DNA of 64,000 nt. Origin: Neocallimastix lanati (nom. inval.) (taxonomy: Eukaryota > Neocallimastigomycota > Neocallimastigomycetes > Neocallimastigales > Neocallimastigaceae). The stretch lies in contig JACVTC010000034.1 in assembly GCA_016946835.1 (NCBI GenBank), positions 917,001 through 981,000 of the forward strand, written 5' to 3'. A program made the translations under genes and the position numbers. A model generated the notes under the pieces. The model saw only the letters and a program-made list of their open reading frames with translations. It searched no databases and was not told where the DNA came from. Of the stretch, positions 1 to 64,000 are shown in pieces. Within the stretch, counting starts at the first letter, position 1. The number at the start of each line of letters is the position of its first letter.

Positions 1-727
1 GACAATTGTCGAGAGAATGTTCAGAGGATCCACAATACAAACAAAGATTTTCTCTTCTTCTTCTTTCTTTTTCTTCTTGAGATAGAGGTCCATGAGGTTT
101 GGATTTAAATTGCTTTTGGAAAAAGAATGATTTTTTGCCTTTTTTATTTTTATTATTAGTACTATTATTTGAATTTTGACCTTGAAGATTGGAGAATTGT
201 CTATGAGTAGAAATACGATTATCGATTCTAGATGCAATTGTTTGCATAGCAAGGAGGGTTTGAGGTCCAGGAAACATTTCTAAAATTCTAGTAGCAATAT
301 GGTCATGTAGACCGGCAAGAAAGGCGTCCATCTTGGCTTCTTCATTCCAGGAAGATTCATCGGCGTATTTATTAAATTCTAAAATATAATTTCTGACTTC
401 ACCAATTCGTTTTTGTTTGATTGTTCTTAATTTCTGGTTCGCAATAAAGGTAGAATCGTAGCTTCCAAATACTGATTTTAATCTAGCAATGAATTGATTA
501 TAATTAAGGAGACAAGGATCTTGGTTTTCAATGAGAGTAGCAGCCCAATTCATGGCGTTTCCATACAAACGAGAAATGATATAGATTACTTTAGCTTCAT
601 CGTTTGCAAATCTTTCCGGTTGAATCATAAAAATAAGTTCCATTTTAGCTAGAAATCCTTTAAAGAATCGACGATCACCAGCAAAACCGTCCTTAAAGGT
701 AGGATTTTCTTGATTATAGTTGTCCAT
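1..727 (-). CDS. Gag (5' part) of element A2
   Basis: Minus-strand start of a Gag protein, ATG at 725-727, cut by the window edge. It matches the Gag of A1 almost base for base, including the retrotransposon-gag region and the start of the zinc-knuckle region. Gag would form the virus-like particle shell. Whether the full gene is intact cannot be judged here. Confidence 0.65.
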   Translation of the reverse strand, partial: MDNYNQENPTFKDGFAGDRRFFKGFLAKMELIFMIQPERFANDEAKVIYIISRLYGNAMNWAATLIENQDPCLLNYNQFIARLKSVFGSYDSTFIANQKLRTIKQKRIGEVRNYILEFNKYADESSWNEEAKMDAFLAGLHDHIATRILEMFPGPQTLLAMQTIASRIDNRISTHRQFSNLQGQNSNNSTNNKNKKGKKSFFFQKQFKSKPHGPLSQEEKERRRRENLCLYCGSSEHSLDNC

Positions 728-2085
728 ATTGAAATAAATAAGGTAGAGTAGAATAAGTTTTCAAAGATAAAGAATAGGCGGTAGAATCCAGAAGTTCCCA
801 AAGTGGTAGTAGAGATTCCAATAATCCAAAAGGTAGTAGATAGGTAGTAGAGATTCCAAAAGTTCAAAAGTTGTTTATTGGTAGGTTTCCAAGGTTAATG
901 GATAAGAACACAAAATTTTAATAACACTTTATAATATTTTATAATTAAATATTTTTATTTTATAATTATTTATCAAAAATTACTGAAATATAAACTAGAT
1001 TATATAGTATTGGGCCAACTAAATATATAATCTATCAAAGTTTTATACGATAAGTTCCTTTAGCCTTTTAGTGATAACGCAGATAAAATCGATTGTTAAT
1101 GTCTTATAGACAAAAGGAAGTAATATTGTTAGATTCTTTATTATGTCTAACTTATTGTTAGCTGAAAAGAATAAAACAAATTATTTTCCCCTATATCAAT
1201 AGTATCTGAACACTAAAATGTTACGAAAACAGAGACCAACTTCTGTCGCTTTGGAAGTCGTATAAACCTTATATTTATATTTTAATCTTTGTTTTCTTAA
1301 TTATAAAATTATAATATTAATTATAAAATTATTGATTGATAAAATAGAATAGTACTATTGACTCACAACTATAGAAAAAAACCGTCAGTACTATTATAAC
1401 TAGTGCCGCGAGTAAGCACGAAATAAAATTTTAAAATACTATATAATTTTAATCTTACGCCTTCGGTGACGTAAGCTCCTTATTCGCCAGAGTTGTTGCA
1501 AACCTAGAACCGTTTTCCTTTATAATAGGCTACGGTGCTCTCTTATAGAGTTTTACCTAGTCTAGAACCAAATCTATTCGTCGAGTGCAACACTAAAGAA
1601 GACAATTCTTCTAACTCTGTATATGAGCTCTATTCGCTCGTATAAACGCTTTTTTAAATAATTAAATAAAAAATAAAATTGAACAAGTTTTTCTTGCTAT
1701 TATTTCAAGCAAGTAATTTATTAAAATAATTAAAAATAAAAAATTATTATTACAATTATTAATATTAATATTATTATTATTTTTTTTTTTTTTTTTTTTT
1801 TTTACTAAGCTAATTTAAAAAATTATTATTTTTGTGATAAATTAAATGAAAGAAAAATTTTTTTTTATTTATCTAAAACTAATTGATTTATTCACTAAAT
1901 TAATCTAAAATATTTATCTAAAAATTAAAAAATTTTATTTTTTCTTACTAAATGAATTTAATATTAATTTAATTATAAATTAATTTTGTTGGTAAATATT
2001 TGAATTAATTTTAAAGGGTTAAGGTAATACAAGATTAATTTAATATTATTTATCTAATTATTAATTTTTTTTTTATTTAGTAAAA

Positions 2086-2130
<45 letters not shown>

Positions 2131-3262
2131 GTTAAGGTAATGCAAGTTTTATCTTAATAGGGTAGTACAAGTTTAATTTGAATTATATGATCGGGTAGTA
2201 CAAGAATTTTTATTATAAAAATTAATTTCAACAACCATAGGATTAGGATTATCCGGTAATATAATAGATACAAAGGATTGAATTATATAATAGTGAGGGT
2301 AACTCAAAACAGACAAGGTGATAATTTGAATAGGAATCAATAGGCAGTAATTATTCGTCTGGGAGGAGATAGAATCCGAGATTAAAAGATATAGAAGTCC
2401 GGTATTAAAGAGATAGTAGATAAGAAGATTTATTCAAAGATTATTAGACTAAGATAGAGAGAACCGGAAGAATAGGTATTTGTTCTTTAATAGTAGAATA
2501 GTAAAAGTAGAAACCCAACGATTGCCAAAAGATATTGAGAAGGTAGAATTCCTAAAGGTAGAATGTCTGTGGGATAGCGTAAAGGTATTGAGGGCTTGGA
2601 TTAGCAGGTGCTTTTATTGTAACGGAGGTGCTTCTATTGTAACGGCGGGACGGGGTATAGAAACACACAAAAGAAGAAAACTCAATAGGTTTACACTATC
2701 TGTATAAATAATTCGTTTTATTAGAAATATTTTTTATTAATTATAAAATTTAAAGTAATTATTAATATTAATCAACAAGGTAATATTTCGAATTACTTAT
2801 ACGTTAATTATTATTAATAAAAGCACGAAGAAAAATATTTTCATTCGTGAAGTTCGCACTATTTATACTTTTAACGGAAAAACAGTTTTAACATGTAAAA
2901 ATAATTTTAAAGAAATATTTAGAAATATGTTTGTAATAATTAATAATGTAAAGTTTCTAGAATATAGATTTTAATTGATGAAAATGAATCTTATCAAAAA
3001 AGAATAAAATAATTTATATAATAAGAATTTCTAAATTCATTTCGGTTGAATTACGAACCGAAAGAATCTTTAACTTTCTATAATTTTATACAGAAAGAAT
3101 ATTCAAGAAGATATTATTAATAATTAATAAAATAATTAATAAAATAATTATTTATGCAAAATGGGTTGAGGTGTGAGTCGAACCCATGAAGTATTGGTCA
3201 TGGTCAATGTAACTAACCATTGAACCAAAGTTCTAATTTTACTAACTGAAGATTTCGTTACA
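728..3262 (-). repeat. LTR plus leader of element A2
   Basis: About 2.5 kb between the Gag start and the TGTAACG element end. It holds no gene. The LTR/leader boundary could not be fixed because no second LTR of this family is in view. It contains two T runs (near 1780-1803 and 2092-2125) that differ in length in A1. It also holds the conserved hairpin block at 1451-1490 and, near the outer end, a T-arm-like GTTCGACTC motif. Confidence 0.6.
1451..1490 (-). promoter_or_regulatory. Conserved leader hairpin with CRE/ATF-like TTACGTCA (A2)
   Basis: A 40-bp block, identical in A1 (5707-5746) and almost identical in the leaders of F1 (25127-25166) and F2. In the sense strand it reads CTTACG-TCA-CC-GAA-GG-CGTAAG, giving a 6-bp stem, a TCA bulge and a 2-bp cap. 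As DNA it contains TTACGTCA, the bZIP/CRE half-family site. A second shared stretch, containing GAGCTCATATAC, lies about 130-190 bp away in both families. Role unknown: RNA packaging, translation or transcription are all possible. Confidence 0.6.
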
Positions 3263-4986
3263 TTCACCCTCTCCGTTAAACCATTGGTTTGGTGATGGAA
3301 GGGAGAAGCAAGTTTCGTTGTGATATTGAAGGATTTACAAATAGCTGACCAAAATTTTGAAGTGAATTGAGAATCTTTATCGGAAAAAAAATCGGAGGGT
3401 GGTTTATGAATACGGAAGAGATCATTTAGGTCTTTCTTGGGAACAAATAAAACAGAAGCAGCAGCTGGAGATTTAGATTTACTAATAAATTTTTTGTCTT
3501 CATTTTCTTTAATATATTTCTTCGAAGCTAGAGATTCTTTTTCAGTTAAGGGGTAGATTGGATCATAATGAAGTTTTTCATTTTGTTTGGGTTTAATCTC
3601 GCTATCAAAAGGACAATAAGGAGGTGATTCATTAGTGTATATTTCACTGAAAGTGTCTATAAATGGAAGTAATTTTTTTGGTAATGATTTGCTTATTTTA
3701 TTATTGATTTCTTCATTTTCATTTTTATCATTTTGTTTAGTAGTATTTAAAGGAACATAAGAAGTAAAGGAGTTAGGGATGATTAAACAATTTTCAATGC
3801 AATAATTGGAATTAAATCTTAAGACTTTATTTTTGAAGTCAATATCAGGATTGTGAGTAGAAATCCATTCGAAACCTAAAATAGCACAATAGGAAGGAAG
3901 GTCAACCACATAGAATTGAGTCTTACATTTATGGTTATTATAAGTGATGGCAATAGGAAGAGTTTTACCAAGAATAGTTTGCTTTCCACCGATGCCAGAT
4001 ACATTAGGGAAATTAGTTTTAGTTGAATACGGGATATTATTTTCTTTAATATAGTAGATATCCATTAAATTGATTTGAGAACCAGTATCGAGTAGAATTT
4101 TAGCGGTAGAATTTGTATTATCAATACTTAAAGAAAATTCGTAAATAGGAAGATTTGAGTCAGAAACTCTGGGTCTAGATATAGGTTTTGATTCGGGATT
4201 AGAAACATAAGTGCTACTTGATGAAGGTTTATTTTTATTTTTATATTTATTTTTAAGTGGACAATTGTCGAGAGAATGTTCAGAGGATCCACAATACAAA
4301 CAAAGATTTTCTCTTCTTCTTCTTTCTTTTTCTTCTTGAGATAGAGGTCCATGAGGTTTGGATTTAAATTGTTTTTGGAAAAAGAATGATTTTTTGCCTT
4401 TTTTATTTTTATTATTATTACTATTATTTAAATTTTGACCTTGAAGATTGGAGAATTGTCTATGAGTAGAAATACGATTATCGATTCTAGATGCAATTGT
4501 TTGCATAGCAAGGAGGGTTTGAGGTCCAGGAAACATTTCTAAAATTCTAGTAGCAATATGGTCATGTAGACCGACAAGAAAGGCGTCCATCTTGGCTTCT
4601 TCATTCCAAGAAGATTCATCGGCGTATTTATTAAATTCTAAAATATAATTTCTGACTTCACCAATTCGTTTTTGTTTGATTGTTCTTAATTTCTGGTTGG
4701 CAATAAAGGTAGAATCATAACTTCCAAATACTGATTTTAGTCTTGCAATGAATTGATTATAATTAAGGAGACAAGGATCTTGGTTTTCAATGAGAGTAGC
4801 AGCCCAATTCATGGCGTTTCCATACAAACGAGAAATGATATAGATTACTTTAGCTTCATCGTTTGCAAATCTTTCCGGTTGAATCATAAAAATAAGTTCC
4901 ATTTTAGCTAGAAATCCTTTAAAGAATCGACGATCACCAGCAAAACCGTCCTTAAAGGTAGGATTTTCTTGATTATAGTTGTCCAT
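3148..4986 (-). pseudogene. Gag-protease and pol remnant of element A1
   Basis: Long minus-strand frame starting at 4986. Residues about 1-190 resemble retrotransposon Gag. A CCHC zinc knuckle starting CLYC lies near residues 229-242, and an aspartic protease motif (LLDTGSQ) near 300. Fragments resembling the start of reverse transcriptase and the integrase core follow. Gag and protease are in one frame here, unlike B, E and F. The last residues read into the neighbouring A2 LTR. The element cannot be complete as it stands. Confidence 0.75.
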
Positions 4987-6035
4987 ATTGAAATAAATAA
5001 GGTAGAGTAGAATAAGTTTTCAAAGGTAAAGAATAGGCGGTAGAATCCAGAAGTTCCCAAAGTGGTAGTAGAGATTCCAATAATCCAAAAGGTAGATAGG
5101 TAGTAGAGATTCCAAAAGTTCAAAAGTTGTTTATTGGTAGGTTTCCAAGGTTAATGGATAAGAACACAAAATTTTAATAACACTTTATAATATTTTATAA
5201 TTAAATATTTTTATTTTATAATTATTTATCAAAAATTACTGAAATATAAACTAGATTATATAGTATTGGACCAACTAAATATATAATCTATCAAAGTTTT
5301 ATACGATAAGTTCCTTTAGCCTTTTAGTGATAACGCAGATAAAATCGATTGTTAATGTCTTATAGACAAAAGGAAGTAATGTTGTTAGATTCTTTATTAT
5401 GTCTAACTTATTGTTAGCTGAAAAGAATAAAACAAATTATTTTCCCCTATATCAATAGTATCTGAACACTAAAATGTTACGAAAACAGAGACCAACTTCT
5501 GTCGCTTTGGAAGTCGTATAAACCTTATATTTATATTTTAATCTTTGTTTTCTTAATTATAAAATTATAATATTAATTATAAAATTATTGATTGATAAAA
5601 TAGAATAGTACTATTGACTCACAACTATAGAAAAAAACCGTCAGTACTATTATAACTAGTGCCGCGAGTAAGCACGAAATAAAATTTTAAAATACTATAT
5701 AATTTTAATCTTACGCCTTCGGTGACGTAAGCTCCTTATTCGCCAGAGTTGTTGCAAACCTAGAACCGTTTTCCTTTATAATAGGCTACGGTGCTCTCTT
5801 ATAGAGTTTTACCTAGTCTAGAACCAAATCTATTCGTCGAGTGCAACACTAAAGAAGACAATTCTTCTAACTCTGTATATGAGCTCTATTCGCTCGTATA
5901 AACGCTTTTTAAATAAATAAATAAAAAATAAAATTACACAGGTTTTTCTTGCTATTATTTCAAGCAAGTAATTTATTAAAATAATTAAAAATAAAAAATT
6001 ATTATTACAATTATTAATATTATTATTATTATTAT

Positions 6036-6085
<50 letters not shown>

Positions 6086-6339
6086 CTAAGCTAATTTAAA
6101 AAATTTATTATTTTTGTAATAAATTAAATGAAAAAAAATTTTTTTTTTTTTTTTTATTTATCTAGAACTAATTGATTTATTCACTAAATTAATCTAAAAT
6201 ATTTATCTAAAAATTAAAAATTTTTTTTCTTATTAAATTAATTTAATATTATTTATCTAATTATTAATTAATTTTGTTGGGTAAATATTAGAATTAATTT
6301 TGAAGGGTTAAGGTAATACAAGATTAATTTAATATTATC

Positions 6340-6376
<37 letters not shown>

Positions 6377-7512
6377 GTTAAGGTAATGCAAGTTTTATCT
6401 TAATAGGGTAGTACAAATTTAATTTGAATTATTTGATCGGGTAGTACAAGAATTTTTGTTATAAGAATTAATTTCAACAACCATAGGATTAGGATTATCC
6501 GGTAATATAATAGATACAAAGGATTGAATTATATAATAGTGAGGGTAACTCAAAACAGACAAGGTGATAATTTGAATAGGAATCAATAGGCAGTAATTAT
6601 TCGTCTGGGAGGAGATAAAATCCGAGATTAAAAGATATAGAAGTCCGGTATTAAAGAGATAGTAGATAAAAGGATTTATTCAAAGATTATTAGACTAAGA
6701 TAGAGAGAACCGGAAGAGTAGGTATTTGTTCTTTAATAGTAGAATAGTAAAAGTAGAAACCCAACGATTGCCAAAAGTTATTGATAAGGTAGAATTCCTA
6801 AAAGTACGGTAGAATGTCTGAGAAATAGCGTAAAGGTATTGAGGGCTTGGATTAGCAGGTGCTTTTATTGTAACGGAGGTGCTTCTATTGTAAAGGCGGG
6901 ATGAGATATAGAAACACAGAAAGGAGAAAACTCAATAGGTTTACACTATCTGTATAAATAATTCGTTTTATTAGAAATATTTTTTATTAATTATAAAATT
7001 TAAAATAATTATTAATATTAATCAACAAGGTAATATTTCGAATTACTTATACGTTAATTATTATTAATAAAAGCACGAAGAAAAATATTTTCATTCGTGA
7101 AGTTCGCACTATTTATACTTTTAACGGAAAAACAGTTTTAACATGTAAAAATAATTTTAAAGAAATATTTAGAAATATATTTGTAATAATTAATAATGTA
7201 AAGTTTCTAGAATATAGATTTTAATTGATGAAAATGAATCTTATCAAAAAAGAATAAAATAATTTATATAATAAGAATTTCTAAATTCATTTCGGTTGAA
7301 TTACGAACCGAAAGAATCTTTAACTTTCTATAATTTTATACAGAAAGAATATTCAAGAAGATATTATTAATAATTAATAAAATAATTAATAAAATAATTA
7401 TTAATGCAAAATGGGTTGAGGTGTGAGTCGAACCCATGAAGTATTGGTCATGGTCAGTATAACTAACCATTGAACCAAAGTTCTAATTTTACTAACTGAA
7501 GATTTCGTTACA
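3263..7512 (-). mobile_element. Ty3/Gypsy-type element A1, broken, nested in B
   Basis: Minus-strand element: outer LTR end at 7512 (TGTAACG on the minus strand), a leader to 4987, then Gag with protease and scraps of polymerase and integrase. The reading frame is internally incomplete, so this is a fossil with few breaks. It sits in the leader of element B: the sequence right of 7512 matches the B' leader from 56533. A2 interrupts it on the left. Confidence 0.75.
4987..7512 (-). repeat. LTR plus leader of element A1
   Basis: Partner of 728-3262, about 2.5 kb, highly similar apart from T-run lengths (a long run near 6038-6082). It includes the conserved hairpin block at 5707-5746. No gene is seen. 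The LTR/leader boundary and primer-binding site could not be assigned. Confidence 0.6.
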
Positions 7513-7687
7513 TGAATGAATAAATAAATTGAAATTGAATATATAAAATTTTTATTAATTAAAAATTTGATTAAATAATTAAATTTAAATATATAAATAT
7601 TTTGTTAGTGAATAAATTATTATATAAAACAAAGTATATAAATTATATTAAAGAGAAAACAAAATTACTTCTAAATTCCAGAGTAAA

Positions 7688-8581
7688 ATGTCCGATTTAA
7701 AATCAATTAATTTCAACAGAATTCCTATATTAGGTCAACCGACTGTAGAATTTGATGATTGGAATTTCTCATATACTCGTTGGTGTAATTCCAATAAAAT
7801 TGACGAAGAAGAAAAGATAGAATGTTTAATTTCAATTACTACTGGTATTGCAAGAAAGATAGTAATAAATTCATTAAATAAAACTACCCCAGATAAATAT
7901 GATACCATTATAAGTAAATTACAGGAACATTACAAGGGTCCTCTTCCTAAAAATTCAAGGTTATTAGAACTTTCAACAGCTACAATTAAGAAAGGTGAAA
8001 GTGTTGCAGAATTCAACATAAGGTTTGAAACACTTTTAAATAAAATTAGAATTGATTTAAATAAGGAAGTTATAATCTCTTATTATATTAATGCATTTCG
8101 GACTTTAACTAAAACCTATGAGTCTTTATTAGAAGCAGAACCGCAAAACTTAAAAGATGCAATGCAAATAACGTCTAAAAAGGAGAAGATATATAAATTA
8201 GTAGAATCAAATAGATCTAAAGATAAAGGAGAACCAAACAAAAGAAAAATAAAATCTAACACTCAAAATAATTATGGAACATATTATACAAGTACTTATA
8301 ATAAAAATAATACATTTAATAATAAGAATAATAATATAAATAATAGTCACAACAATAATTACCAAAAATATAATAATAATATAAAACCTACTCATAATTA
8401 TATTAATCAAAATGTTGAAAATAGAAAAATCACATTGAAACCTACACAACTCCAAGATGATGAATTGCAAGAAATAACTCAGAAACTTGCTGATTTAAAA
8501 ATCAATGTATGTTTAAATTGTCAAAGAATAGGTCATGTTAAAGATGATTGCCCTGAATTAGAAGAAGAATGTTTAAATTAA
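7688..8581 (+). CDS. Gag of element B
   Basis: 297 residues. An N-terminal retrotransposon-gag region is followed by an Asn-rich linker (about 190-240) and a CCHC zinc knuckle near 275-288 (CLNCQRIGHVKDDC). Gag packages the element RNA. The reading frame is intact and 98-99% like the B' copy. It ends inside a frameshift signal, with pol in the -1 frame. Confidence 0.85.
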   Translation: MSDLKSINFNRIPILGQPTVEFDDWNFSYTRWCNSNKIDEEEKIECLISITTGIARKIVINSLNKTTPDKYDTIISKLQEHYKGPLPKNSRLLELSTATIKKGESVAEFNIRFETLLNKIRIDLNKEVIISYYINAFRTLTKTYESLLEAEPQNLKDAMQITSKKEKIYKLVESNRSKDKGEPNKRKIKSNTQNNYGTYYTSTYNKNNTFNNKNNNINNSHNNNYQKYNNNIKPTHNYINQNVENRKITLKPTQLQDDELQEITQKLADLKINVCLNCQRIGHVKDDCPELEEECLN

Positions 8582-8605
8582 ATTATGGGAGTAAGCAATC
8601 TCCCA
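8572..8605 (+). promoter_or_regulatory. Gag-pol -1 frameshift signal (B)
   Basis: The heptamer TTTAAAT at 8572-8578 is in the gag frame as T-TTA-AAT, a canonical X-XXY-YYZ slip site. After a 7-nt spacer comes a stem TGGGAG / CTCCCA (8586-8605) with an 8-nt loop. The pol frame is -1 relative to gag and overlaps it here. The geometry is shared with F and E. Confidence 0.8.
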
Positions 8606-11600
8606 AAATAACTAAAATTGCATCATCAAATCAATCAATAAATTACCTTAATAACGAAAATAATCAAATCCCTCAAATTAATGTAGCCCAGAAAAAGAAA
8701 GTGCCTACAAGTACTTTGGATAAGAATAAAATCTCTCCAAATAATAAAAGTATAGTTAAACCATCCATTCTCAATCAACCAAATATTAAGAAAGTTAAAC
8801 AACAAAAGAAAGCAATTAGGAATACAAGAAGAAGAAAAATAAGTGAAGAACTTAATAATGAAAAACAAAATGACCATGAATTAAATGATAATGATGAAAT
8901 TATTATTGATGAACCAAATAATACAAAGGAAAATACAAAAGATTCTGAAATGAAAAATAATTCAGAAAACAATAATGGAAATAATAATGAAAGTAATAAT
9001 GAAAATAATAAGAATAATGTAATTAACATAATTGATGAACATAGAAAAATAAATAATGAAAATAATACCAAAGACGTTCTAATACATAGTCAATCTCTCA
9101 GTCAAACTAAACAAACCAGAAAAAGAAGTATGACAGATATACAAATGTTAGAACCAGGTAATAAGTTTAGTATAATTAAGGAAGCCAACAACTTGTTTCC
9201 AAAAATTAGTCTTGCACAATTACTTTCTATTAGTCCTACTCTTAGGAAGGAATTAGGACAAGGATGTAAGCCAAAAATAGATAATGTATTATGCTCTCTT
9301 TATAATATTCCTATCCCAATCTTTATTGGAAAAACGAAAGAAGTATTTTTAAAAATTCTTTACGATACAGGAGCAAATGTAAATGTTATAACAACAGGAT
9401 GTTTAAATAAATTTAATGATGTGAAAATTGAAGAAGATATAATAGAACAAAATATTACTTTAGCAAATGGATCTACAGTACCTACTAAATACTATGTTCC
9501 ATTGAAAATTAACATTAATGATTCTTGCAACATTTATGAAAAATTTTATATTATAAATCAAGATAATCCATACTTTGATATTATTTTTGGAAGAAGTATC
9601 CAAAAGAAATATAGATTACTTATTGATCCAGATGATGATTTCATATATCAGAAAACAAGAAAAGGTCTTAAAAAGATAATCCAGATAATTAACTCAAATA
9701 ATACAAATAATATTCCCTTAATGAATGCTATTTATGTATCTAAAGAAGATGAAGAAATTCGTGAATTTAACTCTACCTTAAACGAAATTCTCAATTCTGT
9801 TCCAGATAAAGTTAAATCAAAATTTGAAAGTCTTATTAATCAATACAAAAATTGTATGGCAACATCACTAAGTCAGCTAACAACTGCTAACCTTGAACCA
9901 CATTCAATAATTACTACTACTGAAAAACCTATTAAGCTAAAACCTTATAAATTATCAAAAGAGCATTCTGATATTCTAAAAGAAGAAATTATATCCTTAC
10001 TTAATAAAGGCTTAATTATTCCCTCGCATTCCCCTTGGTCATTTCCTGTTTTATTAGTCAGAAAGAAAAATGGGAAATGGAGACTATGTATAGATTACAG
10101 AAGGCTTAATGAAATCACTATTAAAGATTCATATGCACTTCCTTTCATCGATGAACTTGTCTCTTCAGTTAGAGGTGCTAAAATATTTTCAGCCCTTGAC
10201 TTATATTCGGGTTATCACCAAATCCCAATGAATCCCAGAGATATCGAAAAAACTTCTTTCACAACAAAATTTGGAAACTATAATTTTGTTGTTATGCCTT
10301 TCGGTTTAACCAATGCTCCCGCTACCTTTCAAAGGGAGATGAACAGAATCCTTTTACCCCTCATTGGTAAATGCTTATTCGTTTATATCGATGACATAGT
10401 TGTATATTCTACTTCTATTGAAAAACATCTTGAACATTTAAAACAAGTATTTGAAATATTCTCCAAGTATAATCTCTCCCTCAATCTTCAAAAATGCAAA
10501 TTTTTCCAAGAATCAATTGAAGTCTTAGGTCATGTTCTTACCCCTAATGGTTTAAAAACTGTTCCTTCTAAAGTTCAAAGTATAGCCCTTTGGGAAGCTC
10601 CCAAAAATGTTAATGAACTCAGGTCTTTCCTTGGTCTTGCTAGTTATTACAGAAAATTTATACAAAATTTCTCTATAAGAGCTGACTCTCTTTTTAAACT
10701 ACTTAAGAAAAATCAACCATATATATGGACTTCTGATCGTAATGAAGCTTTTGAAGACATACGTCACTGTTTATTGTCTGACCCTATATTATGTTATCCT
10801 GACTTTGATAAAGAATTTATTGTTAGAACAGACGCCTCTACTCAAGGTATCGGTGCTGTCCTCTTACAGGTGGAGGAAGACAAATTGGAACACCCAATTT
10901 GTTGTGTAAGTCGTACTTTATCACCTCCAGAAAGAAATTACTCTGTAACTGATCTTGAAGGTTTGGCTATTAATTACGCAATCCAAAAATTCCGTCAGTA
11001 CTTAATTAGTAACAAGAAACCAACTATATTCATTACGGATCATAAACCACTCTTAGGATTTTACAAAAATACTATTCCAAATAAAGGAAGACACATGCGT
11101 TGGATAGAAGAATTTAACAAATATAAAATTGAACTAAAATATGAAAAAGGAAAGAAAAATGTTTTCGCAGACGCTCTTTCAAGACTACCTTCAAAAGACA
11201 GCGAAGATATTATAAAATGTATTAATACAATTTTAGCTGATCTTAATCCAAAAGATTTAAACCTACCAGAAGGAATAATAAAATACTTCACTAAGAATTA
11301 TCAAGTTGTTGATAACATCTTATATTATAAGAAAGATGATACTTATTTAAAAGTTATCTACCGTGATGAAGACAAAAAGAATATAATTAATCGTGCTCAT
11401 TCTGTAGGACATGAAGGAGCCGAAAAAACTGTAAACAGAATACTAAATTCATATTATTGGCCCGGCATTTGGAATGACGTTAGGATGTGGATCAAATCTT
11501 GCAGAAAATGTCAACTTTGTAGACCAAAACCAATCCCGAAAAACACTGCAGATAATGTAACTCCAGTTGAACAACCATTTACTCGTGTTGGACTTGATAC

Positions 11601-12419
11601 AATTGGTCCTCTTCCAATTACTAAAAATGGAAATATGTATATTATTACATTGGTTGACTACTTCACAAAATGGGTTGAAGCTAAAGCCATTCCAAACACA
11701 AAGTCTGAAGAAGTTATAAAATTTTTAACTGAAGTTATATCAAGACATGGTCCTCCAGAAATAATTGTTACAGATAATGGAAGTTCGTTCGTATCAGATA
11801 TTACTAAAATGATGATCGATCTTTATGGGCCATGGGTGCACTTTGTATCTCCACATCATCCAGAATCAAATGGTATGATTGAAAACCGTAATAGAGAAGT
11901 AGAGAAAATTCTAAGACTCTTAGTTGAAAACGAAGGTGAATGGGATGAATATTTACCATCCGCACTTTGGGCTCTTAGAACAACAAAAAATTCCAAAACA
12001 AAATTTAGCAGCTTTGAATTACTTTATGGGAGAAAAGACACCTGGCCATTAGAAGTAATGTTTCCAGATATTTACAAAGATCCAAATGAAACAGATGAAG
12101 AATATATTTTTAGAAGATTCCTAAGACATTAGAATTGGGTGAAACAAGCAACAGAATATTCGGATTACGCAAATCAATATTGGGAACATCGCATTGGACT
12201 ATCGAAATCACTAAAGAAAAATTATAAACCCGGAGATTATGTGATGATAAGATTAATTGGAAGAAGTAAGTTAAATCCTTACTTTTATGGACCATATAAA
12301 GTAGTTAACAAACAAAAATTCAATACAGTTGTCCTCGAAGATCCTCAAACAGGAAAACTTCTTGATCGAAATGTACATATTAAAAATGTTTTTCCTTATA
12401 TCATTCCAGAAAAAGAATT

Positions 12420-12438
12420 AACTTCAAGGGACGAAGTT
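12420..12438 (+). promoter_or_regulatory. 3' hairpin before LTR (B)
   Basis: AACTTC - AAGGGAC - GAAGTT forms a 6-bp stem with a 7-nt loop. It lies 22 nt before the 3' LTR. The same structure occurs in B' (61440-61458), E (53413-53432) and G2 (44636-44656). Confidence 0.6.
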
Positions 12439-12459
12439 CAATCTTAACCGCCGAGGAAT

Positions 12460-12947
12460 TGATAAATAACAAAATTAATAAATCTTGAAAATTTATTATA
12501 CATAAAATCAAAACTAACCTTAGCAAAGTTTAATAATAATTTAATAAAATAAAAAAATTAATTAATTAATTAATTAAAACAAATAAATTACACTTAAAAA
12601 TTACATTAATACTCAGATATGAAAGAAATATTATATATTTTTCAAAATAAAAATATTAAGATTAAATTTAAAATAAAATAATTAGTTTTAATAATTAGTT
12701 TTATAATAATTTTTATAATTAATTTTATAATTAAATAATATTTTTATAATAACAAATTAATTAATTTAAATAACAAAATATTTTTAATTATTTTTATAAT
12801 AAACAAATTTATTTATTTTATTATTAAATATTTATTTTATTATTAATTTTATTACTTTTATTTTATTTAATTATTCTTTTTATTTATAAATTATAAATAG
12901 TTTAATTTTAAAGAAAAATATAAATACTTGTAAATATTTCATGTAAA

Positions 12948-12978
<31 letters not shown>

Positions 12979-13212
12979 TAATTTTATAATTTTAATAATC
13001 ACTTTTAAATTTTATAACGTTTAATAAATTTTAATAAAAGATTTATAAAATTAAATATTAGAAAACAAGTGTTCTAATAAACCAATTTTTAGTGTTATTT
13101 TTAATAAAACATTTTTAATTCATAAATAACTTATACAGTTATTATTAAAATAAATAGAAATTATCACTTTTTAATTCTATATTAAAATTAAGATAATTTC
13201 TAAAATTTATCA
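12460..13212 (+). repeat. 3' LTR of element B
   Basis: Begins TGATAAAT and ends ATTTATCA, 8-bp inverted ends typical of LTRs. It is 753 bp, against 772 and 775 bp for the B' LTRs, and very similar to them. A TATA-like TATAAATAG lies at 12892-12900. It is followed by TCGA (13213-13216), the likely target duplication. Confidence 0.85.
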
Positions 13213-13267
13213 TCGAAGGATAAATAGTAAAGTCTGAACAGAAATTGTTATGTAAGTTTACCTATAA

Positions 13268-13893
13268 TGTTAAAGTTTTTAGATAATTTGGTCTTAACGA
13301 TTAGGTCAAGATGCCAAATTATAGTAATTAATTAATAATTTAATTATACTCTTATTTAAAACATATTATTATTAGTGAATTTTATAAATAAGTATTTTAT
13401 TTAAAATATAAGTTTTATTCAATATTAATAATATTTTATTACATTATTATTTTATATAATTATTACTATAATTTAAATTACAATAATCCTACAAAGGATT
13501 AATCAAAGATTTAAACATGTATTTATATAAAATAATTAATTATTAAAATATTAATTATTAATATGAATATGTAATAGTATTAATATAAGTTTGATATTGA
13601 TAATATAAAGTAAGATAGTAATATAAATATTTAATATAAATAAAATATAAGAATATAATATGTAGAAATTAATTTAATATGACAATCACGTGTTTACATT
13701 ATTTAATATATATTAATTTCAATATGTTAATAATATTTAGTAATTAGTTGGCCTAGACTAATTCCTAAATATTTTAATAAAGTTAATTTAATAATAATTA
13801 TTATATTATTATTTTTTAATATTGAAATTCAAATAACTGAATTATTGAAATTGAAATTGAAATTGAAATTGAAATTCAGTTATTATCTTAACA
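13268..13893 (-). repeat. Solo LTR D1 (chromovirus family of C)
   Basis: 626 bp beginning TGTTAAAG and ending CTTAACA on the plus strand, flanked by perfect 5-bp duplications TATAA (13263-13267 and 13894-13898). It is diverged but alignable with the LTR at 14681-15392, which belongs to C on the minus strand. Units 3 and 4 show the unoccupied joint. An internal recombination between two LTRs probably removed the rest. Confidence 0.8.
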
Positions 13894-14537
13894 TATAAAA
13901 AACTTGACCCTTCAAATAAATTATATTAAAATTGCTTTTCTTTAAACTAATTGAATTGGTCTATATTTTTAAAAATCATTATTTTCACAAAATTATTAAT
14001 AATTATTAGTGTATTTTAAAATAATTTTATACATAATTATTCAAGAATAATATAATTATTTAATTATTAATTATATTAATAATGTTAATTTATATTTATT
14101 ATTAATATCTTAAGTCTCTTTATCAATTTTAAATTTTAAATAACTCTTTTTTAAATAAATAATTTAAATAATACATTTATTAATATTATTTATTTTTAAA
14201 TTTGTTAAATTGTTTAACTAAATTTTTTTACTAGAAATAGAATAGTTTTTTATGTTTATATACATTTTTTTCTTATTAAAAGTAAAAAAAAATTAGCGAA
14301 TGTAAAAAAAAATTACAATAAAACAAATATTATCTTAAATATAAAATTTTCTTCTTCTTTTTATTATATTTTTCTATCTTTTATAAATATATTTTAACTA
14401 ATCAAAGTTTTAATATCATTTTCAATAATAGTAATAAAAAAAAATAATAATAATAATAATTATAATAATAATCTTTATATATATATATGTATAAATTTTT
14501 TAATGAAAAATTGAATTAAAAATAATAATATAAAGTC

Positions 14538-14542
14538 AAAAA
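14538..14542 (-). terminator. Pol III terminator of tRNA-Met copy 1
   Basis: Five T residues on the minus strand immediately after the tRNA discriminator base, the usual RNA polymerase III stop. The same T5 is present next to the other three copies. Confidence 0.75.
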
Positions 14543-14615
14543 TGCGAAGTGTGAGGTTCGAACTCACGACCTTAAGATTATGAGACTTACGCGCTGCCGA
14601 CTGCGCCAACTTCGC
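14543..14615 (-). tRNA. tRNA-Met(CAT), elongator, copy 1
   Basis: 73 nt without CCA. Acceptor GCGAAGT pairs with ACTTCGC, and the D stem is GCGC/GCGC. The anticodon loop CTCATAA gives CAT. The T arm is GTGAG-TTCGAAC-CTCAC. Internal promoter boxes are intact (A box TGGCGCAGTCGG, B box GTTCGAACC). The layout matches the eukaryotic elongator tRNA-Met, including the usual T-T at the base of the anticodon stem. Delivers Met to internal AUG codons. No intron. Confidence 0.95.
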
Positions 14616-14630
14616 TTTCTCGGATTTTGA
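14616..14630 (-). promoter_or_regulatory. Empty landing pad upstream of tRNA-Met copy 1
   Basis: TTTCTCGGATT followed by TTGA (14627-14630), leading directly into AGAATAAATAG of the next unit. This is the uninterrupted junction of two tRNA units. TTGA lies 12-15 bp upstream of the mature tRNA 5' end, where Pol III transcription should begin. At the equivalent spot of copies 2, 3 and 4 there are large retroelement piles. Confidence 0.75.
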
Positions 14631-14680
14631 AGAATAAATAGTAAAATCTGAACAGAAATTGTTATGTAAGTTTACCTAAA

Positions 14681-15392
14681 TGTTAAAAAGTAGACAGATT
14701 GAATTTAACGACGGAATCAGGTTGATATATCTATATAATATAACCATATAGATATAAATAAATTACTAAACTAAAAGAGTTATAAAGTTAAATTTGTTAA
14801 TTTAACACTTAATTAAAACTAATAATTGGTTTGATATGATAAAAAATTTTTATTTATTAATAAAAATATATAGTTATATTATAATAGGTTAACTATAACC
14901 TTACAAAGAACAAAAAGATAAATTTGAATTTTCTTTTTATACTTTGTAGGTTTGAAAATATTGATAATAATAATATAAAGTTGATAATAATAATATTTAG
15001 TATAAGAATATGTTTAATATAAATAAATTATATTTTTTAATCTAATATATTAGCTAATATATATAATATAATAATTAATAATTAATAATTAATTAAATCA
15101 ATATAACATAAATTAATACATAAACATTAATTTATGAATCAAGGATGACATGACCAAATGATTTATGTTGAATAAATATTTTATTTATTAATAATATTTA
15201 AGTTTAATATGATATCATTAGAATCAGTAGGCCTAAGCTGGTCCTAAGATGATCAAATAACTTATAATATTATAAAATAAATAAAATTTAAAGAATAATT
15301 AATGAATTATAAATTTTTATTAATTATTTTGTTTTTAATAATTTAATTGAAATTAATTGAAATTGAAATTTAATTCAGTTGTAATTTCAACA
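14681..15392 (-). repeat. 3' LTR of chromovirus C
   Basis: 712 bp, TGTTAAAAAG at the left and ATTTCAACA at the right on the plus strand (TGTT...AACA ends). Alignable with solo LTR D1 over its length. CTAAA at 14676-14680 is the likely left target duplication. Confidence 0.7.
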
Positions 15393-15474
15393 ACGCCCTT
15401 CCACAAAAATCGGATTCCAGACGATTTTGTGTAACCTTACATAAAGAAATTATTATATTTATAAAATTTTATAT

Positions 15475-15516
<42 letters not shown>

Positions 15517-15928
15517 AAGTAAAAAGGTCACTTGAGTCCTTTAAAGAACACATTACAAGTGGCCATTTCATGGAAATTTCGAAATTTTCAAAATTTACTG
15601 AAATTAAAATTTTGTTATAAAATTAAATATCGAGAAATATAATGGTGTGAATTTTATTTAAAATTTCGTTGAAAAAAAAAAAAAATGTGAATTTGAAATT
15701 TTGAAATTTAAATTGAAATTTCATCTTAATTTTATACATTAAATTGAAAATTTTTAAATATAGTGAAAATTTATAATTTAATGAATATAATAATGTAAAA
15801 AATAAATAAAGTATTATTAAATTTCGATTTTTAAAAATTTTTGAAATTTTGAAATGTAAAATTTTAAATTAACTAATTTAATTTTGAAATATTATTATTT
15901 AATATACTATTTATAGCTTAAGTATAAT

Positions 15929-15964
<36 letters not shown>
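15393..15964 (-). other. 3' untranslated region of chromovirus C
   Basis: AT-rich sequence between the integrase frame and the 3' LTR, with two long T runs (near 15482-15515 and 15929-15966) and a short less AT-rich stretch near 15393-15440. No gene or structured RNA recognised. Confidence 0.5.
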
Positions 15965-15970
<6 letters not shown>

Positions 15971-18900
15971 ATAAGAAAGAGAAGTGAATTTTCTATTATT
16001 CTTTAAATATTCTTGATATATTCTTTGATTCCTTGGATTATTTTCAACTTCATAAGAAGGCACCCAATTACTTGAACTTTTATATTTGTATCTAACTCTA
16101 TATTTCGTAGCAGTTTTTCTTGTAGTTTGTCCTAAATCCAGAAATTTCAATAATATCATTAATGGATTCATTGTGCGAACTTCTATTTAAAAACTTTTGC
16201 GGAGTTAGGACATAAGGTTCCAATTCAGAGATATGAAAGATTGGATGATGTTTTGGAAAAGGTGACTTTTTAAGATCAATTTTATAATTATTATTCTCTA
16301 AAACATCGATTACCTTGTAAGGTCCATATTTACAAGGAGCGAGTTTAGAACAATCTTCAATATTTAAGGAAGGAGGTGCTTGAATCCAAACCAAGTCACC
16401 TTCTTTTATTACAGGAGGTGGCTTCCTTTTCTTATCCGCATAATTTTTATATAATTCTTTAGATCTTAATAAGACATCTTTAATATGATTAAAACTTGTA
16501 CTTACATTTTTAATAAATTTACTATTAGTATCAACTTGGGGTAGTAAGAAATATTCGTCCATAGATGGATGGAATCCATAGTTAATAAAGAAAGGTGTTT
16601 CCTTTGTAGATTCATTGACTGAATTATTATAAGCGAACTCTGCAAGATAGATCCAATTAATCCAATCGTCGTGATAATAAGATCTTGAATAAGCTCTTAA
16701 ATACTGTTCAATAAAGGAGTTGCATCTCTCAACTTGACCAACAGTCTCATGATGATCTGTTGTAGCTAATTTGGATTTAATATTAAGTAATTTCATGAAT
16801 TCCTTCCAAAGTGCACTTGTAAACTGAGGACCTCTATCTGTATACATATCATAAGGAAGGCCATGTAACTTATAAACATTATTCATAAATGCTTTGGCAG
16901 TTTGTTTTGCATCAGGAATTTGTTTGAAAGGTATTAAGTGAATCATTTTAGAGAAACGATCCACTACAACCATTATTACCGTATATCCCTTTGAATCCGG
17001 GAGGCCACATAAAAAGTCAACTTCTATAGATTTCCAAGGTCTATCAGGTGTTTCCAACGGTTGTAGAAAACCATATTTCCTATGTCTATTAATTTTGTTT
17101 CTTGCACAACATTCACAGGAATTGACAAATTTCGTAACATCATCTTGCATTTTGGGCCACCAAAAGTTTCTTGTAATTAATTCAAGAGTTCTTTTAATTC
17201 CAAGATGACCAGCGGAAGGCTTTTCATGATATTTAGTTAAGATTTCTAATCTTAAAATTTCAGGAATATAAATTAAATTATTATATAATATAATATTATC
17301 CTTTATTTTGAACTTATTCATTTTCCTAAAGGGTTTATAGGACATAGTATTTTTAATATTCTGTGGGCTAAAATAGAGTCTAATATCATCAGCTGTGGCA
17401 TCTGTTTTTGTAGCTTCTATAATTCTTTCTAAAAGATCGCTAACAACACCAATAAAACATGGAACTTCCTTTACATTTTTTATGTCAAGAATATTTTCGG
17501 TTTTAGTTTCTTCATTATTTTTTATATAATCTGGTCTTCTTGAAAGAGAATCAGGTTTTCCATTATTGGAACCTTGTCTATAAATTAATTCAAAATTATA
17601 TTCTTGGAAGAACATATGCCATCTATGTTGCCTTTGATTACCAATTTTACCACCAAGGGTATATAATAAGTTCCTATGATCAGTATAAACAGTTACTTTG
17701 TATTTCGCACCAAGTAATAAAGGTCTCCATGCCAAAAAGGCTTCTCTAATAGCTTACAACTCCTTGTCTGTAATAGTATAATTAATTTCTGCACCTTGTA
17801 AGCTTCTTGAGAAATATGCAACTGGATGTAATTTATTATTATCATCCTTTTGTGATAAAACAGCACCAAGGGCAAAGTTACTTGCATCACATTCAACAAT
17901 AAATGGTTTATTATTATCCGGATGGAATAAAACTGGAGAACTGGTTAATCTTTTCTTTAATTCTGAGAATGATTCTTCACATTTGTTATTCCAATTAAAT
18001 TTAATATTTTTTCTGGTTAAATTATGTAAAGGTTTTGCAATTTTTGCAAAATCTTTAACAAATTTTCTATAATAATTGCAAAGACCTAAAAACCTCTGTA
18101 CGTCCTTTAAGTTATTTGGTTGAGGCCAGTCTTTAATTGATTCTATTTTCTTCGGATCAGTAGTGACACCTTGACCTGATAATACATATCCAAGGAATTC
18201 AACTTTTTTTTTATCAAATTCGCATTTTTCTAATTTTGCATATAAATTATTATTAATTAATGCTTGCAAAACCTCCCTAACTTGTTTATGATGTTCTTTT
18301 AAATCTTTGGAGCAGATTAAAATATCGTCTAAATAAAGAATAACACTTTTTTCTAAATATGGTCTTAGTACCGAATTAATAAACGATTGAAAAGTAGCTG
18401 GTGCGTTTTTTAAACCAAATGGCATAACTAAGTATTCATAGTGACCATATTTAGTTCTGAAAGCTGTCTTGTATTCATCCCCTTCCTTAATACGGATTAA
18501 ATTATAGGCTGAACGTAAATCTAATTTTGTAAAATACTTTGCTCCTTTAACCTTTTCGATAATTTCATTAATAAGAGGTATGAGGTACGAGTTTCTTATA
18601 GTAACAGCGTTTAACTTTCTATAGTCCACGCATAACAGAAGTGTACCATCTTTTTTCTTTTGGAATAGAACTGGATAACCGCAGGTGATTCAGATGGTCT
18701 AATAAATCCTTTTTTTAGGTTTTCTTTTATATATTCTTTCAAAACTTTATTTTCCTCTTCGGTTAAGGGATAGATTGGACCATAGTGAAGGGAAGCGTCC
18801 TTCTCCAGCACTATTTTGCAGTCGGTTAAACGATGTGGGGGGAAGTTTATCGGCTTCGGCTTTACTAAAAACAATAAATAGATCGTGATATTGAGGTGGA

Positions 18901-19657
18901 ATATCTTCAATATTTGGATCTTCATTGTCATTTTTATTAATTTCTATATTTGATAAGAAGGAATATATTAAAAAATTGTAATTATAGTCATTGTTTAAAT
19001 TAAAATTATTTTTTAAATATTTATTTTGTTTTTTGAAATAATATTTATATTTATTAATAAAATAATGATTTTTATTAAAAAATTTTTTATAATTAAATTT
19101 ATCACAAAATTTTGAAAATTTATTAAGGTTAAGGTTATTAAGTTTTTTATTAAAAAATTTTTTATTATAATTAAACTTCTAATCAAATTTTTTGAAATTT
19201 TTTGAAAAATTTTTATAATTAAATTTTTTTATTGATTTATTAAAAAGTAAATAATTTTTTAAAATTTTATTTTTCATCGACAGTAGATATAAATTGTTTT
19301 TGCAATATTTATTAGGATTTTTGTTATTTTTATTTGAAAAATAATAATTTAAGTAAGAATATAATATATTCTTATCATAATTATAGTGAATTTTGAATTT
19401 TCGCATGAATTACCAAAAAGTAGATCAGTTGGTATGCAATTTGTTATTAGAAATTTTTCATTGTAATTTTTAAAATAAAATTTTTTATTCTTTTGTAATT
19501 TTATTTGAAATTTTAGCCAAACGTACTGATCTATCTTAGTAGTAGAACCAGATATACCCTTGACTAAAATTTTATTTTTTAAATTATAAATTTTTAAATT
19601 TAGTTTTTGAACTAAATTTTCTGTAATAAAATTACAAAATGATCCAGAATCTAGCAT
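15965..19657 (-). pseudogene. Broken pol of chromovirus C
   Basis: Read on the minus strand from the right: an aspartic-protease fragment (LDSGSF), reverse transcriptase with YLDD and the LDLRSAYNLI block, RNase H, then integrase. The integrase shows its zinc region, DRGPQF and VERCN core motifs and a GPYKV-like end. Near the left end is a chromodomain-like segment (YRVRYKYKSSSNW). The chromodomain would bind histone marks and guide integration. Several breaks; best read as a fossil. Confidence 0.8.
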
Positions 19658-19853
19658 AGATTCAGATGTAATTTTTTGGTTATTTTTAATTTTTAATTTA
19701 TTATTATTAATTGGTAGTCTTGCTGGAATGTAGCAATGGAATAAAAGAAAAGTTGAAGGTAGTTTTGGGTTGTGATGTTATCAAATGAAGGAAAGTTATA
19801 ACAAATTGTTTTTACATTTTTTGATGAATTGGACTCCGAGTGAAGTCCTTCAT

Positions 19854-20936
19854 TTAGTTTTTTGAATTATTATTATTTGTACTATTATTATTGTTATTAT
19901 TAATTTTATTAAAGTTATTATTATTATGGACTTTATTATAATTATTATTATTATAATATTTGTTATAATTGTTATTATTATTATATTTATTATTGTTGTT
20001 GATGTTGTTATTGTGGACATTAGAAGGCTTTTTCTTTAAATTTTTATTACCATTAGATTTTAATTGACCTTTAGATTTCAAGGAATTTTCGTAAAGAATA
20101 CATCTAGTATAAATAGTACTAAGATCAGAAGGAAATTCATCCATTTTTTCTATTTCTTCCTGGAACCTTGGGGGCAATCCATTATAAAAGAATAAAACTA
20201 AAGCTTCTTCATTCCAATTCAAACATGTTGTAAGGGTTCGAAATTCATCAATATAATCATTAATTTTCCCAAATGTGTGAGAAATTCTTGCGAGTTGGAT
20301 CATGGCTAATTTCTTATTGGCAACATTATTAAAAGCTTTCCTTAATTCTTTAATCAATTCTTCTAATGTTGCTGGACTTCTATCTTTATATTTGGCATAA
20401 TACCAATTACGAGCACCATCTCTAAAGCGTGACTTAACATAATTAATTTTTACATCCATAGTAGATTCACAGTTAGGATAAGTCTTAAAAGTATCTTCAC
20501 AGAGCTGACAAAAGAGATCGGTTTCCTTAGTATCCCCAGTGAAGAATCCAGGTTCTGGGACTTCTTGAAGTGTATTGGGAATAGTATTCCTCATTATTAC
20601 ATCATTGTCTGCCTCTCTTCTTGTTGATATAGAAGCGTTATCATCTTGATTTTGAGAAGCATTAACATTAGGAATAAAATCGAATTTCTGATTTAAAATG
20701 CTGGTAATAGAAGAAAGTTGTTTTATTATATTCTTGTTATCCCTATTTAAAGTAAAAAGTTTCTTTTGAAGATCTTCATTATATTTATTAAAATCTTCTC
20801 CTGATAAGAATGTAACTTCTGCATCTTTTGCCAGTTCAGAGACAGTAATCTGAGCGTCTGTTCTTAGCTTATTTACTTCCGACATAGGAGCAAAGTCAGG
20901 ATAGGAGTTTGCCCACACGTTATTATAAAGGGACAT
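19854..20936 (-). CDS. Gag of chromovirus C
   Basis: 360 residues starting MSLYNNVWANS. A predicted helical N-terminal part is followed by a retrotransposon-gag domain (about 125-290, with PGFFTGD and a W-Y-K region) and a poly-Asn tail. No zinc knuckle is seen, which is common in some chromovirus Gags. The frame is open, but the element around it is broken. Confidence 0.8.
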   Translation of the reverse strand: MSLYNNVWANSYPDFAPMSEVNKLRTDAQITVSELAKDAEVTFLSGEDFNKYNEDLQKKLFTLNRDNKNIIKQLSSITSILNQKFDFIPNVNASQNQDDNASISTRREADNDVIMRNTIPNTLQEVPEPGFFTGDTKETDLFCQLCEDTFKTYPNCESTMDVKINYVKSRFRDGARNWYYAKYKDRSPATLEELIKELRKAFNNVANKKLAMIQLARISHTFGKINDYIDEFRTLTTCLNWNEEALVLFFYNGLPPRFQEEIEKMDEFPSDLSTIYTRCILYENSLKSKGQLKSNGNKNLKKKPSNVHNNNINNNNKYNNNNNYNKYYNNNNYNKVHNNNNFNKINNNNNNSTNNNNSKN

Positions 20937-21627
20937 ATCAAGGTGATTCTCTTTTCTTGGGTAAGGTTATTGTTAAAACTTAACCCTTCAAATAAATTAT
21001 TAATTAAATTATTATATAAATTTGTTTTTCTTTATACTAATTGAACTTTCTTATATTTTAAAAAAATTATTATTTTCACAAAATTATTAATAATTATTAG
21101 TGTCTTTTAAAATAATTTATGCATTATGATTCAAGAATAATAGAATTATTTAATTATTAATTATATTAATAATATTAATTTATATTTATTATTAATATCT
21201 TAGTCTCTTTATCAATTTTAAATTTTAAATAACTCTTTTTTAAATAAATAATTTAAACAATAGATTTATTAATATTATTTATTTTTAAATTGTTAAATTG
21301 TTTAACTAAATTTTTTTACTAGAAATAGAATAGTTTTTTATGTTTATATACATTTTTTTCTTATTGAAAAGTAAAAAAAAATTAGCGAATGTAAAAAAAA
21401 TTTACAATAAAACAAATATTATCTTAAATATAAAATCTTTTTCTTCTTTTTATATTATGTTTTTCTATCTTTTATAAATATATTTTAACTAATTAAAGTT
21501 TTAATATCATTTTCAATAATAGTAATAAAAAAAAAAAATAATAATAATTATAATAATAATCTTTATATATATATATATAAATTTTTTATGAAAAATTGAA
21601 TTAAAAATAATAATATAAAGTCAAAAA

Positions 21628-21700
21628 TGCGAAGTGTGAGGTTCGAACTCACGACCTTAAGATTATGAGACTTACGCGCTGCCGACTGCGCCAACTTCGC
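21628..21700 (-). tRNA. tRNA-Met(CAT), elongator, copy 2
   Basis: Identical in sequence to copy 1, with the same T5 terminator at 21623-21627 and the same downstream spacer. Upstream comes CTTCTCGAAT, then T-rich sequence and retroelement J at 21715. The 5' flank has therefore been displaced by about 12 kb of insertions, ending at unit 3 (33913). Confidence 0.95.
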
Positions 21701-21714
21701 CTTCTCGAATTTTT

Positions 21715-22386
21715 TGGCAAATGTTGATTATTATCTTAATTTAGAATTTACTTCTAAAAGTGATAATAATTTGTCAATTAAAAGGGTAGTTATTAACACA
21801 AAAATGTTAATTAAAACACTACAGTTTAAAATAAGAAAAGAATATTTGTTTTTTTTTATAATAAAACTTTATTTATCAATATAAAATTGTACTTTTTATT
21901 ATTTTGAATATTTATATTCTTAATAAAAAGTATTTAAAATAAATGAGAATAAAAGAAAATAATTTATTAAAACTTAAATTTTAAATTTTTAATTCTTGAA
22001 TTCTGATTTTTTATTTTTAAAGAAATATTTACATGTTTTTATATTTTTTTTTTAAGTTTAAATTATTTAAAATAAAACTATATAATTATTTTAAGTAAAC
22101 ACTTTTAAGATAAAATAAACAATTTTGTTATTATTAATAAGTTTCTTTTTAATTAATATTAATATCAATTTAAACTGAGATTTAATTTAAAATCGTTAAA
22201 GTAAAATAAAAGAATAATTTAATATAAAATACATTGTTCTTTAAATTAAAAAATATTTATTTAATAATTTTAAATCTTTTAATTTATTTTTATTAAAATA
22301 TTATTTTATAATTATCAATAACTAATTAAGAGGGTTATTATTCCATTTTATTGATTTTTCTTAATTTATAATTTGGTTATTTATCA
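21715..22386 (+). repeat. Putative degenerate solo LTR J
   Basis: About 670 bp of AT-rich sequence beginning TGGCAAAT and ending ATTTATCA, resembling the B-family ends. It lies 10-14 bp upstream of tRNA copy 2. Flanks are TTTT on the left and TTTTA on the right, so the duplication is not exact. No other full copy is in the window, and the call rests on its ends and position. Confidence 0.45.
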
Positions 22387-22391
22387 TTTTA

Positions 22392-22857
22392 TGATACGTG
22401 ACCACTATAAAAATGGTATTTAGGTAGATTCTTTAGGTTAAAGAAATACTTAAATATTATTGGTCAATAATAATTTTATAATAATATATATAATTTTAGA
22501 ATAATAATTGTTAAACGGAGAATTCTTTTATTTATAAGTATATACTTATGATAAATTAATTCACATAAATAGCTATTTTTATATTTTATTTTAGTATAGT
22601 TAAAAAGAGATATTATGTATATTTGAGATAATTAATTATAATATTTATGTAAGAGAGTAGTAATAATAATTGATGTAATAATTAATAATTAATAATAAAT
22701 AAAGAGTACATTAAAAAGATATATTTATTACTTTATTTTGTATTATTGTATGTGTTATTTCTATTTAATATTAGAATATATTATTTTGTCATAATTCCTT
22801 ATTGTCATTGCCCATAAATAAATATTAATTTAGATACATAAATAAAATATCGTATCA
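22392..22857 (+). repeat. Solo LTR G1
   Basis: 466 bp with TGATACG...CGTATCA ends, nearly identical to the two LTRs of G2. Flanked by TTTA (22388-22391 and 22858-22861). Confidence 0.85.
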
Positions 22858-22861
22858 TTTA

Positions 22862-23875
22862 TGGTAAAGAATGAATTAATAACCTTTATTTTATTATTAA
22901 TAATTCTTTACTAAATTGTACTTTCCTATATTCTTGATAACCTAAACTTAATAATAAAATTTAATTTATTTTGATATAAATTAATTTTAACTTGTAAATA
23001 ATGTAAATAAATTTTAATTAATTATTTTATTGTTATATTATTAAATATATGTATATTAAAATACAATTGTAAATATTAAAATTATACTTTTAAGATACTA
23101 AACTATTAAAACTATTAATTAAATATTATTATAAAAATTATTATAAAATTATTAAAATTATTAATTAAATATTATTCTAAAAATTATTATAAATTATTAA
23201 TATTATAAAATTATTAAAATTATTAAATATTATTATAAAAATTTATATATTATAACTATTAAATATTATTATAAAATTATTAAGATTATTAATTAAATTT
23301 ATTATTAAAAATTATTATTAAAAATTTTTACTTATTATAAAAATTATTATTTAAATATTATCAAATTTATTAATTAAATATTATAAAAATTTTATTTTAT
23401 TTTGAAAATAATTACAAGTATTATTTAAAATAATTAAAGATTATTAAATTTATTATATTAATCTTTAAAAACAATTTATTTAACTTAAAAATATCAAAGA
23501 AAATAGTAAAAACTATTTTCTATATATTTATTTTATAATTATTTTTAATTAAATTATATTTGAATATTATATTATTATATTTATAAAAATTAAAACAAAA
23601 ATGAATTATTGATATAAAATTAATTCAATAATTCTATAAAATTACTTAAATTATAAACAATTAATTATACTTTAAATTTATAAAAAAATATAAATATTGT
23701 AACAATTTCTTAAAAATTAAATATGTGTACTTTAAATAATAAAATTTTATATTAATAAAAAAAATAAATAACTTTTAATAAAGAATTATTTTTTTTTATT
23801 TAAAATCAAAGCAGGGTAATACCCGTCCCCCCCTGCTTGATTTTAAATATCTAAGTGTCAACCCCGAGTCTACCA
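22862..23875 (+). repeat. Solo LTR H1
   Basis: 1014 bp with TGGTA...TACCA ends and TTTA on both sides (22858-22861 and 23876-23879). Very similar to H2 and H3. No coding part of this family is in view. A strong GC-containing hairpin lies near the right end (23802-23844). The name LTR is by ends and duplication length; a non-LTR origin is possible. Confidence 0.7.
23802..23844 (+). other. Terminal hairpin of H1
   Basis: AAAATCAAAGCAGGG pairs with CCCTGCTTGATTTT around a C-rich loop. It stands out in almost pure A/T sequence and is conserved in H2 (46754-46796) and H3 (47757-47799). It could be a 3'-end RNA signal. Confidence 0.6.
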
Positions 23876-23879
23876 TTTA

Positions 23880-24366
23880 TGATAAGAATGTACTAAATAA
23901 TGCATTCTTAATTAAATCTACGATTTATTTCTAATACATTATGTGTACATTATTATTTTTGTACTTTAATAAATTTTTAAATCCAAAGATCAAAAATTAA
24001 ATCAAAAATTATATTAAACTTTATATTTTTATATTAAATCTTATATTAATAGTTATATTTTTATATATTTAAAACTTATATTAACAATATTAATAATAAA
24101 TCTTATTTTTTTTATTTTTATATTAATAATGAAAATTTGTATTAATAATATTTTTATATATTGATAATTAAAAATTTATATATTATATTTTAACTTTTAT
24201 TATAAAATTTTATATCGAAATGTTTTATTTTATATTGAAAAATATTTTATTTTATTAAAAACCTTTATATTAGAATAGTTTTTTTATTTTTATTTGAATA
24301 TTTTAACAGATTGTAATAAAAAATATAGCCAATTAAATAAATTCTTATTAGTAATATTTTAGATAG

Positions 24367-24398
<32 letters not shown>

Positions 24399-24712
24399 TG
24401 TTTTATTAATATTATAAATGTATTTTATTTATATTGTTATAATTAAATTTTATATAATTGATTATAAAACTCAATTTAAATTTAATAGTTTTTATAAAAA
24501 AAAAAAATAAATAAAATGTAATTTAGTGGCAAGAACAACTTTTATGCCTTGAAAAAAAGTATAAATAGTTGTAAATTTTGCTACTAATTTTTAAATATCA
24601 TCAAAAAAAAAAATAAATTTAATAAAATAAATTTATAAATAAAAATAACAAATAAATAAATAAAATTTGTGTTTCTTACTTTATTTTTATTTAATTCTCT
24701 AAAACCTTAACA
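23880..24712 (+). repeat. 5' LTR of F1
   Basis: 833 bp, beginning TGATAAGAATG and ending CCTTAACA. TATA-like TATAAATAG lies at 24560-24568, about 145 bp before the end, after the only non-A/T-rich stretch (GGCAAGAACAAC). An A run near 24373 differs in length from the other LTRs. Confidence 0.85.
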
Positions 24713-26138
24713 TTTATATGGTGGAGATATCGGGGAATTAAATAGAAATAATAGTAAATAACATAGATTTTTTTTAATTTTTTTTTTATTTTATATTGAT
24801 AAACAAGTAAGTCGTTAATCCTTTGATTAACCTATGGCGCTTGTTTGATATATATATAAAAAAAAAAAATTTTTTTTATTTAAATAAGTAAAATTAAGAT
24901 TCTAAAAAAACCAAATCTTGTAAAATTATAACAAGGAGCGGATAGAGCTCATATACAGTGTATTTCCAGAAAACAACAAAATATCTATTATTCATAGTAG
25001 GTTATTGGATAATAGTTATTTTGGGAATTAATTGGAAAGTAGACGAAGGTATTTGGTTACCGATCCGGTAATAATAGTTCAGCCTTCAACGTTTCAACAC
25101 ACGAAGGTGCGGGTACTTTCCAAGCACTGGCGAATAAGGAGCTTACGTCACCGAAGGCGTAAGATTGTTTTTTTTTATATTTTTTTTTTATTTTTCTTTG
25201 TGCTAGTTATAAGGCACTTTATTATATAAAGTATCAGACTTTGGCTAACTTCGCCATTTAAATTTTTTTTTTTTATTTTTTTTTTATTATTACTGGTACT
25301 TTATTTGTTATATAATTCCTGTAATAGAATCTTAATTTACTTTGAAAATATTGTGTTTTTAGTTAATTTTTATTAGTTAATAAAAATATTATTGAATACT
25401 TTTAAAATTTTTTTTATTCCGTACATAGATTATCGGATTAAGTTTATCCTACATAGTAATTGGGCTAGTGGGCTCTGAACTGCTATATTTTATATTGAAT
25501 ATAGTAATCGTGGCACACGCGTGGCATGACACCATTAGGTAAGCTGCACGTCAGACAGTGTGTACTATCAGATTGTACGACAATAAAGATTATTTTTTTT
25601 GTGTTTAATAATTATAATTAATTAATAATTTTATTAGCTATAACAATACAATATTTATCGTTTAAAAAGAAAAATTTTTGAAAGGTGAAAATAATAAATA
25701 AAACTTTGCTTCTAAATTTATTACTACAAATATACTAAATTACAAAATTCAAGTGGTCGATAAAGATTTCGAGCTTGAAAAATATTCTTTTAAGTTGTCG
25801 ATAAAGATTTCGAACTTAAAATTATTCTATTGAGTTGTCGATAAAGATTTCGAACTTAAAAATTATTCTATTAAGTTGTCGATAAAGATTTCGAACTTAA
25901 AAATTATTCTTAATAAAGTAGTCGAAAAGAACCTCGTGCTTTGTAATTTCTACTAAGTTGTCGATAAGGATTTCGAGCTTATATCTACTAAAGAAAGCAA
26001 ATAAAATTATTATTTTCAAAAGTTACTAAAATATATTGTTTTAAAAATTGATTCGATATTAAATTACCTATTAAATTATATTTTGATAGTTGGATTTCCC
26101 AAATTTATTCGTATTTAATCACCTCATATTTAGACAAA
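24713..26138 (+). other. Leader of F1 with PBS, hairpin block and short tandem repeats
   Basis: 1.4-kb untranslated leader. TGGTGGAGATATCGGGG near 24718 is the likely primer-binding site. The stretch with GAGCTCATATAC (24940s) and the hairpin with TTACGTCA (25127-25166) are shared with family A. Six direct repeats of about 42 bp follow at 25751-25985. No gene is supported; a 65-codon frame at 25032 is not conserved. Confidence 0.7.
25751..25985 (+). repeat. Leader minisatellite of F1
   Basis: About six copies of a 40-46 bp unit built on GTCGATAAAGATTTCGAAC, one of them degenerate. Each unit has two TCGA boxes 8 bp apart. F2 carries about five at 40160-40355, so copy number varies. It ends about 150 bp before gag. 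Confidence 0.75.
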
Positions 26139-27044
26139 ATGTCCAAGGAAACAACTTTGAGCTTTAAAGAATTGAAAAAAGAATTGAGAGATATTGTGAA
26201 ACTTAGCAAGGACAATTTAGATATTAAGTCCTGGGCTACTGAATTAAAACTTTGGATCAAGATACAAGGTATCACAGATCCAGAAACAATATTTAATGCT
26301 TGTTTACTTACCAGCTCTGGTGAAGTACAACGCGTTATTGAAGATTTGGGAGAAGATAGTGATGATGAAAGTGATGATTCATCAGATGAAGAAGAAGAAG
26401 ATGATGAAGAAGAAAATGTTGATGATGATATTAAATTTCCTTCTCTTGGAAAAATTATTTCAAGTCTTGAAAATTTTTACGGTATTAAAGAAGACCAAAA
26501 TTTACTTCTTAAAGAACTTCGTGCAATGCGAATTAAAAGAAACGAAAAGATTAAAGACTTTAATGTAAGATATAGAACTTTGTACACTAAACTTGATAAA
26601 AAGAGAAGAAAGCGCATTGGTGTACTAGATTATATTGATTCTATTCAAAATAATTATGAAGCCTGGAAGAAATTATCCCTTAAAGATGATATAAGTATGG
26701 AGAAAGCTTTCAAAATTGCCGAGAAAGTAGATAGACTTTCTGTAAGGAACAATAATACCTATAATATTAATAATTCCCAACATAATCAAAATAATCAAAA
26801 CAGTACTACTTCAAGACTTTATCCTAAAAGAAGAAACGAAACTTTCCAAACAAGTCAAACAAATAATAAACCGAAACCTCAAGATATTATAGAAGAATCA
26901 ACCCAAAAAATGAGAAACATATCCGTTAAAACTTGCTTCTTCTGTAAGGAAGAAGGTCATTACTCATACTATTGCCCTCAATTAAATAAGATTATGGAAA
27001 AAAATAAAAAAGAAATATATTCCAAAAAGTCTTTAAACTTCTAA
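26139..27044 (+). CDS. Gag of F1
   Basis: 301 residues: a retrotransposon-gag region interrupted by an acidic stretch (about 73-97, mostly Asp/Glu/Ser), an Asn/Gln-rich linker, and a CCHC zinc knuckle CFFCKEEGHYSYYC near 266-279. Nearly identical to Gag of F2. The frame is open although pol of this copy is broken. Confidence 0.85.
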   Translation: MSKETTLSFKELKKELRDIVKLSKDNLDIKSWATELKLWIKIQGITDPETIFNACLLTSSGEVQRVIEDLGEDSDDESDDSSDEEEEDDEEENVDDDIKFPSLGKIISSLENFYGIKEDQNLLLKELRAMRIKRNEKIKDFNVRYRTLYTKLDKKRRKRIGVLDYIDSIQNNYEAWKKLSLKDDISMEKAFKIAEKVDRLSVRNNNTYNINNSQHNQNNQNSTTSRLYPKRRNETFQTSQTNNKPKPQDIIEESTQKMRNISVKTCFFCKEEGHYSYYCPQLNKIMEKNKKEIYSKKSLNF

Positions 27045-27065
27045 ATGGGAGCAGAAGCACTCCCA
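27032..27065 (+). promoter_or_regulatory. Gag-pol -1 frameshift signal (F1)
   Basis: TTTAAAC (27032-27038) lies in the gag frame as T-TTA-AAC. A 7-nt spacer is followed by stem TGGGAG / CTCCCA with the 8-nt loop CAGAAGCA. The F2 copy is on the minus strand at 39051-39084. Confidence 0.8.
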
Positions 27066-30000
27066 ATGACAAAACAATAGCTTCATTAAATAATTTACAA
27101 AATAATACTTTTACTAAGAATACTCCAATTGATAATAATTCCTTTAATGAAGAATCTGAAGAATCTGATTTTAGTGACACAACTGAAAGTGAGGATGATA
27201 TCATTATAAATGCTATAAAAAGAAAAATGAATGATAATAACAGCGAAAAAGAAGAAAATAATTCCAAGAAAGAACATAAAAGTTTAAAAGATAATCCACG
27301 TCCTTTTGCAACTCCTGCTTTAAGAAAGAAGAAAGAAAATGAGCTACATAATAAACCAAATAAAGTTTATAAAAATCAAATACTTCCTTCAATTTTAACT
27401 CAACCAAATATTAACAAAGAAAAACAAAAAGAAAAGGAATTAAGAAATATGACAAGAGTAAGAGAAAGTAAAGAAGAAAACAACAAATATTCATCAAAAA
27501 GAAAGGAAAAAGTTGAATCTGAAGATATACTTGTAATCGATAACGAAATAGAAGATCTAGAAATGAATAAAGATAATCAACAAAATAAAACTAATACTTT
27601 GGAAAAAATAATTTCAACAAAAACTAAAGAAACTAATAATGGAAATACTCAGTTAGTAAAAAGGAATATCAAAATGATGAATAATAAAGAACCTTACAAT
27701 ATTATGGATGATTTAAATAATCTTAAATCCAGTATTACGATAGGTCAACTCTTGAATGCATGTCCGAAAATTCGTTCACAATTAACTCAAGGTTTAAAGT
27801 TAGAAAAATCTAAAATAATTGGAACTGTAGACAATGTAATAGCACGAACTTTATTAGTGAATAACTATGATCATAGCTACATAAGTAAAAGTAATGAAGT
27901 AGCCGAAGAAGACTTAGCAATGGTTGATGCAAGTGTTGACGGAGTACTAGGAAAACTTTTAATTGATTCTTGTAGTAACCTAAGCATCGTTACTAAGCAG
28001 TATTTTGATAAATTACCTGGTGAATATGAAACAGTTGGAAAAAGTCGTGGAAGAATCCAACTAGCAACACAAGATGAAGAATACTCGGAAGGAATTATTG
28101 TTCGATTACCAGTAAAAATTAATAATTATGAATTTAATGCGGACTTTAGAATTATTGAGAAAGAAGACTCATTTTATGATATGTTAATAAACTTTAAAAC
28201 TCAAATCGATCATTGTTTATTTATTCATCCAACCTTAAACAGTCTATGTAAACTTTTGTCAGAAAGTGAATAATAAGAAATAGCTAAAATAAATAATCAA
28301 TATTATGATGAAGAAAGTATAATCTGCACTATTAGAAAAGTTGAAGAAACGAATAATGAAAAGGAAATTATAAAGGAATTAACTCCAATGGAATTTATTG
28401 AGAGTGATGAATTTTTAAGTACCTTAAATAAAGATTATAAAGAACAAATTATTAAAATTCTCAAAGAAATGATTGACATAGTTGCCACTTCAACAGAAGA
28501 ACTAACTCCTTCTAAACTTTCACCACATAAGATCCGTTTAAAATCAAATTCAAAGCCAGTAAAATTAAGAAGTTATAGGTTAACTAAATTAAAATCAGAT
28601 ATCTTAAAAGAAGAACTTACAAAACTTATTAAGAAAGGATTGATAGAACCATCCTGTTCAGAATGGTCATCTCCAGTAGTGCTCATTCTAAAACCCAATG
28701 GAAAGTGGCGTTTGTGCATTGACTACCGAAAAGTCAATGATATGACAGAAAAAGATTCTTATTCAATTCCATATATAGATGAAATTTTTGATAGTCTCGG
28801 AGGAGCTAAAATATTTACAACTCTTGATTTATTTTCTGGTTTTCACCAAATCTTAATGGATGAAGAAAGCGTTGAAGTAACCACTTTCACTACTAAGTTT
28901 GGAAATTATCAATTTAAGGTTATGCCTTTTGGACTTACTGGAGCTCCCTCAACCTTCCAAAGAGAAATGAATAAAATTTTATTCCCTTTTATTGGTGAAT
29001 TTGTTTACGTATTTATTGATGATGTTTTGATCTATTCAAAAAGTATCGAAGAACATTTAATTCATATTAAACAAGTATTAGAAGTATTTAAAGAAAACAA
29101 GTTAAAAATTAATATTGAAAAGTGCCATTTTCTTCAAACTGAAGTTGATGTATTAGGCCACAAACTTACTACTACAAAAAAAAAAAAGGATTAAGCCCCA
29201 TGGAAAGCAAAATAACAGCTATTAAGAAGTGGGAAGCCCCTTCATCACTTCATGAATTAAGATCATTTCTAGGAGCAGTAGGATATTATCGTGACTTTAT
29301 TCCTAAATATGCTCAAATTACCTCACCTTTATGTAAATTATTGAAGAAGAATACTAAATATGAATGGAATAAAGAACAACAAGAAAGCTTTGAACTCCTA
29401 AAAGAAAAATTAATCAATGCACCTATTCTAAAATTTCCGTCATTTGACAAACCTTTTATCATTAGAACTGATGCTTCGTATAATGGAATTGGTGGAGTTC
29501 TTTTACAAAAAGAAGAAGAAACCAGTAAGGAGCATCCAATACACTTTATAAGTAGAAGTTTGAAGAAAGCTGAAAAGAATTATGGTATCACAGATTTGGA
29601 AGGAACCGCTTTGTTTTACTGTATGACTAAATTTAAATCTTATATTGAAGGAAATCCATTACCTACAACTATTTACACAGATCATAAACCATTAGTTGGT
29701 TTATTTAAGAATAAAGAACCTTTGAATGTAAGGCAAACAAGATGGTGTCTAACCGCTAGTATGTTTGGAATTAATATAAAATATGAATCAGGCAAAAAGA
29801 ATGTGTTAGCCGATGCTCTTTCAAGAATGAAAAGTAAGGAAGAGAGAAAGATATTATTAACAAAAATTACTAATGGAAATAATGAAGAATTATTATCTTA
29901 AGTTATAAAGGAATTTATTAATGAAAAGTTTACTGTTATTGATGGTGAAGATTACTTTATCGACAATGAAAATTATAGAAAATTAATAACGGATGAAAAT

Positions 30001-31052
30001 GAAAAATTTAAATTAATTTTAGAAGCTCATAATATTGGCCACGAAGGATATTACAAAACATATCAAAGACTTAAGAAAAACTTTTATTGGAATCATATGA
30101 TTAAAGATATCAAAAGAATTGTTAGTAATTGTGAAAAATGCCAGTTAAATCGTCCTCAACCATATCCAGAACCAACCGAAAACCATCCAACTAAAGTGGA
30201 GGGTCCCTTTGTGCATTTAGGATTAGATATTATAGGACCGTTACCAAAAACAAGAAATAATAATCAATATATTATCGTTACAGTTAATTATTTCACTAAA
30301 TAGGTTGAAGCTGAACCCACCGAGAATATAACTTCCTATGATGTAATTAAATTTTTAATAAACGTTTTTGCAAGACATGGTGCCTCAAGTTATTACTACT
30401 GATAATGAAGTCCAATTCACCTCCGACATGACAAAAATCTTTCTTGAACTTTATGATGCTTATGTAAAATTCATAGCTACCTATCACCCTGAATCCAATG
30501 GTCTCACTGAAAACCGAAATAAAGAAATTGGAAAATTACTTCGTTTATTAGGAAGGAAAAATCAAGATTGGGATGAAGTTTTACCTTCTGCTTTATGGGC
30601 ACTTCGAACTACCAAAAACACAGCTACTGGACATTCTAGTTTTGAATTAGTATATGGAAGAGAAGACCAACAGCCTTATGATATAGCCATAAGAACAATT
30701 GAAAATGCAGGTAAATCGTATGATGAAATTTTAATGGAAAAATTTGTTCGTCATTATCAATGGACTAGAGAAGCATGCGAAAATGTGAAGAATGCTAACA
30801 AGTATTGGGCAACAAGACGAGAAGAACAAATAAGTATGAAAAAAAGGAAAACAATTAAAGGCTGGTGATCTTGTTCTTGTTAGAAACTTTACCCGCACTA
30901 AGCTAGAACCATATTACAATGGACCATTTAAAATTTTAAAAATTCAATTCAACACGGCAACCCTAATCGATCAGAAAACTGGAAAGCAACTCGATAGGAA
31001 TGTTCACTTTAAAAATTTAGTAAAGTTTAACTCCGCTTACAGAGAAGCTTGA
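27066..31052 (+). pseudogene. Broken pol of F1
   Basis: Protease, RT (FIDD box), RNase H and integrase regions in the order seen in F2, whose pol frame is uninterrupted. About five breaks. Base identity to F2 remains very high, so inactivation is recent. Confidence 0.85.
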
Positions 31053-31070
31053 GTCTTCGTCGGGGCATCT

Positions 31071-31556
31071 TGATAAGAATGTACTAAATAATGCATTCTT
31101 AATTAAATCTACGATTTATTTCTAATACATTATGTGTACATTATTATTTTTTGTACTTTAATAAATTTTTAAATCCAAAGATTAAAAATTAAATCAAAAA
31201 TTATATTAAACTTTATATTTTTATATTAAATCTTATATTAATAGTAATATTTTTATATATTTAAAACTTATATTAGCAATATTAATAATAAATCTTATTT
31301 TTTTTTATTTTTATATTAATAATGAAAATTTGTATTAATAATATTTTTATATATTGATAATTAAAAATTTATATATTATATTTTAACTTTTATTATAAAA
31401 TTTTATATCGAAATGTTTTATTTTATATTGAAAAAATATTTTATTTTATTAAAAACCTTTATATTAGAATAGTATTTTTATTTTTATTTGAATATTTTAA
31501 CAGATTGTAATAAAAATTATAGCCAATTAAATAAATTCTTATTAGTAATATTTTAG

Positions 31557-31603
<47 letters not shown>

Positions 31604-31903
31604 TTTTATTAATATTATAAATGTATTTTATTTATATTGTTATAATTAAATTTTATATAATTGATTATAAAACTCAATTTAAATTTAATAGTTTTTATAA
31701 AAAAAAAAAAATAAATAAAATGTAATTTAGTGGCAAGAACAACTTTTATGCCTTGAAAAAAGTATAAATATTTGTAAATTTTGCTACTAATTTTTAAATA
31801 TCATCAAATAAAATCAAATAAATTTATAAATAAAAATAATAAATAAATAAATAAAATTTGTGTTTCTTACTTTATTTTTATTTAATTCTCTAAAACCTTA
31901 ACA
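31071..31903 (+). repeat. 3' LTR of F1
   Basis: 833 bp, same ends as the 5' LTR. Preceded by the G-rich GTCGGGGCATCT, a short polypurine-like tract comparable to the GGGGCGTC before the LTRs of G2 and E. Followed by TTTA. Confidence 0.85.
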
Positions 31904-31907
31904 TTTA

Positions 31908-33678
31908 CGATACGGGGTGTCACTAAATACCTTGTATTTCCTATTAAATACTCTTAATAATAATAAAATAAAATTATTATTAAATATTCTTATTAAAATC
32001 TTTTATTAATATTAAATATAATAAAAATTATTATTAAATATTCTTATAAATATCTTTTATTAATATTAAATATAATAAAAATTATTATTAAATATTCTTA
32101 TAAAATTCTTTTATTAATATTAAATATAATAAAAATTATTATTAAATATTCTTATAAATTTCTTTTATTAATATTAAATATAATAAAAATTATTATTAAA
32201 TATTCTTATAAATTTCTTTTATTAATATTAAATATAATAAAAATTATTATTAAATATTCTTATTAAAATCTTTTATTAATATCAAATATAATAAAAATTA
32301 TTATTAAATATTCTTATTAAAATCTTTTATAATAAAAATTATTATTAAATATTCTTATAAAATTCTTTTATTAATATCAAATATAATAAAAATTATTATT
32401 AAATATTTTAATAAATTTCTTTTATTAATATTAAATATAATAAAAATTATTATTAAATATTCTTATAAATTTCTTTTATTAATATTAAATATAATAAAAA
32501 TTATTATTAAATATTCTTATTAAAATCTTTTATTAATATCAAATATAATAAAAATTATTATTAAATATTCTTATTAAAATCTTTTATTAATATCAAATAT
32601 AATAAAAATTATTATTAAATATTCTTATAAAATTCTTTTATTAATATTAAATATAATAAAAATTATTATTAAATATTCTTATAAATTTCTTTTATTAATA
32701 TCAAATATAATAAAAATTATTATTAAATATTCTTATTAAATATTCTTTTATTAATATCAATTTAATAAAAATTATTATTAAATATTTTTATAAATTTCTT
32801 TTATTAATATCAAATATAATAAAAATTATTATTAAATATTCTAATAAAAATCTTTTATTAATATCAAATATAATAAAAATTATTATTAAATATTCTTATA
32901 AATTTCTTTTATTAATATTAAATATAATAAAAATTATTATTAAATATTCTTATAAATTTCTTTTATTAATATTAAATATAATAAAAATTATTATTAAATA
33001 TTCTTATTAAAATCTTTTATAATAAAAATTATTATTAAATATTCTTATAAAATTCTTTTATTAATATCAAATCTAATAAAAATTATTATTAAATATTCTT
33101 ATTAAAATCTTTTATTAATATCAAATATAATAAAAATTATTATTAAATATTCTTATAAAATGCTTTTATTAATATCAAATCTAATAAAAATTATTATTAA
33201 ATATTCTTATAAAATTCTTTTATTAATATTAAATATAATAAAAATTATTATTAAATATTCTTATTAAAATCTTTTATTAATATCAAATCTAATAAAAATA
33301 ATTATTAAATATTTTATTAATATTAAATATAATAAAAATTATTACTAAATATTCTTATTAAAAATTATATAATATTTAAATCATTACTAATTCCTATTTT
33401 TATATTAAGAATAATAAAAACCTATTTCAATAAATATTTGATATAAAATACAGAATTATAAGTTTCTGTATAATATTTTCTAAACCTTTGAAATAAACTA
33501 AAAATAAATCAAAAATCAAAAATAAATTAAATCTTTATTAAAAATAAAAATGAACTAAAATACAGAATTTCAATAATAAAAAAAATGATCTAAAATACAG
33601 AAAATATCAATTCTGTATAATTCTCTCTCTGAAAAACAATATCAAGAAGAAGCTACCGCCCGGATTCTCCACCAAATT
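31908..33678 (-). mobile_element. Element remnant L carrying a satellite array
   Basis: Lies between TTTA at 31904-31907 and TTTA at 33679-33682. Its left end CGATACGGGG resembles the TGATACGG LTR start of E. Its right end, read on the minus strand, starts AATTTGGTGGAGAATCCGGG, almost the same as the start of the G2 internal region. This suggests a minus-strand LTR retroelement relic filled mostly by the tandem array. No coding sequence is seen. Confidence 0.5.
31950..33390. repeat. AT-only tandem array, about 54-bp unit
   Basis: Roughly 26 tandem copies of a unit of about 54 bp built from AATAAAAATTATTATTAAAT, then ATTCTTATAAATTTC or a TTAAAATC variant, then TTTTATTAATATTAAATAT. Some units are shortened. 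Variants recur in blocks, as expected from unequal exchange or replication slippage. Confidence 0.85.
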
Positions 33679-33682
33679 TTTA

Positions 33683-33912
33683 TGATACGGGCTGGGGTTG
33701 AATCACTAAGATATTCAAACCAAAAAAAATTAATATTAACACATAACTATAAAAATAAATTTGGGAACAAAAAAATTTTAATTTTAAATTTAAATAAAGA
33801 ATATTTTAAAATTTAATTTTTTTCTTGTTTCCAAATTTATTTTTATAGTTATGCGTTAATATTTATTTTTTTTGTTTTGAATATCTTAGTGTTTCAACCC
33901 CAGCCCGTATCA
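33683..33912. mobile_element. Foldback/MITE-like element K
   Basis: 230 bp, almost entirely one inverted repeat of about 100 bp per arm. The ends are TGATACGGGCTGGGGTTGAA and its complement. Flanked by TTTA on both sides (33679-33682 and 33913-33916). No coding capacity. The right 32 bp resembles the right end of the H LTRs (AATATCT..AGTGT..CAACCCC), and the outer TGATACGG resembles E and G LTR ends. Confidence 0.75.
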
Positions 33913-34198
33913 TTTAGAAATAAATAGTAAAATCTGAACAGAAATTGTTATGAAAGTTTACCTAAAAAAACTTAACCCTTCAAATAAATTAACTTTTAAA
34001 TTTTTACATTTAATTAACCAAAATTTTATTTAGAGATAAAATAGTCTTTTAATTAAATTATATATATTTTATAAAAAGAAAAAATAAAGACATTTAAGTG
34101 ATATAAAGTCAAAAATGCGAAGTGTGAGGTTCGAACTCACGACCTTAAGATTATGAGACTTACGCGCTGCCGACTGCGCCAACTTCGCTTTCTTGGGT
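33913..34198 (-). repeat. tRNA-Met tandem unit 3 (short)
   Basis: Starts TTTA-GAAATAAATAGTAAAATC and goes through GTTTACC and the A-rich joint to CTTAACCCTTCAAATAAA, with no element in the joint. The AT spacer is only about 120 bp instead of about 600. Then come tRNA copy 3 and TTTCTTGGGT. No other gene. Confidence 0.8.
34116..34188 (-). tRNA. tRNA-Met(CAT), elongator, copy 3
   Basis: Same 73-nt sequence as copies 1 and 2, all stems paired, anticodon CAT, T5 terminator at 34111-34115. The 5' flank keeps only 10 bp of unit sequence before TTTG and element F2. If transcribed, its start site now lies at the F2 LTR junction. Confidence 0.95.
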
Positions 34199-34202
34199 TT
34201 TG

Positions 34203-34508
34203 TGTTAAGGTTTTAGAGAATTAAATAAAAATAAAGTAAGGAAACACAAATTTTATTTATTTATTTATTATTTTTATTTATAAATTTATTTGATTTTATT
34301 TGATTTGATATTTAAAAATTAGTAGCAAAATTTACAACTATTTATACTTTTTTTTCAAGGCATAAAAGTTGTTCTTGCCACTAAATTACATTTTATTATT
34401 ATTTTTCTTTTTATATATAAAAACTATTAAATTTAAATTGATTTTTATAATCAATTATATAAAATTTAATTATAACAATATAAATAAAATACATTTATAA
34501 TATTAATA

Positions 34509-34563
<55 letters not shown>

Positions 34564-35055
34564 CTAATCTATCTAAAATATTACTAATAAGAATTTATTT
34601 AATTGGCTAAAATTTTTATTACAATCTGTTAAAATATTCAAATAAAAATAAAAATACTATTCTAATATAAAGGTTTTTAATAAAATAAAATATTTTTCAA
34701 TATAAAATAAAACATTTCGATATAAAATTTTATAATAAAAGTTAAAATATAATATATAAATTTTTAATTATCAATATATAAAAATATTATTAATACAAAT
34801 TTTCATTATTAATATAAAAATAAAAAAATAAGATTTATTATTAATATTGTTAATATAAGTTTTAAATATATAAAAATATTACTATTAATATAAGATTTAA
34901 TATAAAAATTATAAAGTTTAATATAATTTTTGATCTAATTTTTAATCTTTGAATTTAAAAATTTATTAAAGTACAAAAATAATAATGTACACATAATGTA
35001 TTAGAAATAAATCGTAGATTTAATTAAGAATGCATTATTTAGTACATTCTTATCA
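34203..35055 (-). repeat. 3' LTR of F2
   Basis: 853 bp, TGTTAAGG at left and CTTATCA at right on the plus strand. It starts 15 bp upstream of tRNA copy 3. A T run of about 53 bp lies near 34511-34563. Confidence 0.85.
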
Positions 35056-35073
35056 AGATGCCCCGACGAAGAC

Positions 35074-38000
35074 TCAAGCTTCTCTGTAAGCGGAGTTAAA
35101 CTTTACTAAATTTTTAAAATGAACATTCCTATCGAGTTGTTTCCCAGTTTTCTGATCGATTAAGGTTGCCGTGTTGAATTGAATTTTTAAAATTTTAAAT
35201 GGTCCATTGTAATATGGTTCTAGCTTAGTGCGGCTAAAGTTTCTAACAAGAACAAGATCACCAGCTTTTAATTCTTTTCCTTTTTTCATACTTATTTGTT
35301 CTTCTCGTCTTGTTGCCCAATACTTGTTAGCATTCTTCACATTTTCGCATGCTTCTCTAGTCCATTGATAATGACGAACAAATTTTTCCATTAAAATTTC
35401 ATCATACGATTTACCTGCATTTTCAATTGTTCTTATGGCTATATCATAAGGCTGTTGGTCTTCTCTTCCATATACTAATTCAAAACTAGAATGTCCGGTA
35501 GCTGTGTTTTTGGTAGTTCGAAGTGCCCATAAAGCAGAAGGTAAAACTTCATCCCAATCTTGATTTTTCCTTCCTAATAAACGAAGTAATTTTCCAATTT
35601 CTTTATTTCGGTTTTCAGTGAGACCATTGGATTCAGGGTGATAGGTAGCTATGAATTTTACATAAACATCATAAAGATCAAGAAAGATTTTAGTCATATC
35701 AGAAGTGAATTGGACTCCATTATCTGTAGTAATAACTTGAGGCACACCATGTCTTGCAAAAACGTTTATTAAAAATTTAATTATATCAGAGGAAGTTATG
35801 TTTTCAGTGGGTTCGGCTTCAACCCATTTGGTAAAGTAATCAACAGTTACTATAATATATTGATTATTATTTCTTGTTTTTGGTAACGGTCCTATAATAT
35901 CTAATCCTAAATGCACAAAGGGACCCTCCACTTTAGTTGGATGGATTTCGGTTGGTTCTGGATATGGTTGAGGACGATTTAACTGGCATTTTTCACAATT
36001 ACTAACAATTCTTTTGATATCTTTAATCATATGATTCCAATAAAAGTTTTTCTTAAGTCTTTGATATGTTTTGTAATATCCTTCGTGGCCAATATTATGA
36101 GCTTCTAAAATTAATTTAAACCTTTCATTTTCGTCCGTTATTAATTTTCTATAATTTCCATTGTCGATAAAATAATCTTCACCATCAATAACAGTAAACT
36201 TTTCATTAATAAATTCCTTTATAACTTTAGATAATAATTCTTCATTATTTCCATTAGTAATTTTTGTTAATAATATCTTTCTCTCTTCCTTACTTTTCAT
36301 TCTTGAAAGAGCATCAGCTAACACATTCTTTTTGCCTGATTCATATTTTATATTAATTCCGAGCATACTAGCGGTTAGACACCATCTTGTTTGCCTTGCA
36401 TTCAAAGGTTCTTTATTCTTAAATAAACCAACTAATGGTTTATGATCTGTGTAAATAGTTGTAGGTAATGGATTTCCTTCAATATAAGATTTAAATTTAG
36501 TCATACAGTAAAACAAAGCGGTTCCTTCTAAATCGGTAATACCATAATTCTTTTCAGCTTTCTTTAAACTTCTACTTATAAAGTGTATTGGATGCTCCTT
36601 ACCGGTTTCTTCTTCTTTTTGTAAAAGAACTCCACCAATTCCATTATACGAAGCATCAGTTCTAATGATAAAAGGTTTGTCAAATGACGGAAATTTTAGA
36701 ATAGGTGCATTGATTAATTTTTCTTTTAGGAGTTCAAAGCTTTCTTGTTGTTCTTTATTCCATTCATATTTGGTATTCTTTTTCAATAATTTACATAAAG
36801 GTGAGGTAATTTGAGCATATTTAGGAATAAAATCACGATAATATCCCACTGCTCCTAAAAATGATCTTAATTCATGAAGTGATGAAGGGGCTTCCCACTT
36901 CTTAATAGCTGTTATCTTACTTTCCATGGGACTTAATCCTTTAGTAGTAAGTTTGTGACCTAATACATCAACTTCAGTTTGAAGAAAATGGCACTTTTCA
37001 ATATTAATTTTTAACTTGTTTTCTTTAAATACTTCTAATACTTGTTTAATATGAATTAAATGTTCTTCGATACTTTTTGAATAGATCAAAACATCATCAA
37101 TAAATACATAAACAAATTCACCAATAAAAGGGAATAAAATTTTATTCATTTCTCTTTGGAAGGTTGAGGGAGCTCCAGTAAGTCCAAAAGGCATAACCTT
37201 AAATTGATAATTTCCAAACTTAGTAGTGAAAGTGGTTACTTCAACGCTTTCTTCATCCATTAAGATTTGGTGAAAACCAGAAAATAAATCAAGAGTTGTA
37301 AATATTTTAGCTCCTCCGAGACTATCAAAAATTTCATCTATATATGGAACTGAATAAGAATCTTTTTCTGTCATATCATTGACTTTTCGGTAGTCAATGC
37401 ACAAGCGCCACTTTCCATTGTGTTTTAGAATGAGTACTACTGGAGATGACCATTCTGAACAGGATGGTTCTATCAATCCTTTCTTAATAAGCTTTGTAAG
37501 TTCTTCTTTTAAGATATCTGATTTTAATTTAGTTAACCTATAACTTCTTAATTTTACTGGCTTTGCATTTGCTTTCAAACGGATCTTATGTGGTGAAAGT
37601 TTAGAAGGAGTTAGTTCTTCTGTTGAAGTGGCAACTATGTCAATCATTTCTTTGAGAATTTTAATAATTTGTTCTTTATAATCTTTATTTAAGGTACTTA
37701 AAAATTCATCACTCTCAATAAATTCCATTGGAGTTAATTCCTTTATAATTTCCTTTTCATTATTCGTTTCTTCAACTTTTCTAATAGTGCAGATTATACT
37801 TTCTTCATCATAATATTGATTATTTATTTTAGCTATTTCTTCGTATTCACTTTCTGACAAAAGTTTACATAGACTGTTTAAGGTTGGATGAATAAATAAA
37901 CAATGATCGATTTGAGTTTTAAAGTTTATTAACATATCATAAAATGAGTCTTCTTTCTCAATAATTCTAAAGTCCGCATTAAATTCATAATTATTACTTT

Positions 38001-38889
38001 TTACTGGTAATCGAACAATAATTCCTTCCGAGTATTCTTCATCTTGTGTTGCTAGTTGGATTCTTCCACGACTTTTTCCAACTATTTCATATTCACCAGG
38101 TAATTTATCAAAATACTGCTTAGTAACGATGCTTAGGTTACTACAAGAATCAATTAAAAGTTTTCCTAGTACTCCGTCAACACTTGCATCAACCATTGCT
38201 AAGTCTTCTTCGGCTACTTCATTACTTTTACTTATGTAGCTATGGTCATAGTTATTTACTAATAAAGTTCGTGCTATTACATTGTCTACAGTTCCAATTA
38301 TTTTAGACTTTTCTAACTTTAAACCTTGAGTTAATTGTGAACGAATTTTAGGACATGCATTCAAGAGTTGACCTATCGTAATACTGGATTTAAGATTATT
38401 TAAATCATCCATAATATTGTAAGGTTCTTTATTATTCATCATTTTGATATTCCTTTTTACTAATTGAGTATTTCCATTATTAGTTTCCTTAGTTTTTGTT
38501 GAAATTAATTTTTCCAAAGTATTAGTTTTATTTTGTTGATTATCTTTATTCATTTCTAGATCTTCTATTTCATTATCGATTACAAGTATATCTTCAGATT
38601 CAACTTTTTCCTTTCCTTTTGATGAATAATTGTTGTTTTCTTCTTTACTTTCTCTTACTCTTGTCATATTTCTTAATTCCTTTTCTTTTTGTTTTTCTTT
38701 GTTAATATTTGGTTGAGTTAAAATTGAAGGAAGTATTTGATTTTTATAAACTTTATTTGGTTTATTATGCAGCTCATTTTCTTTCTTCTTTCTTAAAGCA
38801 GGAGTTGCAAAAGGACGTGGATTATCTTTTAAACTTTTATGTACTTTCTTGGAATTATTTTCTTCTTTTTCGCTGTTATTATCATTCAT
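35074..38889 (-). CDS. Pol of F2 (protease-RT-RNase H-integrase)
   Basis: 1271 residues from the first Met; the true start is probably by -1 frameshift from gag. In order: a charged low-complexity N-terminus, a protease-like region near 246, RT with FIDD near 597, RNase H (RTDASYNG, TDHKP), integrase zinc region (EAHNIGHEG, CEKCQ), DDE core (LDIIGPLP, TDNGVQF, ESNGLTEN) and a GPF-type end (YYNGPFKIL). No chromodomain. Makes element DNA and integrates it. Confidence 0.9.
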   Translation of the reverse strand: MNDNNSEKEENNSKKVHKSLKDNPRPFATPALRKKKENELHNKPNKVYKNQILPSILTQPNINKEKQKEKELRNMTRVRESKEENNNYSSKGKEKVESEDILVIDNEIEDLEMNKDNQQNKTNTLEKLISTKTKETNNGNTQLVKRNIKMMNNKEPYNIMDDLNNLKSSITIGQLLNACPKIRSQLTQGLKLEKSKIIGTVDNVIARTLLVNNYDHSYISKSNEVAEEDLAMVDASVDGVLGKLLIDSCSNLSIVTKQYFDKLPGEYEIVGKSRGRIQLATQDEEYSEGIIVRLPVKSNNYEFNADFRIIEKEDSFYDMLINFKTQIDHCLFIHPTLNSLCKLLSESEYEEIAKINNQYYDEESIICTIRKVEETNNEKEIIKELTPMEFIESDEFLSTLNKDYKEQIIKILKEMIDIVATSTEELTPSKLSPHKIRLKANAKPVKLRSYRLTKLKSDILKEELTKLIKKGLIEPSCSEWSSPVVLILKHNGKWRLCIDYRKVNDMTEKDSYSVPYIDEIFDSLGGAKIFTTLDLFSGFHQILMDEESVEVTTFTTKFGNYQFKVMPFGLTGAPSTFQREMNKILFPFIGEFVYVFIDDVLIYSKSIEEHLIHIKQVLEVFKENKLKINIEKCHFLQTEVDVLGHKLTTKGLSPMESKITAIKKWEAPSSLHELRSFLGAVGYYRDFIPKYAQITSPLCKLLKKNTKYEWNKEQQESFELLKEKLINAPILKFPSFDKPFIIRTDASYNGIGGVLLQKEEETGKEHPIHFISRSLKKAEKNYGITDLEGTALFYCMTKFKSYIEGNPLPTTIYTDHKPLVGLFKNKEPLNARQTRWCLTASMLGINIKYESGKKNVLADALSRMKSKEERKILLTKITNGNNEELLSKVIKEFINEKFTVIDGEDYFIDNGNYRKLITDENERFKLILEAHNIGHEGYYKTYQRLKKNFYWNHMIKDIKRIVSNCEKCQLNRPQPYPEPTEIHPTKVEGPFVHLGLDIIGPLPKTRNNNQYIIVTVDYFTKWVEAEPTENITSSDIIKFLINVFARHGVPQVITTDNGVQFTSDMTKIFLDLYDVYVKFIATYHPESNGLTENRNKEIGKLLRLLGRKNQDWDEVLPSALWALRTTKNTATGHSSFELVYGREDQQPYDIAIRTIENAGKSYDEILMEKFVRHYQWTREACENVKNANKYWATRREEQISMKKGKELKAGDLVLVRNFSRTKLEPYYNGPFKILKIQFNTATLIDQKTGKQLDRNVHFKNLVKFNSAYREA

Positions 38890-39050
38890 TTTTCTTTTTA
38901 CAGCATTTATAATGATATCATCCTCACTTTCAGTTGTGTCACTAAAATCAGATTCTTCAGATTCTTCGTTAAAGGAATTATTATCAATTGGAGTATTCTT
39001 AGTAAAAGTATTATTTTGTAAATTATTTAATGAAGCTATTGTTTTGTCAT

Positions 39051-39084
39051 TGGGAGTGCTTCTGCTCCCATTTAGAAGTTTAAA
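39051..39084 (-). promoter_or_regulatory. Gag-pol -1 frameshift signal (F2)
   Basis: Minus-strand copy of the F1 signal. TTTAAAC is the heptamer (complement at 39078-39084), with a 7-nt spacer and the 6-bp stem with 8-nt loop at 39051-39070. It sits at the end of gag, with pol in the -1 frame. Confidence 0.8.
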
Positions 39085-39983
39085 GACTTTTTGGAATATA
39101 TTTCTTTTTTATTTTTTTCCATAATCTTATTTAATTGAGGGCAATAATATGAGTAATGACCTTCTTCCTTACAGAAGAAGCAAGTTTTAACGGATAAATT
39201 TCTCATTTTCTGGGTTGATTCTTCTATAATATCTTGAGGTTTCGGTTTATTATTTGTTTGATTTGTTTGGAAAGTTTCGTTTCTTCTTTTAGGATAAAGT
39301 CTTGAAGTAGTACTGTTTTGATTATTTTGATTATGTTGGGAATTATTAACATTATAGGTATTAATATTATTGTTCCTTACAGAAAGTCTATCTACTTTCT
39401 CGGCAATTTTGAAAGCTTTATCCATACTTATATCATCTTTAAGGGATAATTTCTTCCAGGCTTCATAATTATTTTGAATAGAATCAATATAATCTAGTAC
39501 ACCAATGCGCTTTCTTCTCTTTTTATCAAGTTTAGTGTACAAAGTTCTATATCTTACATTAAAGTCTTTAATCTTTTCGTTTCTTTTAATTCGCATTGCA
39601 CGAAGTTCTTTAAGAAGTAAATTTTGGTCTTCTTTAATACCGTAAAAATTTTCAAGACTTGAAATAATTTTTTCAAGGGAAGGAAATTTAATATCATCAT
39701 CAACATTTTCTTCTTCATCATCATCTTCTTCTTCATCTGATGAATCATCACTTTCATCATCACTATCTTCTCCCAAATCTTCAATAACGCGTTGTACTTC
39801 ACCAGAGCTGGTAAGTAAACAAGCATTAAATATTGTTTCCGGATCTGTGATACCTTGTATCTTGATCCAAAGTTTTAATTCAGTAGCCCAGGACTTTATA
39901 TCTAAATTGTCCTTGCTAAGCTTCACTATGTCTCGTAATTCTTTCTTTAATTCTTTAAAACTTAAAGTACTTTTAGTAGACAT
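39072..39983 (-). CDS. Gag of F2
   Basis: 303 residues beginning MSTKSTLSFKEL. An acidic stretch lies at about 73-98, the zinc knuckle CFFCKEEGHYSYYC at about 268-281, and between them an Asn/Gln-rich linker. Differs from F1 Gag at a handful of residues. Confidence 0.9.
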   Translation of the reverse strand: MSTKSTLSFKELKKELRDIVKLSKDNLDIKSWATELKLWIKIQGITDPETIFNACLLTSSGEVQRVIEDLGEDSDDESDDSSDEEEDDDEEENVDDDIKFPSLEKIISSLENFYGIKEDQNLLLKELRAMRIKRNEKIKDFNVRYRTLYTKLDKKRRKRIGVLDYIDSIQNNYEAWKKLSLKDDISMDKAFKIAEKVDRLSVRNNNINTYNVNNSQHNQNNQNSTTSRLYPKRRNETFQTNQTNNKPKPQDIIEESTQKMRNLSVKTCFFCKEEGHYSYYCPQLNKIMEKNKKEIYSKKSLNF

Positions 39984-41379
39984 TTCGTTTTTAGTTAATA
40001 ATTTTTTTATTGTAAATTAACGAGGTTATTAAATACGAATAAATTTGAAAGTCCAACTTTAAAAATATAATTTAACAAGTAATTTAATATCGAATCAAAT
40101 TTTAAAACAATATATCTTAGTAATTTTTGAAAATAATAATTTTATTTGCTTTCTTTAGTAAGTATAAGCTCGAAATCCTTATCGACAACTTAGTAGAAAT
40201 TATAAAGCACGAGGTTCTTTTCGACTACTTTTTTAAGAATAATTTTAAGTTCGAAATCTTTATCGACAACTTAATAGAATAATTTTAAGTTCGAAATCTT
40301 TATCGACAACTTAATAGAATATTTTTCAAGCTCGAAATCTTTATCGACCACTTGAATTTTGTAATTTAGTATATTTGTAGTAATAAATTTAGAAGCAAAG
40401 TTTTATTTATTATTTTCACCTTTCAAAAATTTTTCTTTTTAAACGATAAATATTGTATTGTTATAGCTAATAAAATTATTAATTAATTATAATTATTAAA
40501 TACAAAAAAATAATCTTTATTGTCGTACAATCTGATAGTACACACTGTCTGACGTGCAGCTTACCTAATGGTGTCATGCCACGCGTGTGCCACGATTACT
40601 ATATTCAATATAAAATATAGCAGTTCAGAGCCCACTAGCCCAATTACTATGTAGGATAAACTTAATCCGATAATCTATGTACGGAATAAAAAAATTTTAA
40701 AAGTATTCAATAATATTTTTATTAACTAATAAAAATTAACTAAAAACACAATATTTTCAAAGTAAATTAAGATTCTATTACAGGAATTATATAACAAATA
40801 AAGTACCAGTAATAAAAAAAAAATAAAAAAAATTTAAATGGCGAAGTTAGCCAAAGTCTGATACTTTATATAATAAAGTGCCTTATAACTAGCACAAAGA
40901 AAAGTAAAAAAAATTATATAAAAAAAACAATCTTACGCCTTCGGTGACGTAAGCTCCTTATTCGCCAGTGCTTGGAAAGTACCCGCACCTTCGTGTGTTG
41001 AAACGTTGAAGGTTGAACTATTATTACCGGGTCGGTAACCAAATACCTTCGTCTACTTTCCAATTAATCTCCAAATTAACTACTATTCAATAACCTACTA
41101 TGAATAGAGTTAATTTGTTGCTATCTGAGAATACACTGTGTATGAGCTCTATCCGCTCCTTGTTATAATTTTACAAAATTTGTTTTTTTAGAATCTTAAT
41201 TTTACTTATTTAAAAAAAATTTTTTTTTATATATATATATCAAACAAGCGCCATGGGTTAATCAAAGGATTAACGACTTACTTGTTTATCAATATAAAAT
41301 AAAAAAAAAAATTAAAAAAAAAAATCTATGTTATTTACTATTATTTCTATTTAATTCCCCGATATCTCCACCATATAAA
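39984..41379 (-). other. Leader of F2
   Basis: Mirror of the F1 leader: short tandem repeats at 40160-40355 (about five units), hairpin block with TGACGTAA at 40945-40952, GAGCTCTATCCGCTCC stretch near 41137, and the primer-binding-like TGGTGGAGATATCGGGG (complement near 41358-41374). No gene. Confidence 0.7.
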
Positions 41380-41685
41380 TGTTAAGGTTTTAGAGAATTA
41401 AATAAAAATAAAGTAAGGAAACACAAATTTTATTTATTTATTTATTATTTTTATTTATAAATTTATTTGATTTTATTTGATTTGATATTTAAAAATTAGT
41501 AGCAAAATTTACAACTATTTATACTTTTTTTTCAAGGCATAAAAGTTGTTCTTGCCACTAAATTACATTTTATTATTATTTTTCTTTTTATATATAAAAA
41601 CTATTAAATTTAAATTGATTTTTATAATCAATTATATAAAATTTAATTATAACAATATAAATAAAATACATTTATAATATTAATA

Positions 41686-41741
<56 letters not shown>

Positions 41742-42233
41742 CTAATCTATCTAAAATATTACTAATAAGAATTTATTTAATTGGCTAAAATTTTTATTAC
41801 AATCTGTTAAAATATTCAAATAAAAATAAAAATACTATTCTAATATAAAGGTTTTTAATAAAATAAAATATTTTTCAATATAAAATAAAACATTTCGATA
41901 TAAAATTTTATAATAAAAGTTAAAATATAATATATAAATTTTTAATTATCAATATATAAAAATATTATTAATACAAATTTTCATTATTAATATAAAAATA
42001 AAAAAATAAGATTTATTATTAATATTGTTAATATAAGTTTTAAATATATAAAAATATTACTATTAATATAAGATTTAATATAAAAATTATAAAGTTTAAT
42101 ATAATTTTTGATCTAATTTTTAATCTTTGAATTTAAAAATTTATTAAAGTACAAAAATAATAATGTACACATAATGTATTAGAAATAAATCGTAGATTTA
42201 ATTAAGAATGCATTATTTAGTACATTCTTATCA
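41380..42233 (-). repeat. 5' LTR of F2
   Basis: 854 bp, same ends as the 3' LTR, with a T run of about 49 bp. TATA-like TATAAATAG on the minus strand lies near 41516. Followed on the right by TTTG, whose last three bases are shared with the TTGA of G2. Confidence 0.85.
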
Positions 42234-42940
42234 TTTGATGATACGTGACCACTATAAAAATGGTATTTAGGTAGATTCTTTAGGTTAAAGAAATACTTAA
42301 ATATTATTGGTCAATAATAATTTTATAATAATATATATAATTTTAGAATAATAATTGTTAAACGGAGAATTCTTTTATTTATAAGTATATACTTATGATA
42401 AATTAATTCACATAAATAGCTATTTTTATATTTTATTTTAGTATAGTTAAAAAGAGATATTATATATATTTGAGATAATTAATTATAATATTTATATAAG
42501 AGAGTAATAATAATAATTTATGTAATAATTAATAATTAATAATAAATAAAGAGAACATTAAAAAGATATATTTATTACTTTATTTTGTATTATTGTATGT
42601 GTTATTTCTAATTAATATTAGAATATATTATTTTGTCATAATTCCTTATTGTCATTGCCCATAAATAAATATTAATTTAGATACATAAATAAAATATCGT
42701 ATCAAATTTGGTGGAGAATCCGGGCGTGACAATAGCAAAATAATATGAAAATAATATTAATAAAATAATACATCTACATAATAAATATATAATAAATATT
42801 ATTTAGTATATATATAAAAAGAATTTAATTAGTTTAAATTAGTTATTAATAATTATAATAGTAATAGTTATAATAATATTAAATTGAATTAGAAAATTGT
42901 AATAAAAAATATATATAAAGAATAAATAAAATTTTTAAAG

Positions 42941-44389
42941 ATGAATGTTTTTAAGATATTAAGTACGTTACCATTATTAGAAAATTATAATAATGATATC
43001 AATGAATGGATAGAAGAATTAACCGAGTCATTTGAATTATGGGATATAAAAGAACAAGAAAGAAGATTTATTTTATGTAAAGAATGTGTAAATAAAGAAA
43101 TTAGGTATGTTCTTGATGAATTAAAGGAAAAAAATAATCAGGTTCCTAGCTTAAAAGAAATAAAAATAGCCTTAGAAGAATATCTAGAAATAACATCAAG
43201 TGTAAAATATTGGAACTTAATTAATTTAAAAATTAATTCAAATGAATCAATTAGTAATTTTAATTATAAATACTTAAGAAAATATAATGATATTGATAGT
43301 AATATAAAGAAATTAATTACTGTTAATAATTATGTTAATTCAATCAGGTCCAGAATATATCCTTGTTTAAGAATATTAGAAGAAGAAATCGAAGATATAA
43401 AAGAAGCTATCAAATATGCAGAAAAAGTTGAAAGAATTGAAAAGAAATTAAATTTAAATTTAAATAATATTTATAAGAATAATAATCAAAAATGGAATAA
43501 TAATAATTTCAAAATGAATAAATTAAATAGTAATATAAACAATAAGAATAATAAAATTATGTGCTTTAGATGCTATGAGTTAGGTCATAAAGCTGTTAAT
43601 TGTAGACACACATTTAAAGAATTAGCGGAATTAGAAAGAACTGGAATTTTGGAAATAAATAAAAGAAGAAATTTTATACCTGGAAACCATAATAATTATA
43701 ATTATAAATTTAATTCATATGATAGAAATAAAAACTATATTAATTATTATCGTAGAAATTATAATTTAAATAGTAATATTGCTGAAAATCATCATAACAT
43801 GATTAGTTTTGGTAAAAAGCATAATGGAAATAGAGAAATTTATAGGAATAATTATAATTTAAATAATAATTTTGGTAATAATAATTATAATAATTTAAAT
43901 AATTATCTAAATAAAAGTAATTATGATTTAAATAAAAATTTTGGTACCAATAACAATAACAGTAGTTTAAATGAGAATATGAATACAAAAAAAAATAGAA
44001 TATACAATAATCATGGTATAAATTATAATATGCAAGGAAATAAAGATGTAAATATTGGAAATGAAATTAATTTCAACAATAATTTAAATAATAATTGTGT
44101 AGAAAATACGTTTAATTCAAATATAGATATTACTCAAGATAATATAATTGGAAATAATATAAATAAAAACAATAATGGATATAGTAGAAACATAAATTCA
44201 GTAGGAAATAATAGTGGTTTTACTAATAACAATACTAATAACAATGATAATTATACAAATAACGAAAATAAAAATGTTAATAATATTAACGAAATGAATT
44301 ATAATAAAAACAATAATAACAATAACAATAACAATAACAATAATAATAATAAAAATAATAATAATAGAAATAAAAAAAAAAAAAAATAA
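42941..44389 (+). CDS. Gag-like protein of G2 with poly-Asn tail
   Basis: 482 residues. The first about 190 resemble E Gag in layout (WIEEL..., LKINSNESISNFNYKYL). A CCHC knuckle CFRCYELGHKAVNC at 208-221 is followed by FKELAELERTG, matching E Gag (FKELAELEEKG). The remaining about 240 residues are mostly Asn with Lys and Tyr. No frameshift signal is seen and no protease or polymerase follows. Probably co-assembles with, or hijacks, E particles (inference). Confidence 0.85.
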   Translation: MNVFKILSTLPLLENYNNDINEWIEELTESFELWDIKEQERRFILCKECVNKEIRYVLDELKEKNNQVPSLKEIKIALEEYLEITSSVKYWNLINLKINSNESISNFNYKYLRKYNDIDSNIKKLITVNNYVNSIRSRIYPCLRILEEEIEDIKEAIKYAEKVERIEKKLNLNLNNIYKNNNQKWNNNNFKMNKLNSNINNKNNKIMCFRCYELGHKAVNCRHTFKELAELERTGILEINKRRNFIPGNHNNYNYKFNSYDRNKNYINYYRRNYNLNSNIAENHHNMISFGKKHNGNREIYRNNYNLNNNFGNNNYNNLNNYLNKSNYDLNKNFGTNNNNSSLNENMNTKKNRIYNNHGINYNMQGNKDVNIGNEINFNNNLNNNCVENTFNSNIDITQDNIIGNNINKNNNGYSRNINSVGNNSGFTNNNTNNNDNYTNNENKNVNNINEMNYNKNNNNNNNNNNNNNNKNNNNRNKKKKK

Positions 44390-44525
44390 ATAAATAATTT
44401 AATTATGATGAAGTATTAATAAATAAATAATTATATATATATAACAATAATTTAAATTAAATTAATTCGAAATTTCAAGATTTCGAATTTCAAAAATTAT
44501 AATAATCATTAATTCAAAAATTTAA

Positions 44526-44569
<44 letters not shown>

Positions 44570-44635
44570 CCAATAATTAAATTTTAATAAACAAAAAAAA
44601 AAAAAAAAAAAAAAAAATTTATTATATTGTTATTG

Positions 44636-44656
44636 AGACTTCAGGGGACGAAGTCT
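44636..44656 (+). promoter_or_regulatory. 3' hairpin before LTR (G2)
   Basis: AGACTTC - AGGGGAC - GAAGTCT. In E the same sequence lies at the end of pol. G2 has no pol, so its survival here points to a cis-acting RNA role. Confidence 0.65.
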
Positions 44657-45145
44657 AATTTAAGTGGGGGCGTCTTGATACGTGACCACTATAAAAATGG
44701 TATTTAGGTAGATTCTTTAGGTTAAAGAAATACTTAAATATTATTGGTCAATAATAATTTTATAATAATATATATAATTTTAGAATAATAATTGTTAAAC
44801 GGAGAATTCTTTTATTTATAAGTATATACTTATGATAAATTAATTCACATAAATAGCTATTTTTATATTTTATTTTAGTATAGTTAAAAAGAGATATTAT
44901 ATATATTTGAGATAATTAATTATAATATTTATATAAGAGAGTAATAATAATAATTTATGTAATAATTAATAATTAATAATAAATAAAGAGAACATTAAAA
45001 AGATATATTTATTACTTTATTTTGTATTATTGTATGTGTTATTTCTAATTAATATTAGAATATATTATTTTGTCATAATTCCTTATTGTCATTGCCCATA
45101 AATAAATATTAATTTAGATACATAAATAAAATATCGTATCATTGA

Positions 45146-45803
45146 TGATACAATATGAAAAGAAAAATAATGATATTTTAAAATTATTATTAAATTATAT
45201 TAATTATATAAAGTTTGTAAAATATATATTATTATAAAATTAATTATATAAAAATGATGAATTATTTTAATTATAAATCATATAAAATAATATTATTATA
45301 GTATAAAATTTAATTATTATAATATAAACTTTTATATTAATGTTTATATAAAATATAACAATTATGATTTAATATAGAGATAATAATTATAAAAAAAAAA
45401 TATATAAAAATATTATAAAAAAAATGTTTTTGTAGAAAAAAAAAAAAAATTATTGATATATGTTAATTAGTAATAGTTGATTTAATATAAGAAAAATGTT
45501 TTAATTAGTTAAGATAGTAGTTTAGTTATTAGTTTTAATAAAATTAGTTGTTTAAGTAATTAATTGTAGAATATTATAATTAAATTATAATTATTAATAG
45601 TTAATTAATATGATAAAAATAAAAATAAAATAAAATAAAATAAAATAAAAATAAAATATTACAAAACAAATATCCTAAAATAAAAATTTTAAATAATTAA
45701 ATAAAATAATTAATATTATTATTAGAATATATAATTTAGTACAATTCCCCAGTGTAGCGCCCAAAACTATTGTAAATACGAATATTTAAAATATATCGTA
45801 TCA
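45146..45803 (+). repeat. Solo LTR I (relative of G)
   Basis: 658 bp with TGATAC...GTATCA ends, flanked by TTGA (45142-45145 and 45804-45807). The right 60 bp is alignable with the G LTR end, including the CCCA..AATATT..ATATCGTATCA pattern. No internal region. Confidence 0.7.
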
Positions 45804-45807
45804 TTGA

Positions 45808-46827
45808 CGGTAAAGAATGAATTAATAACCTTTATTTTATTATTAATAATTCTTTACTAAATTGTACTTTCCTATATTCTTCATAACCTAAACCTCATTG
45901 TAAATTTAATTTATTTTGATATAAATTAATTTTAATTTGTAAATAATGTAAATAAATTTTAATTAATCACTTTATTGTTATATTATTAAATATATGTATA
46001 TATTAAAATACAATTGTAAATATTAAAATTATACTTTTAAGATACTAAATTATTAAAAATATTAATTAAATATTATTATAAAAATTATTATAAAATTATT
46101 AAAATTATTAATTAAATATTATTCTAAAAATTATTATAAATTATTAATATTATAAAATTATTAAAATTATTAAATATTATTATAAAAATTTATATATTAT
46201 AACTATTAAATATTATTATAAAATTATTAAGATTATTAATTAAATTTATTATTAAAAATTATTATTAAAAATTTTACTTATTATAAAAATTATTATTTAA
46301 ATATTATCAAATTTATTAATTAAATATTATAAAAATTTTATTTTATTTTGAAAATAATTACAAGTATTATTTAAAATAATTAAAGATTATTAAATTTATT
46401 ATATTAATCTTTAAAAACAATTTATTTAACTTAAAAATATCAAAGAAAATAGTAAAAACTATTTTCTATATATTTATTTTATAATTATTTTTAATTAAAT
46501 TATATTTGAATATTATATTATTATATTTATAAAAATTAAAACAAAAATGAATTATTGATATAAAATTAATTCAATAATTCTATAAAATTACTTAAATTAT
46601 AAACAATTAATTATACTTTAAATTTATAAAAAAATATAAATATTGTAACAATTTCTTAAAAAAAATTAAATATGTGTACTTTAAATATAAAGTTTTATAT
46701 TAATAAAAAAAAATATAAATAACTTTTAATAAAGAAATAATTTTTTTTTATTTAAAATCAAAGCAGGGTAATACCCGTCCCCCCCTGCTTGATTTTAAAT
46801 ATCTAAGTGTCAACCCCGAGTCTACCA
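45808..46827 (+). repeat. Solo LTR H2
   Basis: 1020 bp, same family as H1, ending TACCA. Its first base has drifted from the TGGTA consensus. Flanked by TTGA (45804-45807 and 46828-46831). Conserved hairpin at 46754-46796. Confidence 0.75.
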
Positions 46828-46831
46828 TTGA

Positions 46832-47830
46832 TGGTAAAGAATGAATTAATAATCTTTATTTTATTATTAATAATTCTTTACTAAATTGTACTTTCCTATA
46901 TTCTTCATAACCTAAACCTCATTGTAAATTTAATTTATTTTGATATAAATTAATTTACACTTGTAAATAATGTAAATAAATTTTAATTAATTACTTTATT
47001 GTTATATTATTAAATATATGTATATTAAAATACAATTGTAAATATTAAAATTATACTTTTAAGATACTAAACTATTAAAACTATTAATTAAATATTATTA
47101 TAAAAATTATTATAAAATTATTAAAATTATTAATTAAATATTATTCTAAAAATTATTATAAATTATTAATATTATAAAATTATTAAAATTATTAAATATT
47201 ATTATAAAAATTTATATATTATAACTATTAAATATTATTATAAAATTATTAAGATTATTAATTAAATTTATTATTAAAAATTATTATTAAAAATTTTTAC
47301 TTATTATAAAAATTATTATTTAATTATAAAAATTTTATTTTATTTTGAAAATAATTACAAGTATTATTTAAAATAATTAAAGATTATTAAATTTATTATA
47401 TTAATCTTTAAAAACAATTTATTTAACTTAAAAATATCAAAGAAAATAGTAAAAACTATTTTCTATATATTTATTTTATAATTATTTTTAATTAAATTAT
47501 ATTTGAATATTATATTATTATATTTATAAAAATTAAAACAAAAATGAATTATTGATATAAAATTAATTCAATAATTCTATAAAATTATTTAAATTATAAA
47601 CAATTAATTATACTTTAAATTTATAAAAAAATATAAATATTGTAACAATTTCTTAAAAATTAAATATGTGTACTTTAAATAAAAAGTTTTATATTAATAA
47701 AAAAAAAAATAAATAAATAACTTTTAAAAAAAGAATTTTTTTTTTTTTTTTTATTTAAAATCAAAGCAGGGTAATAACCGTCCCCCCCTGCTTGATTTTA
47801 AATATCTAAGTGTCAACCCCGAGTCTACCA
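46832..47830 (+). repeat. Solo LTR H3
   Basis: 999 bp, TGGTA...TACCA, flanked by TTGA (46828-46831 and 47831-47834). Highly similar to H2. They are separated by exactly four bases, so two separate insertions at one target fit better than one two-LTR element. Confidence 0.75.
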
Positions 47831-48606
47831 TTGATGATACGGAACTAACTAATAATTCGTATTATACTATTGGAAATTATAATTAAGTTTAATAACTTTA
47901 TGTATTAAATATTTTAAACTATTTTTATAATTCCAAAATTTTATTCTTAATTTAAAATAATTATATAAATTATCAAATTAAATTGATTAATGACTAATTA
48001 TTAAAAAATCATTATTTAATTAAATTGATTAATGACTAATTATTAAATAATTATTATCTTATATTAATTAAATTGTTTTATTATTATATTTAATTATTAT
48101 TAATATTAAATTGTTTCAAGAATTATATTATCAAAAATATTACCAATAATTTTATTGTTAAATTTTTTAATTTTATCATTAATAATATTTGTCATTAAAG
48201 ATAATATTAATTATATTAGTATTAATATTTTTATTATTAAAATAACTCTTAAAAAATATTATTTATAATCACATGTAATAATTATACTAATAAGAATTAA
48301 AATAATTTAAATTATTATAAAAATTCATGTAGTAAAAAAGTATAAAAGAAAAAGAAAATACTTAATAAAAAATCAGGTGTTAAAAAAATAAAAAAAACGG
48401 AAAGTGAAATTAAATTATTAACTAATATATTATTTTCATTTTTTTTTTTGAAGTTTATTGTGTACCTGCACCAAATTGGCGAGCTATGCAGGACACAAAG
48501 AAAATAATATGAAAAATTAATAATTTAAATGAATATTAAGAAATTTTAATTATAAAAAGAAAAAAATTAATTCTATATTAAAAATAATATAATAAAATAA
48601 ATTAAA

Positions 48607-49500
48607 TTGCCAAGAATGAAAATCTTAGAACTTGAGGAACTACTACCTAGGCTTGATGAAGATGCTAGAGACGTTGATATCTGGGCCGAAGAATTCACAA
48701 GATTAATGAAATTAGCTGGTATTAACAATCCAGCTAGCATTCATACCTGGGCGACTGAATGTGTTGAGGGCAAACTCAGGGGAATCTTACAAGATCTGGT
48801 GAAAGTCAATGAAGATGAAGAAGAAGAATTTCCTTCTATGAAAAAAATAAAAGAAGCTTTAGAAGAAGCCTTAGAAATCACTCCACAGGATAAATGTAAA
48901 AGATTACAAAGATTAAAAATAAAAAGAGGAGAAAGTATTAAAAATTTTAATTGGCGATATAAAAAACTTTACAACAATTTACCAAGACTTTATCAATCTT
49001 TCATAACAGTGGAGGATTATACTGAATCCATTTCATACCGACCTTTTGCTAGAGCCCAGGTTATAACTCAAAGATGTGTAGATCTCGAGGATGCATTTGA
49101 GGAAGCGGAATTAGCCGAAAGAGCCGAAGAGAGGAAAGAAACAAATGAAACTGTAATGTCTACTTTATATACTCGGGGGGTTTATTCAAACTTTTCTCAA
49201 TCAAATAGAACTGGGAAACATCCTTTTAGACAATTTTCTGCCAATAATTATATAGAAGTTAACAACCCCAAAAGAAATACGAGAAGTCGCACTAATGATA
49301 AACTCTTAAATAAGAATCCAAAATACGAGACTAACAATACATATAAAAGAACATATAAGTGTTTCAGATGTAACCAGGAAGGTCATGGTGTCAAGCAATG
49401 CCCTTATTCATTTAAGGAATTAGCTGAGTTAGAGGAAAAAGGTCAGATTTCAAAGGAATCTTTAAACTCCCAAATGGAAGAAGGAAAACTTCCCTTATAA
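48607..49500 (+). CDS. Gag of E
   Basis: 297 residues. Retrotransposon-gag region (W at about 26, LKIKRGESIKNFNWRYKKLY near 100-120), basic linker, CCHC knuckle CFRCNQEGHGVKQC at about 252-265, then FKELAELEEKG. Less Asn-rich and less AT-biased in codon use than the other Gags here. Confidence 0.9.
   Translation: MPRMKILELEELLPRLDEDARDVDIWAEEFTRLMKLAGINNPASIHTWATECVEGKLRGILQDLVKVNEDEEEEFPSMKKIKEALEEALEITPQDKCKRLQRLKIKRGESIKNFNWRYKKLYNNLPRLYQSFITVEDYTESISYRPFARAQVITQRCVDLEDAFEEAELAERAEERKETNETVMSTLYTRGVYSNFSQSNRTGKHPFRQFSANNYIEVNNPKRNTRSRTNDKLLNKNPKYETNNTYKRTYKCFRCNQEGHGVKQCPYSFKELAELEEKGQISKESLNSQMEEGKLPL
49461..49494 (+). promoter_or_regulatory. Gag-pol -1 frameshift signal (E)
   Basis: TTTAAAC (49461-49467, T-TTA-AAC in the gag frame) is followed by about 7-8 nt and a GGAAG / CTTCC stem (49476-49480, 49489-49493) with an 8-nt loop. 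The stem sequence differs from B and F but the spacing is the same. The pol frame (-1) is open across the gag end. Confidence 0.75.
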
Positions 49501-49637
49501 AAACCATAAATGATACTGAAACTGATGATATCGTAGCAGCTGTCACTAGGCAAACAAGACAATTAAATACAAAAAAGAAACCTTACGATAAACATCAGAA
49601 AATAGCCACATTAAAAGAAAATCCTCAACCAATAAAA

Positions 49638-52600
49638 ATGCTTTCGAAATCACAAACAAATGATCGAAAAATGGAAGTAGAAGTAGAAAATATTAATAAT
49701 GAACCAAAAAGTAACAATGAAGAAGAACCCTTAAATAACTCAAAAAATAGAGAAGAAACGGAAACCTTAAAAGAAATTGACTTGTCTGTGATTGCCAACC
49801 CATCAATAAACAAAGCAAAAAGGGATTCAAAGAAGGAAAGAATATCAGAAATAATGGATAAGAAACCCGAAGAAGAAGAAATGAGAAAAAAGGTTACAGC
49901 TAAACTACCCAGTACTCAAATGGAAGAAAAGAAGAATAAATGCGAAAGATTAAAAAATGATAAAAATAAAGAAGAAATGAGAATCGAAAATAATAATGAA
50001 GAGAATCCAAATAACAAAAAGGAGAAGCACATTATTCTAATGGAAAACCAAGCAAAGTACGATCTTGTAACTGATTTAACATCTACCACAGCTAATATAA
50101 CTCTGGCTCAATTGTTGGATATAAGTCCAAAATTGCGAGCTCAACTTAATAAATTGTTAAAGCTAAAAGAAACACCTCATAACGGAAAAATGGAAGAAAT
50201 GGTATTATCTACTGTCTCAAGGAAGGATATAGCTACTACTAAATGTAAAATTAACGGAGAAGATGGATTCGCCTTTTTAGATACATGTGCAAGCATTAAC
50301 ATAATAACGAGTAAGTTTTTAGGCAAGTTGAAAAATATAAAACCATTTGGTTATACAACTAACAATATTATACAGGTAACTTCGAAGACCCACATATCCT
50401 CTGAATTATATCATTTAACAGTTGAATTCAACGATTTCATTATTCAAGACGTATTTAGAGTAATAGAACATGATCAGGATCTGTTTGATATCTTGATAGG
50501 TTTCAGGACCTTAAAGGATAATAATTTATTCATTAATCCTATTCGTAATAGTCTATGTAAAATGAAGAAAGATGGTACATTTACAACAATCTCAGCTTTA
50601 GAAATAGATGAAGAAGAAAAAGAAATAGATGAAGAAGTAAAAATTGAAGAAACTGAAATGCAAGATAATCCAGATTCCATGTTATTTTGTTTCATAAACA
50701 AAGAATCATCAGAAATACAGAATGCAATTACGATTAAGGAAAATAAAAAAGACAAAGAAGAAAATACAATCATTGAAGAAAAGAAGACAAGAATTGAACA
50801 AATTATAAAAAATACAATAGAAGTAGTTAGAGGCCGATTCAAGGAACTATTAAAAGATAATATTGAAATCTTAGCAATAAAAATAGATGAATTAGGTTCA
50901 ACAAAGTTATTACCGCACCATATCAGTTTAGAAGAAAATACGATTCCAATCAAACAAAAAGCTTATCGATTATCTAAAGTACAAGCAGACGCCCTGAAGG
51001 AAGAGCTAATTAAATTACTGAACAACCATTTAATTGAACCATCCAGTTCACCATGGTCTTCTCCAGTTATTCTTGTAAGGAAGAAGAATAATAAATGGAG
51101 AATGTGTATAGATTTTCGGAAGCTCAACAACGTTACTATTAAAGACGCTTATTCTCTGCCACTAATAGATGATATACTTTTCTCAATCGGAAAGAAAGTT
51201 AAAGTATTTTCAACAATAGATTTATTCTCCGGCTTTTATCAAATTCCAATGTTCCATGAAGACATTCCCAAAACAAGTTTTACAACAATGTACGGTAATT
51301 ACCAATTCCGGGTAATGCCGTTTGGTTTATGCAATGCCCCAGGAACCTTCCAGAGAGAGATGAACAGGATATTTTTTCCGCTCATTGGGAAGTGTATGTT
51401 TATATATATCGATGATTTAATCATATTCTCTCCAACTTTTGAACAACACATAGAAGATTTAAAGAAAGTATTTGATATCCTAAAGGATAATGGATTAAAA
51501 ATCAATCTCGACAAATGTGATTTTTTCAAGGAATCAGTTGAATTATTAGGCCACACAGTATCAATTGAAGGAATATCACCAATTAATAAAAAAATTGAGA
51601 TTATACGTGAATGGTTACCTCCTACCAACATCACGCAATTACAATCATTTCTTGGAGCAGTAGGTTATTATAGGAAGTTTATATACAACTTTGCAACAAT
51701 TGCCAAACCTCTATTTAAACTACTTAAAAAGAATGTAAAATTCTCTTGGGAAGCTGTTCAACAAGAGAGCTTTGAAGAACTTAAACGAAGATTAATCACA
51801 GCCCCTATTTTATCAATGCCTGATTTCGACAAACAATTTATAATCAGGACAGATGCCTCAAAAGATGGAATAGGTGGAGTCCTGATACAAAAAGATGAAA
51901 ATAATATCGAAAAACCAATACATTATATGAGCAGAACTTTGAAACCAGCTGAAGTAAACTATGGGATTACAGATTTAGAAGGAGCTGCCGCCGCTTTTTG
52001 TGTTAAAAAATTTAAATCCTATATTTCGGGAAGTAAATTCGAAATATTGTTGTTCACAGATCACAAACCATTAATAAGTATATTCAAAAGTAAAGAAACC
52101 TTAAATGCCAGACAGTCAAGATGGGTAATTATGTTCTCTATGTTAAAAGTTAAAGTCATTTACGAACCAGGAAAACGTAATGTATTAGCGGATGCGTTAT
52201 CTCGACTTAGATCAAAACCATCGGAAGTAATAGCTACCTATTTAGAAGAAATTAATACAGGAAAAAATTCGTTATTAAAGAAGTTTGAAGAAAAATTTTC
52301 AAGAATAAACAATGAAGAATATTTTATAGATGGAGGCACATTCAGAAAAGTAATTAAAGAAGATAAAGAAAAAATTAAACTATTATTAGAAGCCCATAGG
52401 ATAGGCCATGAGGGAATCTTCAAAACGTATAACAGGCTCAAACGTGATTACTATTGGAATAACATGGTCTTGGATGTAAAATACATAGTCAATACGTGTA
52501 AACACTGCCAACTGTTCAAACCACAAACTTTCAATTCAAACACCGAACACATCCCAACAAAGCCGGGATTACCTTTTACCCAGGTAGGACTGGATATAGT

Positions 52601-53438
52601 AGGCCCTTTACCACAAACAAAAAATGGAAATCAGTATATCCTAGTATTAGTCGATTATTTAACAAAGTGGGTTGAAGCTGAACCCACTGTCAAGATTGAA
52701 TCTGATGATATAATAGGCTTCTTAACAAGAGTTTTCTCAAGACATGGAGTTCCCGAAATATTAATAACGGATAACGGTCCCCAGTTCAAGTCCGACAAAA
52801 CTAAAGCTTTCCTAGATTTATATGGTATTTATGTGCACTTTGTTTCTGTCTATCATCCTGAATCTAATGGTATGGTAGAAAACAGAAATAAAGAAATAGG
52901 AAAATATCTAAGAATATTATGTAATGAAAATATAGAAAATTGGGATTTAATTCTACCAAGTGCTTTGTGGGCTCTCCGTACCTGCAAAAACGAAGTAACA
53001 AAATTTTCAAGCTTTGAATTACTCTACGGCCGTCGTGACTTACAACCCTTCGAGCTATCTTTAAATCTGGATAAAAAAGAAAAAGGTGAAAGTATTACGG
53101 AATACCTTATAAGAAAATTTGCTAAACATTACCAATGGATTCATGAAGCAATTAATAATATCACTACAGCCAACAAAATTTGGGAAGACAGAAGGAACCA
53201 GATGAAAAGAATGAAAGCCAACTACAATCCAGGAGACCTAGTATTAATACGATTAATAAACAGAAGAAAATTAGATCCTTATTTCGTAGGCCCACTGAAA
53301 ATCATCAAAAAGGAATTTAATACAGTTACTCTCGCAGATCCTATTACCGGCGAAATTTCTGATAGGAATGTACATCTAAAAAATATAGTTCCTTATAAAT
53401 TATGTGAATTAGAGACTTCAGGGACGAAGTCTAAATAA
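49638..53438 (+). CDS. Pol of E (protease-RT-RNase H-integrase)
   Basis: 1266 residues from the first Met; the -1 frame is open further upstream into gag, so the product is probably Gag-Pol. A protease-like region lies near 215 and RT has YIDD near 591. RNase H shows RTDASKDG and TDHKP. The integrase has its zinc region (EAHRIGHEG, CKHCQ), DDE core (LDIVGPLP, TDNGPQF, ESNGMVEN) and a GPY/F-like YFVGPLKII. No chromodomain, so targeting must come from another part of the integrase. Confidence 0.9.
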   Translation: MLSKSQTNDRKMEVEVENINNEPKSNNEEEPLNNSKNREETETLKEIDLSVIANPSINKAKRDSKKERISEIMDKKPEEEEMRKKVTAKLPSTQMEEKKNKCERLKNDKNKEEMRIENNNEENPNNKKEKHIILMENQAKYDLVTDLTSTTANITLAQLLDISPKLRAQLNKLLKLKETPHNGKMEEMVLSTVSRKDIATTKCKINGEDGFAFLDTCASINIITSKFLGKLKNIKPFGYTTNNIIQVTSKTHISSELYHLTVEFNDFIIQDVFRVIEHDQDLFDILIGFRTLKDNNLFINPIRNSLCKMKKDGTFTTISALEIDEEEKEIDEEVKIEETEMQDNPDSMLFCFINKESSEIQNAITIKENKKDKEENTIIEEKKTRIEQIIKNTIEVVRGRFKELLKDNIEILAIKIDELGSTKLLPHHISLEENTIPIKQKAYRLSKVQADALKEELIKLLNNHLIEPSSSPWSSPVILVRKKNNKWRMCIDFRKLNNVTIKDAYSLPLIDDILFSIGKKVKVFSTIDLFSGFYQIPMFHEDIPKTSFTTMYGNYQFRVMPFGLCNAPGTFQREMNRIFFPLIGKCMFIYIDDLIIFSPTFEQHIEDLKKVFDILKDNGLKINLDKCDFFKESVELLGHTVSIEGISPINKKIEIIREWLPPTNITQLQSFLGAVGYYRKFIYNFATIAKPLFKLLKKNVKFSWEAVQQESFEELKRRLITAPILSMPDFDKQFIIRTDASKDGIGGVLIQKDENNIEKPIHYMSRTLKPAEVNYGITDLEGAAAAFCVKKFKSYISGSKFEILLFTDHKPLISIFKSKETLNARQSRWVIMFSMLKVKVIYEPGKRNVLADALSRLRSKPSEVIATYLEEINTGKNSLLKKFEEKFSRINNEEYFIDGGTFRKVIKEDKEKIKLLLEAHRIGHEGIFKTYNRLKRDYYWNNMVLDVKYIVNTCKHCQLFKPQTFNSNTEHIPTKPGLPFTQVGLDIVGPLPQTKNGNQYILVLVDYLTKWVEAEPTVKIESDDIIGFLTRVFSRHGVPEILITDNGPQFKSDKTKAFLDLYGIYVHFVSVYHPESNGMVENRNKEIGKYLRILCNENIENWDLILPSALWALRTCKNEVTKFSSFELLYGRRDLQPFELSLNLDKKEKGESITEYLIRKFAKHYQWIHEAINNITTANKIWEDRRNQMKRMKANYNPGDLVLIRLINRRKLDPYFVGPLKIIKKEFNTVTLADPITGEISDRNVHLKNIVPYKLCELETSGTKSK
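53413..53432 (+). promoter_or_regulatory. 3' hairpin before LTR (E)
   Basis: AGACTTC - AGGGAC - GAAGTCT, a 7-bp stem overlapping the last codons of pol, 19 nt before the 3' LTR and followed by the purine tract AAAGAAAGGGCGTC. Confidence 0.65.
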
Positions 53439-54089
53439 AGAAAGGGCGTCATGATACGGAACTAACTAATAATTCGTATTATACTATTGGAAATTATAAT
53501 TAAGTTTAATAACTTTATGTATTAAATATTTTAAACTATTTTTATAATTCCAAAATTTTATTCTTAATTTAAAATAATTATATAAATTATCAAATTAAAT
53601 TGATTAATGACTAATTATTAAAAAATCATTATTTAATTAAATTGATTAATGACTAATTATTAAATAATTATTATCTTATATTAATTAAATTGTTTTATTA
53701 TTATATTTAATTATTATTAATATTAAATTGTTTCAAGAATTATATTATCAAAAATATTACCAATAATTTTATTGTTAAATTTTTTAATTTTATCATTAAT
53801 AATATTTGTCATTAAAGATAATATTAATTATATTAGTATTAATATTTTTATTATTAAAATAACTCTTAAAAAATATTATTTATAATCACATGTAATAATT
53901 ATACTAATAAGAATTAAAATAATTTAAATTATTATAAAAATTCATGTAGTAAAAAAGTATAAAAGAAAAAGAAAATACTTAATAAAAAATCAGGTGTTAA
54001 AAAAATAAAAAAAACGGAAAGTGAAATTAAATTATTAACTAATATATTATTTTCATTTTTTTTTTGAAGTTTATTGTGTACCTGCACCA

Positions 54090-54925
54090 TTGAAGAATAA
54101 ATAATAAAATCTGAACAGAAATTGTTATGTAAGTTTACCTAAAAAAAAACTTAACCCTTCAAATAAATAATTAATTAAATTATTATATAAAATTGTTTTT
54201 CTTTATACTCATTGAACTCGTCTATATTTTAAAAAAATCATTATTTTCACAAAACTATTAATAATTATTAGTGTTTTTTAAAATAATTTTATACATTATG
54301 ATTAAAGAATAATATAATATTCTATTATTAATTATTTTAATAATATTAATTTATATTTATTATTAATATTCTAGTCTTTTTATCAATATTCAATATATTA
54401 CTATTTATAATAATTCCTTTATTACTATCTATATTAAATTTTAAATAACTCTTTTTTAAATAAATAATTTAAATAATAAATTTATTAATATTACTTATTT
54501 TTAAATTTTTAAATTGTTTTACTAAATTATTCTACCAGAAATAGAATAGTTTTTTATGTTTATATACATTTTTTTCTTATTAAAAGTAAAAAAAAATTAA
54601 CCAATGTAAAAAAAATTTACAATAAAACAAATATTATCTTAAATATAGAATCTTTTTCTTCTTTTTATATTATATTTTTCTATCTTTTATAAATATATTT
54701 TAACTAATCAAAGTTTTAATATCATTTTTCAATAATTGTAATAAAAAAAAAAATAATAATTATATTAATAATCTTTATATATATATATATATATAAATTT
54801 TTTTATTAAAAATTGAATTAAAAATAATAATATAAAGTCAAAAATGCGAATTGTGAGGTTCGAACTCACGACCTTAATATTATAAGACTTACGCGCTGCC
54901 GACTGCGCCAACTTCGCTTCTTTTT
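54090..54925 (-). repeat. tRNA-Met tandem unit 4
   Basis: Starts TTGA-AGAATAAATAATAAAATC, then GTTTACC, the A-rich joint, CTTAACCCTTCAAATAAA, an AT-rich spacer of about 680 bp without a gene, the altered tRNA and TTCTTTTT. It is uninterrupted, so it is the best reference for a whole unit (about 0.84 kb). Confidence 0.8.
54845..54917 (-). pseudogene. Decaying tRNA-Met copy 4, anticodon now TAT
   Basis: Same 73-nt frame as copies 1-3 with three base changes. One turns the anticodon loop from CTCATAA to CTTATAA (anticodon TAT). One opens a pair in the anticodon stem and one a pair in the acceptor stem. A and B boxes and the T5 stop remain, so it may still be transcribed. A UAU anticodon would read the Ile codon AUA, but mispairs make a working tRNA unlikely. 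Confidence 0.8.
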
Positions 54926-54929
54926 GCTT

Positions 54930-55436
54930 TGATAAATAACAAAATTAATAAATCTTAAAAATATATTATACATAAAATCGAAACTAACCTTAGCCAAGTT
55001 TAATAATAATTTAATAAAATAAAAAAAAAAAAAAAAAAATTTAAAAATTAATTAATTAATTAATTAAATAAAACAAATAAATTACACTTAAAAATTACAT
55101 TAATACTCAGATATGAAAGAAATATTATATATTTTTCAAAATAAAAATATTAAGATTAAATTTAAAATAAAATAATTAATTTTTATAATTAGTTTTATAA
55201 TAATTTTTATAATTAATTTTATAATTAAATAATATTTTTATAATAATAAAATTAATTTAAATAACAAAATATTTTTAATTATTTTTATAATAAACAAATT
55301 TATTTATTTTATTATTAATTATTTATTTTATTATTAATTTTATTACTTTTATTTTATTTAATTATTCTTTTTATTTATAAATTATAAATAGTTTAATTTT
55401 AAAGAAAAATATAAATACTTGTAAATATTTCATGTA

Positions 55437-55468
<32 letters not shown>

Positions 55469-55701
55469 ATTTTATAATTTTAATAATCACTTTTAATTTT
55501 TATAATGTTTAATAAATTTCAATAAAAGATTTATAAAATAAAATATTAGAAAACAAGTGTTCTAATAAATCAAATTTTTAGTGTTATTTTTAATAAAACA
55601 TTTTTAATTCATAAATAACTTATACAGTTATTATTAAAATAAATTGAAATTATCACTTTTTAATTCTATATTAAAATTAAGATAATTTCTAAAATTTATC
55701 A
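54930..55701 (+). repeat. 5' LTR of B'
   Basis: 772 bp with 8-bp inverted ends. TATA-like TATAAATAG at 55383-55391. Followed directly by GTGGTCCTTCGAACCGG, a TGG-starting candidate primer-binding site. Confidence 0.85.
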
Positions 55702-56427
55702 GTGGTCCTTCGAACCGGAGAGGAAGCTAACTTATTATTAATAAGTATTATTTATTAACACTAGAGTATGAACTAGTATAAAAATTCATAATAATAAAAT
55801 AAAGGATAAATAATATTTATTATATAATAATAATTAAAAATTAAAACTAGAGTATGAACTACTATAAAAATTCATAATTTAAAATTAAAAATAAAATATA
55901 TATATATATGTATATATATATAATAATATAATAATAATATAATAAATAGAAATTAAATTAATATTGGGAAGAAAGCCATTTATATTAAGAAGAAAATAAT
56001 AAATAAATAGGAAAAGAACGACAAATATAAGGAAAGGAAACGATAGATAATATTTTGAAAAAAAAAAAAAAAAAAAAAATTCTATTTTAATTTTAAAGAA
56101 TTATATAGGTTTATATTTTATTAATCATAAACTATTGGAGCTTGACTCTAGGTCGCGATTAATAAGATATAAATTAGAGTAGCAAGAGAGAGTATTGGGT
56201 CCTGATTATAGAGAGTAGAGGTTAGACAGAACTGAAAATTGTACTGGAGAGTAATTGATTGGTTATATCGATACTTTGGTGAGAGATCCAGAGAAACGGA
56301 AAACTTTATAACCAGTCGAATGAAAACAGCACAAGAGAGTAAGTAGAGTCTAATGAGGTCGAAAATATAATCAGAACGCCAAGAAAATCTATTACTGCTA
56401 CATATATAATTCGAGGTTCTTAAATAA

Positions 56428-56501
<74 letters not shown>

Positions 56502-56707
56502 ATAATAACTAATTAAAGAAACGTATAATAAGTGAATGAATAAATATATTGAAATTGAATATATAAAATTTTAATTAATTAAAAATTTGATTAAATAATT
56601 AAATTTAAATATATAAATATTTTGTTAGCGAATAAATTATTATATAAAATAAAGTATATAAATTATATTAAAGAGAAAACAAAAATACTTCTAAATTCCA
56701 GAGTAAA
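55702..56707 (+). other. Leader of B'
   Basis: About 1 kb without a gene. Primer-binding-like TGGTCCTTCGAACCGG at 55703-55718, two ACTAGAGTATGAACTA repeats near 55760 and 55848, a less AT-rich block near 56140-56400, and a run of about 70 A at 56430-56499. From 56533 it matches the part of the B leader right of A1. Confidence 0.65.
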
Positions 56708-57601
56708 ATGTCCGATTTAAAATCAATTAATTTCAACAGAATTCCTATATTAGGTCAACCGACTGTAGAATTTGATGATTGGAATTTCTCATATACTCGT
56801 TGGTGTAATTCCAATAAAATTGACGAAGAAGAAAAGATAGAATGTTTAATTTCAATTACTACTGGTATTGCAAGAAAGATAGTAATAAATTCATTAAATA
56901 AAACTACCCCAGATAAATATGATACCATTATAAGTAAATTACAGGAACATTACAAGGGTCCTCTTCCTAAAAATTCAAGGTTATTAGAACTTTCAACAGC
57001 TACAATTAAGAAAGGTGAAAGTGTTGCAGAATTCAACATAAGGTTTGAAACACTTTTAAATAAAATTAGAATTGATTTAAATAAGGAAGTTATAATCTCT
57101 TATTATATTAATGCATTTCGGACTTTAACTAAAACCTATGAGGCTTTATTAGAAGCAGAACCGCAAAACTTAAAAGATGCAATGCAAATAACGTCTAAAA
57201 AGGAGAAGATATATAAATTAGTAGAATCAAATAGGTCTAAAGATAAAGGAGAATCAAACAAAAGAAAAATAAAATCTAACACTCAAAATGATTATGGAAC
57301 ATATTATACAAGTACTTATAATAAAAATAATTCATTTAATAATAAGAATAATAATATAAATAATAGTCACAACAATAATTACCAAAAATATAATAATAAT
57401 ATAAAACCTACTCATAATTATATTAATCAAAATGTTGAAAATAGAAAAGTCACATTGAAACCTACACAACTTCAAGATGATGAATTACAAGAAATAACTC
57501 AGAAACTTGCTGATTTAAAAATCAATGTATGCTTAAATTGTCAAAGAATAGGTCATGTTAAAGATGATTGCCCTGAATTAGAAGAAGAGTGTTTAAATTA
57601 A
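56708..57601 (+). CDS. Gag of B'
   Basis: 297 residues, differing from B Gag at only a few positions. Same gag region, Asn-rich linker and CLNCQRIGHVKDDC knuckle at 275-288. Frameshift signal at its end (TTTAAAT 57592-57598, stem 57606-57625). Confidence 0.88.
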   Translation: MSDLKSINFNRIPILGQPTVEFDDWNFSYTRWCNSNKIDEEEKIECLISITTGIARKIVINSLNKTTPDKYDTIISKLQEHYKGPLPKNSRLLELSTATIKKGESVAEFNIRFETLLNKIRIDLNKEVIISYYINAFRTLTKTYEALLEAEPQNLKDAMQITSKKEKIYKLVESNRSKDKGESNKRKIKSNTQNDYGTYYTSTYNKNNSFNNKNNNINNSHNNNYQKYNNNIKPTHNYINQNVENRKVTLKPTQLQDDELQEITQKLADLKINVCLNCQRIGHVKDDCPELEEECLN

Positions 57602-60600
57602 ATTATGGGAGTAAGCAATCTCCCAAAATAACTAAAATTGCATCATCAAATCAATCAATAAATTACCTTAATAACGAAAATAATCAAATCCCTCAAATTA
57701 ATGTAGCCCAGAAAAAGAAAGTGCCTACAAGTACTTTGGATAAGAATAAAATCTCTCAAAATAATAAAAGTATAGTTAAACCATCCATTCTCAATCAACC
57801 AAATATTAAGAAAGTTAAACAATAAAAGAAAGCAATTAGGAATACAAGAAGAAGAAAAATAAGTGAAGAACTTAATAATGAAAAACAAAATGACCATGAA
57901 TTAAATGATAATGAGGAAATTATTATTGATGAACCATATAATACAAAGGAAAATACAAAAGATTCTGAAATGAAAAATAATTCAGAAATCAATAATGGAA
58001 ATAATAATGAAAGTAATAATGGAAATAATAAAAATAATGTAATTAACATAATTGATGAACATAGAAAAATAAATAATGAAAATAATACCAAAGACGTTCT
58101 AACACATAGTCAATCTCTCAGTCAAACTAAACAAACCAGAAAAAGAAGTATGACAGATATACAAATGCTAGAATCAGGTAATAAATTTAGTATAATTAAG
58201 GAAGCCAACAACTTGTTTCCGAAAATTAGTCTTGCACAATTACTTTCTATTAGTCCTACTCTTAGGAAGGAATTAGGACAAGGATGTAAGCCAAAAATAG
58301 ATAATGTATTATGCTCTCTTTATAATATTCCTATCCCAATCTTTATTGGAAAAACGAAAGAAGTATTTTTAAAAATTTTTTACGATACAGGAGCAAATGT
58401 AAATGTTATAACAACAGGATGTTTAAATAAATTTAATGATGTGAAAATTGAAGAAGATATAATAGAACAAAATATTACTTTAGCAAATGGATCTACAGTA
58501 CCTACTAAATACTATGTTCCATTGAAAATTAACATTAATGATTCTTGCAACATTTATGAAAAATTTTATATTATAAATCAAGATAATCCATACTTTGATA
58601 TTATTTTTGGAAGAAGTATCCAAAAGAAATATAGATTACTTATTGATCCAGATGATGATTTCATATATCAGAAAACAAGAAAAGGTCTTAAAAAGATAAT
58701 CCAGATAATTAACTCAAATAACACAAATAATATTCCCTTAATGAATGCTATTTATGTATCTAAAGAAGATGAAGAAATTCGTGAATTTAACTCTACCTTA
58801 AACGAAATTCTCAATTCTGTTCCAGATAAAGTTAAATCAAAATTTGAAAGTCTTATTAATCAATACAAAAATTGTATGGCAACATCACTAAGTCAGCTAA
58901 CAACTGCTAACCTTGAACCACATTCAATAATTACTACTACGGAAAAACCTATTAAGCTAAAACCTTATAAATTATCAAAAGAGCATTCTGATATTCTAAA
59001 AGAAGAAATTATATCCTTACTTAATAAAGGCTTAATTATTCCCTCGCATTCTCCTTGGTCATTTCCTGTTTTATTAGTCAGAAAGAAAAATGGGAAATGG
59101 AGACTATGTATAGATTACAGAAGGCTTAATGAAATCACTATTAAAGATTCATATGCACTTCCTTTCATCGATGAACTTGTCTCTTCAGTTAGAGGTGCTA
59201 AAATATTTTCAGCCCTTGACTTATATTCGGGTTATCACCAAATCCCAATGAATCCCAGAGATATCGAAAAAACTTCTTTCACAACAAAATTTGGAAACTA
59301 TAATTTTGTTGTTATGCCTTTCGGTTTAACTAATGCTCCCGCTACCTTTCAAAGGGAGATGAACAGAATCCTTTTACCCCTCATTGGTAAATGCTTATTC
59401 GTTTACATCGATGACATAGTTGTATATTCTACTTCTATTGAAAAACATCTTGAACATTTAAAACAAGTATTTGAAATATTCTCCAAGTATAATCTCTCCC
59501 TCAATCTTCAAAAATGCAAATTTTTCCAAGAATCAATTGAAGTCTTAGGTCATGTTCTTACCCCTAATGGTTTAAAAACTGTTCCTTCTAAAGTTCAAAG
59601 TATAGCCCTTTGGGAAGCTCCCAAAAATGTTAATGAACTCAGGTCTTTCCTTGGTCTTGCTAGTTATTACAGAAAATTTATACAAAATTTCTCTATTAGA
59701 GCTGACTCTCTTTTTAAACTTCTTAAGAAAAATCAACCATATATATGGACTTCTGATCATAATGAAGCTTTTGAAGACATACGTCACTGTTTATTGTCTG
59801 ACCCTATATTATGTTATCCTGACTTTGATAAAGAATTTATTGTTAGAACAGACGCCTCTACTCAAGGTATCGGTGCTGTCCTCTTACAGGTGGAGGAAGA
59901 CAAATTGGAACACCCAATTTGTTGTGTAAGTCGTACTTTATCACCTCCAGAAAGAAATTACTCTGTAACTGATCTTGAAGGTTTGGCTATTAATTACGCA
60001 ATCCAAAAATTCCGTCAGTACTTAATTAGTAACAAGAAACCAACTATATTCATTACGGATCATAAACCACTCTTAGGATTTTACAAAAATACTATTCCAA
60101 ATAAAGGAAGACACATGCGTTGGATAGAAGAATTTAGCAAATATAAAATTGAACTAAAATATGAAAAAGGAAAGAAAAATGTTTTCGCAGACGCTCTTTC
60201 AAGACTACCTTCAAAAGACAGCGAAGATATTATAAAATGTATTAATACAATTTTAGCTGATCTTAATCCAAAAGATTTAAACCTACCAGAAGGAATAATC
60301 AAATACTTCACTAAGAATTATCAAGTTGTTGATAACATCTTATATTATAAGAAAGATGATACTTATTTAAAAGTTATCTACCGTGATGAAGACAAAAAGG
60401 ATATAATTAATCGTGCTCATTCTGTAGGACATGAAGGAGCCGAAAAAACTGTAAACAGAATACTAAATTCATATTATTGGCCCGGCATTTGGAATGACGT
60501 TAGGATGTGGATCAAATCTTGCAGAAAATGTCAACTTTGTAGACCAAAACCAATCCCGAAAAACACTGCAGATAATGTAACACCAGTTGAACAACCATTT

Positions 60601-61467
60601 ACTCGTGTTGGACTTGATACGATTGGTCCTCTTCCAATTACTAAAAATGGAAATATGTATATTATTACATTGGTTGACTACTTCACAAAATGGGTTGAAG
60701 CTAAAGCCATTCCAAACACAAAGACTGAAGAAGTTATAAAATTTTTAACTGAAGTTATATCAAGACATGGTCCTCCAGAAATAATTGTTACAGATAATGG
60801 AAGTTCGTTCGCATCAGATATTACTAAAATGATGATCGATCTTTATGGGTCATGGGTGCACTTTGTATCTCCACATCATCCAGAATCAAATGGTATGATT
60901 GAAAACCGTAATAGAGAAGTAGAGAAAATTTTAAGACTCTTAGTTGAAAACGAAAGTGAATGGGATGAATATTTACCATCCGCACTTTGGGCTCTTAGAA
61001 CAACAAAAAATTCCAAAACAAAATTTAGCAGCTTTGAATTACTTTATGGGAGAAAAGACACCTGGCCATTAGAAGTAATGTTTCCAGATATTTACAAAGA
61101 TCCAAATGAAACAGATGAAGAATATATTTTTAGAAAATTCCTAAGACATCAGAATTGGGTGAAACAAGCAACAGAATATTCGGATTACGCAAATCAATAT
61201 TGGGAACATCGCATTGGACTATCGAAATCACTAAAGAAAAATTATAAACCCGGAGATTATGTGATGATAAGATTAATTGGAAGAAGTAAGTTAAATCCTT
61301 ACTTTTATGGACCATATAAAGTAGTTAACAAACAAAAATTCAATACAGTTGTCCTCGAGGATCCTCAAACAGGAAAACTTCTTGATCGAAATGTACATAT
61401 TAAAAATGTTTTTCCTTATATCATTCCAGAAAAAGAATTAACTTCAAGGGACGAAGTTCAATCTTAA
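57589..61467 (+). pseudogene. Pol of B', about one break
   Basis: Same domain order as in B: protease (YDTGAN), RT (YIDD), RNase H, integrase (zinc region, DDE, GPY/F-like end). The part from the protease onward is one long open frame of more than 1100 residues. About one break overall. Confidence 0.85.
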
Positions 61468-61479
61468 CCGCCGAGGAAT

Positions 61480-61989
61480 TGATAAATAACAAAATTAATA
61501 AATCTTAAAAATATATTATACATAAAATCGAAACTAACCTTAGCCAAGTTTAATAATAATTTAATAAAATAAAAAAAAAAAAAAAAAATTTAAAAATTAA
61601 TTAATTAATTAATTAAATAAAACAAATAAATTACACTTAAAAATTACATTAATACTCAGATATGAAAGAAATATTATATATTTTTCAAAATAAAAATATT
61701 AAGATTAAATTTAAAATAAAATAATTAATTTTTATAATTAGTTTTATAATAATTTTTATAATTAATTTTATAATTAAATAATATTTTTATAATAACAAAA
61801 TTAATTAATTTAAATAACAAAATATTTTTAATTATTTTTATAATAAACAAATTTATTTATTTTATTATTAATTATTTATTTTATTATTAATTTTATTACT
61901 TTTATTTTATTTAATTATTCTTTTTATTTATAAATTATAAATAGTTTAATTTTAAAGAAAAATATAAATACTTGTAAATATTTCATGTA

Positions 61990-62021
<32 letters not shown>

Positions 62022-62254
62022 ATTTTATAATTTTAATAATCACTTTTAATTTTTATAATGTTTAATAAATTTCAATAAAAGATTTATAAAATAAAATATT
62101 AGAAAACAAGTGTTCTAATAAATCAAATTTTTAGTGTTATTTTTAATAAAACATTTTTAATTCATAAATAACTTATACAGTTATTATTAAAATAAATTGA
62201 AATTATCACTTTTTAATTCTATATTAAAATTAAGATAATTTCTAAAATTTATCA
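61480..62254 (+). repeat. 3' LTR of B'
   Basis: 775 bp, nearly identical to the 5' LTR; TATA-like site at 61936-61944. Preceded by the 3' hairpin (61440-61458) and followed by GCTT. Confidence 0.85.
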
Positions 62255-62258
62255 GCTT

Positions 62259-64000
62259 TGATAAATAACAAAATTATTAAATTAAAATAAATAATAAAAA
62301 ACAAATTCATGTTAAAGTTTTCTAGCTTAACCCAAAAATTAATCCATTCTAAAAAAAATTAAATCCATATTTAAGAAAAATTAATTAAATAAAGATAATT
62401 AAAATAAAATAATAAATTAATTAATCATTAATAATTTTAATTAAAAACTAAAATAAATTAATAAATAATATTTTTCTAAGACTCCAAATAAACAAAATAA
62501 TAAACAAATTTAATAAATTATAAATAACAAATAAACAAACTTATAAACATCGCAAAATTAAAATTAGATAGTTAAATAATTTTTTAAGTTACTTTTATTT
62601 AAAATAATGATTATTTTATTTATTTTATAACTCAACTTTTATAAACAAATTGTAATTAAAATAACATTTTAAAACTCATCTTTATCAACATTTTATTTGT
62701 AAATATTGTTTAATTTAATAATAAATTATTCTTTATTTCTCTTTTATTAATTTTATTATTTTTAATGTAAATAGTTTAAAATCAAAGAAAAATATAAAAA
62801 CATGTAAATATTTCTTATAAATTATTCTTTATTATTAATTATTTAATAAATTATTATAAATATTTTATTAGTTTTAATAATCAAAAAGTATGATTATTAA
62901 TTATTTAATAAATTATTATAGATATTTTATTAGTTTTTAATAATCAATTTTTATGATTATTAATTATTTTGATAAATTATTATATATTTTATTAGTTATT
63001 AATAATCAATTTTATTATTAAAATTTAAAATAAATTAGTATAAATAATAAATATTTCATTTTATTATTTTATTAGTTTTTAACAATTATTTTATTAATTT
63101 AAACAAAATTAATTATTAAATAAATAAAGATTAATATTAAAATAAAAATAAATTTTTTTAATAAAACATTTTTGTGTTTAATAATAAAACATATTTATTT
63201 TTTTAAATTTCTTAAATCAATTTTATTCAGTATTTATCCTTTTATTCACTTCTACAAAATTTAATTTTTGTAGATTAAGAATATTAGGTATAAATCAACT
63301 TCATGATAAAAGATGAAATTTATAATTTAAAATTAATTAATAAACTAAAATTAATAATTTGTAATAATAATTTACTAAACTATAAAATTATAAATAATTA
63401 TTATAAAAAGTTAGTATTTTCAAATAAAATTTTAAGATTAATAAAAGAACAATGTAAATTTAAATAATTAATATAGAAATTAAATTTAAATAATTTTATT
63501 ATGTAAAATATATTTTATTACATAAATATTTGTTATTATTTGATATAATTAGTAAATAGTTATTTTACTTTAAAGACTTAAAACTAATTCTTTTTTTTTA
63601 AAATAGAAAATAAGACTTTAAATAGAATTAAAATAGTAATACTTTTTCTTTTTTTAATATTTCTAAAAGATATAAATAGTAATTAAATTAGATAGTTAAT
63701 TATATAGCTTAATCTTAACGAAAATTATAAAAACATGTAATAATTCTTATTTAAAAGAACAACATTTTTGTTAACATTTTTGTTTATCAAAACTTGTTCA
63801 ATAAATACTTATTTTATCTTATTTAAATTTAAAAGTATTTATTTAATATTATAAATTTAAAATTTAATAAAAATTAATATTTAAAAATTAAATAAAATTT
63901 ATGTATTAAAATAACTTCATTGTTTCTAATAAATCAATTTTAAAAAGTTTTATAATAAAATATATTTTAATTATCTTAAAATTTATAACTTTGATAAAGA
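62259..64000 (+). repeat. Diverged B-like LTR sequence (M), running off the window
   Basis: Starts TGATAAATAACAAAATTAT right after the GCTT of B'. It keeps scattered blocks of the B LTR (AAAGAAAAATATAAA..CATGTAAATATTTC near 62780, a related block near 63730, TTCTAATAAATCAA near 63927). A second TGATAAAA start at 63304 and ACTT-TGATAAAG at the window end hint at two or more LTRs in a row. No gene is seen in these 1.7 kb. Confidence 0.45.

Follow-up and report, generated by a model that had tools for sequence, protein, structure and literature searches.

Work on the targeting of Pol III genes by retrotransposons has dealt mostly with individual elements of small genomes. Ty3 of Saccharomyces cerevisiae inserts beside the start of such genes, with a target duplication given as 5 bp in excerpts of PMC8632968. 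Further Ty3/gypsy elements, namely Tj1 (Schizosaccharomyces japonicus), Tyl3/Ylt1/Tyl6 (Yarrowia), Tca8 (Candida) and DGLT-A (Dictyostelium), are listed in Table 1 of PMC5911963 as lying 1-33 bp upstream, counted from the tRNA start or from the mature tRNA; the entries covered there name between one and three targeted elements for each host. Clustering of tRNA genes and elements is described for S. japonicus (excerpts of PMC4600332), and several elements at one tRNA gene are mentioned in PMC5006619. The LTRs of TRIMp3 retrotransposons resemble a tRNA or 5S gene in part of their sequence and have Pol III promoter boxes there; the lengths are 311-1263 bp for Helenus, 421-434 bp for Ajax and 565-860 bp for Cassandra (excerpts of PMC10886601). 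In the open-licence PMC literature, no report was found of retrotransposons that target tRNA genes in anaerobic fungi, nor of any that strike tRNA-like units in other LTRs.

The window analysed here is a 64-kb stretch of the Neocallimastix lanati genome. As the original prediction stated, it contains four tRNA units in tandem on the minus strand. The units and the elements around them are as follows.

2616..3263, minus: LTR of element A, containing a tRNA-like unit (3170-3228) of a kind struck elsewhere by B and C
6867..7514, minus: the other LTR of element A within the window, unbroken, bordering B1
from about 7515: body of B1, with element A adjoining on the 5' side
12460..13212, plus: 3' LTR of B1, its end adjoining a unit's target site (TCGA, 13213-13216)
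14543..14615, minus: tRNA(CAU) unit 1, CAT anticodon, target site TTGA (14627-14630) unoccupied
about 14681-20973: H, another element, in junction 1/2, about 65 bp upstream
21628..21700, minus: tRNA(CAU) unit 2, CAT anticodon
21715..22386, unstranded: G, LTR-like, 672 bp, the layer closest to tRNA 2, TTTT on either side
22392..22857, plus: solo LTR of D, TTTA duplication
22862..23875, plus: F, LTR-like, about 1 kb, TTTA duplication
23880..31903, plus: C1, full-length Ty3-like element, TTTA duplication
31908..33678 (far end approximate), unstranded: J, decayed, with 54-bp tandem repeats
33683..33912, unstranded: I, palindromic element of 230 bp, TTTA duplication, unit sequence again from 33917
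34116..34188, minus: tRNA(CAU) unit 3, CAT anticodon
34203..42233, minus: C2, full-length Ty3-like element, TTTG at 34199-34202 and 42234-42237, 0 LTR mismatches
35077..39108, minus: pol ORF of C2, 1344 aa, with RT, RNase H and integrase
42239..45141, plus: D, 2.9-kb element with two identical LTRs, TTGA duplication
42926-44386: Gag-like ORF, the sole D ORF of at least 250 aa
45146..45803, plus: K, LTR-like, TTGA duplication
45808..46827, plus: F copy 2, TTGA duplication
46832..47830, plus: F copy 3, TTGA duplication
47835..54089, plus: E, full-length Ty3-like element, TTGA at 54090-54093, 0 LTR mismatches, unit again from 54094
54845..54917, minus: tRNA unit 4, decayed copy, TAT anticodon, three substitutions
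54930..62254, plus: B2, full-length Ty3-like element, GCTT duplication
62259..64000, plus: further B-type LTR start behind GCTT, continuing past the window edge

The element ends and the 4-bp duplications bore out the predicted piles at units 2, 3 and 4, and confirmed that the piled retroelements at tRNA starts are genuine and extend beyond the window. Reading outward, the order at unit 2 is tRNA, 14 bp, G, D solo LTR, F, C1, J, I and unit sequence; at unit 3 it is C2, D, K, F, F and E (34203-54089), then unit sequence; at unit 4 it is B2 and the B-type LTR start at 62259. The expected return of unit sequence outside the piles was seen at units 2 (33917) and 3 (54094), while the pile at unit 4 leaves the window. 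Junction 1/2, described before as empty, has an empty target site but holds H further upstream. The end of B1, at 13212, falls on the corresponding position of a unit, as had been claimed for B. The duplications form chains, changing from TTTT to TTTA at unit 2 and from TTTG to TTGA at unit 3, with GCTT at unit 4 and TCGA at B1. At least seven LTR-type families, where at least six had been counted, and the small palindromic element lie upstream of three tRNA genes in the window, at a distance of 12-14 bp. The earlier distance of 9-15 bp was wrong, since LTR starts lie at 12-14 bp in the window and at 11-16 bp at copies elsewhere.

B2, C1, C2, E and D have paired LTRs, TG...CA ends and a target duplication; F, G and K are known from LTR-like copies. 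The final 90 bp or so of K are similar to the end of the LTR of D. In B, C and E, pol contains RT, RNase H and then integrase (H2C2 and rve), which is the Ty3/gypsy order found in Ty3. Among themselves, B, C and E agree in 54-57% of RT residues and 49-57% of integrase residues, compared with 38-45% and 25-31% when set against H and X, a retrotransposon described below. With the whole pol of B, C or E as query, the best match among solved structures was Ty3; with the integrase alone, foamy-virus integrase outscored Ty3. The ORF of D has 31% identity with the Gag of E. A Neocallimastix californiae protein was 49% identical across 34% of the query, and relatives of E pol were also present in metagenome collections.

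In Ty3, a chromodomain lies behind the SH3 fold (integrase residues 446-511), whereas the integrases here stop right after the SH3-type domain. In the Ty3 chain of 1547 residues, the alignment with the C integrase reached position 1444, which we take to be the end of the SH3 fold on the assumption of a Ty3 integrase of 536 residues; the C integrase stopped 7 residues further. In B, C and E, the pol ORF ends 12-18 bp short of the 3' LTR, and a Chromo domain search of these three pols gave no match. Judged from their predicted proteins, the coding families are Ty3-like, yet appear without the C-terminal stretch that holds the chromodomain of Ty3.

Like Tj1, Tyl3/Ylt1/Tyl6, Tca8 and DGLT-A, the elements occupy the region upstream of the tRNA. 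The duplication of 4 bp, seen in the window piles and in all 18 readable C copies, differs from the 5 bp given for Ty3 and Tj1 in the excerpts covered, and, unlike with Ty3, many families use one site and pile up. The original prediction took the multi-family pile to be undescribed. Targeting of tRNA genes, by contrast, has precedents in Ty3, Tj1, Tyl and DGLT-A, as do several elements at one gene; multi-family chains on one 4-bp site were not found in the excerpted literature on Tj1, Tyl, Tca8 and DGLT-A.

The contiguity of the piles, for which misassembly had been a concern, was compared with two other contigs. The spacing of units 2 and 3 on contig C413 was 12,487 bp versus 12,488 bp in the window, within 1 bp, and the spacing of units 3 and 4 on contig C594 matched the window to 6 bp after subtraction of C2. 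Both contigs carry unit 3 without C2, its tRNA-proximal element. Compared with the window minus C2 and one TTTG, they were 100% identical over 562 bases and 99.8% identical, figures that come from short stretches around the site. C413 and C594 apparently represent another haplotype. The absence of C2 makes an assembly error unlikely and the nearest element the newest. Likewise, the shifted duplications show that C2 came after D at unit 3 and that G came after D at unit 2. The two haplotypes form a before-and-after pair, and the piles can be read as a stratigraphy of transposition.

Elsewhere in the genome, 84 copies of this tRNA gene were examined (the copy at C756:173839 was left out). An LTR end was found at 43 of them, and 38 kept the native upstream sequence, including all seven copies of the tandem array at C555:460-467 kb. 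The intact LTR starts (36 among the 84 copies) all lay 11-16 bp upstream, 31 of them at 13-15 bp and 18 at exactly 14 bp. The word TATCA occurred 18 times at 12-15 bp upstream of the 84 copies, versus 0-5 per 6-bp bin at 20-121 bp, a shifted-distance control that is local to these upstream regions. TATCA followed by A box and B box at tRNA spacing gave 62 matches in the genome versus 0 and 1 for the reversed pattern. By eye, 61 of the 62 were tRNA genes of about nine kinds, and one was not a tRNA; one match was a native site with a chance TATCA. The background for a B box 60-70 bases away was 0.34% (1,705/506,840 positions).

The distance of LTR ends to Pol III genes was checked on samples of C, D and B drawn from among the matches listed, not at random. 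Most copies were not far from Pol III genes, in support of the original prediction: 17 of 20 full-length C copies had a tRNA, tRNA-like or X unit directly at one end. The C target duplication was 4 bp and identical on both sides in 18 of 18 copies with both flanks read, two unreadable left flanks being excluded. At genes for tRNA-Thr, -Glu, -Gly, -Ser and -Pro, C lay 14-16 bp upstream; as an exception, one copy was only 4 bp from a tRNA-iMet gene. Upstream of one of the four 5S genes examined, an LTR end was found at a distance of 8 bases. Insertion at further kinds of tRNA gene, at a 5S gene and at promoter-like units within LTRs of other retrotransposons goes beyond the original prediction. 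The sampled outer ends of B, C and D (n = 56) lay at tRNA, tRNA-like or related promoter-like units in 26 cases and against another LTR-like start in 27. The latter class means a TG a few bases away, recurring elsewhere for many but not all, and by estimate chance would place a TG there about one time in five. The remaining three ends (C71, C96 and B122) fell in no class, and the other end of C71 faces a tRNA-like unit. For B and D together, 35 of 36 ends were in the two classes. Three of 20 D flanks and one of 20 B flanks were left out as element-internal, and the D end at C24:940354 was not in the sample, its place being already represented by L086.

Three explanations other than guidance by the Pol III machinery were weighed. 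If the integrases read a DNA motif upstream of this tRNA family, the frequent T-rich sites and the TGATA common to several element ends would be expected. The 18 readable C duplications are nevertheless diverse (GAAT, TCAC, GAGT, CAGT, TTGA, AAAA and others), and C keeps its distance at the five other tRNA kinds despite unlike flanks. With no motif common to the sites, this explanation was rejected as very improbable. Random insertion with selective loss elsewhere would make the upstream regions of tRNA genes safe places, and tRNA flanks do tolerate insertions. Selection cannot, however, produce such precise starts (31/36 within 13-15 bp) or chains of the same 4 bp, nor explain the equal distance at tRNA-like units in transposons, where an insertion endangers no host gene. 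As a sole cause it was rejected and has hardly any probability left.

A pile could also be a single composite unit that recombination or conversion has multiplied, or a product of misassembly, instead of a series of insertions. tRNA arrays recombine easily, and piles 2 and 3 have D, F and C family sequence in common. Against this, the piles differ in family order and in duplication (TTTA, TTGA), copies elsewhere have different neighbours, and C413 and C594 carry a near-identical unit 3 site lacking C2. Misassembly was rejected since these independent contigs agree with the piles, and the explanation as a whole has only a small chance of being correct.

Serial insertion guided by the Pol III transcription complex is thus the preferred reading. 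Very probably, a whole clade, consisting of the Ty3-like B, C and E and their pol-less relatives (D with Gag only; F, G and K LTR-like), uses a Ty3-type targeting guided by TFIIIB and re-uses each site repeatedly. The integration point would be set by this complex and not by local sequence. TFIIIC bound to the A and B boxes would position TFIIIB just upstream, beside the presumed transcription start; the integrase complex would dock there and insert with a 4-bp stagger, leaving some 14 bp between the element end and the mature tRNA. Neither the gene with its boxes nor the 10-12 bp next to it would be disturbed, and 4 bp would be duplicated, so that the site is restored beside the gene and open to any family of the clade. 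Each new insert would displace the older ones outward, and the newest layer would adjoin the gene. D, F, G and K would presumably be mobilised in trans. Here a whole clade seems to follow Pol III targeting in a 199-Mb, AT-rich genome with 4-bp staggers. Since the chromodomain, which has been called the ruler of Ty3, is missing and the stagger is 4 bp, a different anchor can be sought.

The same complex seems to form on tRNA-like units within the LTRs of the retrotransposons A and X (255 and 325 copies), which are struck at equal distance. A has LTRs 5.3 kb apart and an ORF with Gag and chromodomain; X has LTRs 7.0 kb apart and a 1183-aa pol. This pairing at 5.3 and 7.0 kb places the units in LTRs, and their being independent Pol III genes was rejected. 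The LTR of A contains tRNA-like sequence with A and B boxes, as in the Helenus type; X has an A-box-like word in the right position and a weak B box. The Pol III-type units within the LTRs of A resemble those of TRIMp3 as excerpted, whereas A and X are long and coding, not short and non-coding, and their units are struck by other retrotransposons. To all appearance these units serve as landing pads, which is the most novel part of the finding.

It is possible, though rather doubtful, that the A/X units are not Pol III promoters, and that B, C and D join the edges otherwise or A and X insert beside LTR ends. The weak B box of X fits this, as does the lack of an Rfam family for the A- and X-type units tested among sixteen flank loci, so that "tRNA-like" refers to A/B boxes and spacing. 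In addition, the 5' LTR of X begins 0-10 bp from its neighbour, which lies outside X, making the arrival order uncertain. On the other side, the A/B boxes stand as far from the break as in real tRNAs. The break falls inside the LTR of A, and the C duplications TTCA and CAGT are letters 13-18 of that LTR, which shows that C entered A. Avoidance of the second A or X LTR by B, C and D does not follow from the pairing, because pairs at exact spacing exclude such insertions.

The chances are about even that two guilds exist. The LTRs of A and X would start with working tRNA-like Pol III promoters, and the Ty3-like B, C and E with their followers would use Pol III complexes as addresses. The pads would carry the latter off host tRNA genes and be rebuilt at each strike, and the stacks would record the order. 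Guild A/X would then provide hundreds of mobile landing pads. Insertion points may mark, as natural footprints, where Pol III complexes sit, also inside the LTRs of other transposons. For the sixteen flank loci, Rfam also gave one tRNA above the threshold (L095) and, well short of its threshold, one snoRNA match (L069).

Four tRNA(CAU)-type units, all on the minus strand, were found in tandem in the window, as the original prediction had stated. The pile at unit 3 consisted, outward from the tRNA, of ten bases, TTTG, C2, TTTG plus A, D, K, F, F, and E, with the following arrangement.

Repeat elements of the unit 3 pile
34203-42233: C2; TTTG on either side, with an A left over after the outer copy
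42239-45141: D; then TTGA
45146-45803: K; then TTGA
45808-46827: F; then TTGA
46832-47830: further copy of F; then TTGA
47835-54089: E; then TTGA

Behind E and its TTGA lay the native upstream sequence of the unit, AGAATAAATA. The unit 2 pile consisted of G, a D solo LTR, F, C1, J, and the palindrome I; its first junction was TTTT, all later ones were TTTA, and GAAATAAATA stood beyond it. The predicted resumption of the unit sequence was thus seen behind both piles. At unit 4, a decayed copy, the pile contained B2, flanked on both sides by GCTT, and another B-type LTR. Seven LTR-type families (B, C, D, E, F, G, and K) were counted at the target site within the window, where at least six had been proposed. 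B, C, D, and E had paired LTRs, and F, G, and K were LTR-like single copies in the window; the final ~90 bases of K were similar to the end of the D LTR. The palindromic element (33683-33912, 230 bp) was a hairpin-like pile member whose ends read TGATACGGGC and whose duplication was TTTA.

The window corresponds to G000:C268:917001-981000. In the whole assembly (199 Mb, 762 contigs), 85 copies of this tRNA were found with up to 3 mismatches, many of them clustered. Upstream sequence was inspected for 84 copies (C756:173839 was left out), some of which were haplotype or palindrome duplicates and not fully independent, and classes were assigned by script and by eye. An intact LTR start was present in 36 of the 84 copies, at distances of 11 (1 copy), 12 (3), 13 (5), 14 (18), 15 (8), and 16 bases (1). 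A decayed LTR start was seen by eye in 7 further copies, native upstream sequence was kept in 38 (35 by script, 3 by eye), and 3 fell in no settled class. TATCA words showed a peak of 18 at 12-15 bases from the tRNA, compared with 0-5 in any 6-bp interval between 20 and 121 bp upstream. A seven-copy tandem array of this tRNA (G000:C555:460321-467034; L048, L049; spacing 0.9-1.7 kb) had native, empty target sites throughout. Inverted palindrome-like layouts of the tRNA occurred at G000:C390:369-385 kb, C114:191-205 kb, and C283:12-27 kb; in each, the two arms did not differ in the sequence upstream of the tRNA.

The pattern of TATCA, A box, and B box at tRNA spacing had 62 genome matches, compared with 0 and 1 for reversed-pattern controls. 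By eye, 61 were tRNA genes of about nine kinds and one (C745) was no tRNA; 15 of the 61 were the tRNA studied here, including C555:462201, where TATCA occurs by chance at a native site. Nine 5S gene matches were obtained and four inspected: one (L140) had an LTR end 8 bases upstream, with the end sequence seen at tRNA copy L004, and the other three were untouched, with no insertion.

At ≤1 mismatch, the 5' LTR ends of C, D, and B had 790, 224, and 445 matches, respectively (reversed controls: 1, 0, and 12). Twenty full-length C copies were drawn from the first 100 among the matches listed; the 4-bp duplications were identical in all 18 readable at both flanks. The 20 outer 5' ends lay at tRNA genes (7; six called by ARAGORN, at distances of 4, 14, 14, 15, 15, and 16 bases, and the seventh by Rfam), tRNA-like units (7), an X unit (1), other LTR starts (3), and other sequence (2; copies C71 and C96). 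Among 18 readable 3' ends, 2 (copies C63 and C71) were at a tRNA-like unit, 12 beside another LTR-like start, and 4 at neither. Since units cluster at 5' and rarely at 3' ends, C mostly orients its 5' end to the gene; C2 in the window was in reverse orientation relative to the usual copies. From 20 flanks each, 3 of D and 1 of B were internal to the element and were removed; 6 of 17 D ends and 5 of 19 B ends were at Pol III-type units, 11 and 13 at another LTR-like start, and one B end at neither. Pooled, the 56 outer ends comprised 26 at Pol III-type units, 27 at LTR-like starts (scored when a TG, or an already known decayed start, lay at 2-6 bases, with recurrence at other loci in many cases, not all), and 3 at neither, so that a location of most copies far from Pol III genes does not describe this sample. 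The background frequency of a B box at 60-70 bases was 0.34%. The LTR-like start TGATTTATACC (L109, L113, L115, L086) stood five bases behind D ends, not four. Tightly spaced tRNA-Cys and tRNA-Gly gene pairs occurred beside D and B ends (L108, L111, L119, L136). A GC-rich stretch directly at a C end (L096; C31:519991-520288) had no Rfam match and may represent a previously unrecognized Pol III gene.

The tRNA-like sequence that C and B adjoin had 255 genome copies, often paired 5.25-5.32 kb apart, and was part of the LTR of element A, beginning at nt 35 (LTR start TGTAACGAAATC). The C duplications there (TTCA, CAGT) were letters 13-18 of the A LTR, so C inserted into A. In three A pairs, the first LTR was broken at that point in 3/3 (by B, by C, and by one other end) and the second in 0/3; the A copy bordering B1 in the window had an uninterrupted LTR. 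Element A also formed an LTR-internal-LTR-internal tandem array (window 1-7514, L010), its last LTR at the B1 edge. The X unit had 325 copies, often paired about 7.03 kb apart, with an A-box-like word at tRNA distance and a weak B box; in four 5' LTRs (L144, L154, L156, L157), an LTR-like end was seen by eye 0-10 bp outside. LTRs with tRNA-like sequence are known from short elements (PMC10886601).

Within the group of B, C, and E, reverse transcriptases were 54-57% identical; H and X matched at 57%, and comparisons across the two groups gave 38-45%. For integrase, the corresponding values were 49-57%, 37%, and 25-31%. The higher identity within than across groups indicated two lineages, with B, C, and E at the site and H and X in the other. 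The X copy in L144 carried an ORF of 443 aa together with a pol of 1183 aa, the latter containing reverse transcriptase, RNase H, and integrase and an SH3_Tf2-1 match slightly below cut-off. The 825-aa ORF of A in L010 matched Gag, SH3, and chromodomain, with no reverse transcriptase match; by these predicted SH3 and chromodomain regions, A is grouped with H and X. D had one Gag-like ORF and no second ORF of at least 250 aa. H (about 14681-20973), which belongs to the other gypsy lineage, was situated upstream of tRNA 1 at a distance of roughly 65 bp, away from the target site; it occupied junction 1/2 with TAAA on both sides, and its right end was without the canonical CA.

The best solved-structure match of the whole B, C, and E pol was Ty3 (7q5b); with C integrase as lone query, foamy-virus integrase scored above Ty3, which was sixth. 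As described in PMC8632968, Ty3 integrase places the element at -6/-2 relative to the start, duplicating 5 bp, and carries a chromodomain that follows the SH3 fold and binds Brf1. The families here act Ty3-like, but these two features, the 5-bp duplication and the chromodomain, fail: C integrase ended about at the end of the SH3 fold, and the B, C, and E ORFs terminated 12-18 bp short of the 3' LTR. tRNA-targeting elements are tabulated from yeasts and Dictyostelium (Table 1 of PMC5911963), and a remark in PMC5006619 mentions multiple elements at one tRNA gene; by that table and remark, targeting of this kind is already known.

The two LTRs of each element differed as follows: C2, one gap column over 853 and no mismatch; D, no mismatch over 466; E, one gap column over 639 and no mismatch; B2, five gap columns over 774 and a single mismatch; and C1, 12 mismatches and 30 gap columns. 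A few gap columns possibly reflect LTR borders set one base off. At unit 3, the duplication of C2 (TTTG) was shifted one base gene-ward from that of D (TTGA) and a spare A preceded D, which shows that C2 arrived later than D. G stood to D at unit 2 in the same duplication relation, and G therefore also arrived later than D. On contigs C413 and C594, D lay directly behind the tRNA at the unit 3 site, without C2. Their unit spacings (12,487 vs. 12,488 in the window for C413; 12,688 vs. 20,729 minus 8,035 for C594) agreed with the window, identifying them as copies of this locus, and we infer that they are other haplotypes. Relative to the window sequence minus C2 and one TTTG, C413 was identical over 562 bases and C594 was 99.8% identical.
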